Of a DNA stretch of 53,029 nt, positions 1 to 53,029 are shown piece by piece (position 1 is the first letter of the stretch; every line of letters begins with the position of its first letter). The translations under genes and the position numbers were made by a program. Source of the stretch: Pseudomonadota bacterium (GTDB lineage Bacteria > Pseudomonadota > Gammaproteobacteria > Burkholderiales > Chitinibacteraceae); contig JAPLQI010000053.1 of the NCBI GenBank assembly GCA_026399755.1, positions 1 through 53,029 on the forward strand, read 5' to 3'. Below the pieces are notes generated by a model. The model was not told the origin of the DNA. It searched no databases and worked only from the letters and a program-made list of their open reading frames with translations.

Positions 1-339
1 AATATTTGAGGTATAGGACGAGGCAGCACCAGAGATATACGCACCAGAAAGTGCATATAAAAGCAGTAACAAGGAGGCGTTGAAAATCCACAAACCTTTA
101 TTGCCGAACAAACTTTGTGCCATTACATCAAAACCGCTACCTACTGGAAAAGCCAAGGAGACTTCCAGCAGCATCAGCGCGGTATAGGTCATCAACAGCC
201 AGATACAAACGAGCGTAAGGCTAGCGTAGGTGTAGCCCATTCCAGAGGAAACCAGAGGCAAAGCCAGCATTCCTGCTCCCAGCATGGTGCCGGAAATCAG
301 CAAAGTAGCGCCCACTGCTTTGTAGTTAATCGCAAACAT
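1..339 (-). CDS. Aromatic amino acid permease, N-terminal part (runs off the left edge)
   Basis: The minus strand reads open from an ATG at 339 to the window edge, giving 113 residues with no stop. The translation starts MFAINYKAVGATLLISGTML and has three clear hydrophobic segments. The glycine-rich GTMLGAGMLALP stretch in the first segment is typical of the hydroxy/aromatic amino acid permease family (TyrP, Mtr, TnaB), which imports tyrosine or tryptophan by proton symport across the inner membrane. The C-terminal part lies outside the window. It is the third gene in line after the antiporter and tyrosine decarboxylase on the same strand, which suggests tyrosine as the substrate. A terminator hairpin separates it from the decarboxylase, so it may have its own promoter or be expressed by read-through. 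The family assignment is firm; the substrate is inferred from context. Confidence 0.85.
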   Translation of the reverse strand, partial: MFAINYKAVGATLLISGTMLGAGMLALPLVSSGMGYTYASLTLVCIWLLMTYTALMLLEVSLAFPVGSGFDVMAQSLFGNKGLWIFNASLLLLLYALSGAYISGAASSYTSNI

Positions 340-421
340 AGCCCAACCTTTTAATCATCCCGCACAAACAGGCGGATTGATCGGATAATTACCTTGAATA
401 GAAACATTGATCTCTTCGATG

Positions 422-459
422 GCAAAGAAACCCACCTCGGCTGAGGCGGGTTTCTTTGC
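422..459 (-). terminator. Intrinsic terminator after the tyrosine decarboxylase gene
   Basis: A long, nearly perfect inverted repeat (GCAAAGAAACCCGCCTC pairing with GAGGTGGGTTTCTTTGC, one G-T wobble) begins directly after the decarboxylase stop codon. It has the AAAGAAACCCGCC/GGCGGGTTTCTTT form of strong intrinsic terminators. It stands between the decarboxylase and the permease gene on the minus strand. Confidence 0.8.
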
Positions 460-460
460 A

Positions 461-2374
461 TTAAGCAGCTTTTAATTGATTGGCTTCTTTGGCTTCCATA
501 TCGATGATATGGCCTAGTTTTTCTGCAAAAATGGCGCGCAGATTTGTCCAGTAGTCTTCAAAGCCTTGTGGATCACGCAAGAAGTGAGTCATCACAGCAG
601 CGCGCAAGATATAAACGCTTTTGGTTTTATCCCATTCTTTGCGGCTGAAACCACGGCTTTCAGCATAAATCCAAGGGGTATCACCGTATTCGTCAAAGGC
701 GAGCGAAGTGGATGAAGTAAGGAAATCATTGCTGTAGGTGCGGCCCGATGAGTAAGAGCACACTTCGTACATGCGTTGATTCAGACGGTTATGGTCTTCC
801 AAGCTTGGATTGCCGATTTCCTTAAAGGTGAAGTTCACCATATGGAAATCTGGGTGCATCAATGGGCGCAATTCAAAGCGACGATTCCCCACCACAATCG
901 GTTTTGCCATCGCTAGCTTTTGTGCAAACCAATCGGCAGTCACAATACCGCGACCAATTACCTTGCCGTAGCCTGAAATATTCAGTGGCACTAAGCGATG
1001 TGCTGCCCATACTGCCGCAGCGGTTGCACCGGCTTTAGAGCCTTCCATAATGGATGAGCCCAGCACCACATTTTGCTCTTCTCCCGCATCATCGGCTTCT
1101 TCAAATACATAGGCAGCGTGGTAGGAGATCAGATCAACAATGCGCTTGTCTTTCATACATACTGCACCGGCAGCGTATTGAATAAAGCCAGCTTTGTGCG
1201 GGTCCACCGTAATTGAATCGGCTTCAGACATGGCTTTAAAGCCTTCATACACCGCACGCTTAGGCCAAGTTACGCCTTCAGGGATAATATCTTCGGCGCG
1301 ATAACGAGCGACCAGTGCATCGTATTCCATGAATTTGCTGTTTTCATCAAGGAACATCGAACGTACATAACCACCGTAAGCCGCATCAACGTGTACATAG
1401 AAAGACACACCGTATTTTTCTTCGCATTCACGGCGCAGCTTGATCACTTCATCCACACGATCGATCGAGCCTTCTTCGGTTGTACCCACTACGGCCACCA
1501 TACCGAGGATAGGCGTACCTTCTTCGATCAATTTAAAGGTAATGGCACGCATGGTTTCAACGTCAGTGCGATAGTTTTCATCGACTGGCAGCGGAACAAT
1601 ATGCTCTTGACCAATACCCATCACATCCATGGCTTTCATCCATGAATAATGCTTAGACATTGGCACCAGGAATTTACCCAATTGGCCTTGTTTAACACCG
1701 ACACCACGTACAGTCAGCGCACGTACTTCTTCGAACAGACCACGTTTTTTCAGCTCGTCAGATAAATCCAGAATGGCTGTGGGTGACATATTCAGTAATT
1801 GCTTTTCGCTCATGCCAGCCACTAAGTCTTTGGCTTTTTCATGCTGAGCAATGGCTAAAGGCAAAGATTTCAGATTGCGGGCAACCCAAACGCCTTCGTA
1901 ATTAGCAACCGTACCGCCAGAAGTAATATGGCCCCATGATTTTTGTACGTCATAACCAAACATCGCACATAGATCTCGGCCCGCTTCTAATTCAAGCTCG
2001 GTGGTCGTAGGCGACGCTTCATGCGCACAATTGTTTGGGTTGTAAAGCATGGTCATTACATAAGCGATATTTGAAACCATCAAAGTATCGGCATTCATAT
2101 GGCCCAAATAACGTGGCGAGAACCAAGGCACTGAAGTGGTTTTTAGCTTGGAAGACAGCTGGCGCAAAATGCCTTCGGTGCGATAAAGCGTATTACGGAA
2201 ATCAGGCTGGTGCTGATCCATTGGAGTAAGCAAAGGAGTATCTTCTGGGTGAAAATCTGCACGCCAGTGAATATGCTCATCCACCGCGTAATCAACCATT
2301 TCTTTAAAGAATTCACGATTTTCTGATTTTGGGCCTAGAAACAGCGCATCAACATTCATTGTGGTTTTAAACAT
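461..2374 (-). CDS. tyrDC: Tyrosine decarboxylase (PLP-dependent, group II)
   Basis: This 637-residue protein resembles the enterococcal and lactobacillar tyrosine decarboxylases over its whole length, including the early MNVDALFLG block, SVPWFSPRYLGHMN near residue 81, and HVDAAYGG at 328-335. The PLP lysine is K394 in DPHKAGF; H243 (KHYSW) would stack on the cofactor and D330 would bind the pyridine nitrogen. The reaction is L-tyrosine to tyramine plus CO2, consuming a cytoplasmic proton. The start at 2374 is supported by GGAG six bases upstream. It lies 35 bp downstream of the antiporter gene on the same strand, the usual pairing of a decarboxylase with its substrate/product exchanger. Activity on DOPA or phenylalanine is common in this family. 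A glutamate decarboxylase is less likely because the sequence follows TyrDC rather than GadB. Confidence 0.9.
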   Translation of the reverse strand: MFKTTMNVDALFLGPKSENREFFKEMVDYAVDEHIHWRADFHPEDTPLLTPMDQHQPDFRNTLYRTEGILRQLSSKLKTTSVPWFSPRYLGHMNADTLMVSNIAYVMTMLYNPNNCAHEASPTTTELELEAGRDLCAMFGYDVQKSWGHITSGGTVANYEGVWVARNLKSLPLAIAQHEKAKDLVAGMSEKQLLNMSPTAILDLSDELKKRGLFEEVRALTVRGVGVKQGQLGKFLVPMSKHYSWMKAMDVMGIGQEHIVPLPVDENYRTDVETMRAITFKLIEEGTPILGMVAVVGTTEEGSIDRVDEVIKLRRECEEKYGVSFYVHVDAAYGGYVRSMFLDENSKFMEYDALVARYRAEDIIPEGVTWPKRAVYEGFKAMSEADSITVDPHKAGFIQYAAGAVCMKDKRIVDLISYHAAYVFEEADDAGEEQNVVLGSSIMEGSKAGATAAAVWAAHRLVPLNISGYGKVIGRGIVTADWFAQKLAMAKPIVVGNRRFELRPLMHPDFHMVNFTFKEIGNPSLEDHNRLNQRMYEVCSYSSGRTYSNDFLTSSTSLAFDEYGDTPWIYAESRGFSRKEWDKTKSVYILRAAVMTHFLRDPQGFEDYWTNLRAIFAEKLGHIIDMEAKEANQLKAA

Positions 2375-2409
2375 TTTGAACTCCTGATTAATTAATTTTG
2401 AGCCGGCGC

Positions 2410-3891
2410 TTAATGCGCAGCAGCGTGTTGCTCGTCAAGGGTGGCTTGCTTAGTGGCCTTACTTGCGGCCGCAACTTGCAGTTTTTTCGCTTGACGTAAT
2501 TTGTCTTTTTGCCCGTAGGCATAGACAAGGAAGGGAATTACAAGCATCACGATCAGACCGATCAGCTGGAACATGAAGTAACCCGATGAGGAGCCTTTAA
2601 AGCTACCAGGTGGAATAAACGCAAGGTAAGCAGCGAGCAGCGACATCACAAAACCCATGCCAGAAACGATCCACATCCCTAAATTGCCACCGGGTACTTT
2701 GAAGCTGCGTTCAATATCTGGGCGTTTGTAACGAAGCCAGATGGCTGCGGCAAACATGAACAGATAGGCCACGAGGTAAACCAGACCAGTAAGCCCCATC
2801 AACATAAAGTAGAAGTTGTCTACGTCAGGGATCACTGTGATCAATACACCTACCAAGCTAATGGCAAGCGCTTGGATAATGACCAAGGTAACGGGCACGC
2901 CGTGCTTGTTCGATTTTTGCAAGAAGGCAGGCAATGCACCTGAATTAGCCGTCGCTTGCAAGCCACGTACAGGGCCAAGCACCCAAGAATTAACCTGACC
3001 AATCAAACCGAGTGCAATAGATAAGCCCATCACCGGAGCAAGCCAAGGCATACCCCATTTAGTGAAGTAGAGCTCAAACGCCTGCATCAAACCGGCAGTC
3101 ATTGAGATCTCTTCTTTAGGAATGGCCACGAAGATGGCGGCAGAGCCAACAACCGAGAGGAAAACCATGATGATCGACACCAGAATGATGGCAATCGGAT
3201 AATTACGTTTCGCGTCTTTAATTGAAGACACATTCGAGGCAGAAACTTCCATCCCCATTACAACGAAGATAAAGCCGATGAACAGACCTAAAGTACCGGC
3301 ATCGCTAAAATGCGGAATCATATTCGACATGCTAAAAGACACATCGGTCATGATGGGATTACCGCCAGCCACATAAGCAATACCGGCCACAATCAGCACA
3401 ATACCCGGCAAGAACACACCCAAGCTCACACAAATGGTGGAAACCCAGCCTAGGGTTTTAACCCCTTGCAGATTCACCAGCGTGCAACCCCACCACACCG
3501 CCAGAATCATTCCCAACATAAAGAACTTATTGGTCGCCAGCGCCGGATCAACCACATAGGCAATCGTTGCGGCGATGATCATGATGATGGATGTCATCCC
3601 GAATACCATTTGAATCCATTGCATCCAAACGGCGACAAAACCTAAACGCTCACCAAATGCCTCACGCACCCAGATGAAAATACCGCCATCTTGTGGCCAC
3701 GCTGTTGCCAGCTCTGCGGCAACTAATGCAGTAGGAACCAAGAACAACAAGGCCGCAGCCAGTGTTAAGAAAATTGTCATCATCCCTGGCTGCGCAGTCA
3801 TAGGCAGCGTACGAACGCTTACTACAACGGCAGCGGTGATCATGACAAAGGTTGACACCCCAATTTTGGGGCTAGCTTCAGTACTAGACAT
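2410..3891 (-). CDS. APC-family amino acid antiporter (probable tyrosine/tyramine exchanger)
   Basis: A 493-residue inner membrane protein with about twelve hydrophobic segments, of the glutamate:GABA antiporter branch of the APC superfamily (GadC-like, also containing the tyrosine/tyramine antiporter TyrP of enterococci). The first segment and the following LVAAELATAWPQDGGIFIWV block are family hallmarks. I place the start at the ATG at 3891 (MSSTEASPKIG), preceded by AAAGAGG. The same frame stays open to 4038, but that extension lacks membrane character and would run through an inverted repeat. Located immediately upstream of the tyrosine decarboxylase on the same strand, it most likely exchanges external tyrosine for internal tyramine, which would generate proton motive force. 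That substrate is inferred from the neighbour, not from residues. Confidence 0.85.
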   Translation of the reverse strand: MSSTEASPKIGVSTFVMITAAVVVSVRTLPMTAQPGMMTIFLTLAAALLFLVPTALVAAELATAWPQDGGIFIWVREAFGERLGFVAVWMQWIQMVFGMTSIIMIIAATIAYVVDPALATNKFFMLGMILAVWWGCTLVNLQGVKTLGWVSTICVSLGVFLPGIVLIVAGIAYVAGGNPIMTDVSFSMSNMIPHFSDAGTLGLFIGFIFVVMGMEVSASNVSSIKDAKRNYPIAIILVSIIMVFLSVVGSAAIFVAIPKEEISMTAGLMQAFELYFTKWGMPWLAPVMGLSIALGLIGQVNSWVLGPVRGLQATANSGALPAFLQKSNKHGVPVTLVIIQALAISLVGVLITVIPDVDNFYFMLMGLTGLVYLVAYLFMFAAAIWLRYKRPDIERSFKVPGGNLGMWIVSGMGFVMSLLAAYLAFIPPGSFKGSSSGYFMFQLIGLIVMLVIPFLVYAYGQKDKLRQAKKLQVAAASKATKQATLDEQHAAAH

Positions 3892-3908
3892 GCTCGGCCT
3901 CTTTGTCG

Positions 3909-3933
3909 AATATTTCAGTAATTTCGAAATATT
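3909..3933. promoter_or_regulatory. Inverted repeat 18 bp upstream of the antiporter start, possible operator
   Basis: The arms AATATTTC (3909-3916) and GAAATATT (3926-3933) are a perfect 8-bp inverted repeat with a 9-bp spacer. An ATTTCGAAAT palindrome overlaps the right arm. It lies just upstream of the ribosome binding site of the antiporter-decarboxylase operon. A transcriptional regulator site is plausible; no regulator gene is visible nearby. Confidence 0.35.
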
Positions 3934-4185
3934 GTATATTTTCGAGGATGTTCTGACTTGATACAAATCAACAAGATGTAAGCAACTAATGCATTGCTGA
4001 GCTAATTTAATCGGCGTATCGGGCGCGCGATGGCTCACCCATCCTCCAGAAAAATAAAAAATATATTTAAATACAATTAGTTAATGAAAACTCAGACAGA
4101 ACAAACCAAGACATCCACACGCTCAACTTGTAAGACTTCCGCCAAAAAATGCGGCGAGCTACCGACATCCTCCAAGCTAAGGGCG

Positions 4186-4215
4186 TAAAAAAACCCTCCG
4201 CAAGCGTGAGGGTTA
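4186..4215 (-). terminator. Orphan intrinsic terminator on the minus strand upstream of the antiporter operon
   Basis: On the minus strand the arms AACCCTC and GAGGGTT (4192-4198 with 4208-4214) are followed by a run of seven T, a textbook rho-independent terminator. No minus-strand gene lies directly upstream of it: the next one ends at 5953, and rlmG lies on the plus strand between. It is therefore either a leader attenuator for the antiporter operon, the end of a short untranslated RNA, or a block against antisense transcription. The rest of the gap 3892-4300 shows no gene. Confidence 0.65.
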
Positions 4216-4300
4216 TGATCGTTTGATCTGTCTACAGACAAGTAGGCAAGGTAGAATCGCCCCCTTAGCCAAAGCTTTGGCCTTATTAAATAAAGAATAT

Positions 4301-5380
4301 ATGTCTGCAAGCCCAATAGATTTGATTGATTTTGCTGCGCTCAACTTGCTGCGCTACCCGGCAAAGCACGCTAAAGATTTACGTGCATGGGATGCGAGTG
4401 ATGAATACCTTGCAGAATTTATCCGTGCAGATGCACCAGCGCTGTTAATCAACGATGCTTTTGGTGCGCTACATTGTGCCGTGGGCGTAAACGCGTTTCA
4501 TATCAATGATTCCTGGTGCTCGCGCCACGCCATTGAAATCAATAGCCAGCAAAGCTTTACGCCCTACTCCGGCCAAGCGCTGGCCTATGGCCTTGTTAAG
4601 CTGCCCAAGTCTTTATCTTTATTTGAAGCTCAGCTACAAGAGGTGGCGAGACATTTAAGCGAGCCACTAAGCTTATATTTCTCAGGCATGCAAAAGCATG
4701 TCAGCAGCGGGCATTTGGACATGATTAAATCTTGCTGCGATGAGGTTGAATACCTGCCCACGCAGCGAAAGGCGCGCATGTACACCGCCCGCCTGCGGCC
4801 AAGCCACAAGATCGCCACGCCCTATCAGCAAGCTATACCCGAGCTGGCGCTCACGCTTCACAATGCACCAGGTGTTTTTGCCGAGCAAAAAATAGATATA
4901 GGCTCGCGCTTTTTTATCGAGCATTTTGATCGCTTGCCCAGCGCAGAGACCGTTGCCGACGTGGGCTGCGGCAATGGCTTATTGTCCCTTGCCTACCACC
5001 GCCTGCACCCCAAGGCCGAGTTATATTTATTTGACGAGTCTTTAGCAGCGGTAGAATCCGCCCAACTCAGCTTTGCAGCCAACTTCCCGAATGCTAGCCA
5101 CCAAATTCAGCACAGCGATGGCCTCTCTAGCGCCGTGGCAGATGGACAAACTTTTGACCTAATCCTCATCAACCCGCCATTTCATCAGCAAAACACCGTC
5201 ACCACCGATATTGCACTCAGCATGTTTGCCCAAGCCAAACAATGCATGACGGCCAACAGCGAATTATGGATAGTGGCTAACCGGCACTTAAACTACCAAG
5301 CCGCGCTAAAGAAAAACTTCAGACAGATCGAGCTAATCGCCCAGAACGCCAAATTTGTGATTATCAAAGCGAAGCGGTAA
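4301..5380 (+). CDS. rlmG: 23S rRNA (guanine-N2)-methyltransferase RlmG
   Basis: A 359-residue protein alignable with E. coli RlmG (YgjO, 378 aa), which methylates G1835 of 23S rRNA using S-adenosylmethionine. The N-terminal half carries LINDAFGAL and the degenerate methyltransferase-like fold of this family. The C-terminal half has the SAM-binding VADVGCGNGLLSL motif and the catalytic NPPFHQQ motif of N2-guanine methyltransferases, followed by LWIVANRHL. The ATG at 4301 is chosen because the homology starts there; the frame is open back to a TTG at 4223 without family similarity, and no good Shine-Dalgarno precedes either. The related RsmC is the only serious alternative, but the N-terminal half follows RlmG. 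Confidence 0.9.
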   Translation: MSASPIDLIDFAALNLLRYPAKHAKDLRAWDASDEYLAEFIRADAPALLINDAFGALHCAVGVNAFHINDSWCSRHAIEINSQQSFTPYSGQALAYGLVKLPKSLSLFEAQLQEVARHLSEPLSLYFSGMQKHVSSGHLDMIKSCCDEVEYLPTQRKARMYTARLRPSHKIATPYQQAIPELALTLHNAPGVFAEQKIDIGSRFFIEHFDRLPSAETVADVGCGNGLLSLAYHRLHPKAELYLFDESLAAVESAQLSFAANFPNASHQIQHSDGLSSAVADGQTFDLILINPPFHQQNTVTTDIALSMFAQAKQCMTANSELWIVANRHLNYQAALKKNFRQIELIAQNAKFVIIKAKR

Positions 5381-5390
5381 AAGGAAGGCA

Positions 5391-5432
5391 AACCTAAGAT
5401 CTGTAGACACAGAAAACACGGAGAAAACCTTA
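5391..5432. repeat. Dispersed intergenic repeat, family 2 (ATCTGTAGACACAGA type), copy 1
   Basis: The string ATCTGTAGACACAGA followed by AACACGGAG and AAAACCT recurs, with drift, at 23301-23340. Its CACGGAG core recurs at 14600-14640 and, in reverse orientation, at 9051-9113. All four copies are intergenic and just downstream of a gene end or near a copy of the larger family 1 repeat. No coding potential is seen. Confidence 0.6.
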
Positions 5433-5556
5433 AAGGCGAGTAAAACCTAAGGCATTTAATGTGGGCTAGAGATGTTGTAGTACGGGGAAAATCTCTTACA
5501 CGCTAAGCAATTTGATTTTTAGTAGCAAACAAAAAAAGCGTAATCACCACGCTCTC

Positions 5557-5823
5557 GGCATGGGGCTTTTCAAATCCCCCTTGAAGCACGCCGAAGCGAG
5601 GAATAAGCGGCTAGGGGTTTCGGAAAAGGGGTAGCGAGGCAGCGAGCGAGCAGCCTTTTTCGCCGAGCCGATTATCCGCAGTGAGGGGCTTTCGTGCTGG
5701 TCGGGGCGGCCTTCTTTGCTTACTTTCTTGGCCGTTCAAGAAAGTGAGTCCCCCGCGGGGGATTCCCGCACCAAAATCAACGTGCCGAAGGCACTAAAAA
5801 AATCTTTTTAACTTTGCTTAGCG
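5557..5823 (+). repeat. Structured dispersed element, family 1, copy A
   Basis: About 265 bp, running from GGCATGGGGCTTTT to CTTTGCTTAGCGCC. The same layout recurs at 14718-14975 and, inverted, at 23458-23718. Conserved parts in order are CCCCTTGAAGCACGCCGAAG; a variable middle; TTTCGTGCTGGTCGGGGCGG; a 12-bp hairpin (5719-5730 with 5737-5748, loop GCCGTT); the palindrome CCCCCGCGGGGG; and a GTGCC/GGCAC hairpin followed by an A-rich and a T-rich run. It has no open reading frame conserved across copies. The remaining part of the gap 5381-5952 holds only a family 2 repeat and a short palindrome. Confidence 0.85.
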
Positions 5824-5871
5824 CCTATAGGAAGAAACCCGTCGGCCTTTAGCATGACGAGCTAGGAAATC

Positions 5872-5888
5872 GGCGGGTTTCACCCGCC
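5872..5888. repeat. 17-bp palindrome GGCGGGT-TTC-ACCCGCC
   Basis: A perfect 7-bp inverted repeat with a 3-base loop, about 65 bp before the 3' end of the Hsp70-like gene. A related GGGTTTCACCCGCC fragment lies at 23784-23798 beside copy C of the large repeat, so it may belong to a further dispersed family. Confidence 0.5.
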
Positions 5889-5952
5889 ATACGAATAACA
5901 CCACACCCGCAAACGTGAGCACGATCAAGCTGTGCCCACCCCACAAAGGCTC

Positions 5953-7218
5953 TCAGCCAAACCGTCTTGCCGCTTCCACCGCCAAACCTGTCCCGATACT
6001 GCCGAATAAATCGCCTTCTACATGGCGGGCATTGGGCAGTAAGGCGCCGACTTGGGCACGTAGTAGCGGTACGCCGCTGGAGCCGCCGGTAAAGAAGACG
6101 GTGTCGACTTGCCCAACGGTGATGCCTGCGGTGTTTAATAGCTCGGTGACTGTTTTTTCTACCGTATCGACCAAGCGGGCGATTGAGGTGTCAAAATCGG
6201 CGCGGCTTAGTTCGTGAGTGAGGTCTTCTTCTAGCCGATCCAGCGAGATGATGGTTTTATCGCTGCCGGAGAGGGCAATTTTGGCGTCTTCGACTTGCAA
6301 GGCCAGCCAGTGTCCGGCGCGTTGCTCGATCAGGCTCATCAAGCGATCCAGCTTATCGCGCTCCATGGCATCGCGGTAAACATCGGCCAGATCGCTCCAA
6401 GAGCGGCGGGTATAGGCAAAGTTAATCGTGTGCCAAGTGGCCAGATTAAAGAAGGTGCCCGAAGGAACTTCCGAGTTATTTTTCAGCCGCGTTTTATAAC
6501 CTAATAAGGGCATCACGCCAGCAAGGCTCAGCGCTTTATCAAAGTCCGTTCCGCCAATATGCACACCGGCACTGGCTAATAAATCATCGCGGCGATCTAA
6601 AACCTGCGCGCGCTCTGGTGATAAACGCACCAGTGAAAAATCTGAAGTACCGCCGCCAATATCCACAATCAGCACCAGCTCTTCTTTTTGAATGCTGCAC
6701 TCATAATGAAAAGCGGCCGCAATCGGCTCGAACTGAAAGCTAATTTCCTTAAAGCCAACTTGATAGGCAATCTCGGCCAGCGTTTTTTCGGCTTGCACAT
6801 CGGCGGCCGCATCGTCGTCGACAAAATGCACGGGCCGGCCAAATACTGCCTGCTCGAAAGGCCGACCCGCCGTGACTTCAGCGCGGTGTTTTAGCTCGCC
6901 AATATATTTAGCTAATAAGCCACGCAGCGGTATAGCACGACCATTTACTTCGGTTTGCGCGTCGATCAGGCTGCTGCCCAAAAGGCTTTTGAGTGAGCGC
7001 ATCAGGCGGCCTTCATAGCCTTCTAGATATTCGCCCATGGCAGCGCGACCAAAGCAAACCGAATCTTCTTCGGCATTAAAAAACACCATCGAAGGCAGAG
7101 TGGCCTTACCATCTTCCAAAGAAATCAGCGTGTTGTGGCCGGAGCGAACCCAGCCCACCGTAGAATTAGAGGTACCAAAATCGATGCCGCAGGCACGAGC
7201 AAAAGTTGGAGTAGTCAC
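5953..7218 (-). CDS. yegD: Hsp70-family chaperone-like protein, YegD type
   Basis: An actin-like ATPase of about 421 residues lacking the C-terminal peptide-binding domain of DnaK, as in E. coli YegD (450 aa). The phosphate 1 motif is GIDFGTSNSTV near the N-terminus, the phosphate 2 motif is VLIVDIGGGTSDFSL in the middle, and the adenosine motif is VFFTGGSSGVPLLR near the C-terminus. FEPIAAAFHYE matches the connecting segment of the family. The start is uncertain: I use the GTG at 7218 (VTTPTFARACGIDFG), with GGAACAGG upstream; the open frame extends to 7278. The gene stands alone between rlmG and the divergent flavin reductase gene. Its client and cellular role are unknown. Confidence 0.82.
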   Translation of the reverse strand: MTTPTFARACGIDFGTSNSTVGWVRSGHNTLISLEDGKATLPSMVFFNAEEDSVCFGRAAMGEYLEGYEGRLMRSLKSLLGSSLIDAQTEVNGRAIPLRGLLAKYIGELKHRAEVTAGRPFEQAVFGRPVHFVDDDAAADVQAEKTLAEIAYQVGFKEISFQFEPIAAAFHYECSIQKEELVLIVDIGGGTSDFSLVRLSPERAQVLDRRDDLLASAGVHIGGTDFDKALSLAGVMPLLGYKTRLKNNSEVPSGTFFNLATWHTINFAYTRRSWSDLADVYRDAMERDKLDRLMSLIEQRAGHWLALQVEDAKIALSGSDKTIISLDRLEEDLTHELSRADFDTSIARLVDTVEKTVTELLNTAGITVGQVDTVFFTGGSSGVPLLRAQVGALLPNARHVEGDLFGSIGTGLAVEAARRFG

Positions 7219-7374
7219 AGGCCTGTTCCGGACGGCAAAAAGGGGCGTAATTCTACCCGCCCAAAGCAGGAAAAACAATTTTGAATCATTATCTTATCTT
7301 TTAAGGTTTGTATTGAGTTAAGCAGTTTTGCCCCCATTTACGCTTAATACTTAAGTTAAATGGGCAGCACAAGC

Positions 7375-7980
7375 ATGGAACTAACCATTTCGGCACTTTC
7401 GCCCGATGAAAAATACGCACTCATCAGCGATTGTGTTGTACCTCGCCCTATTGCATGGATTAATACCCAAAGCGTCAATGGCATCGTTAATGTAGCGCCT
7501 TTTTCTTACTTTAATATTGTGTCTAATGAACCCATGATTGTGTCGGTGAGTATTAATCGCCGCCACGATAATGCCCTGCTTAAAGATACTGCGCGCAATA
7601 TTTTGCAAACCGGTGAATGCGTAATTCACCTGCCTTCGCGCGGACATGCGCCACAAGTCAATGCCAGCGCGGCTGCTTTTGCCCCAAATGAAAGCGAAGC
7701 CACCGCCCTTGGGCTGGCACTTACGCCATCCACCGCCGTAAAACCACCGCGCCTTGCCGATTGCGGTATTGCGTTGGAGTGCCGTCTGCATATGCATGTG
7801 GAAGTAGGCGATCCTGTCGTGGCTGATTTAATGTTGCTAGAAGTGATTCACCTTGGTGTGGCGGACGATTTACTCAGAGACGGGCGCATCCACCCCGAGC
7901 CACTCGACCCGCTCTCCCGCCTTGGCGGCCCAGATTACGCTGTGATTGGTGAGCGCTTTATTATTCAGAGGCCTAAATAA
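7375..7980 (+). CDS. Flavin reductase-like FMN-binding domain protein
   Basis: A protein of 201 residues with the split-barrel fold of the flavin reductase/DIM6-NTAB family. The hallmark segments are VVPRPIAWI near residue 20, NVAPFSYFNIVSNEP near 40, and HLGVADDLLRDGRIHPEPLDPLSRLGG near the C-terminus. Members bind FMN; many are reductase components or oxidoreductases of unknown substrate. I chose ATG 7375 (MELTISAL) because family members start there; ATG 7360 would add five residues, and neither has a clear Shine-Dalgarno. The stop codon abuts the start of the RidA gene, so the two are surely cotranscribed. Confidence 0.8.
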   Translation: MELTISALSPDEKYALISDCVVPRPIAWINTQSVNGIVNVAPFSYFNIVSNEPMIVSVSINRRHDNALLKDTARNILQTGECVIHLPSRGHAPQVNASAAAFAPNESEATALGLALTPSTAVKPPRLADCGIALECRLHMHVEVGDPVVADLMLLEVIHLGVADDLLRDGRIHPEPLDPLSRLGGPDYAVIGERFIIQRPK

Positions 7981-8379
7981 ATGAACGAATCCAATATAAA
8001 CAAAGCCATTATCCATAGCGATAACGCGCCCAAAGCCGTCGGCACCTATTCGCAAGCCGTCAAAATCGGCAATACCGTGTATTTATCCGGCCAGATCGGC
8101 CTAGACCCTGCCAGCGGTATTCTGGCGGAAGGCTTTAATGCCCAAGCGCATCAAGTCTTTCAAAACCTGCGTGCGGTATGTCAGGCAGCAGGTGGCGACT
8201 TGGAAAATATAGCTAAGCTAGGTGTATTTGTTACCGACCTAAGCAACTTTGCCGCCCTAAACGACATCATGGGACAATATTTTACCGAGCCCTACCCCGC
8301 CCGAGCCGCCATTCAAGCCGCAGCCCTCCCTAAGGGCGCACTGGTTGAGGCCGATGGGGTGATGGTTTTAGATTTGTAA
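7981..8379 (+). CDS. ridA: RidA family enamine/imine deaminase
   Basis: A protein of 132 residues matching the YjgF/YER057c/UK114 family. These trimeric cytoplasmic enzymes hydrolyse reactive 2-aminoacrylate and other imines released by PLP enzymes, protecting the cell. The active-site arginine is R108 (YPARAAIQ) and the conserved glutamate is E123 (LPKGALVEAD). VYLSGQIGLDP near residue 34 is the usual N-terminal signature. The ATG follows directly on the stop of the flavin reductase-like gene, with AGAGG nine bases upstream. Confidence 0.93.
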   Translation: MNESNINKAIIHSDNAPKAVGTYSQAVKIGNTVYLSGQIGLDPASGILAEGFNAQAHQVFQNLRAVCQAAGGDLENIAKLGVFVTDLSNFAALNDIMGQYFTEPYPARAAIQAAALPKGALVEADGVMVLDL

Positions 8380-8407
8380 TCGCCCAAGATTCATTCTGGA
8401 GCTTCTG

Positions 8408-9025
8408 ATGCAAACAAAATCCCATTGGGAGCAGGTTTATTCAAGTAAGGCGACCGATGCGGTCAGTTGGTTTCAGGAACACGCCGAGCATTCTTTAAAG
8501 CTAATTCAAAATACGGGCCTGCCCGTATCCGCAGCGATTATTGATATAGGCGGCGGCGCATCGACCTTGGTCGATGATTTATTAGACTATGGCTATCGCA
8601 ATCTCACCGTTTTAGATCTTTCTGCAGCGGCAATGGCAGCGGCTGCAAAACGCCTTGGAAGCCGAGGCCTCGATATAACGTGGATCGAGGCCGATATTAC
8701 CCAAGCCCCGCTATCAGCGAAGACCTACGATATTTGGCACGACCGTGCTGTTTTTCACTTTCTGACCACAGAAGAAGAAAGGCAAGCCTATGTCGCAGCG
8801 GTACTTGATGCGGTAAAGCCCGGTGGGCATGTCATCGTCGCGACTTTTGCGGAAGACGGCCCCACACAATGCAGCGGCCTGCCTGTGATGCGCTACAACG
8901 CCACCGATCTCCACTCTGAATTTGGCGCTCCTTTTGAGCTGGTGCACCACGACAAAGAAGCACACCACACCCCTTTTGGCACCATCCAGCAATTTGTGTA
9001 CTGCTACTGCCGTAAAGTTTCTTAA
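8408..9025 (+). CDS. Class I SAM-dependent methyltransferase
   Basis: A 205-residue Rossmann-fold methyltransferase. Motif I is IIDIGGGASTLVDDLL near residue 46, motif II is LTVLDLSAAAM near 71, motif III is WIEADIT near 96, and the post-III region has YDIWHDRAVFHFLT. It starts MQTKSHWEQVYSSK, like small methyltransferases of the UbiE/tellurite-resistance type. GGAG six bases before the ATG supports the start. It follows ridA by 28 bp and is probably cotranscribed. The substrate cannot be told from the sequence. Confidence 0.85.
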   Translation: MQTKSHWEQVYSSKATDAVSWFQEHAEHSLKLIQNTGLPVSAAIIDIGGGASTLVDDLLDYGYRNLTVLDLSAAAMAAAAKRLGSRGLDITWIEADITQAPLSAKTYDIWHDRAVFHFLTTEEERQAYVAAVLDAVKPGGHVIVATFAEDGPTQCSGLPVMRYNATDLHSEFGAPFELVHHDKEAHHTPFGTIQQFVYCYCRKVS

Positions 9026-9050
9026 CAATAAGCTTACGCAGTCATTATAT

Positions 9051-9113
9051 AAAACGGGGTTTCTCCGTGAAACTCCGTGTTCTCAGTGCCCTCCGTGGTT
9101 CAAGATTTGGGTT
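9051..9113. repeat. Dispersed intergenic repeat, family 2 (CTCCGTG type), copy 2
   Basis: Contains TTTCTCCGTGAAACTCCGTG, TTCTCAGTGCCCTCCGTGG and TTCAAG. It is the reverse complement of the CACGGAGGGCACGGAGAACA string at 14600-14640. It sits in the gap between the methyltransferase and the CoA-binding protein gene. Confidence 0.65.
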
Positions 9114-9158
9114 TTCACTGCGTAGCATCACTAATCAATCATTCTCTGGAGAAACGCT

Positions 9159-9572
9159 ATTTTCCAAAATCCAAGTGACGAAGCCATCCGCCAGTTTCTG
9201 CTCAGCACTCCTCGCATTGCGGTAGTGGGCCTCTCGCCCAAGCCCGATCGACCTAGCTTTGCGGTTGCCAAGGTGATGCAGCAGGCGGGTATGCAAATTG
9301 TGCCGGTGCGCCCTTTTACTGAAAGCGTACTGGGCGAGACCGCCTATGCCAGCCTGAGCGATGTGCCGGGCAAGGTGGATTTGGTCAATGTATTTAGAGC
9401 TGCGGATCAGATCGACGCTATTGTGGACGAAGCCATTGCCTTGCAGATCCCAGCGATATGGATTCAGCAGGGCATTATTAATGAGGCAGCAGCAGAACGC
9501 GCCCAAGCAGCGGGGCTGTTTGTGGTGATGGATCGATGTATCAAGATTGATTATTTGCGGCTCTGCCTATGA
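9159..9572 (+). CDS. CoA-binding domain protein, YccU family, with a probable ATT start codon
   Basis: A 137-residue Rossmann-like protein, exactly the length of E. coli YccU. TPRIAVVGLSPKPDRPS is the nucleotide/CoA-binding loop, and the tail has WIQQGIINEAAA and VVMDRC. No ATG, GTG or TTG precedes the first beta strand: the frame has a stop at 9132 and the first ordinary start is a GTG at 9225, inside the glycine-rich loop. An ATT at 9159 is preceded by TCTGGAGA at proper spacing and gives the family's usual beginning (FQNPSDEAIRQFLL), so I infer initiation there. The physiological role of YccU proteins is not established. The stop overlaps the next gene by 4 bp. Confidence 0.8.
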   Translation: MFQNPSDEAIRQFLLSTPRIAVVGLSPKPDRPSFAVAKVMQQAGMQIVPVRPFTESVLGETAYASLSDVPGKVDLVNVFRAADQIDAIVDEAIALQIPAIWIQQGIINEAAAERAQAAGLFVVMDRCIKIDYLRLCL

Positions 9573-10330
9573 GCTGTCATCTGGTCTTGGGGGATTTTGC
9601 CGCTGATCTTTTGCGTCAGTCGCTTGGCCCCTACGCCGATATCCGCATCCATCGCGATGACTTAGCACTTGGCCCACTCGTCGATATCGACCATGTTTGC
9701 CCCGTGGCCAGAATTCAGTTTTGGAATGAAGTCTTCCCGCTATCCAGCTTTGACTTTAGCGATGTACTGCCCGCAGGTAACGCCCAGCTCGCCGCCCTGC
9801 CAGAAGACCTTACTTTATGGATAGGCACATCTTGTGGCGAGGCGCTGTTACTGCGCAGATTAGCGTGGTGGCGCAATCAAACAGGGCAAAGTTTTAAGCT
9901 GATTATTCCTGACACCACAGGAGTAGCCAGCTATGTTGCAGGCCAAGTGCCACTCAGCCTGCTGAGCCCCCAGCAAATCGAATCGGCCAGCAGCGAACTT
10001 ATCCCCCTCGCCCAATTACAAAAGCTAGCGCAAGAATGGCAAGCACTATGCCAGCAAAACAGTACCTTCCGTGGCTGGAATGGGCAGGAATTTCAGCATC
10101 TGGGCGAAACTGCGCTCGACGCTGAAATGCTGGCTCTGATCACCGACAACTACTTGCCTTGCAGCCAGATTGCAGGACTTTGGATACAGGCCAGCAAAGC
10201 TTTTTTTCGCAGCGATGTATTAGCCATGTGGCGCTTACGCTGCTTAGCGGCGCAAGGGCTAATCGAAATGGAAAGCCATCCGGATCAGTACGATTTATTT
10301 GCTTTTAAAGTAAGGAAGAATTTTATTTAG
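9569..10330 (+). CDS. DUF1835 / DUF3658 domain protein
   Basis: A 253-residue cytoplasmic protein. The N-terminal third has the DUF1835 pattern (HLVLGDFAADLLRQ then RDDLALGPLVD). The C-terminal part has the DUF3658 pattern (LDAEMLALI near residue 181 and AMWRLRCLAAQGLIE near 223). Function is unknown in the family. Its ATG overlaps the stop of the YccU-type gene (ATGA), so the two are translationally coupled. Confidence 0.75.
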   Translation: MSCHLVLGDFAADLLRQSLGPYADIRIHRDDLALGPLVDIDHVCPVARIQFWNEVFPLSSFDFSDVLPAGNAQLAALPEDLTLWIGTSCGEALLLRRLAWWRNQTGQSFKLIIPDTTGVASYVAGQVPLSLLSPQQIESASSELIPLAQLQKLAQEWQALCQQNSTFRGWNGQEFQHLGETALDAEMLALITDNYLPCSQIAGLWIQASKAFFRSDVLAMWRLRCLAAQGLIEMESHPDQYDLFAFKVRKNFI

Positions 10331-10367
10331 GATACTGCTCACATTAACTTCCCGATTTTTAAACAGT

Positions 10368-10441
10368 CGTCATTCCCGCGAGCCTTTGGCGGGAATCCAG
10401 CTACGCGGCTGGATTCCCGAGAAAATCATTAGGGAATGACG
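10368..10441. repeat. Palindromic intergenic element with ATTCCC/GGGAAT blocks (dRS3-like)
   Basis: The outer arms CGTCATTCCC and GGGAATGACG enclose an inner hairpin GGGAATCCAGC-TACGCG-GCTGGATTCCC (10391-10418) and a CATTCCCGC/GCGGGAAT pair. ATTCCC-N-GGGAAT units are the hallmark of the dRS3 repeats of Neisseria; here the spacers are longer. It lies between two converging genes and could also act as a bidirectional terminator. Confidence 0.7.
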
Positions 10442-10476
10442 GGCTTAATTTCGGGCAGTTATTTCGATCCACATCC

Positions 10477-11292
10477 TTAGCGTAATTCAGGCAATTTTTT
10501 CGCCGCTACTAAATAGCTACGGTTTTCCGGAATAGCTTGCTGCAAGAAATTCACGATCGAATCAACGGTTACGGTATCAATTTTCCCCGCCATCCGCCTA
10601 TCCGTTGGATGATCGTCAAAAGCGATATTGGCGCGAAACATCCGCCCTCCCAAGCGTTTAAAGGTATTTATTTTTAGCTCGCTAGGCTGGTAATTCATCA
10701 ATTTTAGCCATTGCTGTGCTTGAGCACGGCTGCGGATATCCAGATCGCGGCTCATCGCTGAAGCCAAACCTTCTAGCACCCATTGATTGGAGTTTTGATA
10801 GAGCGTGGAAAACGGATAGGCCAACATATTATATTTATTGCCATGCAATTGCTCCATTTTGCTTTGCTCGCTTAACCAAGCTTGCAGCTTATCTTGCACC
10901 GCAATAGATGGAACGATAATCAAGGCATCATAGGCAAAAGGATCATCCATAAAGAAATTAGCCAAACCTTCACGCCATAAATCTGATTGCACCGTGCCGC
11001 ACTGATTTAATAAATGCATCACCCGCCATTGGCCTTGGGCGCTAGGATCTCGCCAAACAAAGCCCAGATGAGAAAACCTTAGATTGTAAGACGATAAATC
11101 TTGACCAACCCTCGCAATCAACGCCACTTTCGGCTTGATTTCATCGAGCTGGTGCATGCTGGCGTAGCCCGCGGCCATCGCCTGACGAAACGCTTCCGTA
11201 TTAGGCGGCGCATCTTGGCAGGCGCGCCCTGCCCAAACATGGCTCATTAACAGACTGGCGATCACCCCAGGCAGCCATTGATTCAAACGCAT
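10477..11292 (-). CDS. DUF2145 family exported protein
   Basis: A protein of about 271 residues with an N-terminal signal peptide (hydrophobic to VWAGRA, then a conserved cysteine). The mature part has ALIARVGQDLSSYNLRFSHLGF, VMHLLNQCGT, the FFMDDPFAYDALI block and MLAYPFSTLYQNSNQWVLE, which I recognise as DUF2145. The LARVGQ and SHLGF spacing resembles cysteine/papain-like NlpC folds, but I would not assign catalysis. The ATG at 11292 is chosen because AAGG lies eight bases upstream; the frame also has ATG 11298 and GTG 11301. The start lies about ten bases after the stop of the small exported gene, so they form an operon. Confidence 0.78.
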   Translation of the reverse strand: MRLNQWLPGVIASLLMSHVWAGRACQDAPPNTEAFRQAMAAGYASMHQLDEIKPKVALIARVGQDLSSYNLRFSHLGFVWRDPSAQGQWRVMHLLNQCGTVQSDLWREGLANFFMDDPFAYDALIIVPSIAVQDKLQAWLSEQSKMEQLHGNKYNMLAYPFSTLYQNSNQWVLEGLASAMSRDLDIRSRAQAQQWLKLMNYQPSELKINTFKRLGGRMFRANIAFDDHPTDRRMAGKIDTVTVDSIVNFLQQAIPENRSYLVAAKKLPELR

Positions 11293-11302
11293 GCACATCA
11301 CC

Positions 11303-11746
11303 TTATTGGGCAGAAATTTTGGATTGGTGCAGCAAAGACATCCCTATTTCATTGGGAATAAACGCCACCAATTTGCCCGAGGCAATCAAGGCATAGCCGG
11401 TACTTTCGGCGGTAGTTTTAATCGATGTACCCACGGCAATGCCTAATTCTTTGAGCATGACTTCGCTGACTTTCACCATATAACGGCTGCCATCACTCAC
11501 TCGCTCAATAGTCAGCATGCTCGCTTCCCCCGCTACCTTAGCAACCCCCACCACGGTAAAACCCACGCCCATACCAAATGCTGCCGAGGCTTCAACCGGC
11601 TTACCCTGTAGCGACAATACCGGTGAGAGCACCACTGAGATCAAACCACTTTGCAGTATTTCGCTCCCCTCATTGCGAGCCTGTGCGGGAGTCATCAATA
11701 GCCAGCTACTTAGCAAGATTGCAAGCAGTGAGGTGAGTTTTAGCAT
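11303..11746 (-). CDS. Small exported protein, partner of the DUF2145 gene
   Basis: A 147-residue protein with a clear signal peptide (LLAILLSSWLLMTPAQA, cut after QARN). The mature part contains two hydrophobic glycine-rich stretches (FGMGVGFTVVGVAKVAG and ALIASGKLVAFI) separated by a polar segment. I do not recognise the family. It is translated just before the DUF2145 gene on the same strand, so the two may act together in the periplasm or envelope. Confidence 0.65.
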   Translation of the reverse strand: MLKLTSLLAILLSSWLLMTPAQARNEGSEILQSGLISVVLSPVLSLQGKPVEASAAFGMGVGFTVVGVAKVAGEASMLTIERVSDGSRYMVKVSEVMLKELGIAVGTSIKTTAESTGYALIASGKLVAFIPNEIGMSLLHQSKISAQ

Positions 11747-11843
11747 TTTTATAATCCTTTTTAAATACTCGTAAAATACATAAATTAATAAAAATGTCAG
11801 TTTTGTAACAAAATACTATGCAATAGACATCTCTATAAATCAA

Positions 11844-11876
11844 GCAATACACTGACACAAAAAGTCAGTGTATTGC
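11844..11876. repeat. Perfect 13-bp inverted repeat between divergent genes
   Basis: GCAATACACTGAC (11844-11856) and GTCAGTGTATTGC (11864-11876) pair perfectly across the loop ACAAAAA. No T run follows on either side, so it is not a normal intrinsic terminator. It lies between the small exported gene (minus) and dapF (plus), where both promoters should be. A cruciform or operator is possible. Nothing else is recognised in 11747-12031. Confidence 0.6.
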
Positions 11877-12031
11877 ACAATGCATCAATAATGTAGAAAC
11901 CAAAACCTATACAAGCCGCTGTAAATTCACCACATAAGCAGCACAGCCTGTGATTTTTTCTTTCACACGCATTGCCTTAAGTGGCAGCTAAGTTTACCTT
12001 TAGTTAAATTCTTCAGCGGCGCGCCAAATAT

Positions 12032-12883
12032 ATGAAACTTCAGTTCACAAAGATGCAAGGCCTAGGTAATGATTTTATGGTGATTGATGGGGTAAATCAG
12101 CAGATCAAGCTGAGCGCCAACACCATACGCCAGCTAGGTGATCGGCATTTTGGTATTGGTTTTGATCAGCTTTTATTGGTGGAAAACTCGAAGCGTGCCG
12201 ATATCGATTTTAGCTACCGCATTTTTAATAATGACGGCAGTGAAGTCGAGCAATGCGGCAATGGCGCTCGCTGCTTTGCGCGCTTTGTGCACGATAAAAA
12301 ACTAAGCCTTAAAAAAGAAATCGCAGTTGAAACAGCAAGAGGGGTGATTTATCCACGGCTAGAAGACGATGGCAATGTCAGCGTCAACATGGGCGTACCG
12401 CAATTCTCCCCAAAGGAAATCCCTTTTATTGCTGACAATGATCTTGTGATTCACCCACTGGATGTTGACGGAGTAAACTTTGAGATTAGCGTGGTCTCAA
12501 TGGGTAATCCGCATGCCGTTCAGGTAGTTGCTGACGTTGAAACCGCCCCTGTTGCCAGCATCGGGCCAAAGATTGAAAACCACCCCCAATTCCCAGCCAA
12601 GGTTAATGTTGGCTTTATGCAAATCATCAGCCGTGATGAAATCAAACTCCGCGTGTTTGAACGCGCTGCAGGCGAAACATTGGCTTGCGGCACAGGCGCA
12701 TGTGCTGCGGTTGTAGCGGGGATACGCCGAGGCTTGCTTAACCCTCGTGTTCGCGTGATCACTCACGGCGGGGAACTGAGCATAGCTTGGGCAGGTGGCT
12801 CAGCAGCAGTATGGATGACCGGCCCAGCCGTCAGCGTGTTTGACGGCGTTATCAATCTCCAAGGAAAAGAATATGCAGCCTGA
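12032..12883 (+). CDS. dapF: Diaminopimelate epimerase
   Basis: A 283-residue enzyme converting LL- to meso-diaminopimelate in lysine and peptidoglycan synthesis. It begins with [11 protein letters not shown], the DapF signature. The catalytic cysteine pair is C75 (EQCGNGARC) and C219 ([14 protein letters not shown]). Length fits the family. It starts the dapF-DUF484-xerC cluster seen in many proteobacteria; the next gene begins 11 bp before its stop. Confidence 0.97.
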
Positions 12884-13565
12884 TGAAATTGTTACTTGGC
12901 TTAGGGACAACCCAGAATTTTTTGACCAATACGCCGATGAGTTGGCTGAAATCTATGTGCCTCACACCCACCGTGGTCAGGCTATTTCTCTTGCCGAGCG
13001 GCAACTGCTCACCCTACGCGAAAAAAACCGCTCGCTGGAGCTACGCTTAGGCGATTTACTGGAATTTGGAACCGAAAACGACCATATCTCAGAAAAGCTG
13101 CACCAGCTCAGCGTTAGCCTGATGCAGGCGGATGACTTAGCCAGCATGATTGGTACTCTGGAATACCATTTGCAGCATCGCTTTGGCGTGCCACATATTG
13201 CATTAAGGCTGTGGCTAGACAGCGATTGTAATCTGCGCGAATTTGCGCCTGTGGGTGAAGCGGTACAAAAGCTGGCGCAAAACTTGGTATCGCCTTACTG
13301 TGGCCCCTATGTAACCGATGAAGTGCAGTCTTGGTTTGAATGCGACGCCAGTACACTAAAATCCTTCGCTCAATTTGCCCTACGCACCGGCGGCGAGCCA
13401 TTTGGTGTACTTGTGATGGCCAGCGAAGATATCGAGCGCTTCTACCCTGATATGGGCACGCTGTATTTGCAGCGCTTATCTGATTTAGTCTCCGCATCGA
13501 TTCGCCGCGCAGTGCCCCAATTCGCGCCCGATGACGAGCCGATGCTGCTCACCGAAGAAGTGTGA
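12873..13565 (+). CDS. DUF484 family protein (YigA-like, GAF-type fold)
   Basis: A 230-residue protein starting [20 protein letters not shown], followed by a helical coiled segment ([20 protein letters not shown]) and a GAF-like domain. The ATG at 12873 follows AAGGA at good spacing; the frame is open to 12840 inside dapF, but that extension lacks homology. DUF484 proteins are regularly found between dapF and xerC; their role is unknown. It overlaps dapF by 11 bp and shares TGATG with xerC, so the three genes are translationally coupled. Confidence 0.88.
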
Positions 13566-14563
13566 TGCAAGTTGCTACGGAGCGTCTTCCCCTAGCTAAT
13601 AGGGAAGATGCTGCCCCCAGCAGCAAGCCTGCGGATAAAGGCGACAGCCCCGAACAAATCAGCGCAAAACACACCATGCTCGCCCACTTTGTGCAATATT
13701 TGGAAGGCGAAAAAGGCGCAGGGGAACACACCCGCGCTGCCTACGAGCGCGATATGGCCACCTTACTAGAATGTGCTGTAGGCCATGATTTATCGGCGCT
13801 CACGCCCAAAGAAATTCGCGGCTATGTGCGTAAACTCACCGGCCAAAGCCTATCGGCCAGAAGCATCGCCCGCACGCTTTCCACTTGGCGAACATTTTAC
13901 CGGCTGATGTGTCGTGATTTTCACTGGCCGATGAATCCCGCTGACGGGGTAAAACCACCAAAGAGCAGCAAAAAACTACCTGCCGCAATGACCGTTGACG
14001 ATGCAGGAGGCTTTTTAGAAGGCATGCCCGACGACGAGATTCTTGCCTGCCGCGATAAAGCCATTTTTGAACTAGCTTATTCTTCGGGACTGCGCGTGGC
14101 GGAATTGGTTTCAATTACCCTGCTGGATTTAGACCTCAACCACGGCATGGCGGTGGTCACAGGTAAGGGTGGAAAAACGCGGCAACTCCCCGTTGGCAGC
14201 GTGGCCTGCGAAGCCATCCGCCGCTGGCTAGTAGAGCGCCCCAAGTTAACCCCAAGAAGCAACACGGTATTTGTCGGTAAAACCGGTGGCTCGCTCAGCA
14301 CCCGCGCGGTGCAATTACGCATTAAATATTGGGAAACCAAACTCAATATTAAAGAACCACTCTACCCGCACAAACTGCGCCACAGCTGCGCCAGCCATTT
14401 ACTGCAAAGCTCCCACGATCTACGCGCCGTGCAAGAACTCCTAGGCCACGCCAGCATCGCCACCACCCAAGTCTATACCCACCTCGATTACCAACACCTA
14501 GCACAAGAATACGACCGAACTCACCCAAGGGCTAAAAAGCCTGAGGATGAAGAGAGTAAATAG
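13565..14563 (+). CDS. xerC: Tyrosine recombinase XerC
   Basis: A 332-residue site-specific recombinase that acts with XerD at dif to resolve chromosome dimers. The N-terminal SAM-like DNA-binding domain follows a non-conserved leader of about 35 residues, so the protein is a little longer than the usual 300. The catalytic set is complete: R177 (SSGLRVAEL), lysine in GKGGKTRQLP, H269 and R272 (HKLRHS), H295 (LGHASI) and nucleophile Y304 (TQVYTH). XerC rather than XerD is inferred from the dapF-DUF484 context. The ATG overlaps the stop of the preceding gene; a GTG three bases earlier is an alternative. Confidence 0.93.
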   Translation: MQVATERLPLANREDAAPSSKPADKGDSPEQISAKHTMLAHFVQYLEGEKGAGEHTRAAYERDMATLLECAVGHDLSALTPKEIRGYVRKLTGQSLSARSIARTLSTWRTFYRLMCRDFHWPMNPADGVKPPKSSKKLPAAMTVDDAGGFLEGMPDDEILACRDKAIFELAYSSGLRVAELVSITLLDLDLNHGMAVVTGKGGKTRQLPVGSVACEAIRRWLVERPKLTPRSNTVFVGKTGGSLSTRAVQLRIKYWETKLNIKEPLYPHKLRHSCASHLLQSSHDLRAVQELLGHASIATTQVYTHLDYQHLAQEYDRTHPRAKKPEDEESK

Positions 14564-14599
14564 TTTTGTTGTTGGGTAAGCACAAACCCACATCCTGAA

Positions 14600-14640
14600 A
14601 CACGGAGGGCACGGAGAACACGGAGTTTCACGGAGAAAAA
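14600..14640. repeat. Dispersed intergenic repeat, family 2, copy 3
   Basis: CACGGAGGGCACGGAGAACA followed by CGGAGTTTCACGGAGAAAAA. It is the reverse complement of the copy at 9051-9113. It lies just after xerC and upstream of copy B of the large element. Confidence 0.65.
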
Positions 14641-14717
14641 CAAAGGGAAAACAAGCGATCAGCTTTGAGGTTTGAGTATTTTTAAATTCAGACGACTGGA
14701 TTTACATCGCGACTCAT

Positions 14718-14975
14718 GGCATGGGGCTTTTTAAAGTCCCCTTGAAGCACGCCGAAGTGAGGAACAAGCGGTGCGGGGTTTCGGCGAGGACTGTCTGAGC
14801 GAAGCGAGTTCCGCAGCCGCCGCCTCGCTTGTCCGCAACAAGGGGTTTCGTGCTGGCCGGGGCGGCCTTCTTTTGGTTCTTTTCTTGGCCGTTCAAGAAA
14901 AGAACGCCCCCGCGGTGGCTACCGCTCCAAAATCCATGTGCCGTAGGTACTAAAAAGAGTTTTTTGTTTTTTCTT
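14718..14975 (+). repeat. Structured dispersed element, family 1, copy B
   Basis: The most diverged of the three copies. It keeps the opening GGCATGGGGCTTTTT, CCCCTTGAAGCACGCCGAAG, TTTCGTGCTGG, the GGCGGCCTTCTTT segment and the closing GTGCC hairpin with A and T runs. Its central hairpin is a perfect 12-bp stem (14876-14887 with 14894-14905, loop GCCGTT). Several stem positions differ from copies A and C, with both sides changed together. Small open frames inside it are not conserved between copies. Confidence 0.82.
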
Positions 14976-14997
14976 AGTAACTGCAGCATAGCGTCAT

Positions 14998-15058
14998 GGT
15001 GGGTTACGGCCGAAATAGATCTGCGCCCTAATGAGCCTCGAGAACGGCCTAACCCACC
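14998..15058. repeat. Imperfect inverted repeat with GGTGGGTTA / TAACCCACC ends
   Basis: GGTGGGTTA (14998-15006) pairs with TAACCCACC (15050-15058), and adjoining GGCC blocks pair after a one-base bulge. It resembles the widespread GTGGGTTA-type intergenic repeats of proteobacteria. It lies between copy B and the 3' end of the iminopeptidase gene. The gap 14564-15127 holds only repeats. Confidence 0.5.
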
Positions 15059-15127
15059 CTACGGTGACCTTTTCCTTTTACAAGAATTGGGCAGATACTT
15101 ATGCCCTACAACGGCTCACCCATCCTA

Positions 15128-16084
15128 TTAAGAAAACCTCCCCTGCAATTTAAATTCCTCAGTCGCTTTAATTAAAGCCGTAGCGATCCCCGGCTCCATC
15201 GCCGCATGGCCCGCGTCGGGGATGATATGCAAGGTGGACTCAGGCCAAGCTTGATGCAGACGATAAGCCGATTGCGGCGGGCAAATCACATCGTAACGAC
15301 CTTGAATAATCACCGCTGGAAAATGGCGAATTTTGCCCACCTGTTGCACCAATTGGTCTTCTGCCATAAACCCGGCATGGTACATATAATGCGCCTCTAA
15401 GCGGCCCAGACTCGTGCAAACGGCATCGGTTTCAAACTGGGCAATGGTGCTACTTTGCGGCTCTAAAAATAGACAACTCCCTTCATAACGGCTCCAGCTA
15501 CGGGCGGCAGGCAGATAAACTTCTGGATCATCATTAAAGAGGCGCTGGCTATAGGCTTCGAGCAAATTAGCTCGCTCAGCTTCAGGTATATGCGCTGCGA
15601 ATTCGGCGTGGACTTCTGGGTAAAAATGACCGATGCCATTCACAAACCAATCCACCTCGGCCGCAGTGCAAAGGAAAATCCCACGCAAGATAAAGCCTAA
15701 ACACGCCTCAGGATGCGCTTCGCCATAAGCCAGCGAAAGAGTCGATCCCCAAGAGCCGCCAAACACCAGCCACTGCTCTACATCCAGCATCTGACGCAAG
15801 ACTTCGATATCGGCGATTAAATGCGCGGTAGTGTTATTGCGATACTCACCCAAGGGCGTCGATTGCCCTGCGCCGCGCTGATCAAATAACACAATGCGGT
15901 AATAGGCGGGATCAAAAAAGCGCCGATGCATGGGCGAAATGCCGCCACCGGGGCCGCCATGTAAAAACAGCACCGGCACGCCATCAGGATTACCGCATTC
16001 TTCCCAATAAAGGGTATGCACATCATCCACGGCCAAACGGCCGCTGCGGTGAGGCTGAATTTCCGGAAACAATAAATCGCTCAT
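15128..16084 (-). CDS. pip: Proline iminopeptidase
   Basis: A 318-residue alpha/beta hydrolase of peptidase family S33 that removes N-terminal proline from peptides in the cytoplasm. HGGPGGG (42-48) forms the oxyanion hole and S111 in GGSWGS is the nucleophile; the aspartate is expected in VIIQGRYDVICPP and the histidine in DAGHAAMEP near the C-terminus. FDQRGAGQSTP is also typical. AAGG seven bases upstream supports the ATG at 16084. It is a single gene downstream of feoB on the same strand. Confidence 0.94.
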   Translation of the reverse strand: MSDLLFPEIQPHRSGRLAVDDVHTLYWEECGNPDGVPVLFLHGGPGGGISPMHRRFFDPAYYRIVLFDQRGAGQSTPLGEYRNNTTAHLIADIEVLRQMLDVEQWLVFGGSWGSTLSLAYGEAHPEACLGFILRGIFLCTAAEVDWFVNGIGHFYPEVHAEFAAHIPEAERANLLEAYSQRLFNDDPEVYLPAARSWSRYEGSCLFLEPQSSTIAQFETDAVCTSLGRLEAHYMYHAGFMAEDQLVQQVGKIRHFPAVIIQGRYDVICPPQSAYRLHQAWPESTLHIIPDAGHAAMEPGIATALIKATEEFKLQGRFS

Positions 16085-16152
16085 TCATTAACCTTTGTAA
16101 GATGGATGCAAAACAGGAGCATTGCTGCCCCTGTTGATGCCAAATCTACGAA

Positions 16153-17919
16153 TCAAAAACCTAAGGCTCTCGCCCCTTGGTAAAAGATAAACGACAGCAC
16201 CCAAGCAAGTAATAAAGAATAGACCACAGAGAATGTCGTTAGCGCGACGCTATTCGATTCCTTGCGCATGGCCGCAATAGTAGAAACGCAGGGCACATAG
16301 GTCAATGAAAATAGCATAAAGCTATAAGCCGATACCGGATCAAGCACAATAGATAAGTGATGCGCCAAGGCTGGGCCATCCTGCCCGGCGATCACCGCCA
16401 GCGCCCCCAACACCACTTCTTTGGCCACAAAGCCAAACATTAAAGCAATCGACAACTCGGCCTGAATGCCAATCGGCGATAACACTGGCTGAAAGAATTG
16501 AGCAACCATGGTGGAATAACTGTGTTGTGGATTTGGATAATTGCTCAGCAGCCAAACCAAGACCACACCGATCACAATCATCGTCGTAGCCAAGCGCACA
16601 AAACCTGCCGCCTCGCCCCAGCCACGCAAAAAGATTTGCCGCAGCACTGGGAAGCGATAAGGCGGCAGCTCTAGCGTAAATGGCTCGGTCGATTTAAAGC
16701 GCCCACGCAGCAACAGCGCCGTGCCCATAGAGATAAAAATACTCGCAAAATAGAGCGACAGCAGCACCCAAGGTGCTTGCAGCGGGCTAAACAGCGCGCC
16801 GGTTAAAAACAGAAAAATCTGTAAACGTGCCGAACATAGCGAAAAAGGAATCGCCAGCATCGTCAGCAAACGGGCCTTTCTATCCCTGATCACCCTTGTG
16901 CCCATTAAGGCAGGCACATTGCAGCCAAAACCCATCATCAGCATCACAAAGCCACGCCCATCCATGCCCAGATGCGCCATCAGCCCGTCCATCATAAAAG
17001 CGGCACGCGAGAAATAACCCGAGTCTTCGATAATCGCCATCAGGCAAAAGAACAGAAAAATAATGGGGATAAACGTCAGCACCGTGCCTAGGCCATCAAA
17101 TACCCCGTTCACTAAAAAGCCCGTCCAAAATGGCGGCCAAGAGGCGGTGGCTGGCGTTAAAACATCAGCCTTAAGCCAATCCAGCCCCTCATTAGCCAAA
17201 TCTTGCAAAGGCACGCCTATGGCGTAAGTCAGCTGAAATAGGCAAAACATCATTAACACAAACAGCGGCAAGCCCAGTAGCGGATGCAATATCCAGCGAT
17301 CCAGCATGGCAGTGGGGCCAGGAGGCAAAATGGCGGGGCGCTGAATAAAGCGGCTATACAGCCTAGCCTCGTCCTGATGCAGGGTATTCGATGCGGGCGC
17401 ATCGGCCAGAGTAATTTGCTTGGGCGCTTGCTGGCTGATCAGGCGATTGAGCGCCTCTTTTAAATCAGGCACGCCTTGGCCATGCTTGGCACTGATTTTT
17501 AGCACGGGGCAGGCCAGCTCTGCAGCCAGCCCTTCTAGATTAATTTGTACCCCAGCCTGCTTGGCTTCATCGCTCATATTAAGCGCAATAATCAGCGGCG
17601 CGCCCAGTGCTTTTAGCTGCAAAGCCAACACCAGTTGCCTATCTAGCTGCGTGGCGTTCAGTACCAATAAAATGGCATCTAGCTCAGTTTTATTCAGAAA
17701 TTCCTGAGTAATACGCTCGTCTTCAGCCCCGCCACTTAGATCATAAATCCCCGGCAGATCAACCATCTGCACCATAGATCCGCCTAGCAAAATACGGCTA
17801 GAGGCCAATTCCACCGTCAGCCCCGGCCAATTGGCGGTGCGGGCTGTGCCGCCTGTGATGCGATTAAATAAGGTTGATTTACCGGTATTGGGCATGCCCA
17901 CCAGGGCAACGCGCTTCAT
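16153..17919 (-). CDS. feoB: Ferrous iron transporter FeoB, compact form
   Basis: A 588-residue inner membrane Fe(II) transporter with an N-terminal G domain. G1 is GMPNTGKS (8-15), the switch I threonine lies in NWPGLTVE, G3 is DLPG, G4 is NMSD and G5 is the SAK region. Both Gate domains are present, with GFGCNVPALMGTR and LCSARLQIF. It is much shorter than E. coli FeoB (773 aa): the spacer between the G domain and the first membrane segment (HPLLGLPLFVLMM) is only about 50 residues, so the usual helical GDI domain is reduced. Its start overlaps the feoA stop by 4 bp. Iron (Fur) control is expected, but I could not point to a convincing Fur box. Confidence 0.92.
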   Translation of the reverse strand: MKRVALVGMPNTGKSTLFNRITGGTARTANWPGLTVELASSRILLGGSMVQMVDLPGIYDLSGGAEDERITQEFLNKTELDAILLVLNATQLDRQLVLALQLKALGAPLIIALNMSDEAKQAGVQINLEGLAAELACPVLKISAKHGQGVPDLKEALNRLISQQAPKQITLADAPASNTLHQDEARLYSRFIQRPAILPPGPTAMLDRWILHPLLGLPLFVLMMFCLFQLTYAIGVPLQDLANEGLDWLKADVLTPATASWPPFWTGFLVNGVFDGLGTVLTFIPIIFLFFCLMAIIEDSGYFSRAAFMMDGLMAHLGMDGRGFVMLMMGFGCNVPALMGTRVIRDRKARLLTMLAIPFSLCSARLQIFLFLTGALFSPLQAPWVLLSLYFASIFISMGTALLLRGRFKSTEPFTLELPPYRFPVLRQIFLRGWGEAAGFVRLATTMIVIGVVLVWLLSNYPNPQHSYSTMVAQFFQPVLSPIGIQAELSIALMFGFVAKEVVLGALAVIAGQDGPALAHHLSIVLDPVSAYSFMLFSLTYVPCVSTIAAMRKESNSVALTTFSVVYSLLLAWVLSFIFYQGARALGF

Positions 17920-18176
17920 GCCGCCACCGCGATCAAGCTGCTATCCGCTTGCGGCAGAATATGGACCATAATCTGCTTGGCATCGTTACGGCGCAGCATA
18001 AATTCGGTACTGCCAACACGCAGCTGCAAAGGCCCACCCAGCATGCCACGGCGGATCACCTCTATATCACGCTGCACATGCAACCCAAGCGCAGCAAGGC
18101 GTTGGCATAAATCAGCATCAAGCTGAGTGGAGAGAATTCTAGCAAGGGTATTGAGCGGAAGATCTGCGAGTGTCAT
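17916..18176 (-). CDS. feoA: FeoA family protein
   Basis: A small SH3-like cytoplasmic protein of 86 residues that works with FeoB. It begins MTLADLPLNTLARIL and has LCQRLAALGLHVQRDIEVIRRGMLGGPLQLRVG split over the core, including the G-P-L turn typical of FeoA. I place the start at ATG 18176, where homology begins; the frame is open back to a GTG at 18248 without family similarity. No strong Shine-Dalgarno precedes the ATG. It is coupled to feoB by an ATGA overlap. Confidence 0.88.
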   Translation of the reverse strand: MTLADLPLNTLARILSTQLDADLCQRLAALGLHVQRDIEVIRRGMLGGPLQLRVGSTEFMLRRNDAKQIMVHILPQADSSLIAVAA

Positions 18177-18285
18177 GATTTTAGCAATGAGAACGGTTTT
18201 TGTTCCGACATCATCTGCCTTACATTTTATGGCGTCAATGTCAGACACTGGGTATATTGACTTGCATCAGCATTCGCTCAGCACG

Positions 18286-18323
18286 AAAAAAAAACCATGC
18301 ACTTGATATGCATGGTTTTTTTT
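18286..18323. terminator. Bidirectional intrinsic terminator downstream of purD
   Basis: Nine A, CCATGCA, loop CTTGATA, TGCATGG and eight T form a perfect hairpin with a U tract on either strand. It ends the purD transcript, which runs on the minus strand, and isolates the feoAB promoter region. Confidence 0.9.
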
Positions 18324-18339
18324 ACTCGCCTCAAGCCAA

Positions 18340-19617
18340 TTACTTACGGCCAATCGCTCGCCAGCCAATATCACTACGATACTGCGCACCTGCGAATGAA
18401 ACGCCTGCCAAGATTTGATAAGCGCGTTTTTGGGCCATTTTAAAGCTGTCACCAAAGGCCGTAACGCAAAGAACACGGCCACCGGCGGTGATGGCTTCGC
18501 CTTGTTCGTTCAGCGTTGTGCCCGCATGGAACACATGGCCGTCCTCTAAAGCTGTCGTTGGTAAGCCGCTGATTAAATCGCCTTTACGCGGGGTTTCTGG
18601 GTAATTGGCTGCAGCCATCACCACGCCCATTGCCACGCGTCTGTCCCACTCGGCTTCGATCTGATCCAGCGTGCCATTGACACCGTGCTCGAGCAGGGTG
18701 ACGAAATCGCTTTTTAAACGCAACATAATCGGCTGAGTTTCAGGGTCGCCAAAGCGGCAGTTGTATTCGATCACTTTTGGATTGCCCAAAGTATCGATCA
18801 TCAAGCCAGCATACAAAAAGCCAGTGAATACGGTGCCGTCTTTAGCCATACCTTGCACGGTTGGCAAAATCACTTCGCGCATCACTTTGGCGTGCACATC
18901 TGGGGTGACCACAGGCGCTGGGCTATACGCGCCCATGCCGCCAGTATTCGGGCCTTCATCGCCATCCAAGAGGCGCTTATGATCTTGGCTAGAAGCCATG
19001 GCCAGCACATTTTTGCCATCGACCATCACAATAAAGCTGGCTTCCTCACCAACAAGGCACTCTTCAATCACCACCCGAGCGCCCGCATCGCCAAATTTAT
19101 TATCTGACAGCATGGAGTCAACTGCAGCGTGCGCTTCATCCAGCGTCATGGCCACAACCACACCCTTGCCCGCCGCTAGGCCATCGGCCTTGATCACAAT
19201 CGGCGCGCCCTGCGCTTTGATATAAGCGTGCGCTTCATCCGCATTGGCAAAGGTCTGATAAGCCGCGGTAGGAATACCGTGGCGCTGCATAAAGGCTTTG
19301 GCAAAGTCTTTAGACCATTCCAACTGCGCCGCTGCGCGTGTTGGACCAAAGATTTTTAAACCCGCTTCGCGAAATGCATCGACCACACCTTGCGACAATG
19401 GCGCTTCTGGCCCGACAACGGTAATGGCAATATTTTCTGCTTTTGCAAACGCGATCAGCTCATCAATGGCCGAGATATCAACATTAATTAAATCTTTTTC
19501 AAGTGCAGTACCCGCATTACCAGGCGCCACAAATACTTTACCTACGCGCTCTGACTGGGCAATTTTCCAAGCCAATGCATGCTCACGTCCACCCGAACCA
19601 ATCACCAAAATATTCAT
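18340..19617 (-). CDS. purD: Phosphoribosylamine-glycine ligase (GAR synthetase)
   Basis: A 425-residue ATP-grasp enzyme, the second step of de novo purine synthesis, joining phosphoribosylamine and glycine. It starts MNILVIGSGGREHALAWKI, the PurD N-terminus. VIKADGLAAGKGVVVA is the ATP-binding motif and NTGGMGAYSPAP and EYNCRFGDPETQ are conserved in the ATP-grasp core. AGGAAACAG upstream of the ATG supports the start. It is the last gene of a run purH-pagP-purD and is followed by a strong terminator. Confidence 0.97.
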   Translation of the reverse strand: MNILVIGSGGREHALAWKIAQSERVGKVFVAPGNAGTALEKDLINVDISAIDELIAFAKAENIAITVVGPEAPLSQGVVDAFREAGLKIFGPTRAAAQLEWSKDFAKAFMQRHGIPTAAYQTFANADEAHAYIKAQGAPIVIKADGLAAGKGVVVAMTLDEAHAAVDSMLSDNKFGDAGARVVIEECLVGEEASFIVMVDGKNVLAMASSQDHKRLLDGDEGPNTGGMGAYSPAPVVTPDVHAKVMREVILPTVQGMAKDGTVFTGFLYAGLMIDTLGNPKVIEYNCRFGDPETQPIMLRLKSDFVTLLEHGVNGTLDQIEAEWDRRVAMGVVMAAANYPETPRKGDLISGLPTTALEDGHVFHAGTTLNEQGEAITAGGRVLCVTAFGDSFKMAQKRAYQILAGVSFAGAQYRSDIGWRAIGRK

Positions 19618-19631
19618 GAATCTGTTTCCTG

Positions 19632-20192
19632 TTAATCGAATTCGTAACGACCGAATAAATAAGCCACATTGCCATTATTAAGCTGACCATTTAAGCGCGG
19701 AATAAAGGTTCCCATCACGGAGGCCTTACCATAACGCACGGCTAAAAAAGGCAGGGGAGCTGGGAAGGGAATTCCAGCAATCACATCTTGACGAGAAATA
19801 AGGGACAGAGACATCCCTGCACCAACGGATAACTTCCCAACCACCGGCCAAAACCATAACTTCATATAGCCCACTTGCAACTGTGGGTCTTCATGCGAAT
19901 CGGCCATGATCATGCCGTAGATAAATTCTTGATTGCCATTATCATCTTCAATTCGCTTACCAATACCACCACCGTAAGCAAACTCATTAAATGACTCTAG
20001 TAGCTCAGCCTCATAAGTTGAACGCTGATGCCAAGAATAGCCCGAGACTAGCAAATCATTCTTACCTTCTCGGTTTATTTTATCCACACGCTGACAAGCA
20101 GCAGTCGCCCAATCCCACATATTGGAGCAATCCAATGCAGAAGCAGGTAAAGCGATCAGCAAGCAAAGAGTGGCAAATAGTTTTTTCATCAT
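19632..20192 (-). CDS. pagP: Lipid A palmitoyltransferase PagP
   Basis: A 186-residue outer membrane enzyme that transfers palmitate from phospholipid to lipid A, or another palmitoyl acceptor, at the cell surface. A signal peptide ends near ALPASA. The eight-stranded barrel family pattern is present: GYSWHQRSTY, NEFAYGGGIGKR, and FPAPLPFLAVRYGKAS near the end, closing in YLFGRYEF. The catalytic triad of E. coli PagP is kept as H55, D98 and S99. I chose ATG 20192; ATG 20189 and TTG 20201 are alternatives. It lies between purH and purD, 14 bp ahead of purD, an unusual location for an envelope enzyme. Confidence 0.85.
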   Translation of the reverse strand: MMKKLFATLCLLIALPASALDCSNMWDWATAACQRVDKINREGKNDLLVSGYSWHQRSTYEAELLESFNEFAYGGGIGKRIEDDNGNQEFIYGMIMADSHEDPQLQVGYMKLWFWPVVGKLSVGAGMSLSLISRQDVIAGIPFPAPLPFLAVRYGKASVMGTFIPRLNGQLNNGNVAYLFGRYEFD

Positions 20193-20266
20193 TTCAACCA
20201 AAATATTTCAAAGCACCGACCACACAGCCAGCTTCTCAATTAAACACACAACACCATAAACACAAT

Positions 20267-20290
20267 AAGCGGAGAATCTCTTCCCCGCTT
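20267..20290. terminator. Weak hairpin between purH and pagP
   Basis: AAGCGG and CCGCTT form 6-bp arms around a 12-base loop; four T follow on the plus strand and only a mixed T-rich stretch on the minus strand. It may attenuate transcription from purH into pagP and purD rather than end it. Confidence 0.35.
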
Positions 20291-20311
20291 TTATATATTC
20301 AAACGGCTAAA

Positions 20312-21874
20312 TTAATGGCGGAAATGACGAATGCCAGTCACAACCATTGCAATACCATGCTCGTCAGCTGCAGTAATCACTTCGTCATCACGCACCGAAC
20401 CACCCGGCTGGATAATTGCAGCAACGCCATTTTCAGCAATGACATCCACGCCATCGCGGAACGGGAAGAAAGCATCCGACGCTGCAACCGAGCCACGCAA
20501 ATCAAGGCCAGCACTTTTGGCTTTAATTGCCGCAATTTTGGTGGAATCTACACGGCTCATCTGGCCAGCGCCCACACCCAGTGTTTGGCCCTTGCCGCAG
20601 AATACAATGGCGTTTGATTTAACAAATTTAGCCACATTCCAAGCAAATAGCAGATCTTTAAGCTGAGCTTCTGTTGGCTGCAGCTTAGTGACTACTTTTA
20701 AGTCATTCAAAGTCAGGATGTGTGAATCAGGCGTTTGCACTAATAAACCACCGCCCACGCGCTTCACATCAAAACGATTAGCACCCTGCTCTACTGGCAC
20801 TTCTAATACGCGAACATTTTGCTTTTTAGCCAGCAAAGCCAATGCTTCTGCGGTATAGGCAGGCGCAATTAGCACTTCCATAAATTGCTTAGAAACCGCT
20901 TCGGCTGTATCGGCATCGACTGTTTGATTAAACGCGATAATGCCGCCAAATGCGCTCGTGGTGTCCGTTGCAAAAGCCAAGCGATAAGCCGAGTAGCTGT
21001 CTGTACCTAAGGCCACACCGCAGGGGTTCGCGTGCTTCACAATCACACAAGCAGGCTCTGCAAACTGCTTCACGCATTCCCAAGCCGCATCAGAATCGGC
21101 CACATTGTTGTAGCTTAATTCCTTGCCTTGCAATTGCTTGTAAGCGGCAAGACTGCCCATCGCTGGATCGATATCACGGTAAAAAGCAGCGCTTTGATGC
21201 GGGTTTTCGCCGTAGCGCATGTCTTGCACTTTAACGAATTGCATATTCAGGCGGTCTGGATAAGATTTTTTCTCGCCGTCTGCGGTAAGCGCAGTCAGGT
21301 AGTTAGAAATCGCACCATCGTAAGCAGCAGTATGGCTAAAGGCTTTTTTTGCCAGCACTTTACGTGTTGCAAATAATAATGAGCCATCGTTGGCATGCAT
21401 TTCTTTGATCAGATCAGCGTAATCACTGGCATCAGTCACAATCGCCACATGCGCATGGTTTTTAGCGGCAGAGCGCACCATGGCAGGGCCGCCGATGTCG
21501 ATATTTTCGATAGCGTCTTCATAGCTGCAATCAGGACGGGCAATGGTGGCTTCAAATGGGTAGAGATTCACGCACACCAAATCGATATTGCCGATTTGAT
21601 GCTCTGCCATCGTGGCAACGTGTGCTGGTAAATCGCGACGGCCCAAGATACCGCCGTGGATTTTTGGATGCAGCGTTTTTACACGCCCATCGAGCATTTC
21701 AGGAAAGCCGGTGTAATCAGCGACTTCGATCACAGGCACGCCGTTGTCGCTAAATAATTTTGCGGTCCCACCGGTCGACAAAATTTCAACACCCATAGCC
21801 GCCAATGCTTTGGCAAAATCGAGCACACCGGTTTTATCGGATACGCTGATAAGCGCGCGGGTAATTTTGGTCAT
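20312..21874 (-). CDS. purH: Bifunctional AICAR formyltransferase / IMP cyclohydrolase
   Basis: A 520-residue protein performing the last two steps of IMP synthesis. The N-terminal IMP cyclohydrolase domain starts with [19 protein letters not shown] and has [10 protein letters not shown] and [13 protein letters not shown]. The C-terminal AICAR transformylase domain has [27 protein letters not shown] and ends with [10 protein letters not shown] and [17 protein letters not shown] upstream supports the ATG at 21874. It follows fis by 67 bp, completing dusB-fis-purH. Confidence 0.98.
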
Positions 21875-21941
21875 GATTTCAGCTTCCCTGTGTATATAAA
21901 CAATCTGGCTTGGTAAAAACCTGAACTGCGCTTACGCGCAA

Positions 21942-22181
21942 TTACAGCAAATCATAAATCTGTAACTTCTTACGCAAAGTATTGCGGTTAATACCCAGCA
22001 TATCGGCCGCTCGGGTCTGATTGCCCTCTACGCGTTGTAATACCAATTCTAACAGTGGCTTTTCAACACGAGCCAAGACCATATCGTACATTGCACACGG
22101 CGGTTCTCCGTCTAGGTCTTGGAAATACTGGTCGAGAGAAGCGTAAATTGCCTCAGCAATCAGATCGGTTTGAGTACTCAT
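21942..22181 (-). CDS. fis: Fis family DNA-binding protein
   Basis: A 79-residue nucleoid-associated regulator. The C-terminal helix-turn-helix reads GNQTRAADMLGINRNTLRKKL, as in Fis of gamma- and betaproteobacteria. The N-terminal half forms the dimerising helices, here shorter than E. coli Fis (98 aa), as is usual in betaproteobacteria. It directly follows dusB (the stop and start share one base), the conserved dusB-fis arrangement, so it is translationally coupled. Confidence 0.95.
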   Translation of the reverse strand: MSTQTDLIAEAIYASLDQYFQDLDGEPPCAMYDMVLARVEKPLLELVLQRVEGNQTRAADMLGINRNTLRKKLQIYDLL

Positions 22182-23209
22182 TAAATCTCCCGATTCATTG
22201 TGGTTTTATTATCTAAATCTTCGTACTGCAGCCGCTCACCTAGGGTAAGCAAGCCATCAAAATACTGGCGGGTAGTGTTCGCTTGCCCTGCCGTTGATTC
22301 CTGGGCATACATCGCCTGGCGAAATTCATTACTGCCGCGTAAGCCCTTGGTGTACCAAGCAATATGTTTACGCGCGATACGGCAGCCGGAGTATTCGCCA
22401 TAAAAGGCATAGAGATCATCCAGATGGCCGAGCAATACATCGCGAACCTCTACCACTTCGGGCGCGGGTAAAAGCTCACCGCTGGCCAGATAGTGGGCAA
22501 TTTCGCGGAAAATCCACGGCCTGCCCTGTGCTGCTCGCCCGATCATAATCGCGTCTGCACCGGTCTCTTTAAGCACCAGCGCCGCTTTTTGCGGGCTATC
22601 AATATCGCCATTGGCAATCACAGGAATCTGAATCGATTGTTTAACTTGGGCGATCAGCGCGTAGCGTGCATGGCCTAAGTACATATCTTCACGCGTCCGG
22701 CCATGAATAGCCAGCGCGGCTATCCCTGCTTCTTCAGCCAGCTTGGCCACACGCATAATATTTTCTTCGCCATTGGCAAAGCCTAGGCGGGTTTTCAGTG
22801 TAACTGGCACGTCCACCGCGCGCACCACGGCATGCAGAATCCTTGCAACTAAGTCTTCATTTTGCAACAAGGCTGAGCCTGCCAACTTATTGCAGACCTT
22901 TTTAACCGGGCAGCCCATATTGATATCAATGATTTGCGCGCCGTGCGCCACATTATGCCGCGCCGCTGCTGCGAGTAATTCAGGGTCGGACCCGGCAATT
23001 TGCGCGGAAACCGGCGCAAGCTCGCCTTCAAAATTAGCGCGATGCAAGGTCTTTTGGTGCGAGCGCATACTGCTGTCAGCCGTAATCATCTCGCTCACCG
23101 CATGCCCCGCGCCAAATCGCTTGCAAAGCATGCGAAAAGGCCGATCGGTCACACCCGCCATGGGAGCGACAATCAGATTATTAACAAGGGGATAGGGGCC
23201 GATATGCAT
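22181..23209 (-). CDS. dusB: tRNA-dihydrouridine synthase B
   Basis: An FMN-dependent TIM-barrel enzyme of 342 residues that reduces uridines in the tRNA D-loop. It begins MHIGPYPLVNNLIVAPMAGV, matching DusB; the catalytic cysteine is in IIDINMGCPVKKV, and VIANGDIDSP and AIMIGRAAQGRPWIF bind FMN phosphate. The ATG at 23209 is chosen from the family N-terminus; an ATG at 23239 would add ten residues. It is the first gene of the dusB-fis-purH run. Confidence 0.95.
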   Translation of the reverse strand: MHIGPYPLVNNLIVAPMAGVTDRPFRMLCKRFGAGHAVSEMITADSSMRSHQKTLHRANFEGELAPVSAQIAGSDPELLAAAARHNVAHGAQIIDINMGCPVKKVCNKLAGSALLQNEDLVARILHAVVRAVDVPVTLKTRLGFANGEENIMRVAKLAEEAGIAALAIHGRTREDMYLGHARYALIAQVKQSIQIPVIANGDIDSPQKAALVLKETGADAIMIGRAAQGRPWIFREIAHYLASGELLPAPEVVEVRDVLLGHLDDLYAFYGEYSGCRIARKHIAWYTKGLRGSNEFRQAMYAQESTAGQANTTRQYFDGLLTLGERLQYEDLDNKTTMNREI

Positions 23210-23300
23210 ATGCTGCTGGCGCAGTAAAAGGCCGCGCATTCTAACGCTTGCCTAATTTTTAAGCAACAACCTTAAAGCGGATTTTTATGAAAAAGCCTTA

Positions 23301-23340
23301 GAAAAAACCTTAAATCTGTAGACACAGAGAACATGAAGTT
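23301..23340. repeat. Dispersed intergenic repeat, family 2, copy 4
   Basis: AAAAACCTTAAATCTGTAGA followed by CACAGAGAACA, closely matching 5391-5432. As at 5391, it is followed about 150 bp later by a copy of the family 1 element, though the latter is inverted here. Confidence 0.55.
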
Positions 23341-23457
23341 TAAAAGCAGAGCACAGAGTAACTGCAAGTTAGAACAAAAGCGGTATACAACGCTTTGGTG
23401 ATCATTATTAATACTTTACAAGCATCGCATCGTTCGTAGGGAGATGAAACCCCATAT

Positions 23458-23718
23458 CCGCTAAACAAAGTCATAAAGATCTTTTTAGTGCCTCCGGCAC
23501 GCTGATTTAGGTGCGGCATCCCCGCGGGGGACTCACTTTCTTGAACGGCCAAGAAAGTAAGCAAAGAAAGCCGCCCCGACCAGCACGAAAGCCCCTCAGC
23601 TGCGGACAATCGAGTCGGCGGCGGGCGGGATTGGCTCGTTCCTCGCTCCCTAGCCGAAACCCCGCCCCGCTTGTTCCTCGCTTCGGCGTGCTTCAAGGGG
23701 ACTTTTCAGCTCTATGCC
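23458..23718 (-). repeat. Structured dispersed element, family 1, copy C (inverted)
   Basis: The reverse complement reads the same as copy A over most of its length, including AAGTCCCCTTGAAGCACGCC, TTTCGTGCTGGTCGGGGCGG, the 12-bp hairpin (here 23532-23543 with 23550-23561) and GTGCCGGAGGCAC before the A and T runs. The variable middle differs. The gap 23210-23859 contains this element, a family 2 repeat, a GGGTTTCACCCGCC fragment and a terminator, and no gene. Confidence 0.85.
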
Positions 23719-23807
23719 AAGATCCTGGTTATTACGTTTTTTCGTTGTTTGTTGATGTAAAAGCAAATTGCTTAGCGCACATGGGGTTTCACCCGCCCTA
23801 CATTTTT

Positions 23808-23841
23808 GCAAAAAAATAGCGAACCCGCAGGCTCGCTATTT
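23808..23841 (-). terminator. Intrinsic terminator after gatB
   Basis: AAATAGCGA (23814-23822) pairs with TCGCTATTT (23833-23841), with extra CC/GG pairing inside, and a T run follows on the minus strand. It lies about 20 bp past the gatB stop codon. Confidence 0.85.
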
Positions 23842-23859
23842 CTAATGCTTAAGCAATAA

Positions 23860-25287
23860 TCAGCTTAGCTTCTTAGTCAGAATCTCAGTCACCATCGTTG
23901 GATTGGCTTTACCCTTACTGGCCTTCATACATTGGCCCATTAAGGAGTTAATTGCAGCCAGCTTGCCGCTCTTATACTCTTCAACCGCCTTAGCATTCGT
24001 GGCCAGTACTTCGTCGATAATGGCTTCGATTGCGCCAGTATCGGTGGTTTGCTTCAGGCCATCGCGCTCGATAATCACGTCCGCTGCGTCGCCGGAATCC
24101 CACATCTTTTTCAGCACGTCTTTAGCGGTTTTATTGTTGATGGTGTTATCCATCACCCGCTTCACTAAGCTAGCCAAAGCTGCAGCAGAAACAGGGCTAT
24201 CGCCGATCGATTTTTCTTCACGATTGAGCGTGGCCGATACATCGCCCATGATCCAGTTAGCGGCAAGCTTAGCGTCCGCACCAGCAGCAACCATGGCTTC
24301 AAAGTACACGGCTAGATCTTTAGAGCTGGTCAGCGTACTGGCATCGTAGCTAGATAAACCATACTGCGTGCTAAAACGCTCGCGCATCAGCTGTGGTAAT
24401 TCGCTCATTTCACTACGAACACGCTCAATCCAGTCTTCCGAGATGCAAAGTGGCGGCAAATCTGGGTCTGGGAAGTAGCGGTAATCATGCGCGTCTTCCT
24501 TGCTGCGCATCATGCGGGTTTCGCCGCTATCTGGATCAAACAAGATGGTCGCTTGCTGAATCTTATGGCCGTCTTCGATCTGATCGATTTGCCACTGCGT
24601 TTCAAACTTGATCGCTTGTTCCATAAACTTAAAGCTGTTCAAGTTTTTAATTTCACGGCGCGTGCCTAATTCTTGCTGGCCTTCTGGCCTCACCGACACA
24701 TTCACGTCACAACGGAAGCTACCTTCCTGCATATTGCCATCGCAAATGCCTATCCATGTCACCAAGCTATGCAAGGCTTTTGCGTAAGCCACTGCCTCGG
24801 CAGCGGAGCGCATTTCGGGCTCGGAAACGATTTCTAGCAGCGGTGTACCGGCGCGGTTTAGATCAATCCCGGTCATGCCATTGCAATCTTCGTGTACCGA
24901 TTTACCTGCGTCTTCTTCCAAGTGAGCGCGCGTCACATTAATCTTTTTAGTGACATCGCCAAGCTGAATCTCAATCGCACCACCCTCAACCACTGGCAAT
25001 TCAAACTGGCTGATCTGATAGCCCTTAGGCAAATCAGGGTAAAAATAGTTTTTACGCGCAAAAATCGATTTACGATTAATCTTGCCGCCAATTGCCAAGC
25101 CCAGCTGAATCGCACGCTCTACCGCGCCACGGTTCATGACCGGCAAAGCACCCGGCATCGCTACATCGACAACCGAAGTCTGTGTATTAGGCTCAGCGCC
25201 GTAAGCCGTGCTGGCGCTGGAGAAAATTTTCGACTGAGTCGAAAGCTGGGTATGCACTTCCAGCCCGATCACTACTTCCCATTTCAT
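23860..25287 (-). CDS. gatB: Aspartyl/glutamyl-tRNA amidotransferase subunit B
   Basis: A 475-residue subunit that binds misacylated Asp-tRNA(Asn) or Glu-tRNA(Gln) and activates the acyl group with ATP. It starts with [15 protein letters not shown] and has the GatB signatures [15 protein letters not shown] and [21 protein letters not shown] near residue 265, and a C-terminal YqeY-like tail domain. AGGA nine bases upstream supports the start. Last gene of gatC-gatA-gatB, 21 bp after gatA. Confidence 0.98.
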
Positions 25288-25308
25288 TTTGGTGATTCCT
25301 GTGGCTGC

Positions 25309-26757
25309 TTAAAGGCTGGGCGCACGTGTGTGCCAGTCCGTAACTTGCTGCAATTGATGCGCTGCATTCAGCATTTTGGCTTCACTGAAATAATTACCAA
25401 TCAGTTGCAAACCAACAGGGCGGCCATTGGTGGCAAAGCCCGCTGGCAAGCTCATGCCTGGCAAGCCTGCCAAATTCACCGCCAAGGTGTAGATGTCTTC
25501 CAAATACATCGCGGTTGGATCGGCGTTTTTCTCGCCCAGATTCCACGCAGCCGTTGGCGCAACAGGCCCAGCGATCAGATCGCAATGCTCAAATGCAGCT
25601 TGGAAATCATTGGCGATAATGCGGCGAATTTTTTGCGCTTGTAGATAGTAAGCATCGTAATAGCCATGGCTCAGTACATAAGTACCGGTCAGGATGCGGC
25701 GCTTTACTTCTGCACCGAAGCCTTCCGCACGACTTTTTTCATACATTTCAGCCAAGCCCGAGTATTCCTCAGCACGGTGACCAAAACGCACACCATCAAA
25801 GCGACTCAGGTTACTCGAAGCTTCTGCCAGGGCAATCACGTAATAGGCAGGAATAGACAGCTTGGTATTCGGCAAGCTGACTTCCACAATCGTGGCGCCC
25901 AGCTTTTTGTATTCGCTGATGGCGGCATCTACAGCGGCAGCGACATCACTTGCCAATCCTTCGGCAAAATATTCTTTTGGCAGGCCAATTTTTAGACCTG
26001 CCAGAGGCGCGTTTAAATCGCGGCTGTAGTCTTCTTTTGGACGCTCTAAAGAGGTGGAATCGCGATCGTCATAACCCGCCATCACATTCAGAAGCAGCGC
26101 GCAATCTTCGGCGCTTTTGCCGATCGGGCCACCTTGATCGAGGGAGCTAGCAAAAGCAATCATGCCAAAGCGGCTAACAATGCCGTAAGTAGGCTTAATG
26201 CCGGTTACGCCGCAAAATGCCGCAGGCTGGCGAATCGATCCGCCCGTATCCGTTGCTGTAGCAAGCGGGGCCAAGCGAGCTGCCACAGCCGCAGCCGAGC
26301 CACCTGATGAGCCACCCGGTACAGCTAATTTATCCCAAGGATTTTTGACCGGGCCGTAAAAGCTGTTTTCATTGGATGAGCCCATCGCAAACTCATCCAT
26401 ATTGGTGCGGCCTAAGCTCACCAAACCCGCCTTGCGGCAAAGCTCGATTACATTGGCGTCGTAAGGCGCAACAAAGTTATCAAGCATTTTGGAGCCGCAG
26501 GTGGTTTTCCAACCTTGCTGGCAAAAAATATCTTTTTGCGCGATCGGTACGCCAGTCAAAATGCCCGCTTGCCCACTCGCCAGCAGCGCATCAGCGGCTT
26601 TTGCTTCGGCAAGGGTTTTATCCTCGTCCAAAGTAATAAAGGCATTCAAGTCGCCCATAGCTTTAGCACGCGCCAAATACTCGCTGGCCATTTCAACCGC
26701 AGAAATTTCTTTGGCTGCCAGCATGGCTGACAGTTGTTTTACTGATTTTTCTATCAT
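25309..26757 (-). CDS. gatA: Aspartyl/glutamyl-tRNA amidotransferase subunit A
   Basis: A 482-residue glutaminase subunit of the amidase signature family. The Ser-cisSer-Lys triad sits at S174 ([10 protein letters not shown]), S150 (GGSSGGS) and K75 (PIAQKD), with the same spacing as the staphylococcal enzyme. Ammonia from glutamine is passed to GatB. It lies 29 bp after gatC; the gap contains the 12-bp palindrome GGGGTTAACCCC (26769-26780), which could form a small hairpin in the operon mRNA. Confidence 0.98.
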
Positions 26758-26786
26758 TATTTTTTAGCGGGGTTAACCCCTGCCCC

Positions 26787-27074
26787 TCACTCAATCACTT
26801 GCGGAACAAGATATAAGCCAGCTTCAACCGCTGGCGCCACCGCCTGCCATGCCTCGCGACGATTAGGCTCTTTTGCCACATCGTCACGCAGACGCAGCAT
26901 CACATCTTGCGCATGCGCCATCGGCTCGATACCTGTGGTATCGACGGCGCGCATTTCTTCAATCAAAGTAAGAATTTGGTTTAACTGGCCTTGGGTAGCT
27001 GCTAATTCATCACCGGTCACCGCGATGCGGGACAAGCGGGCGATGCGCGCTACATCTTCAATAGACAGGGACAT
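26787..27074 (-). CDS. gatC: Aspartyl/glutamyl-tRNA amidotransferase subunit C
   Basis: A 95-residue belt subunit holding GatA and GatB together. [19 protein letters not shown] at the start and the [12 protein letters not shown] segment are typical. I start at ATG 27074; the frame is open to 27146 but the extension has no family similarity. First gene of the operon, divergent from mreB. Confidence 0.95.
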
Positions 27075-28540
<1,466 letters not shown>

Positions 28541-28585
28541 GCTGCTAGGCGGCAAGCCGTAAGAATAGCGATTTGCAAAAAACAT

Positions 28586-28624
28586 ACGCAAGCCACCCTG
28601 AGCGATGGGCTGGTTTGCGTTTTA
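28586..28624 (+). terminator. Terminator-like hairpin between mreB and mreC
   Basis: ACGCAAGCCACCC pairs with GGGCTGGTTTGCGT, apart from mismatches, and is followed by TTTT. It lies in the 115-bp gap after mreB. It may reduce read-through so that MreB is made in excess over MreC, MreD and the wall enzymes. Confidence 0.55.
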
Positions 28625-28655
28625 CTTAGCTTTTGAGAAACATCGGCCGTCTTTC

Positions 28656-29543
28656 ATGCAAGCCTCTCAGCCCGCCTTTTTTAAGCAGGGACCTAAACCG
28701 CTGACGCGGTTTTTCCTGTTTTCTGTCCTTTCCATTAGCTTGATAGTCGGAGACGCCAACTATCAAATGCTTGGGCCTGTTCGTCAGCAGCTCTCTATCT
28801 TGCTTTATCCATTGCAATGGCTCGTCACTGCGCCATTTGAGCTACTCAGAGACACCAGTACTTTTCTATCCAGACAAGCAGAATTACTGGGCGAGAATAG
28901 AAAACTACATGATGCTCAATTACTCGCCAGCGTGAATGCCATGAAGCTTAAAGCGCTGGAAGATGAAAATGCCCGCCTTAGGCACCTAGGCAGCGCACAA
29001 GCCAGCCAGCCCAGTCAGCTCACAGAGATCCTCTATAACGGCCGCGATCCTTTTACCGCGCGCTTGATTGTGGATAGGGGCGAACGCGCTAAAGTGGCTG
29101 AAGGGCAAATTGTAGTCGATGCCAGCGGCGTAGTTGGCCAAGTGGTTAGGGTGCAGCCCATGACCAGTGAAGTGCGGCTTATTTCTGATCGCAACCATAT
29201 GGTGCCGGTGCAAATTGAGCGCAATCAATTACGCACCGTCATCTACGGCATGGGTCGAGGCCTGCCGCTAGAGATTCGCAATATGTCATCTAATTCAGAA
29301 GTCAAAGAAGGCGATATTCTGATTACCTCGGGTATTGATGGCTTATATCCTGCTGGGCTGCCTGTGGCTAAAGTGACTAAAATTGAGCGCAATACTGGCA
29401 ATGCCTTTGCGCGTATTTATTGCGCCCCACTAGCTGGAATTGAACAACATCGTTTTCTGCTTATTTTAGACGTCAAGCCAACCCTTACACCTTACCCAGC
29501 TAACGCCTCAGATGCGGTCGCTAAGCAAAAGAAAGGTCGCTAA
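28656..29543 (+). CDS. mreC: Rod shape-determining protein MreC
   Basis: A 295-residue bitopic protein with one N-terminal membrane segment (FFLFSVLSISLIVGDA), a periplasmic coiled coil (about 75-105, ELLGENRKLHDAQLL) and the beta-rich MreC core with GVVGQVVRVQPMTSEVRLI and ILITSGIDGLYPAGLPVA. It links MreB filaments to PBP2. The ATG at 28656 is taken because the family starts near the FFKQGPKPLTRF segment; the frame is open from 28605. The stop shares its last base with mreD's start. Confidence 0.95.
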   Translation: MQASQPAFFKQGPKPLTRFFLFSVLSISLIVGDANYQMLGPVRQQLSILLYPLQWLVTAPFELLRDTSTFLSRQAELLGENRKLHDAQLLASVNAMKLKALEDENARLRHLGSAQASQPSQLTEILYNGRDPFTARLIVDRGERAKVAEGQIVVDASGVVGQVVRVQPMTSEVRLISDRNHMVPVQIERNQLRTVIYGMGRGLPLEIRNMSSNSEVKEGDILITSGIDGLYPAGLPVAKVTKIERNTGNAFARIYCAPLAGIEQHRFLLILDVKPTLTPYPANASDAVAKQKKGR

Positions 29544-30049
29544 TGCCCATTTCACGCCAATTACTACGCCCGGTCAGTAGCAGCTTTATTTTATTTACTT
29601 TTATTCTTTCTTTAAGCGTTAATCTTTTGCCATGGCAAGCGGGTTTAATCGGCTTTGCTCCTGATTTTGTTGCGCTATTTATTATCTACTGGACACTCAA
29701 TCAACCCCGCCGTGTGGGTGTGGGCTGGGCGTTTTTCTTAGGTCTTTTGATGGATGTAGCCGATGGTAATATCCTTGGCCAACATGCTCTTGCCTATACC
29801 GTAATGGCTTACTTAACGCTTGCACGCCAACGCCAGCTGGCGGTTTTCCCCTTTTGGCAGCAGGCTTTCGTTGCCTTAGCCCTTATGCTACTAGGGCAGG
29901 CGCTGATGCTGGTATTGCGCACGGCCATGGGTGCTCCTTTTCCTGGCTGGGCCTATTTTGCGGGTTGCTTTGTGGCTGCGTTTATCTGGCCGCCCCTTTC
30001 CAATATTCTGCTATCCCATCAACGCAGACCGACCACTGACGAACTATGA
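29543..30049 (+). CDS. mreD: Rod shape-determining protein MreD
   Basis: A 168-residue inner membrane protein with about five hydrophobic segments, the MreD pattern. LLPWQAGLIGFAPDFVALFI, YWTLNQPRRVGVGWAFFLGL and MDVADGNILGQHAL follow the family. It is translationally coupled to both mreC (TAATG) and mrdA (ATGA). Confidence 0.95.
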   Translation: MPISRQLLRPVSSSFILFTFILSLSVNLLPWQAGLIGFAPDFVALFIIYWTLNQPRRVGVGWAFFLGLLMDVADGNILGQHALAYTVMAYLTLARQRQLAVFPFWQQAFVALALMLLGQALMLVLRTAMGAPFPGWAYFAGCFVAAFIWPPLSNILLSHQRRPTTDEL

Positions 30050-31968
30050 GCCGCGGCGAACTTAAAAATCAGCATCGAGAGCGTTATGCTTTCCAGCTGC
30101 GTATCATCGCGGCTGCCCTATTTGTTTTATCCCTATTTGCCTTGCTATTAGGCCGTTTCTTTTGGCTACAAGCCGTTCAGCACGATAAATATATGACGCT
30201 GGCCGAACAAAACCGTATCTCCCTCGTGCCTATTCCGCCATCGCGCGGCATTATCCGGGATAGAAACGGCGTGGTTCTGGCGCATAATTTCTCTGCCTAT
30301 ACGCTAGAAATCACCCCTTCCAAGCAAGCCAATTTAGAAGAAACAATCGAGCAACTCTCCAGCATTGTTGAAATCACCGCTAAAGATAAACGCCGCTTTA
30401 AAAAGCTGCGAGATGAAACACGTGATTTTGAAACGCTACCTATTCGCACCCGTTTAAGTGATGAAGAAGTGGCGCGTTTTGCCGCCAATAGCTATCGCTT
30501 TCCCGGAGTGGAAATCAAAGCGCGCTTATTTAGGCATTACCCACTGGGCGAAATCGCCAGCCATTTAATTGGCTATATTGGCCGGATTAATACCAAAGAT
30601 TTAGAACAACTCGATGAGGATGGCGTAGTAGCCAATTACCGTGGCACAGATCATTTGGGCAAAATTGGCATTGAGCAAAGCTACGAGCAGCAATTGCACG
30701 GCAAAACTGGCTTTGAAGAAGTAGAAATTGATTCGGGTGGCCGAGCCGTGCGCACCCTGCGCCGCACGCCTCCCGTGCCGGGCAGTGATTTAACGCTTTC
30801 TATCGATATTAAATTACAAAAAGTAGTGGAAGACTTATTCGACAAACGCCGCGGTTCTTTAGTCGCTATTGACCCTAAAACCGGCGGCCTATTGGCTATG
30901 GTTTCTAAGCCGGGCTTTGACCCTAACTTATTTGTGGATGGAATTGATCCATTAAATTGGAATGAGCTGAATACCTCGCCAGATAAGCCACTCCTCAATC
31001 GCGCCACGCGCGGTGAATATCCACCGGGCTCGACCTTTAAACCCTTTATGGCCTTGGCTGCGCTGGAAGGTAATTTCCCTTTAACACGGCAGACGATTAG
31101 CGACCCCGGCTACTTTATGTATGGCAATAATAAATTCAGGGACTCCCATGCGGGCGGCTATGGATCGATGAGTTTTGATCGCTCTATTGTGGTATCCAGC
31201 GATACTTATTTTTATCAGCTGGCCGTGCAAATGGGCATCGATAATATCGCTAAATTTATGGCGACACTCGACTTTGGCCGCCAAACAGGCGTGGATTTAC
31301 ACGGCGAGCGCCCAGGTATTTTGCCTAGCCCAGAATGGAAGAAAAAACGCTTTAAAACCCCAGCCACGCAAAAGTGGTATTCAGGCGAAACCGTTTCAAT
31401 CGGGATTGGTCAGGGTTATAACAGCTACACCCCCATGCAAATGGCACATGCCACGGCCACCTTGGCAAATCGCGGCGTGATGTTCCGCCCGCATGCCGTT
31501 GGAAAAATTATTGATCCAATCACAGGGATCGTAAAAATGGTTGAGCCACAACCCGTCAAAACCATGACATGGAAGAGCGAGAATGTAGAACGCGTTATTC
31601 GCGGTATGGAAGGCGTAATCCGCGAAGGCACAGGCGCACGCTCTTTTGCTGGGGCGAGTTATATTGCGGCAGGAAAAACCGGCACGGCGCAGGTGTATAG
31701 CTTGAAAGGTAGCAAATACAATAAAAACATCAGCGAGCGATTACGCGATCACTCTTGGTTTATTGTCTTTGCTCCCGCCGAGAATCCTACGATTGCACTG
31801 GCTGTTATTGTAGAAAACGGCGGTTTTGGCGCACAGGCGGCCGCACCGATTGCAAGGCAAGCTTTGGATTACTATATCAGCGGCAAATTACCTGCCATTC
31901 CTAAAACAGCGGCCAGCAGCGCAGCTCCTCAAGCGGCCAGCATCCCAGAGGAGGCCATCGGTGATTAA
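30046..31968 (+). CDS. mrdA: Penicillin-binding protein 2 (peptidoglycan transpeptidase)
   Basis: A 640-residue class B PBP of the elongasome. One membrane segment (about 20-42) is followed by the PBP dimer domain (SRGIIRDRNGVVLA) and the transpeptidase domain. The nucleophile is S329 in PPGSTFKPF, the second motif is VSSDTYFYQ, and the third is AAGKTGTAQVYS. It cross-links lateral wall peptidoglycan with RodA as glycosyltransferase partner. The C-terminal tail ends in an alanine/serine-rich stretch. It overlaps mreD by 4 bp and rodA by 8 bp. Confidence 0.97.
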   Translation: MSRGELKNQHRERYAFQLRIIAAALFVLSLFALLLGRFFWLQAVQHDKYMTLAEQNRISLVPIPPSRGIIRDRNGVVLAHNFSAYTLEITPSKQANLEETIEQLSSIVEITAKDKRRFKKLRDETRDFETLPIRTRLSDEEVARFAANSYRFPGVEIKARLFRHYPLGEIASHLIGYIGRINTKDLEQLDEDGVVANYRGTDHLGKIGIEQSYEQQLHGKTGFEEVEIDSGGRAVRTLRRTPPVPGSDLTLSIDIKLQKVVEDLFDKRRGSLVAIDPKTGGLLAMVSKPGFDPNLFVDGIDPLNWNELNTSPDKPLLNRATRGEYPPGSTFKPFMALAALEGNFPLTRQTISDPGYFMYGNNKFRDSHAGGYGSMSFDRSIVVSSDTYFYQLAVQMGIDNIAKFMATLDFGRQTGVDLHGERPGILPSPEWKKKRFKTPATQKWYSGETVSIGIGQGYNSYTPMQMAHATATLANRGVMFRPHAVGKIIDPITGIVKMVEPQPVKTMTWKSENVERVIRGMEGVIREGTGARSFAGASYIAAGKTGTAQVYSLKGSKYNKNISERLRDHSWFIVFAPAENPTIALAVIVENGGFGAQAAAPIARQALDYYISGKLPAIPKTAASSAAPQAASIPEEAIGD

Positions 31969-33073
31969 GCATATTTGGATGCGTTTTATCCGGCCCATTG
32001 ATCCTTGGCTCTTACTCTTTACGATCTTGGTACTCATTCTTTCTACGATCTTGCTGTTTTCTGCGTCCAACCGCAATTTGGACATGATCCTCAATAAAAT
32101 CACCTTTATGGGCATCGCCCTGAGCGTGATGTGGGTAGTGGCCAATACCTCGCAGCAAACATTGATCCGTCTTGCCGTACCTGCCTATGTGGTGGGCTTG
32201 CTGCTGCTGATTGCCGTGGCGCTCTTTGGCGATATCAGCCACGGCGCGCGGCGCTGGCTGCATATTGGCGTGACTAAAATTCAGCCTTCAGAATTGATGA
32301 AGCTGGCTCTGCCCATGATGCTGGCTTGGTATTTCCATCATTTTGAAACCAGCATTCGTTGGAAACACTATCTATTTGCCGCCGTACTGATGATCGTGCC
32401 GGTTGGCCTGATTATGAAACAGCCCGATCTAGGCACCAGCCTGCTCATTGCCTCATCCGGCTTTTATGTATTATTTTTTGCGGGACTATCTTGGAAGTTT
32501 ATCGGCCTAATGGGCGCGGCAGGAGGTGGGCTAACCTATGTGGTAATGCACTGGGATTCCTGCATTAAAATCTTGCACGAATACCAATGCCGCCGAGTTG
32601 CCACCATGCTCGATCCCATGCAAGACCCACTGGGCGCTGGCTACCATATTATCCAAGGCACGATTGCCATTGGCTCGGGAGGGCTCTTTGGTAAAGGCTG
32701 GCTGAATGGCACGCAAACCCACTTAGATTTTATTCCTGAACGCACTACAGACTTTATTTTTGCGGTATTTGGCGAGGAATTTGGCCTGCTTGGTAATGCT
32801 ATTTTACTAATATTATATTTACTGATCATTGGCCGTGGCTTAGTCATTGCCAATAATGCATCTACTTTATTTGGTCGCCTATTGGCTGGGGCCATTACCC
32901 TCACCTTTTTCACCTATGCCTTTGTGAATATGGGCATGGTCTCTGGCATTTTGCCTGTGGTGGGAATTCCCCTACCACTGGTGTCTTATGGTGGCACCTC
33001 GATGGTGTCGCTACTCACCGGCTTTGGCCTCTTAATGAGTGTTCAGGGTGATCGCAAGTTGATGAAATCATGA
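31961..33073 (+). CDS. rodA: Peptidoglycan glycosyltransferase RodA
   Basis: A 370-residue SEDS-family inner membrane glycosyltransferase with about ten membrane segments. [22 protein letters not shown] and [20 protein letters not shown] are SEDS signatures, with [20 protein letters not shown] in the large loop. The start is the GTG at 31961: GAGGAGG lies six bases upstream and the first membrane segment follows at a normal distance. The frame is open back to 31826, but that lies inside mrdA. The last 54 codons and the next 30 bp are duplicated downstream. Confidence 0.96.
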
Positions 33074-33102
33074 AGCCACAACATTACTCCGCCCTGATCG
33101 CT
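32913..33102 (+). repeat. Direct repeat, copy 1: 3' end of rodA plus start of rlpA
   Basis: 190 bp almost identical to 33167-33356, at an offset of 254 bp. It contains the last 54 codons of rodA and the first ten or so codons of the rlpA leader. I find two substitutions between the copies: GTGAAT against GTCAAT, and CTACCA against CTAGCA (proline to alanine). The copies are separated by 64 bp. Confidence 0.95.
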
Positions 33103-33327
33103 GCACGCTTACAGGTAACACCCATCCAGCTTGCACCAACGAGTAATCAATTGCCAGCCAATTTACCCTATGCCTTTGTCAATATGGGCATGGTCTCTGG
33201 CATTTTGCCTGTGGTGGGAATTCCCCTAGCACTGGTGTCTTATGGTGGCACCTCGATGGTGTCGCTACTCACCGGCTTTGGCCTCTTAATGAGTGTTCAG
33301 GGTGATCGCAAGTTGATGAAATCATGA
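33070..33327 (+). pseudogene. Chimeric ORF: RlpA leader start joined to the RodA C-terminus
   Basis: The first copy of the rlpA start ([12 protein letters not shown]) does not continue into RlpA. It reads through the 64-bp spacer and then, in frame, into the second copy of the rodA 3' end, ending [12 protein letters not shown]. The 85-residue product would carry RodA's last membrane segments behind a foreign N-terminus. It is best explained as a by-product of the duplication and not as a functional gene. Confidence 0.75.
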
Positions 33328-33356
33328 AGCCACAACATTACTCCGCCCTGATCGCT
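33167..33356 (+). repeat. Direct repeat, copy 2: 3' end of rodA plus start of rlpA
   Basis: Second copy of the unit at 32913-33102. After it, the sequence runs into the RlpA lipoprotein box but in a different frame from the ATG at 33324. Confidence 0.95.
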
Positions 33357-33411
33357 ATTACTGGCAGCTTGTAGCACCACACCTCTGCCCCCAACTCAGC
33401 CTAGTAAGCCC

Positions 33412-34254
33412 TTGCCAGCTCATTTGCCACCGGGGCCGACTACGCCGCCTCAATACAGCTGCAACTACTCGGCCAAAGGGGGCGGGGCCTTTTATAAAGA
33501 TGACGGCCCGATGGATTCATTTCCGGCTGGCATCGATCAAATCCCCGAGCCGCTGCCTCGTTGGGAGCCGCTACATCGCTGGGCCAATAATCCCTACACG
33601 GTATTGGGGCAAAACTTCAGCCCACTACCGCGCCCAGGCGAATTAAAACAACGCGGCACTGCATCTTGGTATGGGCGTAAGTTTCATGGGCAAAAAACAT
33701 CTACTGGCGAAATCTACGATATGTTCGCCATTACAGCAGCGCATCCTACCCTGCCGATTCCGTCGTATGCCCGCGTCACCAATGTAAAAAATGGCCGCAG
33801 CATTATTGTGCGCGTCAACGATAGAGGGCCATTTTTGCATGGCCGCGTCATCGATTTATCCTTCCTCGCAGCCTGCCGCCTAGGCTATACCATGAATGGC
33901 AGTGCCGAAGTTGAAGTCGAAAGCCTGCTCGCCAGCGATACCCCCACGAATGTAGCCGCTGCTGTTCAGCCTGTCGTTGCCACAAAGCCTAAGCCCATCA
34001 GCATTCCATTGGCCGACGCAGGCAATGGCGCGATCTACTTGCAGCTTGGCGCATTTGGCTCGCTAGCTAATGCTGAAAACTTCCGCAATCACCTATCTAG
34101 CCAGCTAGATAGCGATGCAAATAAGCTGCTCATTCAAACCATAGGCCAGCTGCATCGCGTTAGACTTGGCCCTTATCCCAACCGACAAAGTGCTGAGCTT
34201 GCTGCGGAAAGAATTAGCGGCGAACATCAACTACCTGCCGTGCTAAGCCACTAA
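33412..34254 (+). CDS. rlpA: Septal ring lytic transglycosylase RlpA (leader out of frame)
   Basis: The open frame contains a double-psi beta-barrel RlpA domain (QRGTASWYGRKFHGQKTSTG through VRVNDRGPFLHGRVIDLS) with the family's catalytic E, D and H in STGEIYDMFAITAAH, and a C-terminal SPOR domain (YLQLGAFGSLANAENFRNHL, then HRVRLGPYPN) that binds denuded septal glycan. RlpA cleaves such strands at the division site. The coordinates begin at a TTG in the open frame. The same frame extends to 33352 and encodes a lipobox LLLAAC-S at 33355-33375, but no start codon precedes it. The natural ATG at 33324 ([11 protein letters not shown]) is in another frame and meets TAG at 33372. The gene is therefore probably defective for export, unless the sequence has an error here. 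Confidence 0.85.
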   Translation: MPAHLPPGPTTPPQYSCNYSAKGGGAFYKDDGPMDSFPAGIDQIPEPLPRWEPLHRWANNPYTVLGQNFSPLPRPGELKQRGTASWYGRKFHGQKTSTGEIYDMFAITAAHPTLPIPSYARVTNVKNGRSIIVRVNDRGPFLHGRVIDLSFLAACRLGYTMNGSAEVEVESLLASDTPTNVAAAVQPVVATKPKPISIPLADAGNGAIYLQLGAFGSLANAENFRNHLSSQLDSDANKLLIQTIGQLHRVRLGPYPNRQSAELAAERISGEHQLPAVLSH

Positions 34255-34268
34255 ACCATTCAATTGAT

Positions 34269-34296
34269 GGGGGATAGGCATACTTACCTATCCCCC
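34269..34296. terminator. Perfect hairpin downstream of rlpA
   Basis: GGGGGATAGG, loop CATACTTA, CCTATCCCCC form a perfect 10-bp stem 15 bp after the rlpA stop. No T run follows, so termination efficiency is doubtful, but the position suits the end of the shape operon. The rest of 34297-34531 is AT-rich and presumably holds the promoter of the next gene. Confidence 0.5.
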
Positions 34297-34531
34297 TATC
34301 CCCTAAAGCTATTTCCCAGCAAAGATTAACGGCTTTACTGACTATCAATAAGCCAAACAGCTCATTCTGATTAAAATTGACTACAATTAACTGATGATCA
34401 AATCAATTAATGCATTAAGTAGATCACATTACATTAAGGTCATTTTAATCAATGAGATAATATCTATAAATAGTTCTTAGCAATAAACTCCGTACCGTAA
34501 TTTCAAATCTGCATTTATTTAAGGTGATTGT

Positions 34532-37500
34532 GTGTCCCCTCATCAACCGGCGCCAACACATGAAGCCGAACAGTCTTTTGAGCAGATTCGACAACTACTG
34601 ATCGTACTGTCTTCCTGTGTGTTTGTTTTTACCCTAGCCGCCGTTAGCTGGTCAATTTACCGAGGCTATCAAGACACCATCCAAAGCACAGAAAAAGAAA
34701 TGCTCACCATGGCACGGGCCATCGATGAGCATTTAAGCCGCACGATGGAAAACAGCCTACATCCCCTTACCCATCTACAAGATGATGAAATTTTTAAAAG
34801 TTGTTTTGCTGCTAAAAATGAGGCTTGCCTCTATGCCTTACTCAATCGTCAGCTGGGCCACTACCCGCAACTAAACACATTCGCAGCGGCCTATGCCAAC
34901 GGAGAGATTTCCGTCTCTACCCTGCAACACCCAGCACCCGAACACAATATTGCCCAGTCGCTCACCTTCAGCGTCCCAAAGTTACAGCCGCAAGCCCCTT
35001 TTTATATTGCAGAGCAACAGACGGATCCCAGTGGCAACCTCGAAATAATTCCCCTCGTTCGCGCTTTAACGACCCATGAAGGCGAATTTAATGGTGTATT
35101 AATTGCAGGAATTAAACCCTCATATTTCGAAACGTTTTATGCATCACTAAGCCAAAGAAAAAGCATTATTATTCGCTTATTTCGTAGTGATGGTATTTCT
35201 CTTGCACGCTTTCCTCATGATGAACACGATATTGGTCGAGATATCTCCAGCAAACAATTCTTTAGCTCTGATTTCTCACGGCAAGACAGCGGTTTATTTA
35301 CTGAGCATAGCCATATAGAGGAAATAACCCGCATTTTTGGCTGGCGCTACTTAAACAAGTGGCACTTAGGTATATCTGTGGGCATAGACAAAAAAGAAGC
35401 ACTTCGCCCTTGGAAAAACGAAAGCCTACTCAATGGCGGGATTACATTACTAATACTGCTCTTTGGTGGCCTATTGCTCATCTATGTATTTCGCCAATTA
35501 GCGCGCTTAGAAAAAACTGAAGCCGATCTTTATCTAACCAAGGTTGCCGTTGAGCATGGAGCAGATATGGCGGTTTGGCTAGATGCACAAGGCCGAATTC
35601 GTTACGTCAATACCACGGCGTGCACTCGTTTGGGCTATAGCGAAAGTGAATTACTCTCCATGCAATTAATAGAGATCAACCCTAATTACAATCCTGATCA
35701 CTGGCAAAGATTTTGGCAAAAATTAAAAACCAATAAATATTTAAGAGATGAGATCACACTTAAAGCACGTAATGGCGAAAACATCCCTACCGAAATCAAT
35801 TCTAATTTTATTGTTTTTAAAAAACTAGAATATAACTGTGCCGTTGTTCGAGATATTTCTGAGCGCCGTATAGCCGAGCTTGCCATTATTAAAAGTGAGC
35901 AACAGCTTCGCCTTGCCCTAGAAGCATCCAGCACCGGCCTATTTGAAATGCCTATCCTTGGTGATCAAACCGCTATTACCAGCCCAGAATATGACCGCCT
36001 ATTGGGCTTAAAACCTGGGGAGGAAAGCTTTCAAAAATGGCAACATCAAACCCATCCAGATGATAAAGAACAGTCTCTTGCGCAATTTCAGCAATATTTA
36101 AAGGGTGAAACAACGCAATTAATTAGCGAGTATCGGCGTAAAACACAGTCAGGTGAATATCGCTGGTTTCAATCACGCGGCAAATTTGTGGCTTTTGACC
36201 ACCAAGGCAAACCCACTCGTATTATTGGCACCATGACCGATATTACCGAGCGCAAAGAAGCCCAAGAACGCATTATTGAATTGGCTAATTTTGATTCTGT
36301 TACTGGGCTAGCCAATCGCAATTTATTACGCGATGAGCTGCGGCTTGCGCTAGCATCTGCCGCACGCAATCAACAAAATTTAGCCGTATTCTTTTTAGAT
36401 TTAGACCGATTCAAAACGATTAATGATTCGCTTGGACATGCTGCTGGCGATGCAGTACTCGCCCAAGTTGCCAATCGCTTTAAACAATTGATTAGCCCTG
36501 GCGATATTCTGGCGCGATTGGGAGGCGATGAATTTGTAATAGTACTCACAAATATCACACATTCCTTAATGGCAGGATCGATTGCTGAAAAGATTTTAGC
36601 TTCTTTTGCTAAGCCATTTGAATTAGAAGCAGGGCATTTTTCGACCTCTACATCTATTGGTATCAGTATTTACCCAGAGGATGGCTTAATAGCAGATGAT
36701 TTAATCCGCCATGCCGATGTGGCAATGTTTCAAGCCAAAGCACAGGGGCGTAGCACATTCCAATACTTCACCTCAGAAATGAATACCCGTGCTTCTGAAA
36801 GGCTAGAGCTAGAAACCAGCATGCGCACGGCGCTGCTTAATCAAGAATTTGTCCTTTATTACCAGCCACAAGTCAGCTTAGAAGATGGCCGAATTATTGG
36901 AGCAGAAGCCTTAATTCGCTGGAATCACCCCAAGCATGGGCTGATTTCCCCTGCTAAATTTATCCCTATTGCAGAAGATTGCCGATTGATTATCCCAATC
37001 GGCAATTGGGTGCTGCAAGAGGCCTGTAGACAAGCCGCCGCTTGGCAAGCAAAAGGCTTAGCACCGATAAATATGGCAGTTAATTTATCACCGCATCAAT
37101 TACACCAAGCTAATTTTCTTAAACTAATTGAATCTGTATTAAATGATGCACAACTTGATGCGCGTTATCTTGAATTAGAAGTCACTGAATCGGTGATTAT
37201 GCAAGAAGTAAAACAAGTGATGTCTACCCTGCATGGCATTAAACAGCTAGGAGTAAAGCTATCTTTAGATGATTTTGGAACGGGTTATTCCAGCCTTAGC
37301 TATCTCAAACGCTTTGCTTTTAATAAATTAAAAATAGATCAAAGCTTTGTACAAGACGCATGCAATAACAATAATGATGCGGCGATTGTATTGGCCATTA
37401 TTGGCCTAGGGCAGACATTGGGAATGGATGTACTCGCCGAAGGGGTAGAAACACGCGAGCAATTAGCATTTTTAAAACAAACGAAAATAACTTCAATTCA

Positions 37501-37579
37501 AGGGTATTTATTTAGCAGGCCTGTACCTGCTTCTGAATTTGAAGAGATGTTAGCTGCAAATATAATATTGCCCCTATAA
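34532..37579 (+). CDS. Membrane PAS-GGDEF-EAL protein (cyclic di-GMP turnover)
   Basis: A 1015-residue signalling protein. A membrane segment at about 22-44 and another at about 303-326 flank a periplasmic Cache-like sensor domain. Two PAS domains follow (about 335-450 and 455-580, the second with a PAC motif ending IGTMTDITERKEAQ). The GGDEF domain has an intact GGDEF at 664-668 and the EAL domain has EAL at 792-794 (GAEALIRWNHP) with DDFGTGYSSLSYLK, so both cyclase and phosphodiesterase activity are possible. The start is the GTG at 34532, with AAGGTG five bases upstream. It is a single gene; the ligand sensed outside the cell is unknown. Confidence 0.93.
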   Translation: MSPHQPAPTHEAEQSFEQIRQLLIVLSSCVFVFTLAAVSWSIYRGYQDTIQSTEKEMLTMARAIDEHLSRTMENSLHPLTHLQDDEIFKSCFAAKNEACLYALLNRQLGHYPQLNTFAAAYANGEISVSTLQHPAPEHNIAQSLTFSVPKLQPQAPFYIAEQQTDPSGNLEIIPLVRALTTHEGEFNGVLIAGIKPSYFETFYASLSQRKSIIIRLFRSDGISLARFPHDEHDIGRDISSKQFFSSDFSRQDSGLFTEHSHIEEITRIFGWRYLNKWHLGISVGIDKKEALRPWKNESLLNGGITLLILLFGGLLLIYVFRQLARLEKTEADLYLTKVAVEHGADMAVWLDAQGRIRYVNTTACTRLGYSESELLSMQLIEINPNYNPDHWQRFWQKLKTNKYLRDEITLKARNGENIPTEINSNFIVFKKLEYNCAVVRDISERRIAELAIIKSEQQLRLALEASSTGLFEMPILGDQTAITSPEYDRLLGLKPGEESFQKWQHQTHPDDKEQSLAQFQQYLKGETTQLISEYRRKTQSGEYRWFQSRGKFVAFDHQGKPTRIIGTMTDITERKEAQERIIELANFDSVTGLANRNLLRDELRLALASAARNQQNLAVFFLDLDRFKTINDSLGHAAGDAVLAQVANRFKQLISPGDILARLGGDEFVIVLTNITHSLMAGSIAEKILASFAKPFELEAGHFSTSTSIGISIYPEDGLIADDLIRHADVAMFQAKAQGRSTFQYFTSEMNTRASERLELETSMRTALLNQEFVLYYQPQVSLEDGRIIGAEALIRWNHPKHGLISPAKFIPIAEDCRLIIPIGNWVLQEACRQAAAWQAKGLAPINMAVNLSPHQLHQANFLKLIESVLNDAQLDARYLELEVTESVIMQEVKQVMSTLHGIKQLGVKLSLDDFGTGYSSLSYLKRFAFNKLKIDQSFVQDACNNNNDAAIVLAIIGLGQTLGMDVLAEGVETREQLAFLKQTKITSIQGYLFSRPVPASEFEEMLAANIILPL

Positions 37580-37606
37580 AAAACGCCGGGTAAACCCGGC
37601 ATTTCA
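37580..37606. terminator. Bidirectional terminator between convergent genes
   Basis: GCCGGG-TAAA-CCCGGC (37585-37600) is flanked by AAAAAAC on the left and ATTTCATTT on the right. On the minus strand it gives a T6 tract ending the acyl-CoA-binding protein gene; on the plus strand it lies directly after the GGDEF-EAL stop codon. Confidence 0.85.
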
Positions 37607-37607
37607 T

Positions 37608-37874
37608 TTATTCGTCGTTCGCTTTTAATTCTGTAACCAAATCAATATATTTTTGTTTGGCTTCGTCGCTACTCACACCGACTAATTCAGACCATGCATC
37701 AAACTTAGCACGGGCTACAAACTGAATGGCCGATGGGCGATCGCCTGTTGCATCGCCTTCCGCCGCTTGTTTAAACAAAGAATAAAGCTTGAGCTTCGTC
37801 GCCACATCCGGCGCATCGTTTAATTTAACCACATCATCTTGCGCGGTTTGAAACAGGGTAGCCAGATCAGACAT
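37608..37874 (-). CDS. Acyl-CoA-binding protein
   Basis: An 88-residue four-helix ACBP domain protein that carries long-chain acyl-CoA in the cytoplasm. MSDLATLFQTAQDDVVKLND, LKLYSLFKQAAEGDATG and FVARAKFDAWSELVGVSSDEAKQKYIDLV (split by position along the chain) follow the family, with the conserved YxLFKQA and KFDAW. The ATG at 37874 follows GGAG at good spacing. It lies 100 bp downstream of pyrC' on the same strand. Confidence 0.9.
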   Translation of the reverse strand: MSDLATLFQTAQDDVVKLNDAPDVATKLKLYSLFKQAAEGDATGDRPSAIQFVARAKFDAWSELVGVSSDEAKQKYIDLVTELKANDE

Positions 37875-37973
37875 TGTGTTCTCCAAGAAAGGATTTAAAC
37901 GATCGTTTCAATAAGGCAAAAGTATAGCCCGAGTGCCAAGATAAACCAAGCAGCGCGGGCTTGTTGATATCCC

Positions 37974-39251
37974 TTACTTTGCTAATTGATACACTCGCTT
38001 GCCTTTTACCAGCGTATGCAGCACTTGGCCCTTCATTTCCATCCCCACAAACGGCGTGTTTTTGCCTTGGCTCTTTAATGCGACAGGAGTGACCTGCCAA
38101 TGCGCTTCTGGATCAAAAATCACCAAATCTGCACGATGCCCTACTTCTAAGCCCGCAGCAAAGCCCAGCATTTTAGCGGGAACGGCGGTGATTTTAGCCA
38201 AGGCTTGCGGCAGCGGAATATGCTGGCGCTCGGCCCATGCAAGGGTGAGTGGCAAGAGCAGCTCTAGGCCGGTTGCACCCGATTCAGCTTCGGCAAATGG
38301 CAGTAATTTACCGTCGTCATCCACAGGGGTATGGTCTGAGCAAATGGCGTCTATCGTGCCATCCGCCAGTGCCACCACAATGGCATCGCGATCACGAACC
38401 GAGCGTAATGGCGGATCAAAACGGAAATTGCTATCAAAAAATCCTATATCCACATCGGCCAAATGAATATGGTTGATGCTCACATCGCAAGTAATCGGCA
38501 AGCCCTGTTTCTTGGCTACACGTACCAGATCCAGCCCCGCCATGGATGAAAGGCGGCATAAATGCACGCGCGCGCCGGTTTCTTTCATGAGCAGCAGAAT
38601 ATTAGAAATAGCCACGGTTTCGGCCAGTACCGGAATCCCCGTCAGGCCCAAACGAGTAGCGTAATCGCCATCGTGGGCCACGCCACATCCTAAATCAGCG
38701 TCTTGCGCACGCAGGCGCAGCTCTACGCCAAAAGTAGCAGCGTATTGCATGGCACGATACATAATTTGCAAATCACGAATCGGCTGATCGCCTTGCGAAA
38801 ACGCCACACAACCGGCATCGCGCAGCTCAGCCATTTCGGTTAGCTCTAGGCCTTTAAGTTGGCGGCTTAAAGCGCCAACCGGATAGAGGCGAGCCAAATT
38901 CAGATTTTTAGCACGCTGGCGCAGCATGGTAACAAGGCTAGGCTCATCGAGCGGCGGATCGGTGTCTGGTGGGCACACAATACTGGTGACCCCACCGGCC
39001 ACCGCAGCGGCCATTTCAGATGCTAAGGTGGCTTTATATTCAAAACCCGGCTCACGCAAACGCGCGGCCAAATCAACTAGACCGGGGCTAACACATAAGC
39101 CCTTGGCATTAATCGTTTCATCAGTAACAAAGCCAGCAGGAGCAGCGCCCACGCCAACAATTTTGCCGCCAGCTAAATATAAATCAGCCACTTGATCGGT
39201 GTTATTTAGTGGATCAATTAATCGCCCACCAAGAATTGCGATGTTTTTCAT
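37974..39251 (-). CDS. pyrC: Dihydroorotase-like protein PyrC' (probably non-catalytic)
   Basis: A 425-residue amidohydrolase-fold protein next to pyrB. The metal-binding HxH of active dihydroorotases, normally in a DxHxHLREPG context, is replaced here by DLAARLREPG, and the downstream HH is replaced by INHIH; SDHTP retains the late Asp. In Pseudomonas an equally degenerate PyrC' has no activity but is needed as a structural partner of aspartate transcarbamoylase. The same role is inferred here, with a functional pyrC elsewhere. The ATG at 39251 lies one base after the pyrB stop; the longer frame to 39317 would lie within pyrB. Confidence 0.9.
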   Translation of the reverse strand: MKNIAILGGRLIDPLNNTDQVADLYLAGGKIVGVGAAPAGFVTDETINAKGLCVSPGLVDLAARLREPGFEYKATLASEMAAAVAGGVTSIVCPPDTDPPLDEPSLVTMLRQRAKNLNLARLYPVGALSRQLKGLELTEMAELRDAGCVAFSQGDQPIRDLQIMYRAMQYAATFGVELRLRAQDADLGCGVAHDGDYATRLGLTGIPVLAETVAISNILLLMKETGARVHLCRLSSMAGLDLVRVAKKQGLPITCDVSINHIHLADVDIGFFDSNFRFDPPLRSVRDRDAIVVALADGTIDAICSDHTPVDDDGKLLPFAEAESGATGLELLLPLTLAWAERQHIPLPQALAKITAVPAKMLGFAAGLEVGHRADLVIFDPEAHWQVTPVALKSQGKNTPFVGMEMKGQVLHTLVKGKRVYQLAK

Positions 39252-39252
39252 T

Positions 39253-40215
39253 TTATTTATTCGCTTTCTGATTACGGGCCACAATCGCCAGCACAGCCAT
39301 GCGCACAGCAATACCAAAGGTCACTTGCGGCAAGATCACCGCTTGCGGGCCATCAGCCACGGCAGAATCGATCTCTACGCCTCGATTCATCGGGCCGGGG
39401 TGCATCACGATGGCATCTGGCTTAGCCAGCGCCAGTTTTTCCGGAGTGAGGCCGTAATACTTAAAGAATTCTTGAGTCGATGGCAGAAAAGCCCCCGCCA
39501 TACGCTCGTTTTGCAAACGCAGCATGGCAATCACATCCACGTCTTTCAGGCCTTCGGCCATATCGTGGTACACATGCACGCCCAGCTGCTCAATGCCCGT
39601 AGGCAGCAAGGTTTTAGGCGCTATCACGCGAATTTCCGGGCAGCCTAAAGTGCTGAGCGCATGGATTTGCGAACGCGCCACACGCGAATGCAAAACATCG
39701 CCAACAATCGCCACGCGCAGCTTGGTGAAGTCGCCCTTAAAGTGGCGAATGGTAAACATATCCAGCATGGCTTGCGTAGGGTGGGCATGGCGGCCGTCCC
39801 CAGCATTCACCACGGCAATGCCTTTCTTTACGTGCTTGGCAATCAAATGCGCCGCGCCCGATTCTGAATGGCGCACCACAAATAAATTAGCGCCCATCGC
39901 TTCCAGATTGTGGATGGTATCGAGCAGCGTTTCGCCCTTGGCGGTGCTAGAAGCTTGAATATTAAGGCTGGATACATCGCCGCTTAGGCGTTTTGCAGCC
40001 AGTTCAAAGGTGGTGCGGGTGCGGGTCGAGTTTTCAAAAAATAAATTAAAAACAGACGTACCAGCTAGATCTTGCCATTTATTATTCAGTAATTCGCCGT
40101 TCTCAACGTATTCGGCCGCCTGATCGAGGATTTGCGTCAGGATGCGCTTAGGCAGGCCTTCAGTAGTCAGTAGATGGATCAGCTCACCTTGAGCATTTAA
40201 CTGCGGGTTATACAT
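39253..40215 (-). CDS. pyrB: Aspartate carbamoyltransferase catalytic subunit
   Basis: A 320-residue enzyme joining carbamoyl phosphate and aspartate in pyrimidine synthesis. [13 protein letters not shown] is the carbamoyl phosphate site, [12 protein letters not shown] and [12 protein letters not shown] bind substrate. ATG 40215 is chosen because GAGG lies six bases before it; ATG 40221 overlaps that GAGG. It overlaps ruvX by 8 bp and is followed by pyrC'. No pyrR or pyrI gene is present in the cluster. Confidence 0.96.
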
Positions 40216-40690
40216 CGGCATCCTCGTCGGAACGATCAACTAAAACCTCGGCCGAGCGGTGGCTGAGTGCCTCGCCGATCTCCGGGGAATCGAGATAAGT
40301 TTGTAAAATTTGCATCGCAGCCACTTGATCCAGGGCTGGCTTTTGACGGCGGCCACGCACCCCGGCTTCGTTTAACGCGCTACAGGCAGCTGCGCTGGAT
40401 AATCGCTCGTCCACTAGAAACACCGGCAGACCAAAACGCCCGTGCAGACGATTAGCAAATTTGCGCGAAAGGCGCGTCATCTCATGCGGCGTGCCATCTA
40501 AATGGCTAGGCAGGCCAACGATTAAACAGCTAGGCTGCCACTCACGAATCAGCTGCTCAACCCGCGCAAAACGGCGCTCGTTTTCTTCCGCGGTGATGGT
40601 TTCTACCGGATGGGCAATGCCCAGCTCGGACGAGCCAACGGCTACACCGATCCGCACTTCACCAAAATCAAAAGCCAGGAGAGTACTCAT
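40208..40690 (-). CDS. ruvX: Putative pre-16S rRNA nuclease / Holliday junction resolvase-like YqgF
   Basis: A 160-residue RNase H-fold protein. [19 protein letters not shown] contains the first catalytic aspartate (D8); [11 protein letters not shown] and [12 protein letters not shown] carry further family residues, and [15 protein letters not shown] has the last aspartate. In E. coli YqgF is needed for processing the 5' end of 16S rRNA. The frame runs to 40729, but the family begins at ATG 40690. It follows yqgE by 68 bp. Confidence 0.93.
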
Positions 40691-40758
40691 TATTTTCCAG
40701 ATGACAGCCCAGATTTCGAGCGTTTTCAAAATGTGGCGAACCTAAAAGCGCAGCCGAA

Positions 40759-41322
40759 TTAAGCGTGGCCCGCTTCTTTAGACAACATTGCAATATCAAT
40801 ACCCAGCAGGCCTAAGGCTGCTGCATAACGCGCTTCGGGCGGTAAATCAAAAATAATTTTGGGATCGGCTTCTACCGTAAGCCAGGAATTCTGTGCGATC
40901 TCGTTTTCTAACTGCCCAGCATCCCAGCCGGCATAGCCCAAGGTGAGGAACACCTGATCGGGCCCTTCACCATCGCCGAGTGCCTGCAAGACATCTCTAG
41001 AAGTAGACAGCCCCATTTCATCCGAAACGGCCAAGCTAGATTGCCAGCTGCCCAAGGGCGTATGCAGCACAAAACCCCTATCGGTTTGCACCGGCCCGCC
41101 GAAGTGCACCGATAGCGCCGCCATATCGGGGCGATGCAGCTCGATATCAATCTGCTCAAATAGCGACGCCAGCGTCATACCTAACGGCCGATTAACAATC
41201 ACACCCATTGCACCACGCTCATTGTGCTCGCACACAAAGGTCAGGGCTCGGGAGAAAATCGGATCGACGAGGCTAGGCATCGCAATCAAAAAATGACGAG
41301 AAAAGTTCATTGCGTTATCCAT
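40759..41322 (-). CDS. yqgE: YqgE/AlgH family protein (UPF0301)
   Basis: A protein of 187 residues with [18 protein letters not shown] at the start, [34 protein letters not shown] and [17 protein letters not shown], all typical of UPF0301. Its molecular function is unclear. I chose ATG 41322; ATG 41310 is an equally possible start. It begins the yqgE-ruvX-pyrB-pyrC' run, an order also known from Pseudomonas, and is divergent from the photolyase gene. Confidence 0.92.
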
Positions 41323-41415
41323 GCCTGCAATTATCGCACAAGGCGCTAAAAATGGGCGCATCAGCGAGGCCGATGGCACAATACGGCATTAATATTCATT
41401 ACGCCGCCTCTGCCC

Positions 41416-42801
41416 ATGACATCAATCGTTTGGTTTCGCCGCGATCTACGCCTATTTGACCATGCGGCTCTGCACCACGCCCTCAAAGCCTCTAAAAACG
41501 TGATTGCGGTGTTTGTTTTTGACACTGCTATTTTAGATGGATTATCAAAAGAAGACCGGCGCGTGGCCTTTATCTGGCAGAGCCTGCAGCAATTAAAGGC
41601 GGCGCTGATTGCGCAAGGCTCAGATTTAATCATTCGCCACGGCATAGCCAGCGATGAAATTCCTCGTCTGGTAGCAGAGTTCAAAGCCACCGCAGTTTAC
41701 TGCAACCACGATTACGAACCAGCGGCCATTGCCAGAGATCTCAGTGTAGCCGAGCAATTAACCACCATGGATTGCCACTTTTACAGCTTCAAAGATCAAG
41801 TGATTTTTGAAAAAGACGAAGTGCTCACAAAAACCGGCGGCATGTATAGCGTGTTTACCCCGTATAAACGCGCCTGGCTGGCCAAAGTGAATGACTTTTA
41901 TTTGAAGTCCTATCCTGTGCAGCCATATTTAGCCCACCTTGCCCCGCTCAGTGCTAAGGCGATGCCGACGCTAGCCGAGTTGGGCTTTGATGAAGTCGAT
42001 ATTAATTACCTCAAACCCGGCATGGATGGCGGCGAAGCGCTATTTGATGATTTTTGCCAGCGCATCGGAGATTACCAAGAAGCGCGAGATTTCCCAGCAG
42101 TCAAAGGCGTGTCTTATTTATCCGTGCATCTGCGCTTTGGAACAGTATCGATCAGAGAATTAGCAAAAAGAGCTTGGCAGATTGGCGGAGCAGGAGCAGA
42201 GACATGGCTTTCCGAGCTGATCTGGCGCGAGTTTTACCAGCAAATTCTCTGGCATCGGCCCGAAGTGGTTCAGCACGCATTTAAGCCTGAATACAACACG
42301 TTGCCTTTCCCAAATAATCCTGAATACTTTGCCGCATGGTGCGAAGGCCGAACGGGCTTTCCGATAGTAGATGCCGCCATGCGCCAGCTAAATCAAACCG
42401 GCTTTATGCATAATCGCTTGCGCATGATTGCCGCCAGCTTTTTGGTCAAAGATTTACTGATTGACTGGCGCTGGGGCGAGCGCTATTTCGCCGACAAACT
42501 CAACGATTTTGACTTGGCCGCCAATAACGGCGGCTGGCAATGGGCGGCTTCCACCGGCTGCGATGCCCAGCCTTATTTCCGGATATTTAACCCAGTTACC
42601 CAATCAGAACGCTTTGATCCTCAGGGTAAGTTTATCCGCCGCTATTGCCCTGAGCTGGACGCACTCAGCCATAAAGAAATCCACGCGCCATGGTTGGCTA
42701 AAGCTATTTTTGGGCAAAAAGCCAACTATGATTATCCTGAGCCGATTGTTGATCATGCCGTGCAACGCTTGGCGGCACTGGCTTTATTTAAACGCAGTTA
42801 A
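41416..42801 (+). CDS. phrB: Deoxyribodipyrimidine photolyase (class I CPD)
   Basis: A 461-residue flavoprotein that repairs UV-induced pyrimidine dimers using blue light. The N-terminal alpha/beta antenna domain starts IVWFRRDLRLFDHAAL. The helical FAD domain has SELIWREFYQQILW, GFPIVDAAMRQLNQTGFMHNR (given here as neighbouring segments), and NNGGWQWAASTGCDAQPYFR, the class I CPD photolyase signature with the FAD-contacting asparagine. It is followed by the two small exported paralogues. Confidence 0.95.
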   Translation: MTSIVWFRRDLRLFDHAALHHALKASKNVIAVFVFDTAILDGLSKEDRRVAFIWQSLQQLKAALIAQGSDLIIRHGIASDEIPRLVAEFKATAVYCNHDYEPAAIARDLSVAEQLTTMDCHFYSFKDQVIFEKDEVLTKTGGMYSVFTPYKRAWLAKVNDFYLKSYPVQPYLAHLAPLSAKAMPTLAELGFDEVDINYLKPGMDGGEALFDDFCQRIGDYQEARDFPAVKGVSYLSVHLRFGTVSIRELAKRAWQIGGAGAETWLSELIWREFYQQILWHRPEVVQHAFKPEYNTLPFPNNPEYFAAWCEGRTGFPIVDAAMRQLNQTGFMHNRLRMIAASFLVKDLLIDWRWGERYFADKLNDFDLAANNGGWQWAASTGCDAQPYFRIFNPVTQSERFDPQGKFIRRYCPELDALSHKEIHAPWLAKAIFGQKANYDYPEPIVDHAVQRLAALALFKRS

Positions 42802-42830
42802 TCACGTCACCCAAAGGAGCCCGCGCGACG

Positions 42831-43202
42831 ATGTTGAAAATTTTCACCCCAGCAAGGCTAATTGCCCTTGGTGTTTTTCTAGCCATTAGCGCCAGCGCCG
42901 TCGCTTACTTTGCCATCATGCAAGAAAAAGAGCAGGACGGGCACTGGCCTTGGCCACTCAACGGCTCGCTGATTAATCAATCCGCTCAGGCAGCCAAAGT
43001 TTGGGATGACGATCATCTTTACTACACGATTGCCGCAAAAACGCGCTCTAGTGATCGCCAAGATGTGGATCATGCACAAGAAACAGCATCGGGGCGCTGG
43101 TGCAAAGTAGGTATGAGTACAGTCACGCTAAAAGCCGATGGCTATTTAGAAAACTGCCCTTGTTTTGCACTCGACGCTGGCCGCGCCTGCATACAATTTT
43201 AA
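42831..43202 (+). CDS. Small exported protein with WPWPLNG motif, paralogue 1
   Basis: A 123-residue protein of no recognised family. An N-terminal hydrophobic segment (LIALGVFLAISASAVAYFAI) is a signal peptide or membrane anchor. The mature domain has HWPWPLNG, NQS, KVWDDDH, DVDH, RWCKVG, then ENCPCF and DAGRAC. The same landmarks in the same order occur in the next gene, so this is a tandem gene pair. The four cysteines (RWC, CPC, RAC) could form disulfides in the periplasm. AAGGAG lies eleven bases before the ATG. Function unknown. Confidence 0.7.
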   Translation: MLKIFTPARLIALGVFLAISASAVAYFAIMQEKEQDGHWPWPLNGSLINQSAQAAKVWDDDHLYYTIAAKTRSSDRQDVDHAQETASGRWCKVGMSTVTLKADGYLENCPCFALDAGRACIQF

Positions 43203-43284
43203 CGCTCTAAAGCGGCAATAGATCACAGCCACAGACAAGGGAATAGCGGCATGATGGTGGGCTGACTTTTCCGCGCGTATACCC

Positions 43285-43701
43285 ATGACCCGTACGACCC
43301 GAATTCTCTACACCCTACTTTTTCTCAGTATCAGTTGCCTCAGTACCTACGCTTCCGCTATGTATTGGCCTTGGCCCCTAAATGGCAAGGTAGTGAATCA
43401 AAGCCGCCTGCCCGTTGCCGTTTGGGATGGCGAACACGGAATTTACACCCTGCCCGCCCACAGCTTTAGCCCCAAAGCGCTCGATGTGGATCATCTGTAT
43501 TCCAGCCTGAATAATCGCTGGTGCAAAATTGGTCCGCTTAAAGTACAAATTGATAGCAAAGGCAATATTGATCAGTGTGAATGCTGGGTAGATAACGCAG
43601 GAGATGCGTGTAATAGCAGCGCTGTGGTGGCCGAAGTAAAATCCAGCGCCGCGCCTAAAGTAGCGCAAGCCGCACAACCTGCCAGCATTCCTGCATCCTA
43701 G
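43285..43701 (+). CDS. Small exported protein with WPWPLNG motif, paralogue 2
   Basis: A 138-residue protein paralogous to the preceding one. A cleavable signal peptide (LLFLSISCLSTYASA) is followed directly by MYWPWPLNG, NQS, AVWDGEH, YTLPA, DVDH, RWCKIG, CECW and NAGDAC. Unlike paralogue 1 it has an alanine/proline-rich low-complexity tail of about 30 residues, which may span or anchor to the wall. It lies 82 bp after paralogue 1 and its stop is three bases from the stop of the convergent CPBP gene. Family and function unknown. Confidence 0.7.
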   Translation: MTRTTRILYTLLFLSISCLSTYASAMYWPWPLNGKVVNQSRLPVAVWDGEHGIYTLPAHSFSPKALDVDHLYSSLNNRWCKIGPLKVQIDSKGNIDQCECWVDNAGDACNSSAVVAEVKSSAAPKVAQAAQPASIPAS

Positions 43702-43704
43702 CCC

Positions 43705-44586
43705 CTATGCTCCTACATATTTGGGGTAGGTAAAGCAAAGAAAATGGATAAGATTAAATCCAAAGTGCAAAAGAATCGCCACCTCAATACGCCTGCTCTG
43801 CTGATACACCAAGGCATAGCCCAAACCAGCCAAGCTAGATAAAGCCATATACATCGGGCCACCCGCAAAATGAGCCACCCCAAATAACAACGCCGAAGCG
43901 CCCACCGCCAGCACAGAGCCTAAAGATTTACTACTGATCCGATGCAAAGATTCTTGCACCAAGCCTCGAAAGAACGCCTCCTCGGCAACGCAAGTCAGCA
44001 ATAAATTAACCACAACAAATACCGCCGTAGCGGCTGGCAGTTTTAAATCCAAGTGGAACAACTGGCTAAACAAACCAGCAATGCTCAACAGCCCAATCGT
44101 TGCAAAAATAATTAACCATGAGCGCCTAACATCCGCTTTTAGCCCAGCGAAGCTTGCCGCCTTGCGGCAAAATAAAACCAGCAGCAATAAGCCTGCTATT
44201 CCCTTATCAAAATTGGCATAGAGCGTAAAAGGCGGTGCATCAGCACTAAATTGCACATCCTTAAAAATCAGTACATTACTAAACCCCGGCACGCGATGCA
44301 TCGCAAAAGCCAAAGCCAGCACCGCCGCAATCACCCCCAAAACCAGCCGTAAAACCTTAGGCAGCCGATCACTACTCGCCCCCGATAGCGCCAAAGCCAG
44401 CACTAGAACGAGTAATAAGCCCACAACTCCCAACACCCCCGTTGCCAACGCGGCACAAAGCGCCAGCGCAAAACAAACAAACCAAGGTCGAATAGAAAAC
44501 CTGCCCCAGTGCACCGCAGGCAACCATGCACACACAATGGCCAAGATTAAAAACACATAGGCGGGGGAGCTTAGAAGCATCAACAT
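43705..44586 (-). CDS. CPBP family intramembrane metalloprotease
   Basis: A 293-residue inner membrane protein with about eight hydrophobic segments. The three motifs of the CAAX protease/bacteriocin-processing (CPBP, Abi) family are present: EExxxR in CVAEEAFFRGLVQE, FxxxH in LLFGVAHF, and HxxxN in LHFGFNLIHF. It may process prenylated or other membrane peptides; the substrate is unknown. It converges on the WPWPLNG gene pair with only three bases between stop codons. Confidence 0.85.
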   Translation of the reverse strand: MLMLLSSPAYVFLILAIVCAWLPAVHWGRFSIRPWFVCFALALCAALATGVLGVVGLLLVLVLALALSGASSDRLPKVLRLVLGVIAAVLALAFAMHRVPGFSNVLIFKDVQFSADAPPFTLYANFDKGIAGLLLLVLFCRKAASFAGLKADVRRSWLIIFATIGLLSIAGLFSQLFHLDLKLPAATAVFVVVNLLLTCVAEEAFFRGLVQESLHRISSKSLGSVLAVGASALLFGVAHFAGGPMYMALSSLAGLGYALVYQQSRRIEVAILLHFGFNLIHFLCFTYPKYVGA

Positions 44587-44656
44587 TTAGGATCAATAAG
44601 AGAAAGGAAAACGGGAAGAATAATACGGGAAATAGCTTGGAATAACGCTGCATATT

Positions 44657-44989
44657 GTGCATGGATATTCGCTAGAGCAAGAGCGCAAATTACAAGCAGG
44701 AGAATTAGATTATATTTTTTCGAACGGCCCCATCGAGTATGCACTCGATGAGCGGGATCTTGGCCTTTAATAGGCCTACTCCATTATTTTTGCCTTAATC
44801 CAAGCAGAAAAAGGCTGCGCCTTTGCCCCCGAATCCCTAGCCAAAGCGCAAGACCTACCCCACTACGGCGAGCCCATCCAAAGCAATATCTACACACTGA
44901 GGCGTAAAGGAGCGATCTGCTCTTTGGGCGGGGAGTTTATTGAGGAGGTTAGGGAGGCAAGCTTGATAGGTGATGCAAGGAGTAGTTAG
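44657..44989 (+). pseudogene. Probable decayed small gene interrupted by TAA TAG
   Basis: From a GTG at 44657 the frame codes for about 37 residues (HGYSLEQERKLQAGELDYIF onward), meets two adjacent stops at 44768-44773, then stays open in the same frame to a stop at 44987 (YSIIFALIQAEKGCAFAPES onward, ending EVREASLIGDARSS). Both halves look like protein-coding sequence. The stops lie within a GGCCTTTAATAGGCC palindrome. I do not recognise the family. It could also be two short genes or a chance frame. Nothing else is seen in 44587-45044. Confidence 0.4.
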
Positions 44990-45044
44990 GTCGGAAGTCG
45001 ATTAGCAATAAGAACAGACGTAAAAAACAAACTTCCGATATAAA

Positions 45045-45069
45045 AAAGGCGAGCATGCCGCTCGCCTTT
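45045..45069 (-). terminator. Intrinsic terminator after the aldolase gene
   Basis: AAAGGCGAGC, loop ATGCC, GCTCGCCTTT; on the minus strand it is followed by a T run. It lies just past the stop of the fructose-bisphosphate aldolase gene. Confidence 0.9.
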
Positions 45070-45077
45070 ACTTTTTA

Positions 45078-46121
45078 TTAAGCCTTGTTATATCGCAGCG
45101 CCATTTTCTCCAGCGATACCGGCTTCATTTTCTCCGCCATCCCTGCTGCGCCAAAGGCGTCGTAGCGGGCTTCGCAGACTTCGCGCATGGCGACGATGGC
45201 GGGTTTTAGGTAGGCGCGGGGGTCGAAATCGGCTGGGTTCATCGCCAGATGGCGGCGGATGGCGGCGGTCATGGCTAGGCGCAAATCGGTGTCGATATTG
45301 ATTTTGCGTACGCCGTACTGAATGGCGCGGCGGATTTCTTCTACGGGAACTCCCCATGTAGGTTTCAACTCACCACCGTATTTACGCATTTCTTCGAGCA
45401 ATTCTTGGGGCACGCTGGATGAGCCGTGCATCACCAAATGCACATCGGGGATCACGGCGTTAATGGCACGCACGCGGTCAATCGCAAGTACTTCGCCGCA
45501 GGGTGGCTTGGTGAATTTATACGCGCCGTGGCTGGTGCCGATGGCAATGGCCAGTGCATCTACGCCGGTGGCTTTAACAAAGGCCAGCGCTTCTTGCGGA
45601 TCAGTTAGCATTTCGGCGTGGCTTAATACGCGGTTTGCACCTACGCCGTCTTCTTCTTCGCCCATGCCGGTTTCTAAGCTACCCAAACAGCCCAGCTCGC
45701 CCTCTACGGATACGCCACAAGCATGCGCCATGCGTACCACTTCGGCGGTAACGGCTGCATTGTAAGCGTAGTCTGACGGGGTCTTGCCGTCTTGCAATAA
45801 GGAGCCATCCATCATCACGCTGGTAAAGCCCATTTTAATAGCTGTCATACAGACTGCAGGGCTGACGCCGTGATCTTGGTGCATAACGATGGGTAGATGC
45901 GGATAGCTGGCTACTGCGCCTTCGATCAGCGTTTTAAGGAACTGCTCTCCTGCATATTTACGCGCACCGGCACTGGCCTGCAGGATCACTGGGCTGGACG
46001 TGGCATCGGCGGCTTGCAAAATAGCCTGAACTTGTTCGAGGTTATTCACGTTAAAGGCGGGTACGCCATAGCCGTGTTCGGCGGCGTGATCGAGAACTTG
46101 GCGGAGGGATACGAGTGACAT
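45078..46121 (-). CDS. fba: Class II fructose-bisphosphate aldolase
   Basis: A 347-residue zinc enzyme cleaving fructose 1,6-bisphosphate to dihydroxyacetone phosphate and glyceraldehyde 3-phosphate. D83 and the zinc ligand H84 lie in [24 protein letters not shown] and [12 protein letters not shown] (with a further zinc His) follow, then [13 protein letters not shown]. The sequence is of the Calvin-type subgroup common in betaproteobacteria. ATG 46121 is chosen on homology; the frame extends to 46187. It is downstream of pgk and the cupin gene. Confidence 0.95.
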
Positions 46122-46280
46122 GGCTAAGATCCAGAATATTGTTGCTGCGATGCAACACATATTAGTATCCCACGCAGCCGCATCCAATCGGGAGTAACGT
46201 CATTCGGGAAAACGCTAAAACCACTTTGCAGCAGTTTTAGCGCCTGATTTAAATCTGTTCACCTTAAACTTTCACATCAA

Positions 46281-46796
46281 TCAAAAAGGCCCGTTTGATG
46301 TGCGCAGCTGATCGGGCAAACCATCGTGATCACCCAGCGGCTGCTTTGGCGCGTCCTGCCAGTGAAAATCGCCATTAGCGAGATTTTTCTTTGCGTCCAG
46401 CGGGTAATCAACTTGATTGTCCGCCCGGTTGGTGTCACCCACAACCAGCAGGCGCACATCGCTGCCGGTATTATTAATAAAGGTATGGGCAATGCCTGTG
46501 CCTGGCACAAACCCCACTCCATCACCTGGCACTAAGTGATGCAGCACCCCGTCCACCCAGCAATCAGGATTGCCTTCAATCACGTAAACAAATTCTTCTT
46601 CGGTTTTTTCTGAATGCGGCCAAGAGGTGCGACGGCCAGGCGGCAATACTTCGTGATGGATGCCAAGGCGAGTCAGACCAAAAGTACGGCCAAAGGGCGA
46701 GCCTATCGATAGTTTCTCTTGGCTATTGACATAACAGGCCTTATCTTCCTCCTGAATTTCCTGCCAGTGCTTGATAAAAGGGGGGCGGTTTGTCAT
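46281..46796 (-). CDS. Cupin domain protein
   Basis: A 171-residue single-cupin protein. The first cupin motif is HHEVLPPGRRTSWPHSEKTE followed by EFVYVIEGNPDCWVDG, the second VPGDGVGFVPGTGIAHTF. The metal-binding set is at least partly present (WPHSEKTEEEF and a later IAHTF). Substrate unknown. It lies between pgk and the aldolase gene, after a terminator, with GAGG before the ATG. Linkage to glycolysis is positional only. Confidence 0.85.
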   Translation of the reverse strand: MTNRPPFIKHWQEIQEEDKACYVNSQEKLSIGSPFGRTFGLTRLGIHHEVLPPGRRTSWPHSEKTEEEFVYVIEGNPDCWVDGVLHHLVPGDGVGFVPGTGIAHTFINNTGSDVRLLVVGDTNRADNQVDYPLDAKKNLANGDFHWQDAPKQPLGDHDGLPDQLRTSNGPF

Positions 46797-46826
46797 GGCG
46801 GGTCCTCTTGTCTAAGTAAACAGGCG

Positions 46827-46855
46827 AAAAAAACGCCAGCATCGTTGCTGGCGTT
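46827..46855 (-). terminator. Intrinsic terminator after pgk
   Basis: AACGCCAGCA, loop TCGT, TGCTGGCGTT; on the minus strand it is followed by a T7 tract. It separates pgk from the cupin gene. Confidence 0.9.
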
Positions 46856-46923
46856 GATCTTACTGAGAGAGCTGAACTGCCGTCTACAAATACGTCCTTG
46901 TATGGCAATTATGCTGGCGGTAC

Positions 46924-48096
46924 TTAAGCGCCGCGCTGTTCCAGAATCTCTACGGCTGGTAATACTTTGCCTTCCAGGAATTCAAGGAATGCGCCGCCGC
47001 CAGTTGAGATATAGCTAACATCGTTCGCAATATCGTACTTGGCAACAGCAGCCAGTGTGTCGCCGCCGCCAGCAATCGAAAACGCTGGGGAAGCAGCAAT
47101 AGCCCGGGCCAGCACTTCGGTGCCTTTGCCAAACTGGTCAAACTCAAACACGCCAACTGGGCCATTCCAAACAATAGTGCCCGCTGTTTTCAATACTTCA
47201 GCTAAGCGTGCTGCGGTGTCTGGGCCGATATCAAAAATCATATCGTCGCTTGCAACATCGCTAATGGCCTTAACCACGGCTGGCTCGGTTGGGGAGAATT
47301 GCTTACCAATCACCACATCTGTTGGCAAAGGTACATCGCCACCACGGGCGCGGATTTTGGCGATCACGCGCTTAGCGTTGTCCACCAGATCGGCTTCGGC
47401 TAAAGATTTACCAATTTCATGGCCTTCGGCAAGCAAGAAGGTGTTGGCAATGCCGCCGCCCACGATCAGGTAATCCACTTTATCTGCCAAAGATTCAAGA
47501 ATCGTCAGCTTGGTCGATACCTTAGAGCCCGCCACAATTGCGACTAACGGTGAGGCCGGTGCTTTTAGCGCTTTACCCAAAGCATCCAACTCGCCCGCCA
47601 TCAACAGACCCGCTGCCGCGATAGGTGCAAATTTAGCCACCGCATGGGTAGACGCTTCGGCACGATGAGCCGTACCAAAAGCATCGTTTACAAATACATC
47701 GCAAAGCGCAGCGTAGGCTTGGCCCAGCTCGTCAGCGTTTTTCTTTTCACCTTTGTTGCAGCGCACATTTTGCAGCAGTACCAGCTCGCCGGCTTTCACT
47801 ACAAAACCGTTGAAATCATTCACCACAGCCACGTCGCGACCCATCAACTCGCCAAGGCGCTTCGCCACAGGGGCAAGATCGTCTGCGGGCTGAAATTCAC
47901 CTTCAGTAGGGCGGCCCAAATGGCTCATCACAATCACACCAGCGCCCGCTTGCAGCGCGGCCTCGATCGTAGGTATAGATGCGCGGATACGGGTGTCATC
48001 ACCAATCACGCCGTCTTTCATTGGCACATTCAGGTCTGCACGGATCAGTACTTTTTTGCCCGCTAATTCAAGCTCGGTCATCTTGCGAAAAGCCAT
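46924..48096 (-). CDS. pgk: Phosphoglycerate kinase
   Basis: A 390-residue glycolytic enzyme converting 1,3-bisphosphoglycerate and ADP to 3-phosphoglycerate and [19 protein letters not shown] and [13 protein letters not shown] are the N-terminal substrate-binding motifs, [13 protein letters not shown] the hinge region, and [15 protein letters not shown] and [12 protein letters not shown] the nucleotide end. Start at ATG 48096 ([11 protein letters not shown]), preceded by AAGGAATCC; the open frame to 48516 is spurious and overlaps the divergent MFS gene. Confidence 0.98.
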
Positions 48097-48220
48097 GGTG
48101 GATTCCTTTGGAATGGTGAATAAGTAAGTGTCATTACAAATACGCAAGCAGAGCATAACGCCACAACCCCACCTGCGCTTAAGATGTTTGACGTATTTTA
48201 ACATACTGATTCTGAGATCT

Positions 48221-49435
48221 ATGAAGCAAGCACCTGCACTATTGCGCAATCGCAATTTCCTTTTGCTCTGGCTAGCCAGCCTGATTAGCAACTTTGCGCT
48301 CGCCATCGCCATGCTGGCCGAAACGTGGCTGGTGATCAAAACCTTGGGCGCAAAAGAGCAATTAGGGCTGGTGATGATTGCCGGATCGGTGCCACGCATT
48401 ATGTTAATGGCGGTAGGTGGCGTACTAGCCGACCGAATGAAACGCAGCCATATTATTCTGGCCTCGGTGGGCTTACGGGTGCTGTTGCTGCTTGTGCTAG
48501 TGGGAATCATTGCCAACGATCAGCTCAGCATCGGCGTGATGGTGGGCTTTGCGCTGATTTATGGCGCGCTGGATGCTTTTTTCTGGCCTGCACGCGATGC
48601 GCTTGTCCCCAATATTGTGGCAGATAGCGATTTAACCCGCGCTAATTCCATCATGCTGACGACCAATCAAGTGGGGCTGGTTTTTGGCCCGGTGCTGGGT
48701 GGCACCATGCTGGCTTTATTTAGCTATGAAACAGTGTTTTCGCTCACCGCCATCATGCTGCTGGCCGGGCTGATTGCCATGGCGCTGATCAAAGAGCCTG
48801 AATTATTGGCAGGCCGTAAACGATTCAGCATGCTAAACGAGCTAAAAGAAGGCATGCAATATATGATTCAAACGCCCGTGCTGCGAGCCTTGATGCTGGT
48901 TTATGCTGCGGCCAATTTACTCTTTATGGGCCCATTGGGATTAGGCGTGCCGCTGGTAGTGACCGATCTCTTGCAAGGCAGCGCGAGCACGCTTTCCTTT
49001 ATGCAAAGCGCTTTTGCTGCGGGCATGGTACTCGGCGGGCTGCTTCTTACCCTCTACCCGCCCACCCAAAAACGCCTACTGATGATTACCGTGGTGATTG
49101 CCGTCGAAGGCCTGCTTTTGGCCTCCTTAGCACTCGCTACCTGGTTGCCCGTTGCGCTGGGGCTGCAAGTTTTAATTGGCCTCGGCGTTGCCGCCAATAA
49201 TGTGCCGATGATGTCGCTTATCCAGCATTACACCGACAGGCAAAAACTGGGGCGGATTATGAGCCTGAATTCGATGGCATCCATGGGCCTCGCCCCGCTC
49301 TCCTACGCCCTTGTGACGGCCTTGTTTTCTATGCATATCAGTATTCAGTGGGTTCTGCCGATATTTGGCCTGCTGCTCGCGCTGCTGATGGTGGGCATGA
49401 CGATGAAGATGCGGGTGATTAGAGAGATTGATTAG
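48221..49435 (+). CDS. MFS transporter (EntS/MFS_3-like exporter)
   Basis: A 404-residue inner membrane protein with about eleven or twelve hydrophobic segments. [20 protein letters not shown] at the start and [20 protein letters not shown] between segments 2 and 3 follow the MFS signature; [20 protein letters not shown] is typical of the EntS-like branch. These proteins export siderophores or drugs, and no substrate can be inferred here. I use ATG 48221; the frame is open to 48128 without membrane or family features. Divergent from pgk. Confidence 0.88.
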
Positions 49436-49480
49436 CCATCAATCCATAATAAACCTGCTTTAAATGACATTCCAGCCATA

Positions 49481-49508
49481 AAAAAACGCAGCCATTGCTG
49501 CGTTTTTT
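49481..49508. terminator. Bidirectional terminator between MFS and YfaZ genes
   Basis: AAAAAACGCAGC, loop CATT, GCTGCGTTTTTT is a perfect 12-bp hairpin with a T6 tract in both directions. The genes on either side converge. Confidence 0.93.
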
Positions 49509-49529
49509 ATTAGCTGCACTTCCTATTAA

Positions 49530-50063
49530 TTAGAAATTAAGCTGAGCGCCCACATAGAAGCCATCGGCCACCGTAACGGATCGATTGCCATCTTTGCCTT
49601 CCATATGACCATATTGGTAACCCGCATCCAGCGATACCATTCTGGTCATATCCCAGCGCACGCCTGCACGCATTTCTTTGTAATTATCCACGCCATCAGA
49701 AGCCAAGCCTGATGGAGCAAAATAGCCTTGGCCGTAAACAGTAAACGCGCCAACAGGAATATCTACGCCACCACCTAAAGCAGCTGCGTAATGATTATCT
49801 TGATGTTTTAAATCCATATACACCAGCTTGCCACCTGCTTTGAGCTTGGCAATGCCCAGCGGCGCTTGCACACCCAGGCCCAGCGATCCAATACTGCCCG
49901 TGCCATCGTTGGTCAACCAATCGGCACTAGTGGTCATCAAAAGTAAGCTGCCTTCATAAGATGCACCAAAAAAGCCATCGCCCACTCTAGCGGTTAAATC
50001 ACCCGCTTGTGCTGTTATAGGTAAAGACAGCGCCAAAATTGCACCTAAAAGTGTTTTCTTCAT
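49530..50063 (-). CDS. YfaZ-family outer membrane protein
   Basis: A 177-residue protein with a signal peptide cut after ITAQA. The mature part alternates short hydrophobic and glycine-rich strands (GSLGLGVQAPLGIAKLKAGG, HYAAALGGGVDIPVGAFTVYGQGYFAP in two adjoining parts) and ends FYVGAQLNF with the terminal aromatic residue of outer membrane barrels. The repeated strand pattern matches YfaZ-like porin proteins. GGAG precedes the ATG. Function unknown. Confidence 0.8.
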   Translation of the reverse strand: MKKTLLGAILALSLPITAQAGDLTARVGDGFFGASYEGSLLLMTTSADWLTNDGTGSIGSLGLGVQAPLGIAKLKAGGKLVYMDLKHQDNHYAAALGGGVDIPVGAFTVYGQGYFAPSGLASDGVDNYKEMRAGVRWDMTRMVSLDAGYQYGHMEGKDGNRSVTVADGFYVGAQLNF

Positions 50064-50720
50064 GTCAGCTCCAGCTATGTTATCAAGAATATTGGCCAGA
50101 TAGTAAGCTGATAAAACACTCTTTGAGTAGGCGATTAATCCCTGTTTTAATCACCCACTTTTACGACAAACAAATAAAGCCCTCTCAAAGTGGGCACTAT
50201 TCTTGCTTGACGATGTGCTTATCAAATCGATCCTACTCATGATTTAACAGGCCCTCGGCATAAAGAATGAAAGAATGGAACACCAGAGCTAAATATATTG
50301 AAGACTAGGTTTAAATTAATCAGATTCTTCTAATATAAAAGTAGAAGAAGCACAAATCAAAAAACCCAAATTAAATAGAGACTAGGCCTCATTTCAAACA
50401 CTATCTAATCAATATAAAACAAAGCAAGAGGCATAATCAGGTTTTATTGAGTAAGCAATAAACGCTTGAAAAAAATACATTTATCACCTTACTAAAAAAA
50501 TTTGCTTACAAAAAAAAACGAATCTAAAACAAGCATTAAAGTTATTTAGCAATGAACCGATAAATGGCTACTTATTGCAAATCAGCGAAGAACGACCACG
50601 CATCTTATGTACAGAACAGCAAATAAATTCCTCTGTATCATAAGAGATTGGATTTCATGTTTTTAAAAGCACTGGATGTAAGAATCACAGCCCTGCTTTT
50701 ATCTCTTGTAATTGGATAGC
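50064..50720 (+). other. AT-rich gap upstream of the octapeptide-repeat gene
   Basis: About 650 bp with a lower GC content than the surroundings and no credible gene. It should hold the promoters of the YfaZ gene (minus) and the repeat gene (plus). The long untranslated lead could carry regulatory sites; I could not identify a specific one. Confidence 0.5.
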
Positions 50721-52547
50721 ATGATGAGCGTTTTTACAGGCATGACCACCAGCCAAATTGCGGAGCTCACTACGGCCCAAATTGCCAGTGTGAATACCGC
50801 AGCGATTGCCTCGCTTACAACAATCCAATTAGCGCAATTTAACACTCGCCAAATAGCCGCATTATCTAGCACACAAATTAGTCTTGGCCTGAGTACTCAG
50901 CAAATTGTTGCGCTGACGAGTAATCAAATCCAATCCCTCAGCAGCACTCAAATTACAGCATTCACCAGTAAGCAAATTGCCGCCTTAGAAACCAGCGATT
51001 TTGCTGTGCTCAGTACCGTCGCCGTCAGTAGCTTAAATACCAAGCAACTCAGCGCACTCAACAGCGATCAAATCGTTGCACTCTCCAGCACTCAGGCAGC
51101 CGCGCTCAGCAGCACGCAAGTAGCATCGCTGTCCACCTCGCAACTGGCCGCCTTGGAAACCAGCGATTTTGCCGCACTTAAAACCAGCGCCATCGCCGCA
51201 CTATCTAGCAGCCAAATCAATGCACTAAGCACCAGCCAAATTGCCGCACTCAACTCTAATCAAGCAGCGGCGCTCAGCAGCACGCAACTCGCGGCGATGT
51301 CGACAGCGCAGCTTGCCGCGTTTGAAACCACTGATTTTGCCGTACTCAAAACCAGTGCAATTGCAGCGCTTTCTAGCCAGCAAATGATGGCGCTCAGCAG
51401 TAGCCAAATCATTGCACTTAACTCAAACCAAGCGGCGGCGCTTACATCCAGCCAAGTAGCGGCGCTCTCTAGCACGCAATTGCTGGCGCTAGAAACCAGT
51501 GATCTTGCCGTACTTAAAACCAGCGCAATCGCAGCCTTATCAAGCGAGCAGCTTAATGCGCTGAGCACAGGGCAAATTGCCAGCCTGAGTACAGGGCAAA
51601 TTGCTGCAATTAGCACCGCCAATATGGCAAATGGCCTAAATAGTAATCAAGTGATTGCGCTGACTACCAGCCAAGCTGCAGCGCTCAGCTCAGCGCAAGT
51701 GGCCGCCTTAACCACCAGCAATATTGCAGCACTTGAAACCGCTGATTTTATGGCGCTTAGAACTAGTGCCATTGCAGCACTAAGCAGCCAGCAAATTAAT
51801 ATTCTCAATACCGCGCAAAGCATTGCCTTAACGTCAAATCAAGCAGCAGCACTGACATCAACTCAAATCGCTTCACTTTCTACCAGCAGCATTGCTGTTT
51901 TAGAAACCGTCGATTTAATCGCTTTAAAAACCAGCGGTATTGCCGCTATTTCTAGCGCCCAGTTGAATGCGCTAACAACTCAGCAAATTGCCGCCCTAAG
52001 CACCGCTCAAATTAGCGCCATTAGCACCGCTAATATCGCTAACGGCTTAAATAGTATGCAAGTTGTGGCACTCACCAGCCAGCAAGCAGCCGCGCTTAGC
52101 TCCACCCAAGTCACAGCCTTATCCACCAGCAATATCGCAGCACTTGAAACGACTGATTTAGCCGCACTTAAAACCAGCGCCATTGCCGCTATTTCTAGCG
52201 CTCAACTTAATGCACTAACAACTCAGCAAATTGCCAACCTCAGCACCGGCCAAGTTGCGGCGATTAGCACGGCGAATATGGCGGACGGATTAAATAGTAG
52301 CCAAGTGATTGCACTGACCACCCAACAGGCCGCAACGCTAAGCTCATCACAAGTCGCCGCCCTATCCACCAGCAATATCGCGTCACTTGAAACCACCGAT
52401 TTAGCAGCACTCAAAACCAGCGCCATCGCTGCTATTTCTAGCGCCCAGCTTAATGCGCTAACAACTCAGCAAATTGCCAACCTCAGCACCGGCCAAGTTG
52501 CGGCGATTAGCACCAGTAATATCGCCAATGGATCGCCAATGGATTAA
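50721..52547 (+). CDS. Giant octapeptide-repeat protein, broken by a frameshift
   Basis: 608 residues made almost wholly of octapeptides with consensus S/T/N-S/T-x-Q-I/A/V-A-A-L. Blocks starting ETxDxxxL-KTSxIAAL recur: four 56-residue units (seven octads) mix with units of 81 residues (nine octads plus one nine-residue STANxANGL variant). There is no signal peptide, no cysteine and very little charge. ATG 50721 (or 50724) is chosen, with GGAT upstream. The frame ends at TAA 52545 only because of the 11-bp duplication at 52521-52542; the repeats go on beyond it. Similar low-complexity repeats occur in very large secreted or surface proteins, but I do not recognise a named family, and adhesion is only a guess. 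Confidence 0.75.
   Translation: MMSVFTGMTTSQIAELTTAQIASVNTAAIASLTTIQLAQFNTRQIAALSSTQISLGLSTQQIVALTSNQIQSLSSTQITAFTSKQIAALETSDFAVLSTVAVSSLNTKQLSALNSDQIVALSSTQAAALSSTQVASLSTSQLAALETSDFAALKTSAIAALSSSQINALSTSQIAALNSNQAAALSSTQLAAMSTAQLAAFETTDFAVLKTSAIAALSSQQMMALSSSQIIALNSNQAAALTSSQVAALSSTQLLALETSDLAVLKTSAIAALSSEQLNALSTGQIASLSTGQIAAISTANMANGLNSNQVIALTTSQAAALSSAQVAALTTSNIAALETADFMALRTSAIAALSSQQINILNTAQSIALTSNQAAALTSTQIASLSTSSIAVLETVDLIALKTSGIAAISSAQLNALTTQQIAALSTAQISAISTANIANGLNSMQVVALTSQQAAALSSTQVTALSTSNIAALETTDLAALKTSAIAAISSAQLNALTTQQIANLSTGQVAAISTANMADGLNSSQVIALTTQQAATLSSSQVAALSTSNIASLETTDLAALKTSAIAAISSAQLNALTTQQIANLSTGQVAAISTSNIANGSPMD
52521..52542 (+). repeat. Exact 11-bp tandem duplication causing a frameshift
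   Basis: ATCGCCAATGG occurs twice in a row (52521-52531 and 52532-52542). The equivalent place in the next repeat, near 52777, has one copy. Spacing between successive ETTDL codons is 243 bp elsewhere in this part of the gene, but 254 bp across this site, so exactly 11 bp were gained. Confidence 0.93.
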
Positions 52548-53029
52548 ATAGTAGCCAAGTGATTGCGCTGACCACCCAGCAAGCCGCAACGCTAAGCTCA
52601 CCCCAAGTGGCAGCCCTATCCACCAGCAATATCGCGGTGCTTGAAACTACTGATTTAGCCGTAATCAAAACCAGCGCCATTGCCGCTATTTCTAGTGCTC
52701 AGCTTAATGCGCTAACAACTCAGCAAATTGCCAACCTGAGTACAGGCCAAGTTGCGGCGATTAGCACCAGTAATATCGCCAATGGATTAAACAGCAGCCA
52801 AGTGATTGCGCTAACCACCCAACAGGCTGCAACGCTAAGTTCTTCCCAAGTAGCGGCCTTATCCACCAGTAATATCGCGGTACTTGAGACCACCGATTTA
52901 GCAGCACTCAAAACCAGCGCCATCGCTGCTATTTCTAGCGCCCAGCTTAATGCGCTAACAACTCAGCAAATTGCCAACCTCAGCACCGGCCAAGTTGCGG
53001 CGATTAGCACCAGTAATATCGCCAATGGA
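52532..53029 (+). pseudogene. Continuation of the octapeptide-repeat gene in the shifted frame (runs off the right edge)
   Basis: From the second copy of the 11-mer the repeat frame resumes as IANGLNSSQVIALTTQQAAT and stays open to the window end, with two further ETTDLA blocks (near 52640 and 52883) exactly 243 bp apart. It has no start codon or ribosome binding site of its own. It is the downstream part of the same gene, or a separately dead fragment; the true C-terminus lies outside the window. Confidence 0.8.

Follow-up and report, generated by a model that had tools for sequence, protein, structure and literature searches.

A dispersed, probably mobile repeat of Iodobacter-related bacteria with predicted pseudoknots and a putative triple helix

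Introduction

MITEs and mosaic repeats such as BOX and NIME are non-autonomous, modular and dispersed elements that are polymorphic between relatives. The ends of IS200/IS605 elements are not known to bear their fold on opposite strands. As for folded RNAs, in telomerase-type triple-helix pseudoknots a loop 1 of pyrimidines runs in parallel along the stem 2 purine strand, and RNA triple helices occur at the 3' ends of transposon RNAs; T-A-T triplets also form in DNA. According to the sections of PMC3116915 on which we draw, REPINs are intergenic, high-copy inverted doublets of palindromes (20-40 nt), with single copies as derivatives and likely remnants. TwoAYGGAY (Rfam RF01731) is an orphan RNA described, in the parts of PMC2864571 and PMC4333381 consulted, as an outer stem with two hairpins, and its loops have been suggested to be CsrA sites (PMC4333381).

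Here we analyze a repeat present three times in a 53,029-nt stretch of DNA (the window) from a genome that probably belongs to Iodobacter. Like the REPINs of PMC3116915, it is intergenic, high-copy and found in inverted doublets, yet its units measure about 110-270 nt and contain predicted pseudoknots and a mirror tract. Like MITEs, BOX and NIME, it is non-autonomous, modular, dispersed and polymorphic between relatives, and it displays both the inverted termini and the presence/absence polymorphism expected of MITEs; it differs from these repeats, in a comparison by description and not by sequence, in that, across many genera, its arms retain a fold with pseudoknots and possibly a triple helix. 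The topology of this fold is like that of telomerase-type and transposon-RNA triple helices, a likeness predicted from covariation alone, and we do not claim homology. The outer stem with two hairpins of TwoAYGGAY recurs in element-linked loci, but the Rfam model, as far as its description was consulted, covers neither the pseudoknots nor the inverted pairs of the element. A literature search returned no relevant paper on the element, and the sections consulted of a REP survey (PMC12306157) hold nothing on it.

Results

An earlier note on this DNA had claimed three copies, A (5557-5823, +), B (14718-14975, +) and C (23718-23458, -), sharing end blocks, a GCCGTT-loop hairpin, a GC-rich palindrome and a closing hairpin. 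The three copies indeed align over their length, and all of these parts are present in each (Table 1). The claimed stem covariation was likewise reproduced: the stem reads CTTACTTTCTTG/CAAGAAAGTGAG in A and C and GTTCTTTTCTTG/CAAGAAAAGAAC in B, with three pairs altered on both sides and one T-G wobble replaced by T-A. Homology in A and C extends past the 5' ends first given, up to CGCTAAGCAA, whose inverted counterpart is the 3' end TTGCTTAGCG, as judged from the sequence and alignments.

Table 1. Coordinates of the three copies and their parts within the window
Copy	Feature	Position	Strand	Basis or remark
A	Type-1 element; terminal inverted CGCTAAGCAA (5501-5510) and TTTGCTTAGCG (5813-5823)	5501..5823	+	Sequence, alignments; core in the earlier note 5557-5823
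A	Conserved 5' block CTTGAAGCACGCCGAAG	5580..5596	+	
A	W1 CGGCC; partner is loop segment W2 GGCCG (5730-5734)	5707..5711	+	Pairing rule from cross-genus core set
A	Pyrimidine tract U TTCTTT; predicted third strand on stem AAGAAAG	5712..5717	+	
A	PK1 hairpin stem; GCCGTT loop 5731-5736	5718..5748	+	
A	GC-rich palindrome, candidate second pseudoknot PK2	5749..5769	+	
A	Closing hairpin GTGCCGAAGGCAC	5782..5794	+	
B	Copy with another kind of 5' flank: CACGGAG-type repeats upstream	14718..14975	+	Sequence, alignments
B	W1 CGGCC	14863..14867	+	
B	U TTCTTTT, one T more than A; matches own stem purines AAGAAAA	14868..14874	+	
B	PK1 hairpin of GTTCTTTTCTTG type; loop 14888-14893	14875..14905	+	
B	Candidate PK2	14906..14925	+	
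B	Closing hairpin GTGCCGTAGGTAC	14938..14950	+	
C	Type-1 element; CGCTAAGCAA (23777-23768) to TTTGTTTAGCG (23469-23459)	23459..23777	-	Sequence, alignments
C	W1 CGGCT	23569..23573	-	
C	U TTCTTT	23563..23568	-	
C	PK1 hairpin	23532..23562	-	
C	Candidate PK2	23513..23531	-	
C	Closing hairpin GTGCCGGAGGCAC	23488..23500	-	

The high copy number anticipated from the window was borne out by at least 150 covariance-model matches in the same genome (E 2.8e-8 for the weakest listed) and by 127 matches (73+54) when a 17-mer taken from the element was searched allowing 2 mismatches at most; the same pattern read backwards gave 0. Matches were present in all 9 genomes sampled from the genus, in 28/28 from elsewhere in the family and in 95 of 369 from the class. 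No match was found in the phage collection, and the plasmid search yielded one record, with the element at six places on that plasmid. A coding role was rejected, as at most 12 of the 28 copies parsed (of 30 from this genome) are stop-free in any single frame. Among 26 copies of this genome the PK1 stem comes in just a handful of types; A, B and C alone therefore prove little, and it is the cross-genus copies that settle the covariation.

Across genera, what had been described as a hairpin appears as the core of an H-type pseudoknot (PK1), whose loop segment W2 pairs with the upstream segment W1; stem 1 of triple-helix H-type pseudoknots is likewise formed by a loop and an upstream segment. 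The pairing was scored at fixed register in 77 distinct cores that were not chosen for it, although pairing of the hairpin stem in this set is partly by construction, with at least 11 pairs demanded. W1 and W2 formed standard pairs at 84.7% of positions vs 57.1% in shuffles, and their covariation was 0.597 vs 0.176±0.021, a value reached in 0/500 shuffles (a control that ignores the relatedness of copies) and compared with 0.167 at most in slid controls. Four or more of the five pairs formed in 64 of the 77 cores and fewer in 13. When the offset was left free, which inflates the permuted mean, 4.61 of 5 pairs formed vs 3.75±0.045.

Between W1 and the stem lies the pyrimidine tract U, which tracks the purine strand of the stem in parallel, as loop 1 of triple-helix pseudoknots does. 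Agreement was seen in 55 of the 67 distinct combinations, against 24.3±2.7 in permutations (maximum 33 in 2000). A direct-repeat reading of U was rejected: among the 29 asymmetric combinations, 19 fit the mirror only and 4 the direct repeat only, and the 6 that fit neither all include the first six of the predicted bases. In a variant of the test that positioned U by the best W1 match, the mean was 5.74 of 7 vs 4.84±0.13, and 19 asymmetric combinations comprised 7 exact mirrors, 0 exact direct repeats and 12 of neither kind. These patterns suggest that PK1 may contain a triple helix, with U as the third strand along the stem.

PK1 is followed by a candidate second pseudoknot, PK2, for which the signal was weaker (mean run 2.80 vs 2.23±0.058 over 148 distinct sequences) in a test where the hairpin was chosen automatically and the choice often landed on a competing helix. 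An unusually stable nested fold of the whole element was rejected (z +0.15, -2.03 and -1.25 for A, B and C), and the predicted fold is drawn from covariation. Use of the sense strand cannot be read from the 14 G-T vs 2 A-C counted in the stem, because the stem finder permitted G-T and excluded A-C; in the W1:W2 loop helix the numbers were 11 vs 10.

In other genera, neighboring copies within 1.5 kb at 200 loci (some overlapping) were arranged outward in 55 cases, inward in 2 and in tandem in 7. The outward pairs are inverted arms with their 3' ends outside, and the arms were inverted repeats in 45 of the 48 pairs compared; in the window's own genome the copies are mostly single arms. Copies in one genus share a sharp terminus. 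At the orthologous sites of A, B and C, relatives differ in presence, orientation and modules, which argues that the element is or was mobile. Two of 7 relatives carry the inverse orientation at site B and 1 does so at site C; orientation is therefore not strictly conserved. No target-site duplication was evident in the flanks inspected, paired elements yielded no clean empty site, and no transposase was found among 10 interior proteins tested. One wide pair (L274) was rejected as a single unit, as it spans core-looking genes. The copies did not resolve as remnants of one known transposon in our searches, which were run without a dedicated IS database.

Of 113 copies classified against genes in the window's own genome, 44 lie in tandem sense, 19 antisense, 31 in convergent and 3 in divergent positions, with 16 unclassified. 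In gammaproteobacteria, the module lies directly 3' of TwoAYGGAY on the same strand in 20 of 30 loci (15 of 23 genomes) and is absent at the other 10. Arm matches above the Rfam gathering threshold (43 bits) are TwoAYGGAY, within the 5' domain: both arms of locus L136 scored 57.1 and 56.1 bits, and L182 scored 46.4. TwoAYGGAY was not detected in the window (gathering threshold), in 5 loci of this genome (E<=1) or in the genome as a whole (E<=0.001, stricter filters). No Rfam family matched the module itself, either in the window at the gathering threshold or in selected loci in E-value mode.

Discussion

We give an even chance to the explanation that the element is a mobile, non-autonomous repeat and that its sense strand encodes a structured RNA, in many cases within 3'UTRs; the RNA, its expression and its 3'UTR role are what we infer. 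Such an RNA would comprise, in order, a 5' domain, PK1 with U as third strand, PK2 and, outermost at the 3' end, the closing hairpin. The unit of other genera would be a pair of inverted arms with outward 3' ends, and that of Iodobacter mostly a single arm. Downstream of genes, the knotted 3' module could serve as a road-block or protein-binding tail on read-through transcripts, and some enzyme would copy or move the element DNA in trans. Under this proposal the module acts on transcripts, and thus the folded RNA would be what selection keeps. The earlier note took a folded RNA or single-stranded DNA to be the target of selection, and the W1:W2 and U:stem covariation over many genera supports this view; that the knotted fold is kept across many relatives points to the folded molecule as the thing that evolution preserves. 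Its two further proposals also gained ground: that of a mobile element from orthologous sites that show turnover, inversion and exchange of modules, the six places on the plasmid and the outward pairs, and that of a regulatory RNA from the sense bias next to genes and the TwoAYGGAY link in other lineages. Both may be true at once.

The fold could instead act as single-stranded DNA, recognized at the element ends by a single-strand transposase or recombinase, with RNA function unneeded. This is unlikely in our estimate, even though paired elements carry a copy at both ends and have sharp shared termini, T-A-T triplets are possible in DNA, and the G-T and A-C counts do not separate RNA from single-stranded DNA. 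The sense bias in the window's own genome speaks against it, as does the link to TwoAYGGAY, whose loops, in the account consulted, resemble CsrA sites on RNA; furthermore, the two ends bear the fold on opposite strands, unlike those of IS200/IS605, and no linkage to Y1 transposases emerged, with just 2 weak module matches (E 4.7e-4 and 1.1e-3) in 30 Y1 loci and no Y1 match in 4 of 22 element-bearing genomes. On these same counts we rejected RAYT-driven movement and find it most improbable that palindrome doublets spread by an IS200-related tyrosine transposase explain the element, for all that it shares inverted doublets, intergenic position, high copy number and derivative single copies with the REPINs of PMC3116915, as partly consulted; units of about 110-270 nt with pseudoknots also contrast with palindromes of 20-40 nt.

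Mosaic modules, turnover and inverted arms would equally befit an ordinary MITE with long inverted repeats, its palindromes being relics of transposon ends and its covariation arising from copying or conversion. We deem this quite improbable, since copying or conversion makes neither the U-stem mirror nor new complementary W1/W2 combinations across genera. A regulatory RNA that titrates CsrA/RsmA-type proteins and spreads by transposition would fit the position of the module 3' of TwoAYGGAY in those 20 of 30 loci, with loops proposed as CsrA sites (PMC4333381, consulted in part); it is very unlikely, as the window's own genome has no TwoAYGGAY match and the conserved pseudoknots are left unexplained.

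Beyond the mobile repeat with a structured RNA, we entertain a broader and more doubtful idea: a mobile element class spanning much of Gammaproteobacteria (including betaproteobacteria), whose ends would encode outward-facing RNA or single-stranded DNA with tandem pseudoknots and a triple helix, could have unrelated genes between them, and would be recognized, in movement or in action on neighboring transcripts, through the folded nucleic acid instead of a duplex end. Should our interpretation be correct, the curated RNA families searched lack a structured element that has been maintained in many genera, and the orphan RNA TwoAYGGAY is in many cases a single domain of that element, which opens the role of this orphan to testing. 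For a bacterial repeat, a third strand deduced from sequence covariation would be out of the ordinary, and the presence of copies in harmless, cultivable bacteria makes direct tests possible.

A repeat family in the genome

The earlier note had described three copies of one element in this DNA, and sequence inspection and alignment bore this out, with all three lying where it had placed them and carrying the features it named. More broadly, the element belongs to a well-supported repeat family: in the 4.95 Mb genome containing the window (145 contigs), an element 17-mer with up to two mismatches gave 127 matches and the reversed pattern none, while R1, a covariance model of the element's 3' half built from 26 copies, gave at least 150. 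Aligned, 30 copies with an exact seed prove to be mosaic, drawing on three middle modules and several types of hairpin; their 5' flanks are of two kinds. Short direct repeats of CACGGAG type were seen upstream of many type-2 copies, those whose flank is of the second kind (as in copy B). A plasmid search returned one matching record, from Iodobacter fluviatilis, with matches in six places (best 80.7% identity over 88% of the query), and the host of the window is probably an Iodobacter as well; phage records searched with the element gave no match.

Element copies and adjoining repeats in the window
Feature	Position	Strand
Copy A (site A)	5501-5823	+
CACGGAG-type direct repeats	14600-14645	
Copy B (site B)	14718-14975	+
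Copy C (site C)	23459-23777	-
Palindromic repeat GTAGGGCGGGTGAAACCC...GGGTTTCACCCGCCCTAC	23781-23801	

A covarying pseudoknot with a predicted pyrimidine third strand

In relatives, the hairpin stem is altered in sequence with its pairing retained, and its loop (segment W2) is complementary to the segment (W1) immediately 5' of a pyrimidine tract, defining an H-type pseudoknot core, PK1. The W1/W2 combinations found include TCGCC/GGCGA, TGTCC/GGACA, TGCCC/GGGCA, CGTGC/GCACG, GCTGC/GCAGC and GGCAC/GTGCC. Restricting 196 oriented copies, all with six-base loops, to the 110 with one of three common purine patterns yielded 77 distinct cores of 45 bases in a fixed register, loop pairing being no selection criterion. 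Across these cores, the five loop pairs were standard in 84.7% of cells versus 57.1% when shuffled, and loop-pair covariation was 0.597 versus 0.176±0.021 (reached in 0 of 500 shuffles; slid controls did not exceed 0.167). With the stem included, covariation was 0.416 versus 0.138±0.009, the stem's share arising partly by construction, since the finder required at least 11 stem pairs. Covariation in PK1 is well supported.

The tract runs parallel in sequence to the purine strand of the stem, T on A and C on G: AAAAGAA occurs with TTTTCTT, AAGAAAA with TTCTTTT (as in copy B) and AGAAGAA with TCTTCTT, and copy A has TTCTTT with AAGAAAG. Over seven bases, 55 of 67 distinct combinations fit this mirror rule, versus 24.3±2.7 when permuted (maximum 33 in 2000); among the 29 asymmetric ones, 19 fit the mirror rule only, 4 a direct repeat only and 6 neither. 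At loci from the window's genome and its genus, 59 of 63 parsed cores fit the tract-stem rule and four had one extra T. The tract has the order and polarity of loop 1 of an H-type pseudoknot, which in telomerase RNA occupies the stem 2 major groove. One copy, at L094, has a G-rich stem (GCAGGGGGCTTTG) with CTTTGGGGTG upstream, which is mirror-like yet has no pyrimidine triplex code. Downstream of PK1, a candidate second pseudoknot, PK2, gave a mean run of 2.80 versus 2.23±0.058 over 148 distinct copies, a weaker case.

Association with TwoAYGGAY and spread

TwoAYGGAY (Rfam RF01731) lies directly 5' of the module, the element's pseudoknotted 3' part, in several gammaproteobacterial loci, at L136 in both arms of an inverted pair. 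A search of the class matched TwoAYGGAY in 23 of 369 genomes (15 above its cut-off), and the module followed on the same strand, within about 100 nt 3', at 20 of 30 fetched loci (15 of the 23 genomes); at the remaining 10 it was looked for and none was found. TwoAYGGAY is described as an orphan RNA carrying two CsrA-like loops (PMC4333381; table row in PMC2864571), and those descriptions make no mention of an adjacent module.

R1 matched 42 of 61 genomes (genus 9/9, rest of family 28/28, rest of order 5/24). R2, a model from 41 mostly family-level copies, matched 95 of 369 genomes and 78 of 272 genera in the class, and 96 of 398 genomes in the phylum (50 of these outside the class, 48 in one family). 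Searching with a single exact pattern recovered 75 stretches in named genomes, including Stenotrophobium, Caballeronia, Ca. Burkholderia verschuerenii, Hydrocarboniphaga, Lysobacter, Luteimonas, Thioalkalivibrio, Rubrivivax and Chitinilyticum. It also turned up copies in records that carry the labels Chitinophaga, Bordetella parapertussis (a MAG) and Desulfuromonadales (L251, L207, L229, L261), reflecting either transfer or mislabelled bins.

Turnover at orthologous sites

Orthologous sites were compared in eight same-genus genomes (G001-G008). Site A was empty in G001 and G005 and occupied in G004, G007, G008 and, truncated, G006 (G002 and G003 outside the comparison); site C was empty in G005 and G008 and occupied in G001, G003, G004, G006 and G007 (G002 outside the comparison); the seven genomes with data all had the element at site B. 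G006 and G007 carry it in inverse orientation at site B, as does G003 at site C, and module content varied between orthologous copies. Such differences in presence, orientation and modules are the pattern expected from re-insertion or conversion among copies; mobility, by whatever mechanism, is well supported.

Another palindromic repeat, GTAGGGCGGGTGAAACCC...GGGTTTCACCCGCCCTAC, surrounds copy C and recurs in relatives at site C (L116). In G008, a form of this repeat is kept with the element absent, suggesting nested insertion. At site B in G005 (L114) and G007 (L112), a separate repeat, GGGTCTGTTGACGTTTCATTC...GAATGAAACGTCAACAGACCC, adjoins the element.

Inverted pairs and the genes between them

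Among 219 cores parsed from 200 loci, not selected for pairing and some overlapping, neighbours within 1.5 kb were outward-facing (3' ends apart) in 55 cases, inward in 2 and tandem in 7. The arms aligned as inverted repeats in 45 of 48 compared pairs (first match 71-94% identity over 47-385 nt), the alignment usually stopping near the PK2 end; in one genus the arms share the terminus GGCGTGCGAAAC or a near variant. Nested inside an arm at L295 (~1805-2080) is a roughly 271 bp repeat that occurs many times in the genus of that locus.

Proteins from inside wide pairs had a Pfam match in 6 of 10 cases: AbiU2-type HEPN, HEPN, KAP NTPase, DpnII/MboI-type nuclease, ion channel and Tae4-type amidase; they may be cargo or simply neighbours. 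Single accessory-looking genes were seen between outward pairs (L137, L144, L180, L182, L190, L194, L239), that of L239 resembling an alanine exporter by eye.

Gene context

For 113 distinct copies (of at least 150) in the window's genome, placed relative to mechanically called ORFs, the arrangement with flanking ORFs of at least 150 aa was tandem sense in 44, tandem antisense in 19, convergent in 31, divergent in 3 and unclassified in 16 (one-sided binomial p 0.001); at 100 aa or more, the counts were 41, 20, 32, 7 and 13 (p 0.005). Mismatch counts did not separate RNA from single-stranded DNA as the acting form. The placement fits RNA in 3'UTRs, short of proof, and RNA is favoured only modestly. 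The reading that we adopt, with modest support, is that the element may serve as a road-block at 3' ends.
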